Below, piece by piece: positions 1 through 64,000 of a stretch of DNA of 64,000 bases. Each line of letters opens with the position of its first letter. Positions within the stretch are counted from its first letter, which is position 1. Origin of the DNA: Rhodocollybia butyracea (taxonomy: Eukaryota > Basidiomycota > Agaricomycetes > Agaricales > Omphalotaceae). The notes beneath the pieces were generated by a model. It ran no database searches, was not told the origin of the DNA, and was given only the letters and a program-made list of their open reading frames with translations. The stretch covers positions 1 through 64,000 of the forward strand of contig JADNRY010000246.1 in NCBI GenBank assembly GCA_015501585.1. The letters run 5' to 3'. Position numbers and translations under genes: made by a program.

Positions 1-1498
1 CTTGCTTAGTTGTAGCACTTTTCCCCCCAAAACTTCAGCTTCATTGTACCTACCCATGTGGATGTAGGTTTCTGCCAAATTGGCCATGCCACGCAGAGTT
101 GCAGGATGCTCTTCTCCAACAGTTCCATGACAATGCTTTACTACATTTTGTAACAACTCTCTGACCCTGCCATTCACCTTCTTGAGAAAAAATGGATGCT
201 ACTTTATGACAGATATAGACTGCAGGCAAACTGGCTTCTTGATCACATAGGTGATGTGCATGTGGCAAAAGTTTGCGTTGAAATTGATACTCTTCATTTG
301 ATAATTCACCATATCCCGGGGTTGCATAGGATAACAAAAACATAGCCACATCTGCCAGGTTATGCCCAACTATGGTTTCCTGGGCACAGTGATGAACAAT
401 AGGATGAAAGGAGATTGAAAGCTCATCTATACTGTAAGATGCCAATGACAGCCTGGCAAGCTCATTAATGCTAGCTTTTATATCAGCCTCATTGGTAAAC
501 CTGGCCATAAAAGCCCTCAACCCATCTGTCATTGAGATGACTGCTTCTTCATCTTCACCAGGCAGCTTCCACACCTCTTCCAGCCTGACAGAGCCTCCAT
601 GATCAAAGAGTTTCGCAGGAATGGATAGATGGTGAAATAATGAACAGATTTGTAACAAAGCCTGTGCTGGTGGAGACAGAAAATCATAGGAAAGCCGAAA
701 TGCTGCCATGATGGTCAACTCATAGCTGGCCATGGTCTTCAATGGTACCTAAGCAGTGCATCATGCTTTTGTTTGAAGACCTCCAGGTAATCTCTAAGCT
801 GACACATGGGATGTTGAAAGACATATGTCCCAGCTGTTACAACTGCGAGCGCCTGACACCCTAGAGCATTGACTATGTCCACATGAGTTTCATGTGAATC
901 TTCCTCATGGGAAGATTTAAGAAGAAGCTCAATAGCTTCCTGCTCATTAAGGTCAGGCAATGTCGGAAATGGGTGATCTAGAGATGAAAGTGGAAGGATT
1001 TGCATGTCACGGCTTGTAATGAGAATGTTTCCATGATTGCAGCGGGGAATATATTTGTTTAGATCCACCCATGGTCAGCATTGTCAAATATCAAGAGCCA
1101 TCCCTCTGGCATACTTTCCAAGAACTGATGCACCTCCTTCACATCCTCAATAACATCAGCAGCATTTCCAAGAGCTTTGAAGCCAGCAGCAAGTGTTGAA
1201 TCGGAAGATGCATCAACAACCCAACAGTGCGAGAACCTACCATTCAATAAGATCAACTTCAAGTAACCTCAGATAAATATACCTACCTGGATGAATACTC
1301 ATGGGCAAATTTACGTGAAAGTTGAGTTTTACCTGTACCACCTCTTGCAATAATTGGAATGATGCGTTGCTGATTTATGAATGCTTTCCGAACACGTTCA
1401 ATGAATTCCCGCAAGGCCCTTCTATTAATTATTGATGGGGAGGTGAAGGCACAGCCCAGACTTGACGCAAAAGCAAAGATCCCACTATTGGCGCTCAA
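1..1498 (-). pseudogene. NB-ARC/TPR (NLR-like) gene, 3' end beyond window
   Basis: Minus-strand pieces read in order as a STAND NTPase of the fungal NLR type. Seen: a P-loop GGTGKT at 1342-1325 within the phrase IIARGGTGKTQL; after an intron a Walker B segment WLLIFDNAD (about 1100); then NILITSRD, a sensor-like motif (about 1020), and LGCQALAVVTAGTYV, resembling the GLPL region (about 850). Next comes a winged-helix-like part (740-300) and a start of TPR-like repeats (EEHPATLRGMANLAETY-type phrase, 50-130, in a shifted frame). Family knowledge: such proteins are proposed to sense non-self and trigger incompatibility or defence. The pieces are 60-230 aa long and lie in different frames; some breaks look like short introns, but the 50-200 region needs a frameshift, so the gene may be decayed. 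The C-terminal repeats lie left of the window. Confidence 0.7.
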
Positions 1499-1732
1499 AA
1501 TAAGGACATGAGCGTGTAAGGAATAAGGAATGTAGGATTCAAGATCAAGAGATGGGTTTGCATTTTCTAGAATGAGAAGTGTGATCGATCATCGAATTCC
1601 ATTCATCAATCCCTGTCTCGAGACCATCTTCCGAATTTGCATTCCATGTGATGAACAAAAAGCTGATGAACATTGATAAATTTTTTTGGGTATAAGTTTC
1701 AACAGAACTCTTACTCTGACCATGTCCGAATT

Positions 1733-2438
1733 CTAGCCACTATTTCCTCCATTACATCTGGCTGTTCGCATGTAATAATATAACTCGAGCCGAGAAAAGC
1801 TTGAAAGCTTTTGAAGAATTTTCTCTCGACCGACAAAGTCTTTGCTGGGAGGAGGGCAACGAAGAACACTGTCGATATTCCGCTGTGGCTGAATGATGGA
1901 GGAGTTTGGGCTCTTGGATAATCCAGTTATGAGTAACTTGGTCCCGTCCAACAACTGTAAAAGTAGACCGGTCTGCAACGAAAACCTGATGCACCCTCTA
2001 ATATAGGCCGGCGAAGCAGCTTCCACAATGATTAAGAAGTGCAACCGTATATCAATTAAACTGGCCTCTTACGTTGACTGAAATTGTGATGGTCACAACT
2101 CACAATACTCTTGTGCTATCAGTGCAGAAGTCTCCATCGTCGCAAACTGCAGAATGGGTTCTGAATCGATGATGGTGGTAGTGGTAGAAATCGGAACAGC
2201 TGACACCTTTATCATCTTATTACCGGTGTCAAAAATACTACTTACCAGATTTAGGGGCAGCCAAACTCTGAAGTCGCTTGTTCATATCTCGAGACGTTTT
2301 CTTGGTGGGGTGTGGAGCTTGGTGCCAGATGTGGAGTGCTTGTGGGCTAGGTAGATTAGCAGTTAGGATGGTAAGCGGTACTAGGATGCGAGTCGGTGTT
2401 GGGACGCCGGGAGGGGTTCCTTGAACAGTTGAACTCAT
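1733..2438 (-). pseudogene. N-terminal part of the NLR-like locus, or a second NLR remnant
   Basis: A minus-strand start at 2438 (MSSTVQGTPP...) is followed by a plausible intron (GTAAGT near 2238 to CAG near 2152) and an exon with ETSALIAQEY. Further down, 1990-1800 reads PPPSKDFVGREKILQKLSSF, the typical linker just before the NB-ARC domain of basidiomycete NLRs ('...F.GRE.IL.KL..F'). It is followed in another frame by SARVILLHANSQM and then breaks off. A P-loop should come next, but the nearest one, at 1342, is preceded by a different leader (SIINRRALREFIERVRKAF). So either an intron or insertion separates the parts, or two NLR remnants lie head to tail. Function cannot be stated beyond the family assignment. 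Confidence 0.45.
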
Positions 2439-2469
2439 TTTTCGAAAAACAGAAGAAAGCAATAAAAAG

Positions 2470-4920
2470 AAAGGATAGTACATATTACATTCTATAAAGC
2501 AAGGCTACAGTAAATAGATACACATCAAAAGTACAGATACAGGCTCTACATACACAACTACTTACACACATTACTAGAAATACACATTTGAAATGATTCG
2601 CTAAATGAACTCAGGACTTGTCAATCGTGGCAGTTAAGTATCTTCATCCACAGCTGGCTCATCGATGAGAAACTCTGTAAGTCAACAGTAACAGCATCAC
2701 CCATAGGGATTGTGCCCCCCATCCCCATTCACCCCACACTCTGTATCCATACAAGCCCACGACTCCTTCGACGGCATTTTCCTTATTACCAAAGGCATAG
2801 TAACATCAATAAGTAGGTACATAACTCGACTTCTCAGAGGATCGCCACTCATTAGGGTTAACAAACTTCTCTAAATCTTCCGATACCAAGTATTTGTGTT
2901 TGAACTCCATCTTGCGTACGACGTTGCGTGCTTCCCTTGCTCTTAGAGCATCACGGGTGCGTTGTTCATTTCAGAAGCGTTGGTTAGCGAGGATTTGGTG
3001 TTGATGGTGTTTGTTGGCTCATTGGATTGGGGAAGCGACTGTGGGTGGAGGATCGGAAGCAGTGTTGGGGTTGTTGGGTTGAGGAGCATTGAGGAGGGAC
3101 GGAGGGACGGTAGACATTGGAATCTGTGAATGACGGCGATTTCGAGGGGGGAGGGAGGGATATGAATGGGGTGGTGGTAGGAAGTGCGTGAGATGTTGGG
3201 TTGGCCACTATAAAATAGAGATTTTTGGTCAATGTCAATGATAATGGAGAAGCGATTGATTAAGTACTCACCTGCGTGATAGGGGATATCAGTGACCCCG
3301 AACGAGATCAAATTACTATAGGAGATGCAGCGCTGCTACCATCGCGGAATGAACAAGCACTGGAACGTTTAAAGTTGTTGTTCTCTTGGAAATCTTCCGA
3401 GGCCCTCTTTCTCTTCTTACCAGCAACTTCGGGGGATTTGGGCGTATGATTGCTGCTGGGGGGTTCCAGCCGATGTAGTATCAAGCCACTGCGGGGTGGA
3501 TGCCGGAGATCCCGTTGGAGGCTGAGTAAGTTGAACGGGAGAATATTGAGCGGGAGAGAGGAATTTGAATGGGGTGTGTCCAACCAGGCGTAGATCTAGT
3601 GCTGTGTGATTCGGGGCTGGTGAGGTTAGGGGAACCACAGGATATGGATGTGAACATGGGATAGGTGCGCCTCCGTGAATCTCCATTGGAGAGGTTAAAT
3701 CTCGCATGGATCTGCTACGATCCCGACTAGCTGTATAAGGTGAAGGCGTGTATGCCGAAGGCGATGAAATGCACGGCGAATAAAACTTGGCGGATATAGA
3801 ACATGTCATCTTGGATTTTCTATGCATGAGCGAAGGAGTCGCCGTAAGTATCTGGGATGACAAAGACAAGGGAGTAGAAGACCCTCGCCTGGTCGAAAAA
3901 ACCTTGGGTTGAGACTGAAGATGGCGATGTTCGTTGAGAAGAGAAGAGAAGAGCGAGAGGGGGGGACGATATGGAGGGAGGCCCAGGAACAAGGGGATGT
4001 GTCCAACCGAGGATGAATTGGTATCGATGAAGAGGGGAAAGGTGCCTGTGATGTTAGTGTGCTCGTTCCCAATGGCACCAGAGGCACGAGGCTCCGTGGT
4101 ATCGATGCCACGTCGCTTCTTTCTTGGCCGGGCATTATGCGAAAGAGAACTAGCTTGTGAGTCTCGGGGCTGCGGGGATGGTGACGATACTGGCGGGGAT
4201 ATGAATGAAACGAGGATGAGGTCGAGGGCGTAAACCAAGAGGGCGTCAATGGGGTTGTTGATGCATTCGGAGGAATGTCGATTGCGCAAAATCCCGATGT
4301 CTGTTGCTGCGGCACGGATATCAATACAGGGATGCAGGAAACGATGAGGGCACTGGCGTGTAGATGCTTGACAACTGTGGTGAGGAATTGTTGTGCTGAG
4401 GGATGTGCTGTGGCGGACACCACATTCCCTGTCCAGAGGGATAGGGACTGACACAATTCAGCAGGAAGAATGGCTTCGGAATTTGGTGAAGTGTATGAGA
4501 AGACGGCGAGTGAAATTCCCCAGGTTGGTTAATCTGAGCCCTAGCAGATCCTCTTAACGCCATTCTCAATAGATTTTCACCCCGGTGGTAGTTGGGATCA
4601 CTGAGTGTGTTGTCATTTGTCGCGTCAGGATGGAAAAGAGGGATTGGTAGCAGCTTGCGTTCTACTAGAATGCACATTAGTATTTCAGAGCTATGAGCGC
4701 AAGTACTTGCCTTGAACTTCATCCTATTCCGTTGATCATCCAGCCAATCCTCGGACGCCTTATTTTGCCATGAAAGCCTTGGAGAGAAAGAACAAGCGCG
4801 CGCTTACCCAGCGGCCCGGGTTGACTGCCGCATCATCCGGCCTCCATCGAGCTCCATCGCTCTTGCATCGATAAATCTGCTATAGGATGATAAAAAATCG
4901 CGATTAAATTCAATTCTGAT
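2470..4920 (-). CDS. Family F copy 1: Ser/Pro-rich protein with basic clusters, unrecognised
   Basis: I do not recognise this gene. The first exon would start at 4722 (MKFK) and be followed by an apparent GC-AG intron. The longest open stretch (4454-3417, 345 aa) is rich in Ser, Pro, Thr and His, with the basic cluster ARPRKKRRG. After a further break comes VAGKKRKRASEDF (about 3420), a second nuclear-signal-like cluster, then an intron GTGAGT...TAG (3270-3210) and a C-terminal segment with a charged helix-like phrase (ALRAREARNVVRKMEFKHKYLVSEDLEKFVNPNEW, shown here only by its ends ALRAREARN and FVNPNEW; 2950-2840). The same order recurs in at least four other copies, so the architecture is real, although stops and frameshifts in the C-terminal exon suggest this copy is degraded. 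A conserved box AGCGCGCGCTTAC lies about 75 bp upstream. A nuclear protein is a guess from the basic clusters only. Confidence 0.4.
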
Positions 4921-5129
4921 GACTCACCCGCACAGCGTAGATAGGGAAAGCTGGTGAGAATTACTATATCTAGTCTATACTGCTGCCATCGTTTGGGTTT
5001 TAAAAAATCGGGAATGAAAAAGGAAATGTGCTAGAAAGTGTGCAGTGATCTTTATCTTATCAACACATTAGACTTGAGTACTGTAATGGCTTGGGATTTG
5101 AGTGATGCCAAGCGATGTCAAGTCTTAAT

Positions 5130-5433
5130 AGACTGGTTCCTTTCCAAGACCGTTGAGGGCGTTATTCTTGAGGCCGGGTTCCTAATCCAAGATTACCGAA
5201 ACTAGATGGACTGCTCTCCAAAACTGTGGATGTTTGTCCCGAGTCGTAGGCTCAATACCATATCTGGCTCGTGTGTCCGGACCTATATCAACAGTGCATG
5301 TCAGATTCAGTAACGAAATAGATCCTTCGACGGCAAGACCAACATGGGGAATGCAAACAGTGACAGGCTACTAGTACTACAGCCTACGCAAGACATGCAC
5401 TAATGATGTTATTCAAACAGAATGATATAAATG
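5130..5433 (+). promoter_or_regulatory. Conserved promoter of the unit A hydrophobin
   Basis: About 304 bp here match 15,219-15,522 with only three mismatches that I can count, far more similar than the leader region just downstream. It ends in GATATAAATG, giving a TATA box at 5426-5430, about 85 bp before the hydrophobin ATG. An ATG inside the TATA context (5431) is in frame with the coding region but would lie at or before the transcription start. Confidence 0.7.
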
Positions 5434-5514
5434 TTTCTCGAAGATGACAGAAAGTATTCCCTCGAACAACCGACAGTCGTTGTTCAAGCGCTATTCTTCT
5501 CACCTCTACTTATC

Positions 5515-5962
5515 ATGCAGTTGAAACTCGCTTTTGTCGCCGCCAGCCTCACTACTCTCGCAGGTGCCACTGACTTCCCGCCCGCCAGCGACTGCCCCGT
5601 CGGCCCTATTCAGTGCTGCGCCACCGTCGAAGATGTTGCCCAAGCCGCCTCTAGCTCCACAACCCTTGAGGTCCTTTCAATCATAGGCGTCGACATCAGC
5701 AGTTTGTACGGGCTCATAGGTCTTACTTGTTACCCCATTGGCCCTTACTCTGGTAGCTGGTAAGCCTGTTTTCCAGTTGTATCTTCTTTGAAGCTTGGTA
5801 CTAAGAGTCATTGCTTCTGTAGCGATTCTCAAGCTCTGTGCTGCACAGGCCCCTCAACTATTGGTAACAGTATAGCAAATCTTTTATGACTCCATTACTG
5901 ACTTACACTCTACAGAGGGTCTCGTCTCCATCGGCTGTACTCCCGTCACTCTCGGAATCTGA
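5515..5962 (+). CDS. Class I hydrophobin, intact
   Basis: Small secreted amphipathic protein that self-assembles at air-water or cell-wall surfaces (family knowledge). Three exons: 5515-5759, 5823-5863 and 5916-5962, joined by introns of 63 and 52 bp with GT...AG ends, give 110 aa. The signal peptide is MQLKLAFVAASLTTLAGA. The eight cysteines follow the hydrophobin pattern: C-x6-CC-x36-C-x9-C-x5-CC-x13-C, ending seven residues after the last Cys. The start at 5515 is chosen because it directly begins the signal peptide; an in-frame ATG at 5431 overlaps the TATA box. The last two introns separate Cys4 from Cys5 and Cys7 from Cys8. A near-identical promoter and a broken paralogue lie about 10.09 kb to the right. 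Class I rather than II is judged from the spacing and basidiomycete context. Confidence 0.93.
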
Positions 5963-6164
5963 GTGTAACGGCGTGGCTCCACAAGAACTGAACGGAGTGA
6001 ATTGAGTTTCTGGGAACATATCCCTTGTTCTGGTCCCCTCATAGAGCCATTTTCTTGCCCCTGTGGTTGATCTGAAAAATGGGAGAGATAGTGTAGGACC
6101 TGGGTGTTGTCACTGATGGCGACAGGATGCGAAAGAGTGTAAAGACTATAGTGATTATAATTAA

Positions 6165-6905
6165 ACAATATTGAATACACATCAAAGTACGATAGAGGAT
6201 ACAAACTTGTACATTAGAAATACTTACACATTGAAGTGTATCTACCACTAAGCACTACTCAATGAACTCACAAGAAGGTGGGAGAATCATGAAGGAGGGG
6301 AGGAGTCCACTGCCACTGTCCAGCCGAGAATGACTTGATGGCAAGGGGAAAGGTGATGTTGGTGTGTTGGTGGCGTCCCCGAGGTACGGGACCTACTGGC
6401 GCCACATAACTTCATCAGGAAAAGTGTTTTTTTCCTAGGGGACCAAGGGTGGCCTAAGGAAAACTAGGTGACCTATGAACCCCATGGCATCCTAGGATTT
6501 GGTACTTGTCTTAAGGGACTCACAGTTTCCCAGGATTCCTAGGAAGTCCTATGAAGACCAGGGCAAAACTGGGTTTTCCTTAGTTTTCCCTGGTTTTCCC
6601 AAAGTTGTCCTGGAATTGTCCTGAGGTATCCTAGGATATCCTAGGATATTCTAAGAAATCCTGAGAAGTCCTGGGAAGCTGTGAGTCCCTTAAGACAAGT
6701 GCCAAATCCTAGGATGACATAGGATTCATAGGTCACCTAGTTTTCCTTAGGCCACCCTTGGTCCCCTAGGAAAAAAACACTTTTCCTGATGTTTATGGTT
6801 GCTTAAAGTACTCTTTCTTAGTCAAGCATTGCTCAGGCACTGCTACAGAGGGAGAATTAGTGTATAAGTCTTGGGGCTGCAGAAATGATGATACTTATGG
6901 AACAT
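6165..6905 (-). repeat. Family F, truncated copy in unit A
   Basis: The stretch after the hydrophobin matches the 3' end of family F (ACACATCAAAGTACGATA..., compare 2,520 and 60,390) and then jumps to the family's middle region (CAAGGGGAAAGGTGATGTTGG, TCTTGGGGCTGC; compare 4,030-4,190). The basic-cluster exon and the 5' part are missing. It is interrupted by the palindromic element at 6,413-6,791. It cannot encode the full product. Confidence 0.65.
6413..6791. mobile_element. Palindromic foldback MITE (379 bp)
   Basis: The two halves are long inverted copies of each other: the left arm begins CATCAGGAAAAGTGTTTTTTT and the right arm ends with its complement ...CCTGATG, with arms of well over 100 bp (CCTAGGGGACCAAGG, GGCCTAAGGAAAACTAGG and others recur inverted). 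The paralogous site in unit B (about 16,511-16,520, CATAACTTTATGG) lacks it, so the ends are defined by an empty site. Comparison suggests a TT target duplication. No coding capacity. The superfamily is not certain. Confidence 0.9.
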
Positions 6906-8000
6906 TTTTGACTTGACCTTAATCCTAAGCTCTACTACTGAGAGGATGAACACATTTGTCATTTGCAATATTTATCTCGAGTGCAACATTTGACTTCAAT
7001 ACCTGTCTCAACAATAGGCTCTGTGCAAGCCTAAGCAATATACCTAGAGTTCAAGCTAGAGTTAGATGACATTTGATTTTTGCGAAAAATTTGTCCGCCT
7101 AATCCACTACTTCCTTGGGACTCTCAAACTTCTGTATTCCGAAGTCAGCCATTTCCGCATTCAAAATATCATATGCAGCCCTAGTTGAACTTGAGCCAAT
7201 CGTGGTCCCAAGAAGTAGGGTATACCACTCTGTGCCTTAGATTGACAGAAGTTGTCAACTGGAAAAGTCGCAACAAGAAGCTAAAGGGGCTTACCGCCGT
7301 TTCGAATCACGACTTTCGGAGACTGGTTGGACAGAGCTCGACCTTTCAAGATATGTGTCTCGATTGATTTTCCGTATCTTTTCACGGATCCATCCATGAC
7401 ATATTCAAATCTGCGTCGCCCTAGTCATTCAATGTTCCCAAACAGTTAGTAGAAGGCCGTACTTGAAATTCGGATTGGATGTTGAATAAGCTTTGTGACG
7501 AGGACTGTTGGCTTCAGCTCCATCGCCAAACTTGAATTCAATCTTGTATGTTCCCTTGACAAAGTAGCTCTGAAGTTTTTGGTCATATGAAAAGTGGTCC
7601 AGTAAGACGAGTGTCACCCACTTTTAGCATATCAGTTGTGGGGTTGGGATTAGGATCATGTAACATCCATTGCTCATTTCTCTTGAAGTACTAAAAATCC
7701 AAATATTATTGGTCAAATGTATGAATATTGGAAACAAGTTCACCAACATATTTGACAGTGGGACTACAAGAGACGTATCAATAATAGCATGGAGTGCCAC
7801 CAACCCCAGGATGAGTTTGAACTAGGAGCCAAGCTAGTAAGAGCAGCACTAAATTCAACTGGCCTTTCTACGCTCTCATATTTATCGGTTTCTTTCAACT
7901 TTAAACACATAGTACATGCATGTAATCATTATAAAAATCGGTTTCCGCACAAATCTGTCCCAAAATGCGCCCAAACTGGACTTTTCTCTCCACAGGCTTA
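6905..8000. other. Non-coding tail of duplicated unit A
   Basis: No gene is supported. Up to about 7,820 the sequence matches 16,625-18,030. The empty target site for the unit B MITE is preserved at 7546-7553 (GTATGTTC). Confidence 0.6.
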
Positions 8001-10150
8001 ACGCGCCTTGAAGTCAACAACGAAAATTTCTTTCTACGCTGAAAGGGTCCCTTGGGTGCTCTTATTGAGATTCTGGGAAAGCTACTGGTCGTTGAATGTG
8101 TCTCGAGTCCAATGAAGGGATTCTGTGATTCATTACATTGTGTACGTCAGCTGCTCACTTGCCTACAGCTTTCTTTTGATTTTTATATCAGGTATCTCCT
8201 TTAGACTCACAACTGGTACAGATCATGCAAGTATTTTGTTGAAAATCCCCGGAAAGAGAACCTCGTCAACATCCATAGTTCTTCATGCTCAAAATTCACT
8301 GAAAGTCTGGATTTCTTTTTCACTTTTACTCATCACAATAATGTATCGAGTTATTGACAGCATTTTTATGGTTTTCTGACGTCGAACAATGCTTGAATTT
8401 GTCTTTCGCTACTTTTCAAGTCTCTTGATTCACTGGTGGGCACATCGGGCTGCTCGGATGTAGTAAGCTAAGCCGGCGCTTAATTCATCAGACCAAAAGG
8501 GCCGAGTAAACTGACAGACTCTATACACATCGTAAGATCGTGTTATATGTGTGTTTATAAGAGACTACGTGAATATGCCATCCAACTCAGATCAGCAAAA
8601 CATGGGTGAGCTGGCGCCGTTGTCAGGCACTATACAGCCGTTTCCAGCGGCCCCCAGCGCTGTACAGTGCCGGAAAGCGGCCTCCCGTGCACCCACGTTG
8701 TGCTGATCGGCAGCCGAGCTTCAGTCATACTAGCTTAACATTTCATATGCACCAATTTCAAATGAATGACACTTATTAGTCCTTATATTGCATGTTTTGT
8801 TCCATCATCAATCTACTCACATGCTACATATATGATTCAACTTCACACTTCATATACACCAACCTCATCTCGACATGGTCGTTAGAAGATCATCACGACT
8901 CCACTGTATGCTATTGTTTCAAAGCTACATACAGAGGAACAGACAGTGAGCCTGACAGCAGGGATGTTCCGCATAGTTGGCACCGGGTGCAGTTGTCTAG
9001 ATTGCCTTTTACTCTAATTATTGTACTTTACAACTTGTGGTGCATCCGTGGATGTGAACTACGTCACAACTGACCACTCGCTGGAGTCGACGCGTGACGC
9101 AACCTTCCAAGAGCATGTAAGTGTGTTTGTGGCATGTACAAATATGAAAAGTATAATAAAACAACCTCCCCCTCTTTGTTCCTTCCCTCCTTCAACTGCG
9201 CCGCTCTGACCTATATTTTCTTTTGAGTTGACCTGGTTTGTCTTACCGCGCATCTATCTATCCGCTAAATATAATCACCATGAGCCTGAGGCTTGAGCAC
9301 CATCGAACCCGCACTGGCTCGTATCATGACAAGTGTCCGTCGTAATTTTTCCGAGGACAGCCTCGCCCCTGTAAAATCATACTCTCCCATGTCTACTCCT
9401 GCATACAAATTGAAATAGGCTAAAGTTAAAGACCGGTCTCAACTTGAAGCGGACCTTGAGAAAGCAGAGAATGACCCTAAACTTTAACTCAACCGAAGTA
9501 AACAACTGTGTACGCTACTGATACTGTCATTGGTCAGATATCTGAATAAGCCCTCACAGATGATCATCATATATGCGGAGAGCGAGCATGAATCAGCATT
9601 AATCATTTTTCGCTTCATACCATCACTCCAACAGTCAACCGCGCAGACCTTGACCACTCGACATTCAAGCTTATTCAAGCCCAAGGCTTTTCAAGTTCTA
9701 AGCCTGCTAACCTAATAATGAACAGGGAGACTCAGTTCAATGCTTAATTCTCAATATGTGGAACTAATTGGAAGTGGCACAGTATTGAATATACAGTAAG
9801 GAGCCATTGAATGCTGCCTACAGAAGAACTACTGATACGAGATCCTCTGCAGGCCATTAATAGTCCTCAGACTCGCTCAAGCGGCTGATACCATACAAAG
9901 GGAGAAGCCAATGTACCACCCCCGACAGCCCATTCCATACCTCTGCCATCTAAAGAATGAAGATTAGGTTTCTGTCATATTGCCCTCCACCATACATCAT
10001 TCATCGGGTCCCCACTTTTACCGACCTAGTCAGCTCTTGCCAAACAATTAACTTACTCGCTCCCATTATTTGATGAATTAATGGCCTTAACTTACTGGCT
10101 GGGACCAAGAATTCAATAATCAAATGTTGTTCACCTGATGGAGGTCCAGT
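8000..10150. other. Region without a recognisable gene
   Basis: Only short open frames without family resemblance. The phrase KVKDRSQLEADLEKAENDPKL around 9,425-9,487 is flanked by stops and may be a relic of a coiled-coil or retroelement gag protein; I cannot name it. A small inverted repeat lies at 8,591-8,708. Confidence 0.4.
8591..8708. repeat. Short element with 18-bp imperfect terminal inverted repeats
   Basis: ATCAGCAAAACATGGGTG at the left end is answered by CACCCACGTTGTGCTGAT at the right end (inverted, two mismatches), enclosing about 80 bp of GC-rich sequence. It may be a small MITE or a structured spacer. No target duplication was identified. Confidence 0.5.
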
Positions 10151-10179
10151 AACTCCGTCATTGTGCTATTACTGGCTTC

Positions 10180-10185
10180 TATAAA
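10180..10185 (+). promoter_or_regulatory. TATA box of the FAD oxidoreductase gene
   Basis: TATAAA 44-49 bp upstream of the ATG at 10229; its position argues against the earlier in-frame ATG at 10163. Confidence 0.5.
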
Positions 10186-10228
10186 GTCAGCTTTACTCGA
10201 TTGTACGAGTCAAGCTGCTACTGGTACC

Positions 10229-12060
10229 ATGATATTCAGACCTTCCCTTTACTTTGCCGGACTATACTTGTCGTCTGTGGCTCTTGCTGAGACTGTCTGT
10301 ATTGTTGGGGCTGGGCCAGCGGGGCTTACTGTCGCAAAGGGGCTCGAGGACAAGGGCTATCAGACAATTGTCTTCGATAAAAACCCACACTTTGGAGGGA
10401 AGTGTCAGTCATACTACGACGACAAGTGCGTGTATTTGACTTCCATATCATAGTTCGATGATATGAAGACCCAATTCCAGAGGGATATATCATCCCATGG
10501 GTGCTTTACTCTATGCACCAGAAACATACAAGCAAACTCTGCCTATAATTAAGGCATCTGGTGTTCGGTCACTGCCTCTCTCCTATGATATTCCCTTGGT
10601 TATATACAACGACAACGGAACTACTAAAGAGCAAAAATTTAAGTTATCTGATGTGACCAAACAGCCCCGGTTCAAAGCTGAAATTGACAAGTACAATCGT
10701 TTGTGGACGCAGTCTGCTCCGAAACTGATAATAGGCTATACGGTCCGTAGGTTCGCAGGTGCCGCCAAGCTAGAGCTGATAATCTTATAGCACGGCGTTG
10801 AGGATTTAACCATGTCAACCTTCGATTGGTTGAAAGCAAATGATCTTCCTTTACTCCTTCTCTTATTCCTCAATGGCATGGCCCCGTATGGGTATGGGGA
10901 TATGAGAGAAACACCGATTGTAAGTATGTTTGTATGAATTAAATATTGCTGGACTGATCTATATTCTAGCTCTATATGCTCACTCTCTTCACGCCGGATA
11001 TTTTGGCGTTCTTTGCTGCTCAGCGTGATGGATATGTCGTAGGTAAGCCTATCTCAATTGCTTATCGTGACCGCGGACTATTTATTAAACCCTTTCAATG
11101 ATTAGATTTCCAGAAGGTGTTTGAACAATATGCAAAGACGATTAACAGCACATTTCATCTCAACTCTGCAATTACAAAGATTGGTGTGAACAAAATTTTT
11201 TCCATTGTTTGCTAGCTTACCTGAGCATTTTAGATCGACATGGAAGTCCCACTATCACCTATTTGGTAAATGGCTCGACCATAGCTGTAACACAACATTG
11301 TGACAAATTAGTCCTGGCCTTCCCTCCGGTCATTCGTGCTCTCAATGATGCTCACCTTGATGTTTCTTCCGCCGAGCAATCTGTATTTTCTCCAGTTGGT
11401 GTCACGAAATACTGGTCAGGTGCAGTCAGCATGATTACTCCAGGTGCAACTGCTTTCGCCAGCTTTCAGACACTCCTTGGCTTCCTTGGGCGCAATGCTA
11501 CCTTCGATCAGCTTGAATCAGCATTGCCTGAAGCAAAGGGAGCACCTATTGCTTTCCTTAGTCTCTTCAACGTATCTAGCATAGCGACCACTTGGTCGTG
11601 GGGAAAGTATCGGAGCAATCAAACTCTGGCGGAAGCACGAAGTTTGCTCAAAACAGTACTTTCCAAAGTCAACAAACGTCATCCGGGAGACAGCACTTCA
11701 CCATCCACACCAATCACAGAAGAAGACATCAAGGAGTTCAAAGAGTGGGATTATTTCCCCCATTACGATAAAACAGATTTGGACTCTGGAGTTTACATGA
11801 GACTTGACAGTCTACAAGGACAACAGAATACCTACTACGCATCTGGGCTCAACGGTTTTGAGGCCGTGGAGTTTGCTATTCGTGCAGGAAACGATATAGT
11901 GGAGCGCATTACAAAGTCTACTACCGCTCAAATTACAATCCCAGGCCAAGGTACCCAAGGTAAGCCTCTTTATTATCTCTTAATCTAGCTTCTTGAACGA
12001 CATCTGTTATGAATTCTGTTTCCAGAGTCATGGGCGTTGAACGTAATCCCAGAACAGTGA
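10229..12060 (+). CDS. Secreted FAD-dependent oxidoreductase (amine-oxidase fold)
   Basis: Seven exons (10229-10425, 10481-10742, 10791-10919, 10970-11042, 11106-11183, 11234-11959, 12026-12060) join in frame to 499 aa without a stop. Residues 1-20 (MIFRPSLYFAGLYLSSVALA) form a signal peptide. The FAD-binding Rossmann motif follows at once: CIVGAGPAGLTVAKGLEDKG, then VFDKNPHFGGKC, the 'GG motif' typical of flavin monooxygenase/amine-oxidase-like proteins. Several Asn-x-Ser/Thr sites fit secretion. The C-terminal FAD-contact region is YYASGLNGFEAVEFAIRAG. Family knowledge: such mushroom proteins are annotated as FAD/NAD(P)-binding proteins and resemble beta-cyclopiazonate dehydrogenase-like oxidases; substrate unknown. 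It lies alone in the spacer between the duplicated units. The gene looks functional. Confidence 0.88.
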
Positions 12061-12555
12061 TTTTAGAGCTAGTGGTTGTTCAATGTGGTAGTCATTGTCA
12101 TAACAAAGATCCATTTCCAGATGTATCATGTCACTTCAATCATTTAACGGCTCGTGTCCTGACTCTGTGGGAAATCGGGGGATTCAAGTTTTTTCAAGTT
12201 GCAAAAAGAGGGGAAAAGGAAAGAGATTATTCACATTTCGTTGCGCTTTTTTCCGAGTTTTCTCGGCTCAATTTGATGTATCTGGTGGTATTTACCGCAT
12301 TTTGCCTCAGTTCACTTTTATTTTTAGAATAATTTTGCCGTTCCACATGCCTGACTACTAATAGCAGGTATCTCCGAGGGAGTCAGGACTGAGCGCTCAG
12401 CAATGTAAATCAAGATGACAAAGTACCGAGCGTAAGCCGTACCAGTTCTCTCAATTTATGTGGCCGTACCCTTGAAGCTTTCGAGAGAATGCACTTCCTA
12501 TAATGCCGCAGTAAATATGGGGTCTACTATCCGACTACACAGCTACTTGTATTCA
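12061..12555. other. No gene seen
   Basis: Likely the 3' untranslated and terminator region of the oxidoreductase, then unassigned sequence up to the start of duplicated unit B. Confidence 0.4.
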
Positions 12556-12559
12556 TTGT

Positions 12560-15000
12560 AAGAAAAAACATATTTGAGAGTATTTATTAATGAAAGGGAG
12601 ACATTTCAATCATGACAGTTAGTAAGTATCTGTACCCTCATCCACCGCCAGCTCATCGATCGACGATGAGAAACTTTGTGAACTCAACAGTAACAGCATC
12701 ATCCCGAAGAATTGTGCTCCCCATCCCCACCCCCCCTCCCCCCGGCTCGTCGGTCGCATCAAACCCCTCAAGTCCTAGCCCGTACTCCATATCCAGCTCC
12801 GTGGTGGATGCGAGTCCAGACCTCGACTCTTTCGACTGCGCTTTCCCCGTTACCAAAGGCGTAGTAACACTAATGAACCCGATTCCTCAGAGGGGTATCG
12901 CCACTCATGCCACTCATTAGGGTTAACAACCAAACCTCTTTAACTCTGATATCAAGTACCGGTGTTTGAACCCTATCTTGCATATGCATTTGGGGGCTTG
13001 TTTGCAAGCTTCCAAGGCTTCGAGGGTGGGGAGGTCCCGGTTGAGGCATTGAGTGGCGAGGGTTTTCTGGGCGTGGAGGTTGTTGGCGAGGTGGATTAGG
13101 GAAGCAACTGTTGGTGGGGTGTGGGTTTGGGTGCCGGTTGTAGAGTTGGGGAGATGGGAGATGGAGGAGGTGAGGTGGGAGACATTAGGATTCGAGAGGG
13201 GTTGGGGGTCGGAGGTGCGTGCGGTGCGTGGGATGCGGGGGTGGGTACTATATCACAAAATTGAATATGTTCAAACTAATGCTTGTGATGCAAAAAGGAT
13301 TAACTGAGTACTCGCCGACATGATTAAGGGAGACCGGTGAGTTTGAAGGAGAGAAAATTACTATGGGAGATAGGCTGCTACCGTTGTCGAGAGTTGAGAC
13401 TGAGATAGAAAACGGACTAGAGCGCTTCAACTTGTTATATTGATGTCCTCAGCGTCTCTCATTCTCATTCTTTTCTTACCAGCGACTTTGGGGACATCGT
13501 GTTTGTATGGCTCCGGCTGTGGTAGACCTAGCACTGTTGGATTGGGGGCTGATGAGGTTAGAAGAACTGCAAGATATGATGGCCAAGATGAAGTAGGTGC
13601 GTCTCCATGAATCTGTATTGGGGAGGCGGAGGCTACCACTAGGACTCTGACCAGTAGGCATAGATGCCAAAAGCAATGACATGCACGGAGAATGGGAATT
13701 GGAGGATATAGAGCATGTCATTGTTGATTTTGTAGGCGTGGGCAAAGTCGTCGAATGTATCTGCGATGACAAACCCAGCCAAGGGAGAGGAAGATCCTTG
13801 TTCGGTAGGAGAAACTTTGAATGTAGATGGAGATGGCAATGGCTGTTGAGAAGAGGAGATGAGTGATGATATGGAGGGAGGACCAGGAACAAGGGGAGGG
13901 CCCAACCGAGGATAATTGGCGACGTGGAGGGCAGGGATGCTGGTGTGTTCGTGTCGTTTCCAGAGGTACGAGAACCAATTCCACGTGAATTCTTGTCACT
14001 TTACTCTTTCTTGGCTGAGCGTCCTCGTCACCCGAGGCAGAATTGGGGCTGCGGGAATGGTAATGATACTGGTGTGAAGACAAATGAGAATTGGAATGGG
14101 GATGAGGGCGAGGGCGTAAACGGAGAGGGCGTGAATGGAGTGGTTGTCGATGGAATGCCGGAGATGTTTGCCCGATCGGAACCCGACGTCTATTGCTGCG
14201 GCAGGGACATCGAAGCCAGGAATGACAAGCGCAAAGGTGCGTAAACGGTTGACAGCAGTGGCGGGTAACTGTTGTGCTGAGGCATGTATTGTGGCAAATA
14301 CCAGACTCATTCCAGACAGCCTGATAGGTACCGAGGTAATTCAGCAGGAACTGAATGGCTTTGGGATTCGGTGAAGCAAATAGAGGAGGATTTTGTGAAG
14401 ACAGGTAGTGGAATGAATCAGGTTGCTTGTTCTGGACCGTAGCAGCACATCCTAGCGCCATTTTCAGCAGATTGTCGCCCAGGTGGTAGTTGAGAGTGCT
14501 GTACACACTGTCTTTTGTCGCGCCAGGATGCAAAAGAGGGATTGATACCCTTTGACTCTTGTTCGAGGTCACCTCATGCACCAAAGATCAAAGAACCAAG
14601 TTGAACGAGGAGCACTGCGAGCCGTGACCGTGACTCGTGGCCCATTGTCGAGGTAGCAACCAAAACAAAGCAGTAAAACACAACGAATGGTCAGCCAAAG
14701 CCAAAGGTAACAGCTTCAAGTGTTCTGCTAGAATGCACGTTAGTATTTCAGAGTTATGAGCGCAAGTACTTGCCTTGAACTTCATCCTATTTCGTTCCTC
14801 CAGCCAACCTCCATCGGTCCTCGGATGCCTTAACTTATTTGCCATGGAGAGAAAAGAACAAGCGCGCGCTTACCCATCGCCCGGCTTGACTGTGAGTGAT
14901 CGCCGCAGCATTGACAATGGATTGACAATGGATCTCCATCGGGCTCCATCTCGGGCTCTTGCATCGGTAAATCTGCTATAGGACAATTAAAAGTCGTATT
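12560..15000 (-). CDS. Family F copy 3
   Basis: Same layout as copy 1. The start MKFK lies near 14,785, again followed by GCAAGT...CTAG. Ser/Pro-rich middle reads (13,890-13,480) match copy 1. The basic cluster GKKRMRMRDAEDI lies at about 13,450, followed by SPIVIFSPSNSPVSLNHVG, which stays open here, unlike in copy 1. The next intron begins GCGAGTACT where copies 1, 5 and 8 have GTGAGTACT. The C-terminal exon (13,250-12,930) is open for about 105 codons and gives the clearest version: SLIHLANNLHAQKTLATQ and PTLEALEACKQA, then FKHRYLISE. Frameshifts in the 14,000-14,300 region suggest decay. Function unknown. Confidence 0.4.
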
Positions 15001-15218
15001 TAAATTCAATTTTGATGATATCGATATGATGGAGAGGGACTCCCGCGCGCAGCGTAGATAGGGAAAGCTGGCAAGAATTGCTATGCTGCTGCCATCGTTT
15101 GGGTTTTCAAAGATCGGGACTGAAAAAGAAAAGGTAACTAGAAAGTGCAGCGATCTTTATCTTATCAACACATTAGACTTGAGTGATGTCAAGCGATGTC
15201 AAGACACAAGACTCATTA

Positions 15219-15522
15219 GACTGGTTCCTTTCCAAGACCGTTGAGGGCGTTATTCTTGAGGCCGGGTTCCTAATCCAAGATTACCGAAACTAGATGGACT
15301 GCTCTCCAAAACTGTGGATGTTTGTCCCGAGTCGTAGGCTCAATACCATATCTGGCTCGTGTGTCCGGACCTATATCAACAGTGCATGTCAGATTCAGTA
15401 ACGAAATAGATCCTTCGACGGCAAGACCAACATGGGGAATGCAAACAGTGACAGGCTACTAGTACTACAGCCTATGCAAGACATACTCTAATGATGTTAT
15501 TCAAACAGAATGATATAAATGT
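15219..15522 (+). promoter_or_regulatory. Promoter copy of the unit B hydrophobin
   Basis: Near-identical to 5,130-5,433 (three mismatches counted) and includes the same TATA element (GATATAAATG). It may still be active although the gene is frameshifted. Confidence 0.65.
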
Positions 15523-15602
15523 TCTTTGAAAACGATGAAAGGTCTTCACTCCAAGCTTCCCTTGAACAATTTGTCGTTCAAGCACTCTTCTCACCACTCA
15601 TC

Positions 15603-16055
15603 ATGCAATTTAAACTCGCTGTTGTCACCGCCGCCCTCACTACTAGTACTCTCGTGGGTGCCGTCGACTTCCCGCCGCCAGCGACTGCCCTGTCGGCCCT
15701 ATTCAGTGCTGCGCCACCGTCGAAGACGTTGCCCAAGCCGCCTCTAGCTCCACAACCCTTGAGGTCCTTTCAATCATAGGTGTCGACATCAACAGTTTGT
15801 ACGGGCTCATAGGTCTTACTTGCTACCCCGTTGGCCCTTTCTCTGGTAGCTGGTAAGCCTGTTTTCCAGTTGTATCGGCTTTGAAGCTTGATACTAAGGG
15901 TCATTGCTTCTGTAGTGACTCTCAAGCTTTGTGCTGCACAGGCCCCTCAACTATTGGTAACAGTATAGCGAATTTTTTATGACTCCATTATTGACTTACA
16001 CTCTACAGAGGGTCTCGTCTCCATTGGCTGTACTCCCGTCACTCTCGGAATCTGA
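15603..16055 (+). pseudogene. Class I hydrophobin, frameshifted copy
   Basis: Paralogue of the gene at 5,515 with conserved exon boundaries: 15603-15852, 15916-15956 and 16009-16055. The signal peptide is MQFKLAVVTAALTTSTLVGA, two codons longer. In the run CCCGCCGCC (15,671-15,679) one C is missing relative to CCCGCCCGCC in the intact copy. This shifts the frame before the first cysteine; the shifted frame ends at 15,779 without any hydrophobin cysteines. All eight Cys codons and both introns downstream are otherwise preserved, so the lesion is recent, or else a sequencing error in a short C-rich run. Confidence 0.88.
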
Positions 16056-16259
16056 GTGTAACGGCGTGGCTCCACAAGAACTGAACGGAGTGAATTGAGT
16101 TTCTGGTAACATATCCCTTGTTCTGGCCCCCTCATAGAGCCATTTTCTTGCCCCTGTGGTTGATCTAAAAAATGGGAGAGATAGTGTAGGACCTGGGTGT
16201 TGTCACTGATGGCGACAGGATGCGAAAGAGTGGAAAGACTATAGTGATTATAATTAAAC

Positions 16260-16625
16260 AATATTGAATACACATCAAAGTACGATAGAGGATACAAACT
16301 TGTACATTAGTAATACTTACACATTGAAGTGTATCTACCACTAAGCACTACTCAATGAACTCACAAGAAGGTGGGAGAATCATGAAGGAGGGGAGGAGTC
16401 CACTGCCACTGTCCAGCCGAGATGACCATTGACTTGATGGTGAGGGGAAAGGTGATGTTGGTGTGTCGGTGGCGTTTCCCGAGGTGGGTACGAGACCTAC
16501 TGGCGCCACATAACTTTATGGTTGCTTAAAGTACTCTTTCTTAGCCAAGCACTGCTACAGAGGGAGAGTTAGTGTATAAGTCTTGGGGCTGCAGAAATGA
16601 CGATGATACTTATGGAACATTTCTG
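16260..16625 (-). repeat. Family F, truncated copy in unit B
   Basis: Counterpart of 6,165-6,905 without the foldback MITE: family F 3' end joined directly to part of its middle region. It preserves the empty MITE site at about 16,511-16,520. Confidence 0.65.
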
Positions 16626-17266
16626 ACTCGACCTGTCACCTTAATCCTAAGTCTCTACTGAGACGATGAACACATTTGTCATTTGAAATATTTATCTTGA
16701 GTGCAACATAACTGCTTCAACAATAGGCTCTGTGCAAGCATAAGCAATATATCTATCCCACAGCTCAAGCCACAGTCAGATGACCTTTGATTTTTGTGAA
16801 AAATTTGTCCCCCCAATCCGTTGGTTCTTTTTCAGTTGTAAACTGCTGTTTCCCGAAGTCAGCCATTTCCGCATTCAAAATATTATATGCAGCCCTAGCT
16901 GAGTCGATTTTGGTTCCAAGGAGTAGGGTATACCACTCTGTGCCTTAAATTGACAGAAGTTATCAAGTGGAAAAGTCACGACAAGAAGCTAAACTTGGAG
17001 CTTACCGCCGTTTCGAACCACGACTTGGGGAGACTGGTTGGCAAGTGCTGGAACCTTCAAGATATGTTTCTCAATTGATTTTCCGCAGCTTTTCACGGAT
17101 CCATCCACGGAATATGAAAATCTGCGCAGCAATAGTTATTTAATGTTCCCAAACAGGTCAGTAGAAAGGCCGTACTTGAAATTTGGATTGGCTGTTGAAT
17201 AAGCTTCGTCTCGAGGACTGTTGACTCCAGCTTCATTGCCAAACTTGATTTCAATCTTGTATGTTC

Positions 17267-17739
17267 TATTGTTTCAACGGCGCGGCTCAGAGCCGGCCCG
17301 TCCGGCTTGGCTGAAGCTGATTCTTTGAGCCGCTTGGAGCTGGCTCGAGCCATAAAATTTACAAATCTGGTTTCCCAGCTAACTAGCACTCTAGTAAGAT
17401 AGTATTCACTTGTTGATGTATGATCCTCCAAAATTATGAACATTTGCAAGTCAAAATTGTGCGCCTTGGCAATGTTTGTTCATGCATAGCCACTCAGGAG
17501 CTACCGGATTCAGTCGTTGTTTAAATATAGATTTTTTAAAAGTGTGCTTTATTGAAATTCAGTGCTTTCAAGGTGTTCTACTAGGTCCAAATGGAACCAA
17601 TATCCATTATGACAAGTGTTTTTTGCGAGTTTATTACTCAGAAAATGGTATATACAATTTTGGACTCCGAGCCGCTCAAGCTGAGGCTTCAGCGGCTTTG
17701 CAGCCAGAGCCGGAGCCGAGCCGCGCCGTTGCAACACTA
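17267..17739. mobile_element. hAT-like MITE (473 bp)
   Basis: Flanked by a perfect 8-bp duplication GTATGTTC (17,259-17,266 and 17,740-17,747), present once in the paralogous unit A site (7,546-7,553). The ends are inverted repeats: TATTGTTTCAACGGCGCGGC at the left, and the right end reads TAGTGTTGCAACGGCGCGGC in complement. An 8-bp duplication and TAGTGTTG-type ends fit the hAT superfamily. GC-rich GAGCCG motifs fill the subterminal parts. It encodes nothing recognisable. Confidence 0.92.
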
Positions 17740-18029
17740 GTATGTTCCCTTGACAAAGGAGCTCTGAAGATTATGGTCATATGAAAAGTGATCAAGTATG
17801 ACGAGTGTATGCACCCACTTTTAGCATATCCGTTGTGGGATTGGGAGTTAGGACCATGTAGCAGCCATTGCTCATTACTCTTGAAGTACTAAAAATCCGA
17901 ATAGCGGTGGTCAGAATGATGATGTACTATGAATATTGAAAACAAGTTTGCAAACATATTTGCCAGCAGGGCTGCAAGAGACGTATCAATAATAGCAAGG
18001 AGTCCCACCAGCCCCGGGATGAGTTTGAT

Positions 18030-19015
18030 GGCAAACATTATTGTGCAAGCAGGTATTCTTGTCGTATGGCTGAACAGAGACTCGGGAGAAATAAAGAAAC
18101 GAGAGGGAGACCAGCTCCAACGTTGAAAAGAGTAGAGAAAGTTGTGGTCTGAGATGCCTGATCTGGGAAACTTTTCTGTCAAGCACACATATTTATACAG
18201 ATTCCCAAAACCCACCACCGGTGCAGAGTCTTAGGACTCATCACTACTTTCGTAGTCCTTGCCTTTACCCAATACCACTTCATAATATGACATTCCCCCA
18301 TTCCGGGAGCTTTACACGTTAATTTTGATGCGCATCATGATCAGGACCCACTATTACCTATTGGTTACCTATTACTAGTATGCATAACAAATGCATAAGC
18401 CTTACACTCGTGTTAGTGCCCACAAATTTTGTTACCTCTCAGTGGGCCTCCATAGTTTCGGAACAGTGTACTAACAAAATAGTAAAGGAAACAGTGTAGA
18501 AGTACTTCCTTCCTGATTAAAACTAGTATTACATTTGGGGTGTACTCAAGGTACTACAGTCCAAAATATGTGTAATTGACTAAAATTGTGATGCTACTTT
18601 TGTGCTGGTTAAAGACTTTCAAGGTACGTTGCGGGAACTAGTATGCCTGGACTAGGATCTCTACTGTGATACTATCTAACAGAGTCGCGGTACGCCCATG
18701 GGTACGCCGGTAGGACTGATTCAAGGATGCGGCTGATGCGGCTCTCTAGGGCACTATCTAACGTGTGTATGTCATCCTCTGCTCAGTGCTTGGGAGATGC
18801 AGTGAAATGCATTCAATGCTGTAAGTACATTGCTTGAGGAGTACTGAGGGACAAAGGTGAGTTAAAAACAACACCAGTGATAAACAGTCATGCAAAAAGA
18901 TTAGAACACTTATCTCTCACACAGGCACCAGATTTACCTGAGATTTATGGCTGTTCATGGACCATCATTATCGTGGTCCACCAAACTCCACAGGAACCCT
19001 TTACGCCCCACAGGG
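18030..19015. other. Region without a recognisable gene
   Basis: No convincing coding region or repeat family is seen between the end of duplicated unit B and the F-box gene promoter. Confidence 0.4.
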
Positions 19016-19021
19016 CAGCAG

Positions 19022-19030
19022 TATATATAA
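19022..19030 (+). promoter_or_regulatory. TATA box of the F-box gene
   Basis: TATATATAA about 190 bp upstream of the ATG at 19217; no other TATA-like sequence lies nearer. Confidence 0.4.
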
Positions 19031-19216
19031 AAGCCATGCCATTTTGAAGTTCGGCCATCAAAGCTCGGACCCCTCGGAACTAAAGGCGTGGTTGCTCCGT
19101 TGACACCGGGGCTGAAGTTTTAGATTTCTGCTTCGTTGGTGTCAGACTACTTATACCACGGTCTCTGGAGGAACATTGAGCAGCCAAGTTGTTTCGGATG
19201 GACTGGGTAGATTCAA

Positions 19217-20980
19217 ATGTTCTCCTCGAGCTCAGATAGCGACGCTGACTGCACTTTGCACAAGGTTCAACTTCCTCAGATCTCTTTGGCCCTATGCACA
19301 ATGTGCGACCACCAGCTTCTTCTTGGTTCCAAAACAAAAATTGATCCTCAGTCCCACCTCTGTCACGGCACCTACTCTCCAAACGATGATGAACGGCAAA
19401 ATGCATTGGACTGCATATCTCAAGCAGACAATGATATCTCTCAGTTAGACTCTGCACTGGGCCATATCAGTCGCATCGTTGAATCGATCAAGTTTCATCG
19501 CGATGTTAGATATCGCGATAGAGATACTTGTAGTGCACTGCTAAGTCCCATTCGTCGTGTTCCCAATGAGATCTGGCTGAAAATCTCACCTTTGGCCATT
19601 CAAGGAACTGACCCGGACTTTTTGCTCTTGCAAGTATGTCGACATTGGAACGAGCTCCTTGGCTCTGTTCCCCATGCGTTTAACCGTGTACAGTTAGATC
19701 TGACAAAACCCCGAAATGAATACACACAGCTTATACAGAAGTATAGCACTCGACTTCATGGTGGCTCCAATGTTTCTCGATTGGACCTAGTCTTTCCAGA
19801 GCCGTGGAAGTATTCTGTTTTGTTGCAGGAAAGTGACGCTTCCGAGGAGTTTATCAGGTCTTTAACGACGGAGCTCGAGCACATTTCGTTGAGCTCATGG
19901 TGGCAAAGCATCACTCATCTCAAGATTCTCAATTATAGTCCAAACGAATGGGACCGAGTGTTTAGACCCATACCTATGTTCCAACCCCCTCCATGCTTGG
20001 AGTCTCTGGCAATCAAGATGTCCTTGATTAATCACCACCTACCCCCGGAAGTCTCTCTAGACTGGGACTGCTTGTTTGCAGTCTTTGATAACAGGGGTAA
20101 TAATCTTCATCAGATGATTATTCCTGATCAAGGGTTTAGCGGTGGTAGACTATCAGTTATTCATCTCACCGATACAGATGCTGAACAAGCTAAACAAATT
20201 GTCCGCCGGTACTCGAAAACGTTAACTAGTGTTACAGTGCAATCAGAACGCATAGGGATGGCATGGGTTGATCAGGAACACACCGTACTTCCCCGACTAC
20301 AACACCTCGCGATTGAGGCCACCCTTTATGATATTGTTGACCTACTCCGCATCTTGACCTGCCCATCCCTTGTTTCTCTGCATCTGTGCGGGAACATGGA
20401 TTGGGAAATAGTCGACCAGTTCATTTCTCGGTCAGGATGCTCCCTCGAGGAACTCACACTCGGGCCAGTTTCGACAAGCAGAGATCGTAATAATCTGGAT
20501 CTTGGTCTTGTTGACATTTTGCGAGCAAGTCCACGTATCCGACGACTCACGTATTTCGAACCCTGCCATGCGATCCAGCATGATAATTATTATTCAGGCT
20601 ACTACATGTCTGACTTCCTTCTAAGGGCTCTTGAGTCTCCTCATCTTCTTCCCCAGCTAGAGCACCTCATTACACACTGTCCATCCGGCCAACTGGGGGC
20701 TGTACTTGCCATGGCAGAGTCACGAAAGCTCAAACACTTGGGAGTGCATTTGTTGGAATCTCGGAGTGTGGAAACGCAAACTATGGTTGAGTATTATGCA
20801 TCGGATATGACAGTAGATGCATTCGATACCCAAGTGGAGAAATTGAGACAGCAGAAGATTGGCGTGTACCGCATATTAAAATCTCCTGGAATCCTTGGTA
20901 AGTATGCGGCTGTATGCCTTATATATTCATTTCCGCTGGTACTCACCATTACGCTCGCAGATCTAGCTTCAAGCTTCTGA
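19217..20980 (+). CDS. F-box protein, mushroom type
   Basis: Exon 1 is 19217-20897 and exon 2 20961-20980; a 63-bp intron (GTAAGT...CGCAG) removes a readthrough tail and yields 566 aa ending DLASSF. The N-terminal part has a Cys/His group (CTMC...HLCHG, residues 27-51) and a heptad-like stretch ISQLDSALGHISRIVESI. The F-box follows: SPIRRVPNEIWLKI...FLLLQVCRHWNELL (about residues 110-155). The rest is leucine-rich, with phrases such as LTHLKIL, LQHLAIE and LVSLHLCG, as in the LRR-like tails of expanded agaricomycete F-box families. Such proteins are substrate receptors of SCF ubiquitin ligases; the target is unknown. The gene is open throughout and likely functional. It is not part of a duplicated unit. 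Confidence 0.8.
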   Translation: MFSSSSDSDADCTLHKVQLPQISLALCTMCDHQLLLGSKTKIDPQSHLCHGTYSPNDDERQNALDCISQADNDISQLDSALGHISRIVESIKFHRDVRYRDRDTCSALLSPIRRVPNEIWLKISPLAIQGTDPDFLLLQVCRHWNELLGSVPHAFNRVQLDLTKPRNEYTQLIQKYSTRLHGGSNVSRLDLVFPEPWKYSVLLQESDASEEFIRSLTTELEHISLSSWWQSITHLKILNYSPNEWDRVFRPIPMFQPPPCLESLAIKMSLINHHLPPEVSLDWDCLFAVFDNRGNNLHQMIIPDQGFSGGRLSVIHLTDTDAEQAKQIVRRYSKTLTSVTVQSERIGMAWVDQEHTVLPRLQHLAIEATLYDIVDLLRILTCPSLVSLHLCGNMDWEIVDQFISRSGCSLEELTLGPVSTSRDRNNLDLGLVDILRASPRIRRLTYFEPCHAIQHDNYYSGYYMSDFLLRALESPHLLPQLEHLITHCPSGQLGAVLAMAESRKLKHLGVHLLESRSVETQTMVEYYASDMTVDAFDTQVEKLRQQKIGVYRILKSPGILGKYAAVCLIYSFPLVLTITLADLASSF

Positions 20981-21189
20981 GGTGCCAGCTGTGTATCTTT
21001 GCAGTGATGTCGAGGGGCAAGAACTATGGGGCGGGATTGTCTCATAGCCTATCAGTATGTTACCCCCGCCAGTGCCCATTACATGCAAAAAATCAAATTC
21101 AATTAAGCATCCTCTGTAAACAGATCTACCGGGATGTAATAATACTATTTACTGACTACTACCAAGCGGAAAGGTTCCCAGGGACCATA

Positions 21190-23270
21190 CAGCCCAACGC
21201 CCAAACGCTTCAAAAGCCACCTCGCACCTCGCTACGAGCACATGCCCAGAGCCTTTCGACGGCTCTTCCCGCAGCATAGGCGTAGAAACACCAACACCAA
21301 TACCCCCACCCCAAAGTGAACTCGATTCGTTTTAAGAATACCGCTCATTAGGATTAAGGAACCGCCCGAAATCCTCCGAACCCAATCAAACACCATCTTC
21401 TGTGCACATTCACGTGTTTGTTCGTGAGCTTTTAGAGCTTCGAGCGTGCGGACGTAACGGTGGAGGCGTTGAGTGGCGAGGGTTTGGTGTTGATGATGTT
21501 TGTTAGTGAGGTGGATTAGGGTAGAGATGGTGGGTGGGAGTGTCGGGAGATAGAGGGTGTGGGAATGGAGTTTTCGAGGGTTGAGAGATCGAGGAGACGT
21601 GGAGTTGGAATTTGAGGATGGCAGCGAGTTCGAGGGGGGTAGGGGAGGATGTGGAGAATAAGGAGGTGCTGGGAGACTGGGCGCTATTGAGTTTTGTTCA
21701 ATATCGGTATGATGCAAAAAGGATCGATTGAGTACTCACCTGCATGGATATGCAATACTGGCAAATTTAAACACAGGCGGATTATGATGGGAGAGGTACT
21801 GCTGCCGTCGTCAAAAGTGAGCACTGAAAAATAAAATGTACTAAAATACTGCGGGATTTGGCGTTGGTGAGGTCGCAGGAAATGAAGGTAAAGATGTGGA
21901 ACCATCTCTGTGAAACTGCGTTTAACCAGTTGACTTTTGCGCGGAACTACTACCACTAGGCCTCTGACTAGCAGGTGTAGGTGAAGGCGAATATACCAAA
22001 GGCAACACATTGCATGGAGGATGTCGATGAGGCCTGAGAATTGGAGGATATGGAGCGTGTCATGTTGGATTTTGGATGCATGGGCAAAGGAGTCGTCGAA
22101 TGTAACTGAGGGATACCTTTGTAATTGTCAGGTGGGAGAAGCAATGGATGTGGGAGATGTTCGTTCAGAAGAGGTGACGAGTGACAATGGAGAGGTGTGT
22201 TTATGTTTAGAAGAGAAGAAGAGTGGTGATACCAACGGAGAACCAGGAACAATGGGAGGTGTCCAAGCGAGCATGAGTGGCGATGGGAAAGGAGAAAGCG
22301 ATGTTGGTGTGCTCATAATGTCCGTAGCGTTTCCAGAGGTACGCGACCCAACGACGACACATAAATCTTGGCCGAGCATTATGCAAAGGAGAGCTAGTGT
22401 GAGGCTGCGAGGACGGCAATGATACTGGTAAAGAGGATAGGACTGGGGATGAGGGCAAGTGCGTAAATGGAGAAGGCATCAATGGAGTGGTTATTGAGGG
22501 AACGGACGATTGGATTCTGACGTCTGGTGCTGTGGCGCGAATATCGGTGCAGGAAATGCTGGAACTGCTGAGGGCAAAGGAGTGTAGACATTTGGCAACT
22601 GTGGCGAAGAATTGTCGTGCTGAGGGATGTGCTGCAATGGATGCGGGGGAGAAAATGTGAATACAGTTGTGGCGGATACTAGATTCCTTGTCCAGAGGGA
22701 TGTCAACGAGTACAAACGTGATTCAGCAGATACTGAACGGCTTCCGGGTTTGGTGAAGCGTATAGAGGAGGATTTTGAGAAGATGAGTAGAATGCTCCAG
22801 GTTGGTTGCTCTGAGCGGTAGCAGAGCCTTCTAGCCCCATTTTCAGCAGATCGTCGCCCGGGTGGTTGATCTGGGAGTAGGGAACACTGTGCGCGTTGTC
22901 TTTTATCACGACAGGATGCGAAAGAGGCCGTTGATTCTGGTTCTGTGTCAAAGTTCAAAGGACCAGCCTAGTTTGCCACCCGACAATGGGCCACGAGTCA
23001 TGGTCACGGTTCGTAGTGGTCTTCCTTCAACTTGGCCAGCTGACCAGGTCACCTTGTCCTTTATTCTGCACTTCAGAATTTCAGCATTATGACTCTGAGT
23101 GCGGTTACTTGCCGTGAAATCCATCTTATTTCTTCCTCTATCCAACCCAGGATCCATCAGTTCTCGAACACCATGAAAACGTTAACAAAAAGAAAAGATT
23201 CAGTAAGCGCGCGCTTTTCTCCCGGCGCGGCATCCGAATCGGCTTAAGTTGAGAACAACCGAGTACTTTA
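21190..23270 (-). CDS. Family F copy 5
   Basis: Third long copy. The C-terminal exon (21,717-21,232) is open for 161 codons: Ser/Pro-rich start (SLPSSNSNSTSPRSL), then the helix-like TLATQRLHRYVRTLEALKA and MVFDWVRR. The intron GTGAGTACTC lies near 21,740. The middle (22,480-21,970) repeats the Ser/Pro-rich region with NARPRF in place of the basic ARPRKKRRG, and the GKKRKR exon seen in copies 1, 3, 6 and 8 is not evident. The 5' part carries LLKMGLEGSATAQSNQPGAF (22,860-22,800), matching LLKMALGCAATVQNKQP in copy 3. The upstream AGCGCGCGCTT box is at about 23,205. The copy lies downstream of, and convergent with, the F-box gene. Unrecognised function; probably decayed. Confidence 0.4.
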
Positions 23271-23279
23271 TGCACCGGT

Positions 23280-24235
23280 CATCAGTCAAATCTGCACAAT
23301 TGAAGAAAATTCTGTTAGCTACCTGGCAGTACTTGCCTTAATCATGGAGAAATTGTATATGAACAGGGCACTTGAACCACCTCTTGACTTTACTGCAGGC
23401 TTTGTAGATCGACTGTATCTGTATATATACTGCTGTGAGGACTATTATAATTCACTGATAATTCATCAATTTTATGAATACTAGGTCCTGAATCGAGTTG
23501 ATATTTTTATCTTCATACAAACCCAAAATACATACCTTGAAGATCAGATTGCCACATCAAACCACTGACCAAGCAGTAGGTATTGGATGGCTTTACTAGG
23601 ATGGCTTAAACACGCTGAAAGTGACTCCAGGTAAATACCTGACCTGCAACACTTTCACCGTACTAAGGCTCTTCTCATCCTAGTAGACCATATCTGATAG
23701 GAATCTAGGATGGTCGAGTCACGGTGGTTCAAGCCTGGTTCAGAACTGTCTGCAGCGACCCTAGTAGCCATCGGCAGAGTCTGTATACGGTCAGGAGCTC
23801 ACAAGTTTAATTGGCGAGAGGTCGACGCGGAAGTTTATGAACCGATATGAATTTTGGATGAGGCGGGTTAGAGACCTGGTTAGAGAGTGGTGATTCTGGG
23901 ACAATGGCATATGGGTCTTATGGTGATTCAAGGAAAGGTATATCTATCGGTTGTCAGGCTCTGCAGCACTTGTTACTTTTTCAAGTTTGTGGTAATAACC
24001 TAGAATAAAGGTCCTGAGTCCGGGTAGTGAAAGAGAGCCTCCTCGCCTGTTCAGCCAGAACAAGACAGGCTTGGGCAGGAGAATGAGATTGGTTTGATCC
24101 AAGGTTACAGAATGAGATTGGTTTGATCCAAGGTTACCTTGGATCAAACCAATCTCATTCTCCTGCCCACATATATATGAGGTCCCACACCGCTGGATCA
24201 ACTCAATTTCTGGGGTCTAGATTCCCTTAATTAAA
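23280..24235. other. Region without a recognisable gene
   Basis: No gene seen. It contains the inverted triplicate at 24,074-24,172. Confidence 0.4.
24074..24172. repeat. Direct-plus-inverted triplicate, long hairpin
   Basis: The phrase AGAATGAGATTGGTTTGATC (continuing CAAGGTTAC) occurs twice in direct order and then once, perfectly, in inverted order, so the right arm can pair with either left copy. The outer arm extends to GGGCAGG/CCTGCCC. No target duplication is obvious. Confidence 0.85.
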
Positions 24236-24239
24236 AAAT

Positions 24240-25205
24240 GGAAGCAAGGATAAGTGTATACTTATTCTATATGGTTACAGTCATGACACATATTAAAAGT
24301 ACGGATACAGGCTCTACATAAACAGCTATGCGACTCTACTGGTACACTTATACATCGATGGAAATATTCATTTTGAAGGAAACAGATTAGAATACTATAC
24401 TATTATAAGGCAACAATTTCCAACCTCGGCTCATCGACAAGAAACTGTCTAAAATCAACGGCTACAGCATCATCGGTTGGATTCCGGAATCGTGCTCCCC
24501 CATTCCTATCCACCCAATTCATCAGGCGCATCGAATCCCTCAAATCCTACCATGCACTCCATGGCCCTGGTCATAACTCCTTCAACGGCTCTTTCCTCAT
24601 TACCAAAGGTGTAGTAACACCAATAGGCACAAAACCCGACTCCTCGGAGGGTCGCTATTCATTAGGATTAACAAACTTGTCTGAACTTTGAAGACTGAAG
24701 ACTGATACCAACCATTTATGTTCAAACCCCATCTATGATCTTGCGCACGTTCTCGGGCTTCTAGGGCTTCGTGAGTGCGTTGTTCATTTCGGAGGCGTTA
24801 GGCGGTGAGGGTTTGCTGTCCGCGGCGGATGTTGGCAAGGTGGATTATGGATGCTACTGTGGGCGCAGGATCGGATGCATCGAGGGTGGGTTATAGGATA
24901 TGGAGGTGTGGTGATTGCAGGCGAATGAGCGGCAGGACTGGGCGCTACAATTTACAAAGCATTTGTTTTAGTCAATTTTGATGAGACATGTGGGCATGAT
25001 ACAATGGGTTGCTTGAGTACTCGCCTGCGTGGGTAATACACTGGGGATGGGGTGCCGGTGAGCTCGAACAGGAGCGAATTACTCAGGGAGATGCGCTGCT
25101 GCCACCGCCGAAAGTCAGAGTTCAAGTTGAAAAAGAAAAAGTACTAGAATGGTCAAACGTCTTCTCCTCGGCCTCTTTCTTTCTTTTTCTCTTCTTACCA
25201 GCAAC
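24240..25205 (-). repeat. Family F copy 6, 3' half only
   Basis: Contains the family 3' end (from 24,240), the C-terminal exon remnants (FEHKWLVS at about 24,710), the intron start GCGAGTACTC near 25,020, and the basic exon VAGKKRKRKKEAEEK at 25,205-25,160. The homology then stops abruptly; the Ser/Pro-rich and 5' parts are absent here, and a 5' end fragment appears at 27,355-27,480 beyond the terpene synthase. Broken copy. Confidence 0.6.
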
Positions 25206-25269
25206 TAATTGATGGGAACAGTCAGGTGTGTCAGTGACAGCGGAGCCTTGGAGGTATTTCGACAAATAT

Positions 25270-25505
25270 CATTGTTATGTATTACGTCAACACCAAGTCA
25301 ACACGCCAGCCTGAGGTTTTCCTACTATTTCTGGGAGGGTTCTATCATGCCCGAGGTATTCCAATGTTAACACCGCTGATCCTGTTCTGATTAGCACCTC
25401 CTCTTGATCTGTATTCCACCTGTTGTATTATGTCAACACCGTCAAGTCAACACGCCAAGTCCATTTACCTAACATACTATTTCTACGAGGGTTCTATCAT
25501 GCCCC
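25270..25505. repeat. Diverged direct repeat upstream of the terpene synthase
   Basis: The block TGTATTACGTCAACACC...AGTCAACACGCCA...CTACTATTTCT...GAGGGTTCTATCATGCCC (25,275-25,350) recurs with changes at 25,428-25,504. This is a tandem-like duplication with a period of about 153 bp in the promoter region. Confidence 0.75.
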
Positions 25506-25653
25506 CAGACATTAATTGGTAGCTGTCTGCTTTGGCGATGTTGATGTTATTATTAATTGAAAATCACTTATAATCTGGAATGTCTGGCAACAAGTTCCAC
25601 ACAATATAACCCCCCACTTTGCACAGTAGTACATCGACACTAAGATATTTCAT

Positions 25654-27231
25654 ATGTCGATTTTCTTAGGCAAATCCGTCTTTCCTCCAGCACGACAGCA
25701 TCCTCGGAGGTCGGAGCTTCTCAAAGATAGCGAAGAATATTTTCTCAAGCATTGGCCTTTCGAAACTGAGGCTGCCCGACAACATTTTTGTCGCAGTATT
25801 CTTGCAGATTATGTTGCTAAAAGTCAGTCCTTAACACCAAGTCATTACTGGGACACATCCTCAAGTCACACCTGCATATGATAGCAGTACCAGATACAGA
25901 GCACTGGGAAAAGCTGGTGTTTGCAGCCAGGGCAGTAACTTGGGCTTTCTTGCTTGATGATATGGTCGAAGTTAAAGTAAGTAATCTGCAGGACTGTTAC
26001 TTTTCGACTTCTTGAACCACCTTAATCAATTAACAGGCTACATTCAAGAGCATGCCAGACCTTTTGCAAGTCATCTACGGCAACAAGGTGATCTCTTGCG
26101 GCACTCGCAATTGCCCCACTGCTGAACAAACAATAGAAACCCAACCCAGACCTTTATTGGGAAGTGGTTACTGACGACATTTGGCGTGGCATTCAGCGAG
26201 GCTGCACTGCCGTAGAGTTTGATCAAATGACTTGTACAGTGAAAGAATGGTATATGTAAGCTAATGTATGCATTTCCGTGAAATTCCTAATGTATCACCA
26301 GTTCGCATGGCCAACCCATTCCCGACAGCTTTGATGGATGGCTTATACACAGGCACCACGATTGTGGAGCAGTCTGTCATTTATCTAACTCAAGCGAGCT
26401 ACTCTAACTGTACCTTCTCATCAGAACTGGGTATGGGCCTTCTCGCGTTATGCGATGGAGTGCCGTGTTACTGATGAGGACCTTACTCACCCGGCTGTGA
26501 GGAAGGCCGAAGATAGTGCAGCAGGTGGGAAAAATATCAAAATCAAGTTTAAGGATTTTACTAACTAATATAATAGTCACCTGCTTTCTAGTTAATGGTT
26601 AGTAGCATTACTGGAAGTCAGGAACTTGGCTCACAGGTAGGAATTCTGAAGATATTGTCTCCTTCCCTAAAGATAAGATGGATAATCGTGAAGAACTGAA
26701 TGGAGTAAGTATGATAAGGAAGTATGGCCTGGCATCGACAGAAGAGCAGGCCTTGGACAAGATATCCGATATCATAGTTCAGAGGACAAGGCAGTTCACG
26801 GAGTCAATCAATCAAGCTCTCGCTGATCCCACATTGAGCAGCGATATGAAGCAATGGATGATGGCTCTTCCCTACGCCGTGAGCGGGAATTCTTGTAAGT
26901 CTTCATGCACATGCTGTGGTGACGGCTTGTATACACAACTGACAGGATATTGGTTTTAGGGTGGGGCCAGCTGGTATGCCTTCAGATGGTGATCAACCTT
27001 TGTTCTGACCTTTCACCGCAGACTGCACGATATAATTTTCCTGGTCTTCCAGCTCCCCGAATGACCATCAATATGGAAGGGCAAGGAGATATAATTGAAC
27101 CTGCGCCGTTTGCTGACCTGGAATTTGACAAGTTGGTTGATGGGGTTCTATTTCCAGTGCAAAAGGCAAATGTCCCAGCTTACTATCCTGAAGCCTTAAC
27201 AGATAAGCATTCCACTACGGTAATTGAATAA
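25654..27231 (+). CDS. Class I terpene synthase (sesquiterpene-type)
   Basis: Nine exons (25654-25822, 25885-25976, 26037-26087, 26137-26255, 26302-26371, 26425-26524, 26637-26894, 26960-26973, 27022-27231) join in frame to 360 aa, a normal length for fungal enzymes that ionise farnesyl diphosphate and cyclise it. Seen: the aspartate-rich metal motif in AFLLDDMVEVK (DDxxE form, about residue 83); NWVWAFSRYAMECR, a typical helix; a second metal-site region GRNSEDIVSFPKDKMD, where the usual N-D-x-x-S-x-x-x-E reads E-D-I-V-S-F-P-K-D; the SGNSWW helix; and the diphosphate-sensing RY in TARYNFPG near the C-terminus. The start is supported by TATAA at 25,605-25,609. The splice site before the second metal motif is the least certain; an alternative acceptor at GAAG|AT is also in phase and would remove RNSE. 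Product unknown. The gene is flanked by two parts of a family F copy. Confidence 0.82.
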
Positions 27232-27354
27232 CAAATTATAGGGAACAGTACACAACTTAAAGGGAGCACTAAATCCATGGCAGTTTATATGCCGATACAA
27301 TGCAATAATGATAGGATACAATAAGTACATGATCTACCTGAGATTTAGGCCAGA

Positions 27355-27600
27355 AACGATGGACCGTCAGCCAAAGGTAACCTTGTCCTTTTTTCCATTA
27401 GAATGTGCACACTTTATCATTTCAGAGTTTATGAGTGCAGATACTTGAAATCTATCTTCTCCCGAGGCCTTGAAACTTTAATGGCATAGGTATACTTATT
27501 CTCTATATTCTATAGTAAGGCTACAGTAATTACAACTACGCAACTATCTATACACACAAAATAAATGGTAAACAAACTAATGCTGTCGAGCTTCATGCGC
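27355..27600 (-). repeat. Family F fragments (5' end of one copy, 3' end of another)
   Basis: 27,355-27,480 matches the family's first-exon region (CATTTCAGAGTTTATGAGTG, compare 14,748 and 62,398) in the same orientation. 27,485-27,600 matches the 3' end (TATTCTATAGTAAGGCTACA, compare 2,490). Nothing lies between them, so these are the outer edges of two copies, the left one probably belonging with 24,240-25,205. Confidence 0.6.
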
Positions 27601-29040
27601 ATCTACGCACGAGTGCAAGCTCAATTGAAGTCTGAAAATGCTATACCACTAATAAGCCATATGGCCCACACTCGCAATTAATGGCAGTGGGAAATCAATT
27701 GCACTGGTCCAGTCCTTGCCCATAGTGAGAACTTGAATCCATACTTTAATCTGTATCACTTAATTGTATTTACTGTAGCCTCATAGGAAATAAAAAATAT
27801 GTACATCCTTGTTCTTTCTCCCTGACGTTTTGATTGGTACCGGGGGATTACTAAGATGAAGATTGGTAAGTACTTAGTAAGTACATGAAAAGCGTGGCTG
27901 CACTAAGTACATACAGACATACAAAGACTCCGATCAAGGGTCCAATCTCCGGAGCTGTGCGGCATCATTATCTACAACAATGGTTACATTACCAATGAAT
28001 CCTTTCAGCTTCATCCCCTCTTGGATGAGTAAAATGGCAGGCCGCAGAAATAACCATTTATCGACAGTAAATTTTCAGGAAATTTGATATCTGGCTACAT
28101 ATTTTCTTGATAAATACTCAGTGTGCTGTTTACTAAAAGTTAGAGACTATGTTGCAGTAATTTGAACCCAATAAGTTGCCAAATAAGGTTAAGGTTCACT
28201 CCAATCTATAGCTGTGTGGCCCTAGCAAATGTGCAGGGAAAAATCATATTGTAGGCTACTTTAAATAAGATACACATACAGAGAAATATAGAATAAAACA
28301 CTAAGTAAAACTGATAAGCTCCGCACTGCCATACATAACGGGGGAGAATAAACATCCCAAACAGATGAAGAAATATCAGCAGGCAAATCAATTGCTCAGC
28401 TGATAACATCTCCAACAGCATCATGCTGCTCCCTTGATAAGTAAGAAACCAAGTCTTTAGTGGGAAAGATTTAGGTGCTATAGAGTCATGGATGCAATAG
28501 TACTGACACTCAAAAACCATTGATCCCTGTCTAGTGTCCATTGAACACTACTTGGCTCAACGGAAGATGTAGACACAAATGAACTGTATCTTTTGAAGCG
28601 GGAAATTCACATAACATCATCAAAAAATCAACTGCTTTTCCCCTGCATGACCACTGTATTAATGGCAGTAGGACGCTGACCGATCCTTACCCCCGGTGAA
28701 ATCAAAAGACCTGTTGTCCCCGGAGAAACTAAAAGACCGGACAAATAGGTGCGCACTCTATTATATGATGTTAATTCCACTGCAACGCCGGATAAGGCTT
28801 CTGTTTTGCATTTAAAAATGCCAAAGCCTCAAGGATATTCTCTGTCATCTGCAAAACCTGGGACGAGCTTTGGCTGCTCTGGAGCACTCTGGAGCGCTCC
28901 AAAGCTGTCAAAGCTGTCAAATCAACTCAGAGCAGCTCAGAGTGCTCTACAGCGAGTACCCTTGCTCTGAGATGCTTTGGACTGAATAGCAACTAAATAG
29001 AACTGCTTTGATCAAAACCCAGGTTTTGCAGATGGTCAGC
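27600..29040. other. Region without a recognisable gene
   Basis: Only short unsupported open frames. An imperfect GC-rich inverted region (GCTCTGGAGCACTCTGGAGC and relatives) lies at 28,865-28,970 and could be a small MITE; I could not define its ends. Confidence 0.4.
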
Positions 29041-29042
29041 AA

Positions 29043-29761
29043 TGGCTAAAAACTCCCCACAGGACTTGGAGGAACATCCATTTGTATCCCACTATATCTT
29101 CCCTTCTGCAGCGGATGAGCAAGAAAGTTATGCATCTCTACTGCAGTCTGGAACCGCCAGACTGATTTCCTGTTAGACTCGATTTCCAGAGTCAATATTT
29201 GACGAAAGTTGTATATGAGGGACGGCTCATTGATGCCCCAACCACACTTGGTCCCGGAGACGAAGTCCTCGAAAGTGCAACGGGAACTGGTCTGAGTTGG
29301 CTCTCTTGAATGTTTAAAATGGAACTGATTTACCCCAAGGTATTTGGTTGCTCAACCTTGCTGGTAAAGTTCCCCCAAACGTCACCCTCACCGGCATCGA
29401 TATTAATCAACAGCTCCTCCCCATTGAGCATCCGGAAATGTAAGCTTCGCGGTACACAGTGTCACGAATCTCCCAGAAATGTGGACTGGTAGTAAATCAA
29501 CGACTAGTCAGCAGTGCACTTACGTCTGAACAATGGGGAGCGGCATTGAGCGAATTATATCGTGTTGTGAAACCGGGAGGGTGGATTCAACTTTTGGAGA
29601 GAGTTCCTGAGACTACAGCCTACAGTGGTCCAAATATGAAGCGCTATGTGGATGCATTGGTCGCAGTGTGTGCCAGCAGGGGACTCGAGTTGGATTTACA
29701 TAGGACCATTGATCAGCATCTGGTAAAGACGGGTTTTATCAATGTGCAAAAACGGACCGTT
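29043..29761 (+). pseudogene. SAM-dependent methyltransferase, 5' part (interrupted gene)
   Basis: Reads as a fungal methyltransferase of the LaeA/UMTA-like group. Start MAKNSPQDLEEHPFVSHY; then, after a frame break at a short duplication (AGACTGATTTCC/AGACTCGATTTCC, about 29,160), RLDFQSQYLTKVVYEGRLID and the SAM-binding motif I, DEVLESATGTG; after an intron, IWLLNLAGKVPPNVTLTGID; then LTSEQWGAALSELYRVVKPG and GWIQLLERVPETTAYSG; ending INVQKRTV. About ten residues are missing near 29,490. At 29,761, exactly after the Val codon GTT, the CACTA-like element begins. The gene continues at 59,851. The gene is dead twice over: by the 30-kb insertion and by smaller lesions. Confidence 0.85.
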
Positions 29762-30125
29762 CACTACGGGAAGGAAAAACAATCAATTTGATTGTCTGAG
29801 TCAATCATTTTTTGAAAAAACAATCATTTAGATGTTTTTTTGCCAAACACTCATTTTGATTGTCTTGAGCAAACAATCATTTAGAATGCCCACAATTTAA
29901 GACAATCATTTGGATTGCCTAGTATTAAGGACAATCATTTGGATTGTCTTGAGTAAGCAATCATTTTGAGTGCCCAACCCAAGACAATCATTTGGATTGC
30001 CAACTATTAAGGACAATCAAAATGATTGTCTTGAGCAAACAATCATTAAGAGTGCTCAACCCAAGACAATCAGTGAGATTGTCTCCTATTGAGGGCAATC
30101 ATTTGGATTGCCTTTGAATCATTCA
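29762..30125. repeat. Left terminal repeat and subterminal array of the CACTA-type element
   Basis: At least a dozen copies of CAATCATTTGGATTG-like units, in both orientations (ATTG...CAAT), spaced 15-40 bp. The first unit forms part of the terminal inverted repeat. Such arrays are thought to bind the transposase. Confidence 0.85.
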
Positions 30126-30179
30126 GGTGGTTTGTAACTTATGGTTACAGAACCATACCATATAGGCCCCTCACAGTTC

Positions 30180-30310
30180 ATGGTACAGTATGGCTTACAG
30201 TACAGTAAATACTATTTACTGTACTGTAAGCCATACTGCGGCGGTAACAATACGACTGATATGGCTATTTAGTAAATAGCCATATCAGTTGTATTGTTAC
30301 GGCTGTAGTA
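30180..30310. repeat. Two adjacent near-perfect palindromes
   Basis: CAGTATGGCTTACAGTACAG...CTGTACTGTAAGCCATACTG is followed within a few bases by GGTAACAATACGACTGATAT...ATATCAGTTGTATTGTTAC. Sequence to the right (GGTGGGAGTCACCTTGAGAC, about 30,430) resembles the hAT-like element at 49,036-49,645 (GGTGGGAGCCACCTTGAGAT), so this may be a diverged relative of that family. Confidence 0.8.
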
Positions 30311-30948
30311 AATACAGTGTATCAGAAAACCTGAGCAAAACCAACTGTGTGTTCACTGAACAAGTTATTTCCCAACACACACCTAATTTACAATACTTTT
30401 GGCCACACAAATCCCTTTTATTTAGCTGGTGGGAGTCACCTTGAGACAAAGCCGGACTACTGACATCTCCAGAAGTCTAGATCAACTTCCTTTCCCTGTG
30501 TTGTAGTTGCCGATCCGACGATGACATCATGTCAATTGGGTACTAATTCTCTTCCGATGTAGCTTACTGATATACTTGCCAAGCTACTTACTAATACCTA
30601 TGGTAGACACCTCGTAGAGTACCCGGACTGTAGTATATAAGGCCTGGTATGAAGTCCAAGTAATATAGAGCAATAGAGTACTTGTTCCCCAATCTCCTGT
30701 GGGAGCCTCATGGCTCAGTCCAAGTCCCCACTGCGCCTGATACCTACGACACCCTGTTGTATTCATAATTTCACAGTGCAAGCAAGAAATAGTTCATCAA
30801 AACACATTTATGAGTTCCAAATGTACCCAATTGAGGACCCTCAGTGCTCAAATTTTCCCAATATGATACAGTACAGCCATAATTTCATTGTTACTGTAAG
30901 TACTTTCAGGCCCACAGCCCCATTTGTACGGTATGGATACAGCTCACC
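30310..30948. other. Parent-element sequence without a recognisable gene
   Basis: No coding region supported. The part near 30,430 is similar to the interior of the MITE at 49 kb. Confidence 0.4.
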
Positions 30949-31653
30949 TAGTGATGTGCGGGGCCGGGCTGGGCCTGAAGCCCGCAGGCCAGGCCAGGGC
31001 CACCTGAAAGCAAGGCTCAAGCCCAAAGCCCAAGCCCGGCCCCAAAAAGCCCAAGCCCGGGGCTTGGCCCGGGCCATAAAGCTCAACTTTTTTGCTTTGT
31101 TCTATGCACCTTTTGAGCCTTGGTTTACCCCAATTACAGTATGTATCTTATTAACTTTGTCCCCGAGCCATTGAAAGGCTGTCGTTTCGTATTGACAGAC
31201 ACTCCGAAATGGTCACACGATATTGACAGAACCACGGTTTATTCTCTGGCGAGACACAATGTGCTACAAGCGGCAGAGAAACAAAGAAGACGACTAAACA
31301 AGAATAAGAACAACAATCATGGTGGGGATACTCTACTGAAGAAGGATAACGAAATGAAGATATAAAAGGACAGTGGCAGTGTAGAAGCACGTGTGAGTAT
31401 GTGCCATACCTACAGCCATCCCAATGACCATATACTTAAGCACACAAGGATTAAGTTAGCCAATGGACACATGTATCATCACATGCAAACTCTCCCATTG
31501 GTACTCAGTAGTCTAGGTAACGTTAACTATTAGTAGCCTCCATAGTAATGAAATTCTGACTGCCTAGGACAAGACTAGGATGGAGTCTATAGTAACTACA
31601 AGCAAGCTATAACTTATGATTTGACTCACAAGTCAAAGTTGGGTGACACAAGA

Positions 31654-32101
31654 TGTAAGAGCTAACGAAGTACGCAGTAAGCTACAGCTCAGAGATAAGA
31701 GAACACTCTGTATTGATAAATACCTAACGAAGTAGGCAGTAAGCTACAGCTATGGACCTCATCAGTAAAAGTAAGTACAAAGGAAGTAAGTAGGCTCACC
31801 TCAGAGATAAGAGAACACTCTGAGGGGAGCTGATATGAAGTATCTACGAATATAAGTAAAAGATACGCGGCCTCTGCGGGCGGTGCGGAAATACAAATAG
31901 GCTATGAAACAAGGTACAAACATATAATAGTGCATGTTTAAAGATAGGATCAAGAAATATACCGCAGGATGAGACACTTTGTGGAGTAATGAGCCGAAAT
32001 ACCTAGTCCGGCGCTCGGAAAGTCCCATCTTAGTGATCAATCCCAATGATGTCACCGCATTTATGGAAAATCGCATGACGTCATAAGAATCAATTCCAAC
32101 A
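31654..32101 (-). repeat. 3' LTR of the copia element (448 bp)
   Basis: On the minus strand it starts TGTTGGAATTG directly after the purine tract and ends AGCTCTTACA, the usual TG...CA. Its last 249 bp match 36,919-37,167 with two mismatches and no gaps. Confidence 0.85.
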
Positions 32102-32108
32102 CTCCCCC

Positions 32109-33290
32109 TCAAAGCGAGCTCAGCCCAAGTTCCAAAGAGAAGTGCTTAACCTTTGCAGAAGGTAAAGCTTTAGTGAGAGTGTTGGCGACCATATCCTCGG
32201 TAGGACAATAAACCAAATGAATAGAACCTTCACTGACAACCCAGCGAATAAAATGATAATGAATGTCGATGTGTTTAGTACGAGCATGATATTGATGATC
32301 TTTAGCAAGAGCAATAGCAGATTGATTATCGGAGAAAAGAGTTGTTGGATCATGGAGGGGATAGAAGACTTGAGTCAGAAGGCTCTGAAGCCAGAGACCT
32401 TCTTTGGCGGCATGAGTAGCGGCGACATATTCAGATTCTGTAGTTGATAGAGTAACCATTTCCTGTTGTTTAGAAGCCCATGAAACAGCGCCACCATTGA
32501 GAATAAATGCATACCTGGTGACAGCATGCCTGTCCTCCGCCATATTCCCATCTGCATTGGCATACCCAATCAAGTTTCTCTCTGCTCCGCCATAAGTCAA
32601 CCATAGGTCCCTTGTACCGTTCAGGTACCTAAACACACACTTCACAGCATCCCAGTGCTCCTGTCCTGGATTCTTGGTGTATTGTGAGAGTGTAGTGACA
32701 GCGAACGCAATATCGGGTCGAGCTCCAAGCATCGCCCACATCAGTGAGCCAATAGCTTCATGGTAGGGGATGTCGTGCATAGCAGCAATATTGGTAGTGG
32801 AAGAGGGAGATTGCGTGGAAGAAAGGTGAGCATTTGGATCCATAGGGAGGGAAACAGGCTTCAGATCGCTGAATCCATATCGGCGGATAATAGAGTCTAG
32901 ATAGGCGTGCTGTGAGAGCGCCAGAGTTTGGCCCTCGATCCCGAGAATCCAATGTAGAGCCCCTAAGTCAGTGACTTCGACATGGCTCCGCACACCGTTC
33001 TTTACCTTCTCGACATCAGCCAATGTTGATCCCACCACTGTACAATCGTCAACATGCACAGCGATAACAATACTCTTTCCAGCTTCCTTCTTGTAGAAGA
33101 CTGCCTGATCCACTTTGCACAGCTTGAACCCTAACTTGCCAACCAAAATCTCTACCAACCGCTGATACCAGCGACGACCGCTCTGCTTCAAGCCATAAAG
33201 AGTTTTGAGGAGATGGAGGACATGACGAGATGATGTACTGGGTTCTGGAAAGCCAGGAGGTTTGTTTTGCATCATTGATGAATGAGACAT
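32109..33290 (-). pseudogene. copia reverse transcriptase (partial) and RNase H
   Basis: 393 codons are open. Seen: PPGFPEPSTSSRHVLHLLKT, KTLYGLKQSGRRWYQRLVE, the catalytic-region motif VIAVHVDDCTVVG (usual YVDD is HVDD here, common in copia), HWILGI, DIAFAVTTLSQYTKNPG, VSWASKQQEMVTLSTTESEY (RNase H), the DNQSAIALAKDH motif, RTKHIDIHYHFIRWVV, and the terminal region VANTLTKALP. The protein begins about where the second quarter of the RT domain should be; upstream palm and finger segments are lost. The stop lies 8 bp from the LTR, the normal position. Confidence 0.9.
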
Positions 33291-33296
33291 AGTAGC

Positions 33297-33535
33297 ACTT
33301 TCCTCACAGAGACTGAACCGGTGCTGGACCCCATAAGTCTGAGTGGACTACCTCGCCAAAAACCTTGGCCCTGGATCCTTCCTGTCTCTCCTTTGGTACA
33401 GGCTTGCGTGTAGCCTTGGCATAAATGCAGGACTTCATTCTCGAGTTGAACACCTGTAGCAAAACCTTTTGTAACCATTTGGCAAGCAACTTTAGGTGAG
33501 ATATGACCCATGCACTTATGGAGTTGGTCTAACGT
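33297..33535 (-). pseudogene. copia pre-integrase domain, start of integrase
   Basis: TLDQLHKCMGHISPKVACQM is the gag_pre-integrase zinc-binding region. A frame break follows, then KPVPKERQEGSRAKVFGEVV and HSDLWGPAPVQSL, which holds the first catalytic Asp of the integrase DDE core. The sequence then jumps directly into the reverse transcriptase, so the rest of integrase has been deleted. Confidence 0.8.
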
Positions 33536-35377
33536 TATTTGGGTATTTACGTGTAGGTATGCGAAAGGTGCTATAAAACAACCTAACAAAAACACTACCG
33601 CACCTAACCAGACTATCGATATGTAAGGGAGCGAGGGCGGGTTGTCAGAGATTCCCCGAGGGAAAGCTTTGTAATATCGGATGTACGCGCGCGACTGCTC
33701 CAGGTTCAAGACTGTAGCGCTAACGTGGGTAACTAAGCTTAGACAACTCTTAGAACTAAGTCGAGAGAAGCCTAGTTGGGGTGTACGAGTGTACGAGGGA
33801 AACCAGATGTGTATGTCCAAATCAATTAACCAAAACCAAAACCAATACAACGAAACTAAGATTCTCCTAGGCAAACTCTGGCTCTAGCTAGAATAGTAAT
33901 CTCGAGGTTTGTCAACAACCCTAGGCAAACTCTGGCACTAGCTGCTGTGACGCTGTAAAGTCCTCGACCAAACTCTGGGCCAAGCTACGATATTGTGAGT
34001 GAACTTAATCACTAGGAACTCGTACCACAATCTTAGCGGCTCGTCTAACTTCGTGAAGAAGTCAACTAAGGAACCCTCACTCTGGAGCCGAATAATCCCT
34101 TACTAGAAGCCGTCCCCTCTAAGGAAGCAACTAGATTTGAGTTGATCTGGAGTTCGAGAGAACTCTACACACTTAAATTTGATCAAGATATAAATGGGCT
34201 TTGCGAAGCGCGTGAAGTTTATTACTTTCTTAAGATAACCAAGTCAGGAGGCGTCACGCTACTGATCCCGTGGGGACGTTCTACGGAGCACTGGTCTTAG
34301 CAGTCAAGTCGAGGGCAAGAAACTTGTCTTATTGAATAAATATATCTGGCTTATATACTGAGTAGAGAGAGTTTAATACGAAAAATAGACGAAACAGATA
34401 CGGAGAGAGACGGAAAGAGAGTGGAACAGAGGAATCTGGCTCGGAAAGGAAACTCCAGCCTATATATGGTACACACGATAAAGAAATAGTCCATTCTTGG
34501 GTATATATCAGAGGTAAAATATGATTTCGTGAGGATTAACATAGTTTTAGAGTGTTTTGATCCGAGCGAGGTTTCTCCGATTACTCCACAATTCTCCGGG
34601 GTCAGGAGTACCTTTGCGCTTCATGATCACTCGCCGCCCGGTTTCCCTTGGGTGAGTTTCATTCTATTCCTCGGATAGTTCTGTCCATCCTGAGTGTGAT
34701 TAACATTCTCTCGAGAAGGCCTGTTATCTAGCTTTCCAACGACACCACTTATGATAATCTCGAGCAACTGCGCTGAGTATGTACAAGTGATTCCCGATAG
34801 TCGGCTTTAACGGATAAGACCTCCCGTGTATGATTTCTAAGATCAAATGTTTCGATTTGCCAAGGCTATCCCGGCGCGTAGCTTTCCGTAGGACCGCTAA
34901 GTATGTTTCTACCGTCCTCACGGTTACGACCGGTGCCGCGAATAGACCTCTACGGTTTCCCTCGGGATTGTTCTGGTCCACTGTTACGGACTGTAAAGTC
35001 CACATCTTAACATAGCTCGTTGGGGGTCTTAGTGCGAGGGATGCCTTCCCTCATAATTCCTTCCCTCGAGTAACGCGTTGGCTTAGTACTTATCCCGCTT
35101 CGAGATGTCCTGTAGTTTAGAGAGTCTACACTCTTTGGGTATAACTAGATTGACGATCTAGCGTTACATCTCCGGGCAGCCCAGGTATCCTCACTAGCTT
35201 GGCTCTAGGCTACGCTTGTGGGCGTACCTTCACGGCTCGCTGAGTATTATTGTTAAGTTCTTTGCCTCGGCAACAGCTATCACGCTCGGGCTCCGTATAA
35301 CTCTCTTATTGCATTGTATAACACGTACAAAGTGTCAAAATGTACGGTTACACGCCTTAGGCCGATTTTAGGCCTAA
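33536..35377. mobile_element. 1.84-kb non-coding insertion in the copia pol gene
   Basis: TAACGT flanks both sides (33,530-33,535 and 35,378-35,383). Removing the insert and one copy joins the minus-strand codons ALEMIT to LDQLHKCMGH in frame. The insert has no convincing coding region and no TG...CA or inverted termini that I can see. It contains internal repeats (CTAGGCAAACTCTGGC twice, at about 33,868 and 33,931). It may be an LTR-type or other non-autonomous element; class not established. Confidence 0.8.
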
Positions 35378-35949
35378 TAACGTGATCATCTCCAGCGCCG
35401 CAGCTTCCCCATCCGCAACCTTTCGGTCAACTCGATAAGCACCTCCCTTGTTCTTGGGGACCTCTCTGACGATCTCACCACCAGGCGCACGGATAGTGCA
35501 CTTACCATCCGCAAACATTGCTGTAAAACCGTGGTCATCAAGCTTTCCGATGGAGACAAGAGTGTAAGCGACTTCGGGGGAATACATGACTTCAGTGAGT
35601 TTGAGCTTGTTGACATCCATGCCAGCAGGAACATCCACCGTGATAGAACCAGTGCCAGTGGCACTAAATGTCTCTTTGTTTGTGGTACAAAAGGACTTTG
35701 GACGAATTGCTTCGCAGTTCTCAAAGTCATTGCGGTAAGGACGGTGCAGCCAGAGTTGTATAGCTCAGAGCGAGCACAGGAGGGGGCGCCTCCATCATTC
35801 ATGACAGGAGCTGCAAGAAGAGAGGAAGAGTCAGAGTGGGTAGACATAACGTCACTCCAGTCTTCTTCAAAGCCATCGGGTAGATCCGGGACTTCAGCAT
35901 CACCCATGTCCGAGAACAGCAAAAGACCATCGCCGTCGTCAGACACCAT
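35357..35949 (-). pseudogene. copia protease region, frameshifted
   Basis: SELYNSGCT (usual D-S-G active-site triplet reads N-S-G) is followed in another frame by MDVPAGMDVNKLKLTEVMYS and PEVAYTLVSIGKLDDHGFTA, the protease-to-pre-integrase linker typical of copia polyproteins. At least one frameshift separates it from gag. Confidence 0.8.
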
Positions 35950-36890
35950 GTTGTTACCACTGTATGAGATGTGGAGTCGCTCCAGGGATCCTCATCATCA
36001 ACAGCAAAGGCACCGCCTGCTTCCCAATTGGAATCAGACTCGACCGCCCCTGCATTACCTTTGGATCCTTGACCAGACCCGGATACTTTGACTTTGCAGT
36101 CACGCTTCAAGTGTCCCTCCTTTCCGCATTTCCAGCAGGTATGCTTCGACTTCTGCGCAGACTTCTGAGGCTGTGCTGATGAGCTCACAGCAAGTGCCTT
36201 GTCATCGTTGTTCTTATCTTTCTGCTTCCCTCCCTGAGCATTCTGTCGACTTTTCTGGTGGTTGTACTCTTCGGCAACAGCCTGAGCAAGGACCGTTGGT
36301 GAAACAACCTTGGTCTTGTCGATAATGCGGGTAGACGAAATGATGGAGGAAGCAAAGGTGGAGTAGTAATGAGGGATACCCCGGAGGATAGTAGAATGAT
36401 GGTCCGAATCGTCAATAGCGACACCTACAGCGGCAAGTTTCTCTTTTTTTGTGCTCAGGTCTTCTAGGAATTGATGAACATTACCCTTTGCAGGGCAAGT
36501 AGAGTCCATAAACCCACCTCGAAGGTCAACTTCAGCATAGCCAGACTTTTCCGTGAACTCGGAAACAACGGCGGTCCATGCTTCAGTAACAGTACCAAAA
36601 TGCGCAATCTTCAGTGCAGTGGAATCGCAAACCTTGGAAATCAAGAGATTGCAGGCAGTCGCTTCATCCTTTGACCAGGTATGAAGGTCCTCGGCAGACG
36701 CAGCATTAGGACCAGTTAAGATGGGCTTGATGTCGACACCGTCAAAGTGGCCCCACTTGTCTTTGCCTTTAACAGCGGCCTTGAAACAAAGTTTCCAGAT
36801 TGCCCAGTTGGAACCAGAAGCACTGAGTGTAGGGATGTTACTCGGGAGAGTATCAGTGAGCGCATTGACAGTAGTGGCAGACGAAGACAT
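35799..36890 (-). CDS. copia Gag
   Basis: 363 codons open. The N-terminal part matches the retrotransposon capsid-like domain (SNWAIWKLCFKAAVKGKDKW, then the LRGGFMDSTCP and VHQFLEDLSTKKEKLAAVG region). The CCHC zinc knuckle CWKCGKEGHLKRDC lies near residue 255. The C-terminal residues after about 320 run in a shifted frame, so the native fusion to the protease is broken. The protein packages retrotransposon RNA in virus-like particles (family knowledge). Confidence 0.88.
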   Translation of the reverse strand: MSSSATTVNALTDTLPSNIPTLSASGSNWAIWKLCFKAAVKGKDKWGHFDGVDIKPILTGPNAASAEDLHTWSKDEATACNLLISKVCDSTALKIAHFGTVTEAWTAVVSEFTEKSGYAEVDLRGGFMDSTCPAKGNVHQFLEDLSTKKEKLAAVGVAIDDSDHHSTILRGIPHYYSTFASSIISSTRIIDKTKVVSPTVLAQAVAEEYNHQKSRQNAQGGKQKDKNNDDKALAVSSSAQPQKSAQKSKHTCWKCGKEGHLKRDCKVKVSGSGQGSKGNAGAVESDSNWEAGGAFAVDDEDPWSDSTSHTVVTTWCLTTAMVFCCSRTWVMLKSRIYPMALKKTGVTLCLPTLTLPLFLQLLS

Positions 36891-36918
36891 AGTTGAGCAA
36901 TTCGGGGGCCCGATAACC

Positions 36919-37167
36919 TGTAAGAGCTAACAAAGTACGCAGTAAGCTACAGCTCAGAGATAAGAGAACACTCTGTATTGATAAATACCTAACGAAGTAG
37001 GCAGTAAGCTACAGCTATGGACCTCATCAGTAAAAGTAAGTACAAAGGAAGTAAGTAGGCTCACCTCAGAGATAAGAGAACACTCTGAGGGGAGCTGATA
37101 TGAAGTATCTACGAATATAAGTAAAAGATACGCGGCCTCTGCAGGCGGTGCGGAAATACAAATAGGC
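36919..37167 (-). repeat. 5' LTR fragment of the copia element
   Basis: Matches the last 249 bp of the 3' LTR (two mismatches). The first ~200 bp of the LTR are missing and replaced by unrelated sequence (GCACAGGTATGGTCTTGG...), so the copia promoter is lost or truncated. Confidence 0.85.
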
Positions 37168-37432
37168 ACAGGTATGGTCTTGGGTATGGTACATGTGCAA
37201 CTTATAGGATACAATGATGCTCAGGGTCTTACAAAATGCCAAATAAAATGATATCCCCCGAGAAACAATTGCTGAGCAAAGCCCGGGCTTTGGCCCCAGG
37301 CCACAGGCCTACAGGATCCAAGCCTGAGCCCAAGGCCGGTGAGGCCCACCATATGGGCCAGGCCAGGCCGGGTCAAGCCAGGCTTGCGGGCTTTGGCCCG
37401 GCCCCGCACCGGCGCACATCACTAAACTCACC

Positions 37433-39831
37433 TGCAACTGTACTGTAAGATATATGGCTGTACTATATACGGTGGGAGGAAGAGCCCTACCACTAGTTTA
37501 AGGTTTACAAGACTTACACTAAGACCAATTTTCCAGAGTATCACTCCATTAATATAAGGTCCAGGTGAGTTCAGTCTTGGTCCTCCCAGAGGCTGCATCG
37601 GTGCCAATTTAGGCGCCACAAGTGACATAAAGTCCGAAATCTCGAAGATTTGGATACAGATACCACTCTGGAAGCCACTATAAAATATCTAACATAACTA
37701 GTGAATTATTCTATACATTGGTGGTCTGAATACTTACTAACATAAAAAGCAGTAAAAGCATCTCAAGACCGTGAAAAAACAAAGGTTCTGAGCCTTGAGG
37801 TCCATGGCCACTCAGGAGATGAACATCTCGAAGGATGGTATCTACATGAATAATGGCTCCCTCCCACAGCACTGAGGCTCCACAGTCCACATACCAGCTT
37901 CAATGGAATATGGGATATGGCTGTGACACTTCAAGTACCATGATGGCATTGATTGGATCTCGATGCATACCATGAATTCCTGGAATACCGCTTGGTACAT
38001 AAAAGGTTGCAACAGCAGAAGGATAAACCTTAACTTTTGGCCCAATAATAGGAAGACTTTTTGCTTTCAAGTTTCAACTCGACTTGTTAAATTTTTATTT
38101 GAGGGTACTCAGTGTGACCTGATGTGAGTTCTCCAGCAGCCAGCTGGTATTGTCGCAAGTTTCTTTTTTGAACTGTTTATTTATTTGTCTCCTTCCAGTG
38201 ATCTTCCAAGAGGTGTTCCTGTGGTGCCGCTTACCTCCTTTTTGCTTGAATCGACTAGTAACTATTCAGTCACTGTTGTTTTTTCATGTCCTCCATTCTT
38301 TGTTACTGCCGCCAACTACACATTTCAAAGTTCGGAACAGCATGTCCACATTTAAACCAGCGTCTCCTCTCACACGAGTTTATGCAAGTCCATTCCGAGC
38401 CAAACTCAAGTTTATAACTATGTAATTGGTCTTCACAGAGTATCAAGTCCTTATGGAGAATTCACATTTAAACCATCCCCTCCTCCTTCCACATAGCTAG
38501 GTGAGTCTATTCCCAGCCAGACTCGAGTATACTGACCATATAATTGACTTTTACAGAGTATCAGTCTCAAAAAACTGCTGTTTGCCTGCTCCCATTTTGC
38601 TCGCCTTCCGGTGTGGAAGTGGTAGCTGCCCCGTCGGTAGCTACACATACTATACTTACACTTATATATATTATAAATCACTTCACACTTCAGAAACTCT
38701 ATGATTACACTTCATTTCCTTTCACATGTTCTTCCTCTTCCTTCCTCACTTCCCTTACCTGTTCTCTACCTTATCTCCCTTTTCCTTTACCCTCCTCTGG
38801 ACACGAAGACACGACTCTTTCAGCAAGCCGGAAATGGTGATCGGTGATTTGGCACATCAAAATCACTGAGTCGACTTCGCTGGCCGTCCCTCCATCCATT
38901 GATACAACTTATCCTCTAGATATACATTTTTCCAGGACCCCCAGCACCACCTCTGTCGATTCCAGTCCTCAGTTTAGCCACGGGAGGACCGTAGCAGTCA
39001 GACGGGTCCGGTTTATTTCTGGTATAATTTTGTGTTCCTTAATTTTGATTTCTTATGATTTCCACTATCACTTGACCAATATTCCCTTCCGCTTCCGATG
39101 GGTTTCACGCATCAACGGTGGATGTGGTATGTGTTGGTGCACACCTAAATCATGACGTCGATGTTGGCTACCTTCCCTGTCTCCACTGATGGTTGTTGGT
39201 GGGAGATTTAGTTTATTTGTCAAGTGTGTTGCCCGAACTATCCAACAAAAACCTTAGATTCGTCTACCCAAAGGTATTTCAAATTCTTCCAGACTATTCT
39301 TTTATTGTAACATTATCTCTTTGGTATGTACCACATGTACAAGTCAGGCGGCGCGAGAGTACGTGCGGCGGCCTGTATATCTACTTGTAGGTACACAAAA
39401 TTGAGGACTTTCTTTTCGCATTATACGGATCCGTTAGCGACGACGGGCATCAAAATAACTCTGCTACAGAAAGCAGATTTGAAGGTCAAGTTATTCTTTT
39501 ATCTTCTACGCCTACTCTTGTGTAGTTCCCGACAGGATATCCCCACCGGTCCTCGCTAGGACCAATCCTTCTTACTTCACTGGCCTTCCCCAAAGGTCAC
39601 TTTCTCTTCTCTTCCACTGCCTCTTTTGATACCTGTCAGTACAAGGGTTGTGCCAGAAATTCCATCTTGTATTTATCCAACAGGTTTCTGCAGTTACAGA
39701 CGCGATCCGAGAATATATGGTATCTACTGTACTATATCATGCTCTGTGTGCTATTCCATATGCCTTCTCTACTCTCGATACATTACATACCTATACTAAT
39801 AGATTTTATAAGCAGTTGAATGTCGAAAGCA
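37433..39831. other. Parent-element core without a recognisable gene
   Basis: The largest stretch of the 30-kb element not explained by nested insertions, apart from a diverged tandem repeat at 38,335-38,555. No open frame above about 100 codons and no transposase motif that I recognise. Confidence 0.45.
38335..38555. repeat. Diverged tandem repeat
   Basis: CACATTTAAACCA...CCAAACTCAAGT...ACAGAGTATCA (38,347-38,446) recurs as CACATTTAAACCA...CCAGACTCGAGT...ACAGAGTATCA (38,462-38,562), about 115 bp later. Confidence 0.75.
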
Positions 39832-40300
39832 TTAATAAAATCACTTTTTTTTTTTTTTTTTTTTTTTTTTTTGAGGTACGTGTTTACAAGGAAACATTAG
39901 CACAGGCAACCGTATACTAGACTGGCCCACTGTACTACGTAATTTGTGAAGGGGAACTTCCGAAGAAAAACCTTCATGGAGGTAGGGAGAAAATGGAAAC
40001 CTCCACCGAGGAAATGCATGATGAGTAGAGACTCTGCACGCAGCTTTCACTACAGTGTGGGGCTTCGAGCGCTGCCAGGTTCATGGTGATCCTTGGCTAT
40101 TCCGCATCTGTGTCTGTGTGTAGACTCTGCGGTCGGTACTGATTCAGAGGCCCGATACCCACTAAAACCTCGGGTTCTCCAGTCCAATCAATTTGCGAGT
40201 CATGTGACTCCTCAATAACCTTACTCCATGTCTGAAGTACGAGCTTTTTTGTTAAAGCTCTTTTTTGCCAGCGAGGGGCATAGGTCAGTATCTGATCCCT

Positions 40301-43300
40301 TCAAATTCGTTGATTCAGAACTTGACACAAGCGTCCATGCACTTCTTTTTCAGAAACGTCTTCATTATCTCGGTCTATGACACATTCACAGCGGATCTTC
40401 CAGATAAGGTGGGCACTTTTAGTAACCAGGATTGTAAAAAGGCGCTTGACTCCTGGCATAGGTTTGCCATCCTGGCTTCTGAATTCAAGGGTATTACATC
40501 CTAATATGATCCCCATAGAGGGTTCTGGCCAATCGCCATAGTCATGGTCTTTGGGCCATAGATCTTTTGCTATGTCCCATATGAGACGGCACCATGGTCT
40601 CTTACAGTGGAGCAGTATGTGCTCCAGGTCTTCTGTTGCACCACAATCAGAGCAGGTGGCCCGCTCCTCATATCCTGGAATGTGTTTCCAGTATTTTCCA
40701 ACTTTGTGGGCACCATGAAGTGCTGTCCACATGAAGTTTCGGGCTCGCCTTGAGATGTCTGTGTCTCGTATTGACTTCCAGATTGCCTCAGGTTGGGGTT
40801 TCTTCTTGAGTACAGGTGAGATTTCATTTTGGACTTTTTCGATCATGCGTTTAGTTGCAGGCCTAGGCTCGGGCACATTCTGTTCCTTGATAGAGTGGTA
40901 AGCAAGTGCCTGGGTCAGTTTGGTAAGTACAATGCCAGTCACATCACCCTGCATTGAGGGTGATATCTTAAGTTCTGTTCCGTCGGTATTTACTGCAGCC
41001 CCAAATGCCAGTTCATTTGCACCATCATAGGCTCTTTGGTTTTGGCTACGCACAGCCTTCCGGAAGATAGTTGGGGCATTGCGCTTGCGGAGGTGGCTAA
41101 GTATGGCTTTATAGATTGCTGCATCCTTCACTTTAGTGAAGCCCTCCATGTCCCAGTTTGTAAGTCGCTTTGTTATTGATGTGAGTAGTTGCTCATTGGA
41201 TGTGTGACATCGTAGGGGGATGTTAACTGGGGCCTGTGTAAGGATGTGCAATAGCATTGCAGCTGCAGCCGTGGGCGAGGTTTGCCGTTGGTCTGCAGGT
41301 AGAGTGATAGTGGAGTTCCTAGGGTCATTGTCCCCATACCAGGCACCTCCCCCCCCTTGTGCATCTGCTGTCTTGGGGTGTAGACAATGTCCTGCACAGT
41401 AGACGTCTGTTATCTGCTGTGGGTCAGCAATGTCATCAGTGGGCCCGTCAGAGATAGGTAAAGTCCCCCAGTCCCGTTTTGAGAATACCCGGAACCCTTC
41501 AGAGATATTATTGACTACCAGTTTAGTGTCGAACAGGATATCTCCCTCTTCTAATTCAATGTTTGCATAGGTATCTTCACCTGGGACAATTGTAGGATTC
41601 CACTTGTCATATAGGTGATTTAGGCGTTGGGCCACAAACTCAGCACATGCGTGGGGATTAGTACAGTAATTTTTTCGGTCAGTTACACAGGGACCGCAAA
41701 GGCAACATTGTAGGGGGAGGTGATCATTGGCACTGAGGCGTCCTAGCATACGGAGTGCATCCTCAACATAGATTACTCCATGGGTGGAGCGCAAACACCT
41801 GCATCTGGGGGTGTTATTTATTTGTCGCTTATGCTTATTGGCTCTGATATGGTGCCACAAAGGCATGCGGAGCAGTACTGCTCTAGATGGTTTTAAGGCG
41901 TTGAATTCAAGGCCATATTTTTTGGCAGTTTTAATCATATCACAAAGTAATGGCCTTAGGTTCCTAGTGGTAGGCTTCCAATCCTGGAGGAATGAGTTCA
42001 CTCTTGATGCTGGTGCAGCCTGGGATGTTCTCAGGACATTGTTGCTTATGGAGGTGTCAGCCAGGTAGGCCCACCGGGGTCTCTTCTCAGGGTTAAGTTC
42101 AAGGTATTTTTTTGCTCGCATCAGCTGGATTGCCTCATTTCTTGCTTGTAGGTTAAAGATCTTTTTACCTCCCACAGCACTGTCAGTTTCCATAACTGCT
42201 TTGCTGATTGGGGGTTGTAGGAACTCTTGTTGGATCTTCATAAGCCGTTTGGTGATGTGCTCTGGCATACCACTTGCAGCAGTAAGGAACTGGGTTAGGG
42301 AGCCTAGGGTGAGGTTCAGCATGTGCCTTTTGGCTTCAAAGGTGGGGTGCCTTTCTTGGCATCGGCTAAGGATAGACTCAATGCGTTCTATTATTGGGAG
42401 CCAGGGCTGAGCCGGGTCCACACAGTTTCCAATGTGCGCCCCCAGAATGCGAATGGTGGACCCGTCGGGGGTAATTTTTATATGTCCAGGTATGGGGTTT
42501 GTGTCAGGATTAAGTTTGCGGGTGAGAAGGAGATTTCCTCGGTACTCCTCATCCCCTACTGGTACTATCTCAGTTTTGTTCACATTGAATTTTGCACTAG
42601 ATGCCTTGCACCAGTCATCCAGGATTCCCTGGAGGTCATCAAAACTGTCATGTTCCGAGAGGTAGACAGTAGTGTCATCAGCAAAGAGGGATGTGACAAG
42701 GTGTTCTGTTACACCAGGTATCTCAAAGCCGCTGAGCTTTGGGGAGCTACGTAACATCTCTGCCAGTGGCTCAATTGCAAGGTCAAAGAGTATGCAAGAC
42801 AGGGGGTCCCCTTGTCTTACTCCTCTGGTGAGAGTGTATGGGGTGCTGACTTCCCCATTATTATTACACAAGTCTCAGCTCCGGTGTAGAGGTGACGTAC
42901 AGTGTTAATGAAGGAGGCTGGGAGATTAAAAGCCTCTAGGGTCTTCCACAGGTATTTGTGGGACACTCGGTCATATGCTTTTTCCTGGTCTAAAGCAACA
43001 ATGGCTCCGTTCTGGAGCTCATCTTCTGCATACTCAATAAAAGTGCTGGCCAGGTGGATCTGGTCAAGGATGCTCCTTCCTGGGAGGAAGCCTGCTTGGT
43101 CCGGGTGTATGAGGCTTGGTACCACAGCAGTTACTCGTTCAGTAAGTGCTTTTGTGAAAGTTTTGTAGTCTGTGTTCAGCACAGTAATTGGCCTATAATT
43201 TGCAATGTCAGTTACATCTTTTTTCTTATAGATGGGGCACATCCATCCTCTGTTGAAGTGGGTCCCAGGAGTGATACCCCGTATTGCAATGTCATTAAAA

Positions 43301-45337
43301 ATTTGGGTTAAAAAGGCTGCAACATTAAAGGTAGGCTTATTTAGGTCACATTTCTGGTCCGCAACATAGCGGTGGTGTAGTTTCTGCCAGAGTTCTACTG
43401 GGATGCCATCCATACCTGGTGCTTTTCCTTTTGCACCAGCAAGGAGTGCCTTGGCTACTTCACTGTCATTAAGCAGGTGAGCCATGGAATTTTTCTCCTG
43501 TGGGCCAGCAGCGCGTTTGACATTTTGACTGAGTACCTCATTAATTGCATGGTCCTTCATCATGGGATCATCTTCTGTAGGGTCCAGCTGGGTACTGGCA
43601 TGATAGTCCCGGGCTAGCTCAGCCATCTCATCTGATCTCCTTATATACTCCAGGGGCTCGGAGTTTGGCCGCTTCAGCATTGGGATTGGGTCGCGTGGTT
43701 TTACCTCTTTCATGTAGTTACATGAGAGCTTGGTAACAGAGTCATTTTCAAGCTCCCCTCGGGTTCGGTTGCTGAGTTTTTTGTTGGACCGGGATCATAG
43801 TGCAATTTTGCTCAGTTCTAGGTCAATTTTTGCAATCTCAATAGCATTCTGGGCAGGGTTCAGGCCTATATTCTGGGTAAGGACGTTCTTCTCTTTCTGC
43901 AGTTTGATGAACTTATTTTTTGCTGTACCTACAGTGGTTTTCATGACTTGCCGTTGGAGAGACACTATGTCCTTTTTCAGGTTGGCAAAAGAGACCTGGG
44001 GGTCCTCCTTGTGTGGATTAGTTTTAATAGATTCTTCGCACTTCATGCAGAGCTTCTGGATTTCTGTAATAAGGTTGGCGTTTTCAAGGGAGAAGGGCTG
44101 GATTGCATATCTACCCTTGCCCTGGTGTGGGACTTCCGGCGTGATAACAGTCATGGTTACCATGCGGTGGTCAGTTATGCCTATGGCTTGGTCAGAGATT
44201 TCCCACTTGATACATCGGTTTGCCATATGGTCAGAGACATATATCCGGTCTATGCGCGACAGGGTAACCTGGCCGTTTGCAGTATGGTGTGTATGTGTAA
44301 ATCCCCGTTCTGTAGGGTGTGTTGCCCGCCAACCATCCTTTAAGCGGAAGAGAGATTTGAAGCAGAGGAGGGCATCTACAGCCCCATGATGGTCTATTCT
44401 ATCAGTTGAGCGGTCAAATGCCTCTTCAACCACATTGTGGTCCCCCAGGTGGATGTCCACTGGTGGGAGCTTCAGCGTCAGCCATTTGTCTGTAAGTTCA
44501 TTCCAAAAGTCCATATTGTCCACCATTGTAGTATTCGGTGCGTATGTGGCCAGAACAGTCAGGGTTTTATTCTGGTGCCATGGGATAGTGATGCATAGGG
44601 CGCGCCCTTCAATAACAGTATATTCTTTTGTCATTGATGTATTTACAAGGTCTCTATGTAGGATAATAGCTACACCAGCTGCGTTAGGCTGGGCAGGGTT
44701 AATGGTGCTGTGGATCTTCACTTTTTTCCCATATCGAGATTCGATGTCCATGACATGTGCGGGGTCCAGTGTGTTTCCATAAGGCCACACACTGCCAGGT
44801 TATAGTGGCGCTCTGTTATTAGGAGTATACATCATGGAATTTGTGATTCGGGTGGGATATCTTATCTGCACCACGGCCCTTGATGTTGAGGGATGCTATG
44901 GTCAGGTTTCCTCTTATTTTTTTTCTGTGTTCACTTGTTTGTGCTGCATTGAGTCGTTGACTTGAACGAAGCTGTGCAAAACGCGCTGGTGCTTCCTCAA
45001 TGGGAATAGGGATTGCGCGGGAGCGCCCCTGGTTGTGATTAGCTTGTCGTGGCCTATTCTGGCTAGGTGTTACTCGAGGTGAGGGTGGAGGTGGTATACC
45101 TCTGTCCTGCATAGCAGGGTGGGATTGGGTAGGTGAGGGGTTTTGAGTAGGTAAGTCCATCTCCTGAGTCACGGTGGGGTTCCGGGAAACCCCCACAGGA
45201 AATGGGTCACCAGGCTCATCACCTGGCTCCCTACCCATCCCGTGTTGCCCACCATAAGAAACATTACAACTGGTCCCAGCACGACTGAAGCCGGAGGGCT
45301 GACTTGCAGCATGCCAAGAGCCAGAGGGGTCACGCAC
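40301..45337 (-). pseudogene. LINE ORF2: endonuclease - reverse transcriptase - RNase H-like
   Basis: Domains in order. Endonuclease: GNLTIASLNIKGRGADKI (45,000-44,900), VAIILHRD, VLATYAPN, HLGDHNVVEEAFDR, LSRIDRIYVSD, GITDHRMV. Reverse transcriptase: KGKAPGMDGIPVELWQ, YRPITVLNTDYKTFTKALTE, HPDQAGFLPGRSI, IVALDQEKAYDRVSH, GVRQGDPLSCILFDLAIEPL and catalytic LFADDTTVYLS. Then a degenerate RNase H-like region and a zf-RVT finger (CSDCGATEDLEHILLHC). Function: target-primed reverse transcription of LINE RNA. Lesions: frameshift near 44,805, an in-frame TGA at 43,797-43,795 and a frameshift near 42,860. The last 856 codons are uninterrupted. Confidence 0.92.
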
Positions 45338-45820
45338 ATCCCGCAGACGATTGGTAAGTTACTCATATATAAGAAGAGGAGGAGAGGACGTCCCCGATCC
45401 CCGGGGACAGGGCTATTCCCATACCTTCACCCCGTTATTGGGTACTGGAGCTTCTGGAATGGGATTATCCGACAAGCCACTCGGCCGGCGACACTGGGTC
45501 ATTGGTGCTAGCAGTGATGGCTAAACACTAGTTATAGTTCAATCAGTTAGTAAGTTGATGCTCAAGGACCCAATTCCTTGGTCAATTGCGGGAATGGCTA
45601 TATCATTCAGGAATGGTTAGGGGGCTAGTTAAGCAATCTAAAGTACAGGGGCATGTATAAGAGGTAGGCATAGACATGATGGTAGGCATAGGTGACAGTT
45701 AGTAGCTAATGCACATGTAGTATGGTCATCGGAGAGACTTTACGAGGCAGCATAGGTGTAGTACAAGAAGAGATGTTACGCCCTACGGTTTCCGCGCCCT
45801 CGATTACCCCCACCACGGCC

Positions 45821-48441
45821 TCAGCCCCTGGTAGGACCTGTGCCTCCGCTAGTTGAGTTACCTTTCTTCTTGTCATTGGCGGATCCGGTTCTGGGTGGAC
45901 CTTGCCAGTCAGGGACTGAGGGGAAGGGGCAGAGTCCTACGGGATGGTCGATGGAGTAGCAGAGGCTACAGCGATAGGGCTTGGGGTTGAACGACGCCTG
46001 GCCTCGGTAGCCATCGGTGGGCTGGAATTTGAAGAGAAGCCGGGTGAGCTGCTGGTGGTGCGAGATGGACGTGGAGAACGGGGCACCGTAAAGGAGCCAG
46101 GTGACCTTGGTGAGAGGCTTGGTGTCTTCATCGTTGTCGAACTTAGCGATCGGGTTGGACACACCAACGTCGAGGGGGCAGACATGGAGATTGGCTACCC
46201 AGAACGCGAAGTTCTCCTCCGGTGCGAAATCCTTATCATAGGCATCGGCGTGGGCGGTGACAAGCTGTTTGATACCTGGGTGGGTGCTGAGCTCATTGCG
46301 AAGAAAGTTCAGGCATTCAAGCCGGTGCGGTGGGGAAGAGTCCCACGTAAGGCCTTTGACTTGCGCCAGGAAGCCATCAATCCGAGGGGGGAAAGAGGAT
46401 AGGTGGATCACTTGGGCACCAGCAGCGATCGAGGTCTGATCAGTTGGGCCAAGTAAACTTTTCACAAGGTTTCTCGGGAGGTCTAGGACCATGTGGTAGT
46501 GCGGGTGCCAATCTGTTTGCCGTCACTATCCTTGATAGGAATAGCGTCAGAAAGGAAGATGTCGTTCTTCGGGACGTTGGTCCGTCGTGCAAGGAGCGTG
46601 AGTATGGTGTCGTGGCGCTGGGCATCATCGAGTTTGGAGTCGTTGCCGAGGGCAACTAGGAAAGGGTTCTTTGCCGCATCTGTGTTGGTCCAAGTCTCGA
46701 CTTGCTTAAGATTCTGACCCTCGCAGTAAGTTTCCCTGTTGCGGCCGGCAATGGGGTGGCCGTGAAGTGAAGCTTCGGTGGCCGGTTGTTAATTGTTCCA
46801 AGTGGGTATGCATCCTCGATCCTCTGTGGTCGGGGTGGTTCTCGCATGTCAGCCTGGGTAGGCGTTCGATGGGAGCGGGATTGGTGAGGAGGGATGTAGG
46901 AAGGAGAGGCATGGTGATGATTGTCGTGATGCTTTTTTGCGGGAGGAGGTGTATGCTCTTGACGACTCTGGTGGTGCGAGGCTCGTGATGGGGATCGTGA
47001 GAGACGTCGGGCAAAACGGTTAGCTCGAGGGGAGTGTGACCTTGACCTGCCACGGTAGTGTGAAGGAGGAGGGGTATGAGCTGGCCGCTGCTGGAGACGA
47101 GGGCGAGACGCTGACCGGTTGCGGTGATGTAGTCGTCGTGGAGTGGGGGAGCGGGAGCGGGATCCATTGTAGCGGTAGTGATCATCAGTACTCTGGGAGC
47201 GGGATCGGCTTCGCATCTTGTTAGAGTACTGCCTAGGTAGACGATGAGGGTAGCGGTGGCTTCTGGAGCGAGCTTCTGACTCGGAGACAACTGCTGCGCG
47301 GTAGACGTGTCGTTCTTCCTTGTCACTACTGTGAGCCATGTCTGAGGGAGAGACTGGTCGTTGGCGTGTCGCCTTGGATTTGGCCACTTGGGCGAGCATT
47401 TCTACCTCTTGTTCTGCAAGCAGGTTGTCGTCAGACGGATCCGCATGAGAGTTGGGGGTGTGACTAGCGACTGAGGTTGAAGCGGCGGCTGGTAGGATAG
47501 GCAGAGGACCAGTGGGTGCTGTAATAGTACCTTTGAGTCGATACTGGGATGGAAGGGGGAGTAGAATGATGTGCGTACCCTTCGGGGTTTTCTTCCGTTT
47601 ATCACTGCTGGGTTTCGGGCAGCAGGCGGTTGGCTATCCTCGAGGACCGGTTTAAGGCTAGAGGCTGTGGTAGTGCTCTCCGTGTGGGTGGTCTCGGGGT
47701 TGGCGTTAGTCGACTTTGGCTGCGTGTCGCTATGGTCATTGTAGTGGCTAAGAAGGAGTGGTTCAGGAACATTCGAGGTCTGAAGCAGCGAAAGATGGTA
47801 GTTATGGGTGACATACGTTGTTTGGGCCCAGTTACTTTCTTCTTGCCTTTGTTCTTTGCTGCAAGCGCTGCTTGCGCATGAGCAACACTGGATGCATTCG
47901 ACGTATCGTTACTGATGATAGAGGAAGCGGCATTGTTCGCGGCAGGTAGTCCAGAAAGGGTTTTCTTGGGAGCAGGCGGTTTGGGAGCTGGGAGGTCTTT
48001 GGCGATTGGACCATCGGTGGGTTTAGTAGTAGGATGGGGAGAGTGGATGCTGTCGTCGACACCACCAGAGGTGGCCAGTGCCTTGAGAATCTTGCCCGGT
48101 GAGGTGGGGTTAGCAGGTGAGGTAGATCGATGGCGGGAGGGGGTTTTAACGATGTCAGAGTAAGAGGGGCGACGTTCGAGGCCAGCAGGCGTCGCTGTGG
48201 TCGGGGTAGTTGGAGAGGAGGCTTGTTCAGACATTCTGTAGTACGAGACAATATCTAGTGCTTTGGATGCGGTAGAGTTTCGAGATGTAGTGAAAGAGTT
48301 TTCGAGAGAGGCTTCTAGCGCGTCGCCTCTTTTTATATGTGTGAGGCCGGCCACGCTATCCTTTGTCTCTTTGTCTCCAATATTACCATATTTAGTTCGG
48401 GAGATGGAAGGGAACGTGTCGTTGGAAAGTCGTGTTTTCAT
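45821..48441 (-). pseudogene. LINE ORF1 (gag-like, nucleic-acid binding)
   Basis: The likely start is 48,234 (MSEQASSPTTPTTATPAG), although the frame is open from 48,441. It continues with ERRPSYSDIVKTPS, an Ala/Lys segment (AALAAKNKGKKKVTG), an Arg/Ser/His-rich stretch (47,400-46,800, RSRSRSQS and relatives) and a C-terminal domain ending in the knuckle CSLCYSIDHPVGLCPFP (46,000). At least three frame changes (about 47,800, 47,400 and 46,660) break it. ORF1 proteins bind LINE RNA. The open stretches on the opposite strand here are shadows. Confidence 0.75.
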
Positions 48442-49035
48442 GGTTTCGGCTTTGTCAACAGTGCTGGCAAGGCCTAAATGCTGTTTTTTTGCATAGTTTG
48501 TTGTTCACGCAAAGTGTAGGGCAGGTGGTGAGCCATGTCCGTCCAGCGGACATCGAGGAAAGGAAGACTTCCGTTAGCGCCAAGTTGTCAATATTGAGTA
48601 CGTGGCGGCTAGCGCTGGTGATGTCATCTCAATCCAAGTGAAAATCAGTTCCGATTTGGTTAGTACATAGAGACAAAGACGTCTTTCAAGGTTGTTTATG
48701 GTGTGGTTGGTAGCCACTGAGCCACTTCGTAGCTAGCTAGGGTAGACGAGGAGTCTTCTGGGGCGCTGAATGGTAGTACTCGGATGGCTGCTCAATTCGA
48801 CGCCGTTTAGTTAGTTCCGAGGAACCACTAGGGCGTCGAAAGAGAAACCAGAACCGACCTTGCCACTGGTAGTGTGGGAAAGACTCGTGATGGTGGTGGT
48901 ACGAGTTCAAGGAGCGCCCCTTAATAAAATCACTTACCATCCTAAGTACCTCATTTTTGTTGTTTCACCATGATCTTCCAAGCCTAATAAGAACTAAGTT
49001 AACCTCATGTATGCGAATAAGAAGGATGATACATA

Positions 49036-49645
49036 TAGGGCTCTGCACCGGAACCGTACTGTATAGACCTCTGAAGCATCTTGATATGGTACGGCCTATG
49101 ATAGCCGTATTCACCGTATTTTGACAGCCGTTACGGCCGTAAATACGGTATACCAGATAAACTGAGCAAATACGGAGCCTGTTCACTAAAAGTAACATCT
49201 TTCATTTTTTAAGACCCAATTATCTCTTAGGGAACTAGTTTATAACTAGTTTATCATATCTTTCAGCTGTATATATATTTTTTATTAGGTGGTGGGAGCC
49301 ACCTTGAGATGAGCCCGGACTGTCGGCATCTCCGGAACTCCTCATCAACCCCATTTTCTTGCCATATTCTGCCTTGGAAGCAGGAAATAATTGATTAAAC
49401 CTACATCTAAGAGTATCTTCCGCTGATATGAACTTGATTGTAACCATTTTAAGGACCCATGGTACCCAATTTTTTTCTATCTAGTGCCGTACGCCGTATT
49501 GCCGTATTACGGCCGTACTTTTACGGTACTGTATCTGTCAGACACATGGAACTACAGTTGTATGGTACGGTCACAGCCTAATTGTAGCCGTATGGCACCG
49601 TAAAATATACGGCCATAGCCGTATACGGTACGGTGCAGAGCCCTA
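49036..49645. mobile_element. hAT-like MITE (610 bp) with 8-bp duplication
   Basis: Ends TAGGGCTCTGCACCG and its complement CGGTGCAGAGCCCTA, flanked by perfect GATACATA copies (49,028-49,035 and 49,646-49,653). The interior is full of palindromic GCCGTAT/ATACGGC motifs. No coding region. The 8-bp duplication and TAGGG start fit hAT. Confidence 0.9.
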
Positions 49646-49653
49646 GATACATA

Positions 49654-50209
49654 TGTATGCCTTGCCAGTGAGACTCCCCTGCTGTTCATCGAGGTCAATT
49701 CCAGATTATCATAACAAGCTGTTCACCGATTTGAAGTTATGAACGTGAGAGAATCAAGTTGTATTGCATATAATTTTAAAGTAAAAGCCATCCCGGTAGA
49801 TTACTTACTTCGGTTTATTAACACAGCCAAAGTAAGAGCACATCGTGACACATCGCGTTGCTCAAAGGATATCGCGCGATATCAATACATCAAAGAGAGA
49901 CGCTCACAAGGATCGAAGTACACACTTTGTTTCAGGAAATTCTCGGACCGACTCAGATTTTTTACGATTGAATGCTTCAGAAATTCTCGTAGGTTTTGAC
50001 TGGGACTCAAGCCTCCAAACCCAAACGTTACACCTATTCTAGAGCCAATCCTTCGGCGCCTCGGCATTCAACCCCGAACAGCGCTCGCCGCGGACTTGAC
50101 CAGTTCCGCGCAATGTGCACAGCCACATCAACGTAAGACGTAACGGCCACGTCAGCGCCTGCTTTTCAACCACCATTGCCTTATCTATGGAGCCGTTCCA
50201 TTCGACCAA
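49654..50209. other. Parent-element sequence, no gene seen
   Basis: Lies between the hAT-like MITE and the Helitron. Short open frames only. Confidence 0.4.
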
Positions 50210-50221
50210 CTAGTAGATACC

Positions 50222-50236
50222 CGTGGCGATGCCACG
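50222..50236 (-). terminator. Helitron 3' terminal hairpin
   Basis: Six-base stem CGTGGC/GCCACG with a three-base loop, followed by twelve bases ending CTAG. It serves as the rolling-circle replication stop signal in Helitrons. Confidence 0.85.
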
Positions 50237-50312
50237 AAGAGCACATAAATTGGCAGTTACATATAGTACAATGGTAGTTTGCTCAGCGATATTCAACAAT
50301 AGTTATGTTTAG

Positions 50313-51422
50313 TTATGAGTGGAGCGACCCCCGCTTCGAGTGGATGAACCTGTAGTAGATTTTTCCTCTGCAGTAGATTTTTTCCTTCTTGAGGACAGGT
50401 TCGTCATCCAAATAATCGAGAGCTAAGTCATCAAAATTGGCAACCTGTTTTCGTTTCCCTTTCCGCACACGCACTTGAGCTGTAAGTGGATGTTTAAGTA
50501 ACACATATGAGAGCCACGAAAAGTCAATTTCAAACTTACTGGAAGAGTCCGGGAGAGGATCAGGTGCAGTGGATTGACCTAAAAAGGTAACAGATTCAAC
50601 GGACATGCAGAATCTCTCTGGGTGTTGCTCTTTATCGCCTTCCTTTGGAATGACTCGAGTTAAATACCCTGAAGCTGCCAAAGGCGAGCTTTGCTTTGGA
50701 ACTGGCTTGTTTGACTTTCCTCTTTTGTCAACTTTGTACCGGGGTGAATCTGGAATTATGGCACGTAAAGGAAGGATAGAGTCGTTGCGGCGGTCACTGA
50801 GAACATATGTATACTGCTGGGGATTCATATCAAATGTTGCCTCCTTGGTGATAACATTCTGTGCAATGCCAATCACGTCGATGTAGGGCCGTTGTTTGGG
50901 ATTAGGGGAAGCAACCTCATGTAGCTAGTGAATCTTCAATTTCAATACAAAGATAGTCTGGAGTAGTACATACCCAGGTAACATCGCCAATGAGATCATA
51001 TTCAGAGTCTTCTAACTGTTCTTCTCCAACTTTAATGCCTCCTTCGGGCATTTTTGCAACCTGAATAAATTGAGTCCAAGTCAGTAAAGAGAAGTTGACA
51101 TGATATCGATGCAACATACCAAAGCTCGTATCTCAAATAAACCTTTGTCCCGGAACTGTCGGTCTTCATTGTTGAAATAGCGAAAGGCGCCAAAGAGAGT
51201 TTCGCCTTCAGAGATGTAAAAGTTTGCATCAAAGAGCAAAGATTTGCCTTCAATGATTTGTCCATTCCCGAGCAAGGAAAGACCAGTAAGTTGAGCTGAT
51301 GACATGGTAATAAAGCAGATAGTTTGTAAAAGTGAAGTTGGTTGATCGTGGAGCCGAATGATATCACCTCTTTCACAAAGTGTATAAGGGTCAGACATCA
51401 GAGACGTGTTACGCCAGAGCAA
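50313..51422 (-). CDS. Helitron accessory protein, unknown (possibly OB-fold/ssDNA-binding)
   Basis: Three exons are suggested: 51,422-51,121 (MSDPYTLCERGDIIRLHDQP, then NGQIIEGKSLLFDANFYISE and FRDKGLFEIRALV); 51,062-50,975 (VAKMPEGGIKVGEEQLEDSE, YDLIGDVTWV); and about 50,930-50,313 (LHEVASPNPKQRPYIDVIGI, QQYTYVLSDRRNDSILPLRA, and a basic C-terminus with KGKRKQ). GTATG...CAG/TAG intron borders fit. The alternation of short beta-like segments and the phrase YIDVIGIAQNV...VLSDRR recall an OB-fold, and Helitrons of plants and animals often carry RPA-like proteins, but I do not recognise the family and the function is inference. It lies inside the Helitron downstream of the helicase, on the same strand, and appears unbroken. 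Confidence 0.55.
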
Positions 51423-51546
51423 TGGAGAAATCGTTCTAAGAGATCATGTGACCGCTTTGTCGAGTGAGTCACCAGCATGAATCGCTCGGAACTGCTCTGC
51501 ACCTTTGCTCATACAGTTAAAATTATAAAAGTGAACTCAAGATATA

Positions 51547-54500
51547 CTAATCATTGAAAACTTCTGGATATACAATATTTCTAGTAATATTCAAAGGAGC
51601 ATCTGGACTAAGGAGAACTTTCACCCGATTTTGAGATGTAACTCTTGAGAAAGCAACATAGAGTTGACCATGTGTAAAAACGGGGACACAAAGGTCCAAG
51701 CCAACGTGTGTAACAGATTGACCCTGTGCTTTATTTATTGAGATCGCAAATGCAAGACGGATAGGAAATTGGCGGCGTTTAAGAACAAATGAGTATTCAG
51801 ATGTATTGGTGGAGGGTGTAAGGCTTATTCGAGGAATGAATACATTTTCACCATTGTGTTCACCACCAAGGATAGAAGCTTCAAGAACACGCTCTGAAAG
51901 GCGGCGCAGTAACAGTCGGGTACCATTACATAGACCACGTGCAGGGGCAAGATTACGCAAAAGAATAACTGGACATCCTGGTTTGAGCTTCAGCTCTCCT
52001 GGTGGTAGTCCAGAAGCAGTGAGAGAGCGCAGATATTCGATGGGAATGGCATCATTAAGTCTGGTCATCAGCTCCACGCTCCGTAACAACAGAGTCAGCA
52101 CTGAAGAAAACTGAAGTGTCTCCAGGAATGCGGTTGAGAATATCATTGTTGATTTCATCCACGTCTCGATTCCTTGGTGCAAGGATTATGCGTTCTGAAA
52201 AGAAACATGGAGGCGGGGTGATCTGATCGAGGTGAGGATAAATGAAGTCGATGAGAGCACTTGGGTTTTCTACACGCATATTAGCAGGAAAACTTATTGA
52301 GGAGTCGGGATGATGAGTGGAACAACCATGTCCAATGTCCAACAGCCATTGAGCGAAAGCTTCCTCCTCTGTACCCTCTTCAAGGCGTTCATTTTTTGTG
52401 AGAGTCAAAATCTTGGTTTGAGTCCAAAGTACAGAACGTCGAAAACATGCATCAACAATCTCTTCTTGACTTCCTTTTGGAACAACAGGCAAAATTTGTT
52501 GAAAGTCACCTCCAAATACAATGGTCAAGCCACCAAATAGTCGATCATCATCTCGAATATCTCGCAGAGTACGTTCCAGACACTCATGTGTTCGACGGTG
52601 ATGCATAAGAGCTTCATCCCAGATGATAAGGTCAGCTGCACAGAGAAGGCCTGCTGGCATACTTTCTTTGGGGATAGCACAGAATGATTCATCGCAAAGA
52701 CCTTCAATGGGAATTTTGAATAGTGAGTGAGCAGTACGGCCACCAGGAATTAAAAGTGCTGCAATACCCAAAGAAGCACAACAAAGGACAACCTTAGAGT
52801 TGCCTCGAAGATAATGACATAATGTAGTGTACACGAAAGTTTTTCCCGTTCCCCCAGGACCATGGAGAAAGAACAACTTGCCTAAAGCATGGGCAACAGA
52901 ATCCGTAATGGTATCAAATGCATAACGCTGTTCTACATTCAACATTGGGATGCGGTGAAGTGCATGGTGATGTTCGTCATCAGTATTATAATCAAGCTGT
53001 TCTCCAATCAAAGGATTGTCAACTTCACGAACCCAGTCATGTTGTTGTCAGGAAGTGAACATTTCCTGACCGACAAATTGGACACATGATTGAGCACATG
53101 ATTGTCTCAATGTTGTATTAATGACATTTGATAACAAACGAGTCATATGGTCTAATTTCGGGTGCAATATAATGACCCGGAACCCGGAACCGGAAATGAA
53201 TTATATTATATGAGTCAAAATGACTCGGAACATGACTCGGAATGACTCAATATGACTTAGGTAGCTAGTATAAATACCGCTCAGTAGATACATTGTACCC
53301 CAGCCTTGTTATTTTGGAACTATTACCTTTGTGCAGCATAGCTGTGAATTGAACCTTGATATGAATCTTAGTTGCTAACTGTGAATATCCAGAAGCATCA
53401 CCAATTACCTGCTTACAACAGAAGAATCCCTGCTTATTACAGAAGAACCACCTTTACCTGCTCACCACAGAAGAACTACTTTTACCTGCTTACCACAGAA
53501 GACGTCACATCTGTTTGATCAGAATACCAGAATATTACCTGTTAACACAGAAGAACCATCAGAAACCACACTGTTAAATCAGCAACACCAAACTCGATAT
53601 TGTAGTAAATCTGCCCAACGGGCCCCTCGCTATACTGTACATTGGGAAGATCTAATTGTGAACGGATCTTTACAGTTGTGGAAGAGGCATGGGTGGAAAG
53701 GTTGATAATGAACAACCAGACTCGAGAAGAATGTGACTCAAGAGATAAAGGCCATAGTCAAAGGTCTCATCATCAGAGGGATCACAATGGCCCATACATA
53801 TGAGGCGATAGCGGAGGTCATCACAGATAAAGTGTTGAAATTCCAACCAAAGAGTCTCTGGCTGTGTGGGCAAGCAGAACAGGAGAATTGTTGCAAAGAG
53901 AAGTCGAAGTCGAGTCCCAGTTTGCATTTGGGCAGCTTCTTCGAGACATTTTTTCCATTCTCCATCATCTTCAAGAAGACCACATGCAAGGCAAGCATTG
54001 CGGAATGAGTCGTAGAGTGTCCCTATGCACTATAAGTAAAGAGATTATGGATATGAAACGGAATAACATACCTTCATAAGTGCGCAAATCCTCAAATGAT
54101 TTAGGACCTTTCATGACTGTTAACAGAGTCCGCATGTAGAAACGTTTGCCACTACGTGGTGAAACAAAGAACATACGACCCAATGCAAAACCTTGCTTCC
54201 ATGGAGACCAGGACTTTGTATCGTCCTTCCATGTGAAAGACTGTGGGAATTCTTGGTATGTATACTGGTGAGCAACTAAATCTGCTTCATCGGAAATACG
54301 ATTTGCGGCAAAGAATGCAGTGAGCTTGGTGTGCTCATTTCGAGCACGTTCCAAGACTACGTGATGATCTTCGTTGGGGTCATAGTTAACCATATGTTGT
54401 CAACACCAGGGAGATGAACCTGTAGCTGAACGACATTTGGAACCTGTCTGTGTACATCAAAATGGAAAATACGCCAAAGTGCTTCAGGAGGTCCAATGTA

Positions 54501-57500
54501 GCGTCCATCAATATACCGTTTGATTTCGTCACGTTCAAGCTCTAGGGTTGCTCGATCACCACCTTTGTGGATGTACTTGAATGGATATTTGATAGAACGG
54601 ATGTTGACAGCACATTTAACATTGATATGACAGTCATACCGAGCACTGAGGTAGGGACAGTATGGGACAATGAAGCGGTTATCAATATGATGACCTTGAA
54701 CTTCATAAGCACAACCGACATTGGGTTGTGCATAGAGAGGATAACCATCTTCATCCATTGTGGTGAACTCTTGAAAGTGTTTCAGATAGTGTTTGGTGCA
54801 GTTTCCTGATTCCATGCAAGGAGCACGCCAATCATAGGCGCCACAAGGACCATGGACCATACACTTTTTGACGGTGTGGAAGAGCATTGGTTGTGTAACA
54901 GGATCTGGCCATTTTGCGGAGATACAAGAATCAATGGCATTGGGTGTTAAAAGTTTGAACAGATCTTTAAGGAAAATGAGGAGATGAATATGAGGGAGAC
55001 CACGTTTCTGGAACTCGATTGTGTAGACGTAAGCAACAGCATTGCCAAATATGCCGTCTTTAGAGATTTCGTCCAGCAGACTCCTCTTCTTCAACTGGAA
55101 CACTCGTGCAACCAGATCCGGACAATCATATGCAGTTTGACCAGGGAGAAGCTCGCGGGTAATTTCGTCCCATTCCGGATTCGCAGTCATGGTCAAAAAG
55201 ATATCTACTTTGTGGTAATATCGAGCGATAGCCATAGCATCCTGGAATCGCTGTTGCATATGACGGGGTCCACCAATGTATGATGATGGCAATATGAAAC
55301 GTTGACCTAGTGCATTGAGGTCAACATTGTTGTCGCCATGTTCAACAGCATCTTCTAGACCACTGTAAAGGGAGGCACGTAGCTTTCCCTGATTCTTATA
55401 ATGCCAGTTTAGCTTGTTCTGGTCGGCACAAGCCCACATGTCAACAGTGTATTGCTGCAGAAGACGTCCACCACGAAGGATTGTAGAAAATTCACCATGA
55501 CAGGGATGAAGACGAAAAGCAGCATGTCGAGATTGGGAAAGGCGCCGACCGGGAGAGCCATCTTCTTGCTGGAGTCGCAGACCTTCATGCCATCCCGGTT
55601 CACCATATGGAAAGAGGAGGACATAATGTAAAGGTGCATAGGCTGAGTGACGATCACTGATACGGGTGAGCGTAGGTTCACCACCACAAACACGTCTCCT
55701 GAGCAGGATGTCGCGAGTATCTTTAGGTAGAGATTCTCCAGGGAGGATCATTGCAACCTCGTCTGCTTTTGGGAGATTATATCGTCAAACGTCATTTGAA
55801 GGCATAACACGCAGACGGATTGTTGCTTCCTCGACACCACCATAATTACAGAGAACTTCATGAGCATGTTGGTAAATAGCATGGTACGGGTTATATTCAC
55901 GAACGACATTCTGTAAAGAAGACATAGTCGACATACGGACATTAGGGTTTCTGTTCATGCGCTGCTGTAATGATATAGTTGGGTCATAAAAATATACCTG
56001 CGCATAGCTTGGAGACTGTCCAGAAGGAGGTTCAAGAGCACTGGAAAGATGGCATAGCTTCCCTTGAATCCGGAACACCCAATTTCGAGGACCATAATGG
56101 TTCACAGTACGATCAATGTTATCTGCACCAAGCGATGTAAAGGCAAGGGCAGCATTGTACTGTGTGATGTTATCACAAAACTCAGCAGCTTCAGCATCTA
56201 TTCCAGTATAAAGGCCCATAAGATACCGAGGTGGTGGCTGAAGTGTCGACAATTGAACCTGGCCACTCTCGCAACAGGCTCCAAACAGCTTTGTTTTCTG
56301 AACCTGTTCGGCTTCCCAGTAATATGCATCGCAGTAAGGACATCGCAAGTTCATTGGTCCAAGATCATGACATGAACGTGGCTCTTGATAAGGCTTCCTG
56401 GCAATACAGAAAAGATCTCGAGAGGTTTCGGTAACTGAAATAGCTATTAAGACAAATTATACACACACAAAATGAAAGATGAGACTTACAAAAAAGAACT
56501 GGTTGAGTAGGTTCAGGAGATTGAAGATGGCGTGAGCGATGACAATATCGGGGTTGATGTCGGAGAGCTATACATACATTTTAAAAAAGTAAGATAACTA
56601 TATCGAAAATATGAAGAAAAAACTAACCAATGTCCTCAGGAGTAAAAGAATCATGAAACGGCAGAGAAGAACGCCCTGGAGAATCTATCAAATTGAAAAG
56701 AATGAAGTTTTGATTTAAGGGGACCACATACCCATGTGTACATTGCTAGATTGGAAAGTTGGAGGAGGCGTTGGAAGTTGACGGTTAATAACAACAGAAG
56801 AACCTTTCAATGAACCAATTATGTGAGGATATACACACATCAAGTGATAAATATGCATTACCATGAAGACCTCGCATGGAGGAAGTAGTATTATTGAAAG
56901 CTGCATTAGAAAGAAAGATAAAGTAAATCGGCTGAGTCAAGAAAAGTAGTTGCTTACCATGTTCTCTTGATGATGAATAATCGAGGGAAGAGGACAAGTA
57001 ACGATGAGGATGGTCATATGAATCAGGGTCATGGAGGACTGATGATTGGAGGGGACGTTCTTGGGCACGTTGGGCATGTGGATCCCAGTATTGATTGCTG
57101 GGACCAGGGGAAGACTACAACAAAACAAAGACGAATGAAAAAGAAAAAAAGTAGTCGCAAAAAGCAACGGACCTGTCGAACAATATTACGGGATTGTCTA
57201 TGTCGCGAATTGTCGTATTCAGACAGAGCCTAAGAGTGCACGATAATTAGGATGCAGTTGTAGTACATAAAAAACAAAAGTATAAACCAAAAAATCCAGA
57301 TTTTCTTTGGTTCTCGGGCTTTTACGCTTCGTAGGACTAGCTGGAGGATGGTGGTCACGGAAAAGATGGCGAGCACGTTCCTGTTGTCTCTGGGGTGTAT
57401 TTATGACATCAGTAAGTTGGTTCTGAGAGCTGTTTTGAGTCGTCAAAAAAGAATCGGGAGTGAGGATATTAAAATTAGAATCATCAGGACCGCGGCAATT

Positions 57501-57644
57501 CCGAGAGCTGTTTTGAGTCGTTGAAAAAGACTCAGGAGTGAGGATATTATTAAAATTAGAATTGTCAGAACCGCGGCGATTCCGAGAGCTGTTTTGAGTC
57601 GTTGAAAAGGACTCAGGAGTGAGCATATTGAAATCAGAGAACAT
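51547..57644 (-). pseudogene. Helitron RepHel transposase (HUH nuclease + PIF1-like helicase)
   Basis: The N-terminal part (57,644-57,219) has a threefold repeat of LTPESFSTTQNSSRN type. After introns, 56,354-54,357 holds the Helitron_like_N/Rep domain: VDIFLTMTANPEWDEI, the HUH motif FQKRGLPHIHLLIFL and the tyrosine region KYPFKYIHKGGDRATLE. Helicase: VEQRYAFDTI, Walker A GPGGTGKTF, Walker B LIIWDEALM, GGDFQQILPV, and near the C-terminus SINKAQGQSVTHVGLDLC, then GQLYVAFSRVTS. The enzyme nicks and unwinds DNA for rolling-circle transposition. Lesions: TGA at 55,787-55,785 (expected CGA), a 2-bp AT duplication near 54,385, the solo LTR at 53,046-53,674 and a one-base loss near 52,070. Confidence 0.9.
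53046..53674 (+). mobile_element. Solo LTR (629 bp) in the Helitron helicase gene
   Basis: Starts TGTCAGGAAGTG and ends GATCTTTACA, flanked by perfect GTTGT duplications (53,041-53,045 and 53,675-53,679). A TATAAATA motif at about 53,269 indicates plus-strand polarity. Its removal joins the transposase codons PPMPLPQ to HDWVREVDNP in frame. Likely Ty3/gypsy type, by length and the TGTCAGGAA start; produced by recombination between two LTRs. Confidence 0.92.
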
Positions 57645-57816
57645 TTTTGTTGAGACGGATGAAGAAGAGGTGAAAGAACGGAAAAGAGTCGCGTGATCGC
57701 GATGTTAGTGACGCTGGCAGTGGCAGTGGAGCAGCGGAGAGTCGGAGACGACTGGACTCAGAGACACTGGAGACCGAACACGTGAGGCTGATAACCCCAT
57801 AAACTATACTTCCTGA

Positions 57817-58690
57817 TTGGGCGGCTCCACTTGCCTTCTTTTAGCCCTTCGGTCTATTGTAGATTACCGGCAGCCACACTTCAACACCACACCGTTTCCT
57901 TCCACAATGACATTCTTCTCTCTTTTAGTCCAGTTCTTTACCTTTCGTGGTGTCATTCCCCTCTAAACTCAAGCAGCTCTTTCTTCTGGGTTATCGACGG
58001 TAGGTATTGGAGCTCGGTTTCTTCGTCGGAGCCTCCGCCTTGGGCAGAAGACATGGGCGAGAGGCTTCAAGGGTTTTGGCCTCGTGCAAGAGGAGGATTG
58101 GATGGAGGGAAATTGGCCGTATTTAGGGAAACTAGTCGCAAATGGTTTGTTGAATACCTGTAGCGCATGTGAGTGAGTACGCCAGTTAACCCGGGACTTG
58201 GCCCGCCCTGCTCACTGATGGTGTTAAGCATAGCCAAACTGACGGGGTAATTGCTAGGTACTTTCAACACCACCATGCAAGTATACGATGCATCAACAAT
58301 ACAGGGCTGGCTGCAGCCGTCAACCACAACTCAACGCTACACCGTCTAACTCCATCCACAGCACGAGCACCCAGGTCAACAGAACTTCTGGGGTCAACGG
58401 CGACGAGACTTCCTGAGCACGGCAAGGGTGCGTGCGTTCCTTTAATCCTCTTTCTCTCCCGTTTCTCATGCGCACGTCCCATCCCTTTATTCCTTTCATC
58501 CCTCTGGTGAACTCCGCCGGCGGCTGGATTGTCTTGACATAGTGCCAGCCGCCGTTGTGGGAACACTCGATTCCGCGGCGATGAACGGTTCTCCTCCCAA
58601 TAGCCACTACCGGTCCCTATGCCCAATACCCGGCCTCTCAACGGAAGGTGTCTTGGCTCGGCACCGTAGGCCTGTCCTTGCCTCAAAGCA
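57817..58690. other. Parent-element sequence without a recognisable gene
   Basis: Short open frames on both strands with no family resemblance. Confidence 0.4.
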
Positions 58691-59235
58691 CTCCATGCGT
58701 ATCGTCATTTCTCTGCAAGCGTATCGTCCTATCTCTCCCCACGTGTCTCCCTGCGTATTGTTTCTCTCTCAGCGTATCATTTCTCTCTCTCTGCGTATCA
58801 TTTCTCTCTCTCTGCGTATCATTTCTCTCTCTCTCTCTGTATCATTTCTCTCTCTGCATTTCATTTCTCTCTCTGCGTATCATCTTTCTCTCTACATATC
58901 GTTTCTCTCTCTCTCTCTCTGTGTATTCTCTGTGTATCATTTCTCTCTCTCTCTCTCTCTGTGTATCGTTTCTCTCTCTGCATATTATTTCTCTCTCCAT
59001 GTATTGTTTCTCTCTCCGTGTATTGTTTCTCTCTCCGTTTATCTTTCTCTCTCTGCTTATTGTTTCTCTCTGTATTGTGGTTTCTCTCTCTGTACCATCT
59101 TTTCTCTTCATGTATCATTGTTTTTCTCCTTGCATCCTCCGCGCATCATTCTCTCTGTGTATCATTGTCTCTCCCCACGTTGTCATTTCTCCCTTCGCGT
59201 ATATCCTTGTTTGTCTCCACAGTATGTAGTTTTTT
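58690..59235. repeat. TC-rich minisatellite
   Basis: Degenerate units around TTTCTCTCTCTGCGTATCAT are repeated more than 20 times. They keep long frames open on both strands (Phe/Leu/Ser-rich on one, Arg/Glu-rich on the other), which are low-complexity artefacts. Confidence 0.9.
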
Positions 59236-59344
59236 CTGTTGCCATTTGCAGATCTCTGGTTTGTCAACTCGCTTCAAGTTCTAAGTTGCTCTGTAATGTA
59301 GGAAATATATTTTTACCTCTAAAAGCAAGTGAAAAACCCATTGT

Positions 59345-59846
59345 ACCCTAAATGATTGTTCATACATTCAGAATGATTGCCCAAGGCACTTAAAAAGATT
59401 GTTCAAGACAGTCCAAATGATTGTTATAAGCACTCAGAGTGATTGATAGACAATCCCAATGATTGTCTGAAGACAATCTGACCCATTACCAAAAACAATC
59501 ATTTTGAGTGTCCTGAACAGTCAATTTGAGTGTTTCATACCATCATTTAGAGTGTTTTTGACAATCATTTAGATTGGTTCAAACTATCATATTGAAAGGT
59601 TTTGACAATCAGTAAGAGTGGTTCAGACAATCATTAAAAGTGGTTCAGAGTTCTTCAGACAATCTTTAAGAGTGATTTATACAATCAATAAGATTGGTTC
59701 AGACAATCAATATGAAGGTATAAGACAATCTTTTTGAGTAAACTGGACAATCATTAAGAATGGTTCAGACAATCAATATGAGTGCAAGACAATCATTTAG
59801 ATTGTGTTTTGGACAATCAAATTAATTGTTTTTACTTCCCGTAGTG
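59345..59846. repeat. Right subterminal array and terminal repeat of the CACTA-type element
   Basis: About twenty ACAATCATT-like units in both orientations, more diverged than on the left, ending in the terminal inverted repeat (complement of CACTACGGGAAG). Confidence 0.85.
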
Positions 59847-59850
59847 CGTT

Positions 59851-60075
59851 GCTCTTCCGAGGCTGGATACGCAGAATACGGATATGGAACACGAGGGTCT
59901 TAAGAGACTTGTTATGGTTGCGGCGGTATAGCTGAAACAAAGCTTGTCTGCCACAGGGATGTCGGAAGGTGAATTTGATGGTGTATTGAGAGGGATGGAC
60001 AAGGAGTGGGATACACTGTCGAAAGAGTGCCTATGGCGTTGGACTGTTGTTTACAGCCAGAAGCCATTTATTTGA
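59851..60075 (+). pseudogene. SAM-dependent methyltransferase, 3' part (interrupted gene)
   Basis: Directly after the CGTT duplication the frame of the 5' part continues: ALPRLDTQNTDMEHEGLKRL, one in-frame TAG at 59,929-59,931, then SATGMSEGEFDGVLRGMDKE and CLWRWTVVYSQKPFI with a stop at 60,073-60,075. The ending E-F-D-x-V-L...E-W-D...W-x-V-V-Y-x-Q-K-P is the usual C-terminus of this methyltransferase group, which confirms that both halves belong to one gene. The TAG indicates decay. Confidence 0.85.
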
Positions 60076-60385
60076 TTGCACAAATTGCACAAATGAATTG
60101 TACGAAAGCATATCCACCAATAAATAACCTTTTGTTTAGATCCAAAGAGAACTAGTATGTCGTCTGTATGGGTTACCAACAAGGAAAACACCATAGCTCA
60201 TGCATTCAGAACGGAAGTTTCCTTTGATTGGGATTCCCTACACTACTTGGCCTTAGAGGTAAGGCCTTATATCCTATGGTACAACTATTCAATGGGCCCC
60301 GCACGAAGATCTTTGAACTCAGTTGATTAAAAGAGGGGAGAAATAAGATCGATATTCCCCATATCCTATTACAATTAAGCGATAC
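60076..60385. other. No gene seen
   Basis: Presumed downstream region of the interrupted methyltransferase. Confidence 0.4.
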
Positions 60386-60389
60386 ACAT

Positions 60390-63110
60390 CATAAGTACGA
60401 TACACGCTACTTATGCATTATTTATAAATACGCCCATTTTGAAGGCAAACAGTAAACAAACCAATACTATACCACTACCATTGAGCCGTCACTAAAGGTG
60501 TAGAACACCACTCGAGCTCAAACTCGAAATTGACTCGTCACAAGGATAGAGAACGCTATTCTCACAAGGGTATCCCCACTCCTTATTCTTAACAAGGATC
60601 AACAAACCTCCCCGAATCTTCCAATACCAACCACTTGTGTTCGAATCCCATCTTGCGTACGCGTTCGCGAGCTTAGAGAGCTTTGAGGGTGCGGAGGTCA
60701 TGGTGGAGGCGTTGGGATGAGGGTTGGCTGGGCGTGGACGTTGTTAGTGAGGTGGATTAGGGAGGCGACTGTGAGCGGAGTATCGGGTGCGGGATTTGGG
60801 AGGTTGAGAGAGGGAGGAGGTGCAGAGGGGAACAGTGGGACTCGAGGATGACAGCGAGTTCAAGGGGGGTCGGGGGTGCATGAGATGCGGAGGCGGGGAG
60901 TAAAGTATATCACAGAAAAGAAAATCACTGCTAGTAAGCAAAAAAGGATCAGACAAAAACTCACCTGTAGGTAACACTGGCGAACTCGAACTCAAGCGGA
61001 TTACTATGGGAGACGTGCTGCTACTGCCATGAAAGAGGGGACTGAAAAAGTACTAGAACCCTCCAACTTGTTATCAATATCCTCGGCGTCTCTCTTTCTC
61101 TTTCTTTTCTTACCCACGACTTTGGAGACTTCATTTTTGTACGACAGCTGCTGGTGGGTGATTTCAGTCAACGTAGTACAAGCCACTGCGGTGTGGATGC
61201 CAGAGATCTTGTTCAAGGCTGAGTAGGTCGAGCGAGAGGATATTGAGCGGGAGAGAGGAATTTGAATGGGGCGCGTCCAATGGGGGGTGGAGATAGTGCT
61301 GTGGGACGTGGGCTAGGGAACCGCAGGATACGAGGGTGAAGAAGTGGACCCGTCTCTGCGAATCTGCATTAGTGAGGTTGAATGCTGCTACCACTAGGAC
61401 TCCGACCAGCAGGGATAGATGCCAAAAGCAATGACATGCACAGAGCAAGGGAATTGGAGGATATAGAGCGTGTCATCGTTCATTTCGTAGGCGTGGGCGA
61501 AGTCGGAGATGGCGATGGACGTTGAGAAGAGGAGAGGAGCGATGATATGGAGCGAGAACCAGGAACGAGGGAGGGTCTAGCAGAGGATAATTGGCGATGT
61601 GGATTGTATGGATGTTCGTGTGTTCGTGCCGTTTCTAGAGGTATGAGAGCTGAGCGCTGAGTACTGACGCTCGATTTACTCTTTCTTGGTAGAGCGTTGA
61701 GAATTAGCGTGTAGGCTTAAGTCTTGGGGCTGCGGGAACGATAACGATACTGGTGTAAAGACGAATGAGGGGCGAGGAGTGAATATAGAACACGTGGATG
61801 GCGTGGTTGTCGATGGAACGGCAGAGATGTTCGCCCGACCGGAACCCGACGCCTATTGCCGCGGCATGGACATCAAAGCTGGGAATGACATGGGCAGAGC
61901 AAGGGCAAAGGCACGCAAACGATCGACAGCGATGGCGGGGAATTGTCGCATCGAGGCATGCACTGCGGCAGACACCAGACTCATCCCACACCGCCTGACA
62001 GGAACCGAACGGCTCCGGGATCCGGCGAAGCAAATAAAGGATTTTGTGAAGTAGTGGAATGAATCACGTTGGTTGCTCTGGACCATAGCGGCACATCGTT
62101 GCGCGATTTTCAGTAGATTGTCGCCCAGGGGGTAGTTGCGGAGTACTGTGGCTGTTGTCTTTTGTCGCGCTGGGAGGCAAAAGAGGGATTGGTACCCTTT
62201 GACTCTTGTTCGAGCCATGTTATGTGCTAAAGATCAAAGGTCTGAAGGACGAGGTTGAAAGAAGACCACTGCAAACCGTGACCGTGACTTGTGGCCCATT
62301 GTCGGGGTAGCAACCTAAACAAAGCAGCAAAACACAATGGATCGTCGGCCAAAGCAAAAGTAACATTGTCCTTTGTTCTGCTAGAATGCACGTTAGCATT
62401 TCAGGGATATGTGCGCAGGTACTTGCCCTGAACTTTATCTCATTTTGTTCCTCAGCCCACCTCCATCGGTCCTCAGGCCTCAGATCTCAGACGCCTCGTT
62501 TGCTGTGAAAGAGCTTTGACAAGAAAAAGGTCCACTCACTGGGTAAGTGCGCGCTTACTGCTGGGCGGCATTGGCCCGGGTTGACTGACAATTGTCGAGA
62601 TCCCGAGTCAGACCCGAACCCTTGCCGAGTCAAGGCCCGGGTCAGATCACGAACCTGGGCCGAGTCAGAGCTGAGCCAGGTCCCGAGCTTCCTTCTTGAC
62701 GCCCACTTACAGAGTTATTCCTTTATACCTGGACATCCAATTTGTTCTCGCTGTGTCTTTAATACTTCCAGCTTTCCAATGAATTCATTTTTAGCTTTAT
62801 TTTTGTTTATTTAAATTCTCGTTGACTTAAATTAGACGCCAAATCCAAACTCGCTACCTACCAAACCTTCTCAGGATGCCTAACGAAGCCTGGAAACCTT
62901 GTTTGACACCGCCTGTACCAAGGCTTGTATTGGGCTCAGAATGTGGCTCGTACTGGGCTCGGGCTGTGGCTCATGCCGTGGGTCGGGATGGGCTCGTGCT
63001 TGACTCGGGGTCCTAGCTCTCCGGACAATCTGCAGCCGTCCGACGTCCATCTCGAGCTCTTTCATTAGTAAATCGGGGAAAATCTGCTATAGGATGACTC
63101 GGATATAAAA
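60390..63110 (-). repeat. Family F copy 8
   Basis: Long copy with the 3' end (60,390), C-terminal exon remnants (FEHKWLVLEDSGRF, about 60,640), intron GTGAGTTTTTG near 60,960, basic exon VVGKKRKRKRDAEDIDNKLE (61,115-61,060), Ser-rich middle, VGFRSGEHLCRSIDNHAIHV (61,850-61,790), the 5' part (LLKIAQRCAAMVQSNQRDSF, 62,120-62,060) and the first-exon region with GGCAAGTACC (62,420). The conserved upstream box is at 62,545 (AAGTGCGCGCTTAC). Frameshifts are frequent, so it is probably a pseudogene. The upstream part is split by a GC-rich insert (62,583-63,029). Confidence 0.5.
62583..63029. mobile_element. GC-rich MITE-like insert in the upstream region of family F copy 8
   Basis: Relative to copies 1 and 3, about 440 bp are inserted between GGGTTGACTG and the block ending AATCTGCTATAGGATGA. 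The ends are roughly inverted (ATCCCGAGTCAGACC and the complement of the right end, GACCCCGAGTCAAGCA), and GACAAT occurs at both edges. Clusters of CGAGTCA and GGGCTCG motifs resemble the other GC-rich MITEs in the window. The borders are approximate. Confidence 0.5.
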
Positions 63111-63580
63111 TGACAATACCTGTAATAATCCAATCTATCAAACTTTGTTTTAGATGCAATATTCTTCCCGGGCGCGATTCCGCTTGGCTTCCAGTGACTC
63201 GCAGTGAGTCAGTGACCTCTCGTGAAGACATTCCAACATGTCTCTTCTACTTTGACTCGGAGGTTGTGGTGAATTACAGGATATGATCTTCAAGGGACGG
63301 ATATCACAGATGGAGATCACAGTTTTTTTCTTTCTGCCAACTTTCCTGCCACTTGTGTTTTCAATATTGGCATCCCAGTATGAAAGGCTGTCCCGACAGA
63401 ACACTAACGAAAGGATGCACACATTGAGAGAACCATGTTATATTCTAGAGGTGGGGCTGGGCTTTGGGTGGCGGGGGGTAGGGTCGTGGTCCGGGTCGTG
63501 CAGGTGCCGGCGTCGCGGTCGTACATAAAACGATCTCGATAACAGTGCAGTGGCGGTGCAAGAGCACACTTCAGCAGCCT
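63110..63580. other. No gene seen
   Basis: Only short open frames; a GGGTCGTGGTCCGGGTCG-type GC-rich patch lies at 63,480-63,520. Confidence 0.4.
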
Positions 63581-63587
63581 TGATTTG

Positions 63588-63850
63588 ACACCAAGGGAGA
63601 ACCAGGATCAATTCCTAGAATATCTCTACATTATGACAGGAAAGTCTACAACCCAAGAATCTACTCAAGAATCTGTTGAGGCCACCGCGACTGTCAGCAG
63701 ACTGCTGAACGAAATGGTGCTCTGATACCAAGGGAGAACCGAGATCAATCCATGAAATGACTCAACGTGACAGCAAAGTATATGTACAACTCAAGAATCC
63801 ATTGATGATTGAGGCCACCGTGACTGTCGGCAGACTGCTGAACGATAAAT
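63588..63850. repeat. Tandem repeat (about 135 bp, two copies) with a primer-binding-site-like motif
   Basis: ACCAAGGGAGAACC...GATCAAT...GAGGCCACCG.GACTGTC.GCAGACTGCTGAACGA occurs at 63,588-63,713 and 63,726-63,845. Between them GCTCTGATACCA (63,719-63,730) is the complement of TGGTATCAGAGC, the initiator-tRNA primer site used by many copia elements. The first copy has a diverged form (TTGACACCA). This suggests a duplicated LTR/primer-site junction of a minus-strand retrotransposon. Confidence 0.65.
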
Positions 63851-64000
63851 AGTCCGGACCAGAAACTTTGAGTGTCAAAGGAAATGGCCCGAATTGTCCT
63901 GGACTGTCTCGAGATGAGTCAAGAGGAAATCATGCCAACGTTGAGTTGCAACTCCTGTTTTCCAAACGCCATGAAAAACAATCTGTCTATCGCCAAGGTG

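Follow-up and report, generated by a model that had tools for sequence, protein, structure and literature searches.

Two CACTA-like ends lying about 30 kb apart in a fungal genome raise the question of whether they bound one very large DNA transposon or a smaller one that has since been filled by others. In the window, i.e. the whole 64,000-nt stretch of Rhodocollybia butyracea DNA analysed here, positions 29762-59846 (30,085 bp) constitute one insertion with paired inverted ends, subterminal arrays and a CGTT duplication. We consider it very likely that a non-autonomous CACTA-like element of ~6.0 kb inserted once and is loaded with at least eight other mobile elements. An earlier note on this DNA had described matching inverted termini, arrays inside both and CGTT outside both; all of these were recovered, as an inverted repeat of 35 nt (94%), arrays built of ACAATCATTT-type repeats, and CGTT on either side of the insertion. 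The outer features and the interrupted gene are as follows.

29522..29761, + strand: upstream part of an interrupted methyltransferase-like pseudogene
29758..29761, no strand: left target-site duplication (TSD), CGTT
29762..29796, + strand: left TIR, 35 nt, begins CACTACGGGAAG, 94% complementary to 59812-59846
29762..30114, + strand: left array of subterminal repeats belonging to the CACTA-like element
59350..59846, + strand: right array of subterminal repeats belonging to the CACTA-like element
59812..59846, - strand: right TIR, partner of the left TIR
59847..59850, no strand: right TSD, CGTT
59851..60072, + strand: downstream part of the same methyltransferase-like frame, one in-frame stop

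For the comparison with an allele or strain lacking the insertion, which the earlier note had called for, a probable allele is contig C544, where the flanks are joined (window 29761 to 59847) at one CGTT and the insertion is absent. Over the 3.46 kb of that contig on which the comparison rests, 49 substitutions in 3,462 sites (1.4%) separate it from the window flanks. A paralogue of 82% identity on C438 also lacks the insertion. The degenerate methyltransferase-like frame continues through the joined flanks, and in paralogues it crosses the junction point without a stop. Of two near-identical stretches, which are probably the two haplotypes, one carries the insertion; C544 could instead be a recent duplicate. 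This site bears out the idea of a single CACTA-like insertion delimited by the two ends, and contradicts the reading that the ends are independent of each other.

Searching the genome (95.6 Mb, 1,381 contigs) for other copies with these termini, as the note had also proposed, returned 191 exact matches to the 12-mer end (11 for the reversed control) and 98 matches to a 35-nt pattern of the end in which three positions were left free (none in the control); the ends are far beyond chance. We assembled 29 adjacent end pairs by hand, omitting C572, whose ends lie at least 97 kb apart; their lengths run from 5.7 to 46.8 kb (median 9.9 kb). Flanks were read in 17 of the 29, a set that includes the window and leaves out C547 (24.2 kb) and C552 (46.8 kb). 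Nine of these had a 4-bp duplication, one a 3-bp and one a 5-bp duplication, and six had none, compared with a duplication in 6 of 272 mispaired controls. Apart from the window element, ten copies are flanked by a duplication of 3-5 bp, and their sizes lie between 6.7 and 12.4 kb.

As for its class, the element shares with EnSpm/CACTA the CACTA-beginning inverted termini and the subterminal arrays of short repeats, and a same-ended element on C472 carries tnp2. It differs in its 4-bp duplication, where PMC12730594 and PMC8978399 give 3 bp for EnSpm/CACTA, in having no recognised transposase, and in reaching 30 kb through nesting. According to PMC12730594, the CMCT clade of fungal DNA transposons includes EnSpm, Plavaka, ESTA and others, and is marked by CA..TG termini with duplications of 2-5 bp. 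A transposase bearing C(2)C and H(3-4)H motifs is a further criterion for the clade. The window element has CA..TG ends and a duplication within that range, and 4-bp duplications fit the wider CMCT clade rather than EnSpm. Plavaka ends, in PMC12730594, read TGT..ACA or CATCA..TGATG, as opposed to CACTACGGGAAG here. An Rfam search at gathering thresholds gave no match; in the literature, CACTACGGGAA appeared in eight papers that by title concern other subjects, and no description of this element was found among the matches listed.

The reading that a transposase lies inside the element found no support: none of the 22 tnp2 matches across the genome, no KDZ match and, with 123 of 237 candidates scored, no Plavaka match lay within the window. 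When the 22 tnp2, at least 138 Plavaka and 144 KDZ matches were compared by eye with the 29 end pairs, one pair, on C472, enclosed a tnp2 match and none enclosed Plavaka or KDZ. The C472 element has the same 12-bp end, a tnp2 domain (E=7.6e-7) and a TATA duplication; its subterminal repeats differ from those of the window element. Among the first 100 of the 191 ends, C59, C203 and C390 each have a tnp2 match and a terminus on one contig, with tnp2 outside or distant. We propose that this CMCT-clade, CACTA-like element, with its ends and subterminal arrays intact, would have been mobilised by a transposase from another locus, inserting its ~6.0-kb backbone once by cut-and-paste into the degenerate methyltransferase-like gene, with CGTT duplicated on landing.

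Eight nested insertions were counted, four levels deep.

30499..30751, no strand: solo LTR 1 (TG..CA), TSD CCCTG at 30494-30498 and 30752-30756
30949..37424, no strand: hAT-like element 1, inverted ends TAGTGATGTGC..GCACATCACTA, 8-bp flanks AGCTCACC/AACTCACC matching at 7 of 8, split by the copia element
31654..37167, - strand: copia retrotransposon, LTRs 31654-31902 and 36919-37167, gag and RVT_2 domains
33536..35379, no strand: 1.84-kb high-copy repeat inside the copia element, begins TATTTGGG, ends CCTAATA, ACGT flanks
39847..48920, - strand: LINE, with poly(A) toward position 39847, RVT_1, 15-bp TSD TTAATAAAATCACTT at 39832-39846 and 48921-48935
49036..49645, no strand: hAT-like MITE 2 (putative class), TAGGGCTCTGCACCG ends, exact 8-bp TSD GATACATA
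50210..57863, - strand: Helitron, 5' TC and 3' CTAG, flanked by A and T at the insertion point; domains Helitron_like_N, PIF1, Pif1_2B
53046..53674, no strand: solo LTR 2, lying within the Helitron, TSD GTTGT

Five of them (solo LTR 1, hAT-like 1, the LINE, MITE 2 and the Helitron) lie directly in the backbone, and three are secondary: copia in hAT-like 1, the 1.84-kb repeat in copia, and solo LTR 2 in the Helitron. Six of the eight have an exact duplication (for the Helitron, A|T flanks), one matches at 7 of 8 bases, and copia has none, its 5-bp flanks reading CAAGA and ACAGG; the earlier statement that most carry their own target-site evidence thus holds with copia as the exception. No integrase domain was detected in the three copia frames scanned. 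Helitrons begin with TC, end with CTRR and insert between A and T, and the present element conforms to these rules and has Rep and helicase domains, which lie in interrupted frames (introns are possible). Terminal ends of hAT type serve as a class criterion; from their inverted ends and 8-bp flanking repeats, both hAT-like elements are tentatively assigned to hAT. The contents named in the earlier note were sound as far as they went: copia and the LINE have LTRs or a TSD together with Pfam domains, the Helitron has its ends and Pfam domains, and the two supposed hAT-like MITEs have the described ends and repeats, the first being copia-split with imperfect flanks. However, the list was incomplete, giving a single solo LTR where there are two and missing the 1.84-kb repeat.

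Subtracting the five direct insertions leaves a backbone of 5,982 bp, whose interior pieces are colinear with one relative, C956, at 248 differences in 2,563 sites (9.7%). Wherever they could be checked, relatives lack the nested elements. C956 has a single CCCTG at the site of solo LTR 1, reads CCAA|TTAC at that of the Helitron, and is without the LINE/MITE 2 stretch; its backbone matches end within 13 bases of the Helitron edges, and those on C3, C514, C521 and C638 end at these edges. In search matches, C1299 carries backbone from either side of the LINE and MITE 2 with 60 bases between. C956 also lacks hAT-like 1 and has extra bases there, AGCTCA-GT-GCTCACC. Excision of hAT elements leaves a footprint at the donor site, which this short string resembles; if real, the footprint would mean that the hAT insertion predates the split of the two backbones. 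Together with the insertion-free contig, these relatives substantiate the layered insertion history that the earlier note had read from the locus, and make the order of events readable at one fungal locus.

Could the pairing of the two ends be spurious? That they come from two different CACTA-like elements and were paired by chance seems to us scarcely credible. The six end pairs without a 3-5 bp duplication indicate that ends can be paired by chance, or duplications can decay, in this genome, but here the C544 flanks rejoin at one CGTT, the reading frame rejoins, and the interior pieces follow a single relative. Only slightly less remote is an assembly artefact: the region is repeat-rich and the assembly is in 1,381 contigs, yet seven of the eight nested elements (copia excepted) have the expected boundaries and full or near-complete target duplications, which argues that they are not the product of a false join.

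The remaining choice concerns whether the element moved as a composite or was filled in place. The evidence leaves an even balance for and against older passengers (solo LTR 1, MITE 2, the Helitron and possibly hAT-like 1) having been aboard before landing, so that a composite of at least ~14.5 kb moved as a unit and the LINE, copia, the 1.84-kb repeat and solo LTR 2 arrived later or shortly before landing. The landing is younger than the 1.4% split of the two copies, and the backbone is 9.7% from C956. Among candidates scored, the best matches were 87% for solo LTR 1 (40 other matches listed; 40 of 347 scored), 93% full-length for MITE 2 (93-95% for 60-86-base end pieces) and 83% over 1.8 kb for the Helitron (40 of 160), so no recent source was seen; the footprint-like bases would place hAT-like 1 before the backbone split. 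Against this, none of the passengers is directly dated, the footprint is a single sequence that another element or a small duplication could produce, the searches covered 40 of 347, 40 of 77 and 40 of 160 candidates, and the assembly may lack active sources. Nor did any second locus share a nested junction among the matches scored, although cut-and-paste need not leave one: at the left edge of the LINE, either edge of the Helitron, the right edge of MITE 2 and the region of solo LTR 1 and hAT-like 1, no other match spanned a junction by more than ~10 bases (best 40 of 76, 11 of 11, 40 of 347 and 40 of 77 candidates; in the last-named region, solo LTR 1 copies displaced hAT-like 1 among the 40 of 347 scored). 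That a 6-kb element instead landed empty and received all its passengers at this site is conceivable, if somewhat doubtful. The LINE has a 99% full-length copy in C636 and a 3' end that five copies match at 100% over 344-357 bp, the copia LTRs agree at 247 of 249 positions, the 1.84-kb repeat has at least 34 further near-full-length matches and one partial match at 98-100% (39 of 1571 candidates scored, the window's own copy not among them), and solo LTR 2 has at least 29 at 98-99% (40 of 160 scored). However, filling after landing would have to fit eight or more insertions into a period of 1.4% pairwise divergence, and for three of these the scored matches include no close copy of the family. 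Composite movement, if true, would mean that cut-and-paste elements could redistribute unrelated transposons, carrying other classes to a new site without their own machinery.

Under the proposed account of a single ~6.0-kb insertion, at least eight mobile elements would have entered the element, some into one another, and its 30-kb length would reflect load that has built up and not the mobile core itself; the spacing of a pair of CACTA ends should not be taken for the size of the mobile core. The word "traps" in the earlier note implies a mechanism, and passive accumulation explains the data. Its description of an unusually large DNA transposon does not hold for a core of ~6.0 kb, given the 9.9-kb median of the end pairs and fungal Starships, which reach ~700 kb according to PMC12134995. 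Starships, of Pezizomycotina, are described there as classed by a tyrosine recombinase and carrying cargo genes; like the window element, they are large DNA insertions in fungi. The latter, unlike them, has inverted-repeat ends and identified contents that are other transposons, and no tyrosine recombinase captain was detected among ten frames scanned. Six of the 29 solo LTR 2 matches are paired with another 3.6-4.0 kb off on the same strand. The present case is an ordinary, well-resolved one. Nested transposon blocks occur in grass genomes (PMC4290129 concerns wheat). As in those blocks, insertions here are layered and have target duplications of their own; unlike them, the genome is fungal and a contig without the outermost insertion is at hand.

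Alignment of the window with C544, a contig carrying near-identical flanks, joined position 29761 directly to 59847 with one CGTT, a tetranucleotide that stands at both outer edges of the CACTA-like element. This bears out the earlier note's proposal of one insertion bounded by both ends. The terminal inverted repeats (29762-29796 and 59812-59846; 35 nt each) are 94% complementary, and ACAATCATTT-type repeats are arrayed just inside both. Small gaps apart, the flanks differ between C544 and the window by 49 substitutions in 3,462 positions (16/726 + 6/1013 + 27/1723; 1.4%). C544 is either the other haplotype of Rhodocollybia butyracea, described in PMC8480192 as a decomposer of forest litter, or else a recent duplicate; methyltransferase matches of near-equal score and identical 1,540-base spacing on contigs C643 and C258 give a hint that both haplotypes are present in parts of the assembly searched (95.6 Mb, 1,381 contigs). 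On either reading, a single derived insertion accounts for the 30,085 bp. About 0.7 kb outside the CACTA-like element, a 187-bp stretch (28848-29034) with inverted ends CTGCAAAACCTGGG..CCCAGGTTTTGCAG is likewise missing from C544; it is probably a further MITE, and a polymorphic one.

Once the flanks are joined, a reading frame continues over the junction. Searched against the genome, the resulting protein aligns along its full 154 positions with C544 (97%), where an in-frame TAG stop of the same kind also occurs; next come a paralogue on C438 (82%) and, further down, stop-free paralogues such as two on C594 (64 and 66%). Its methyltransferase match in Pfam is weak (E 0.0006-0.004, under cut-offs), and the window piece alone gave no Pfam match. 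Elsewhere in the window, a minus-strand frame (50-748) matches DUF7779 weakly, just under the cut-off (E=1.2e-5).

The earlier inventory of five other transposon types inside the element was rightly observed, if incomplete; for copia, a matching duplication was not found. The nested elements are:

30499-30751, solo LTR 1, in the backbone (the element's own sequence), target duplication CCCTG
30949-37424, hAT-like element 1, in the backbone, 8-bp flanks of which 7 positions match
31654-37167, copia, within hAT-like element 1, without a matching target duplication
33536-35379, 1.84-kb repeat of unknown class, within copia, TATT..AATA ends, ACGT on both sides
39847-48920, LINE, in the backbone, target duplication TTAATAAAATCACTT
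49036-49645, hAT-like MITE 2, in the backbone, target duplication GATACATA
50210-57863, Helitron, in the backbone, TC at its 5' end, CTAG at its 3' end, inserted between A and T
53046-53674, solo LTR 2, within the Helitron, target duplication GTTGT

Nesting is deepest where the CACTA-like element holds hAT-like element 1, which holds copia, which holds the 1.84-kb repeat. With the Helitron end taken as 57863, the backbone comprises 5,982 bp; "unusually large", as the earlier note put it, does not fit the mobile core. A CT-rich tandem array of TCTCTCTGCGTATC-type units (58746-59071) separates the Helitron from the right subterminal array.

A relative on C956 is colinear with the backbone but inverted, and at the single end examined it shares the element's terminus. 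Where the window has solo LTR 1 it carries one CCCTG, and where the window has the Helitron it reads CCAA|TTAC; LINE and MITE 2 are missing along with some surrounding backbone. hAT-like element 1 is missing too, but its site reads AGCTCAGTGCTCACC in place of the expected single AGCTCACC; these extra bases mean that the site is not plainly empty, and it looks like an excision footprint, which hAT elements are known to leave. Backbone matches on C3, C514, C521 and C638 end at the Helitron edges, those on C956 no more than 13 bases away, and C1299 carries backbone from either side of LINE and MITE 2 with 60 bases between.

Judged by close copies (copia by LTR identity), four passengers appear young: the LINE (3' end 100% identical over 344-357 bp to at least five copies; full length 99% to a C636 copy), copia (LTRs identical at 247/249), the 1.84-kb repeat (at least 34 near-full-length matches at 98-100%, one inside a 24-kb end pair on C547) and solo LTR 2 (at least 29 matches at 98-99%). 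The best other copy reaches 87% for solo LTR 1 (best 40 of 347 candidates), 93% at full length and at most 95% for short end pieces for MITE 2 (among matches listed), and 83% over a 1.8-kb stretch for the Helitron (best 40 of 160 candidates), for which the first 363 bases at the 5' end matched nothing else among the 11 candidates scored. Backbone divergence from C956 is 9.7% (248/2563 substitutions) versus at most 1.4% since landing, which suggests that the element evolved on its own for a period several times as long as it has occupied this site. By inference, the passengers for which no close copy was scored may well have been aboard the CACTA-like element when it arrived.

Genome-wide, the terminal 12-mer occurs 93 + 98 times versus 10 + 1 for a reversed control, and the 35-nt end pattern 44 + 54 times versus none. 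Flanks were read on both sides of 17 end pairs: duplications were of 4 bp in nine (window included), 3 bp in one, 5 bp in one and absent in six, versus 4-bp matches in 6/272 mispaired flanks. Because its duplication is 4 bp, which sets it apart from EnSpm in the strict sense, the element is placed in the CMCT clade and called CACTA-like; the kind is known, and what stands out is how completely the insertion history can be read.

Twenty-nine end pairs assembled by hand span 5.7-46.8 kb (median 9.9 kb), and the ten non-window pairs with a duplication 6.7-12.4 kb. Compared by eye, just one of 22 genome-wide tnp2 matches lies inside any of the 29; of the 138 Plavaka matches (123 of 237 candidates scored) and the 144 KDZ matches, none does. 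That one (Transposase_21/tnp2, E=7.6e-7) sits in one of the ten, a 10.5-kb C472 element with an identical 12-bp end, a TATA duplication and different subterminal repeats. The window element thus appears non-autonomous, as far as recognised, and a helper would supply its transposase. Two other end pairs of the family are very long (C552:446-47249, 46.8 kb; C547:29237-53394, 24.2 kb). On C701, a LINE copy (36034-46898) starts ~0.2 kb inside another CACTA-like terminus (35830), so LINE insertion into the family is not confined to the window.
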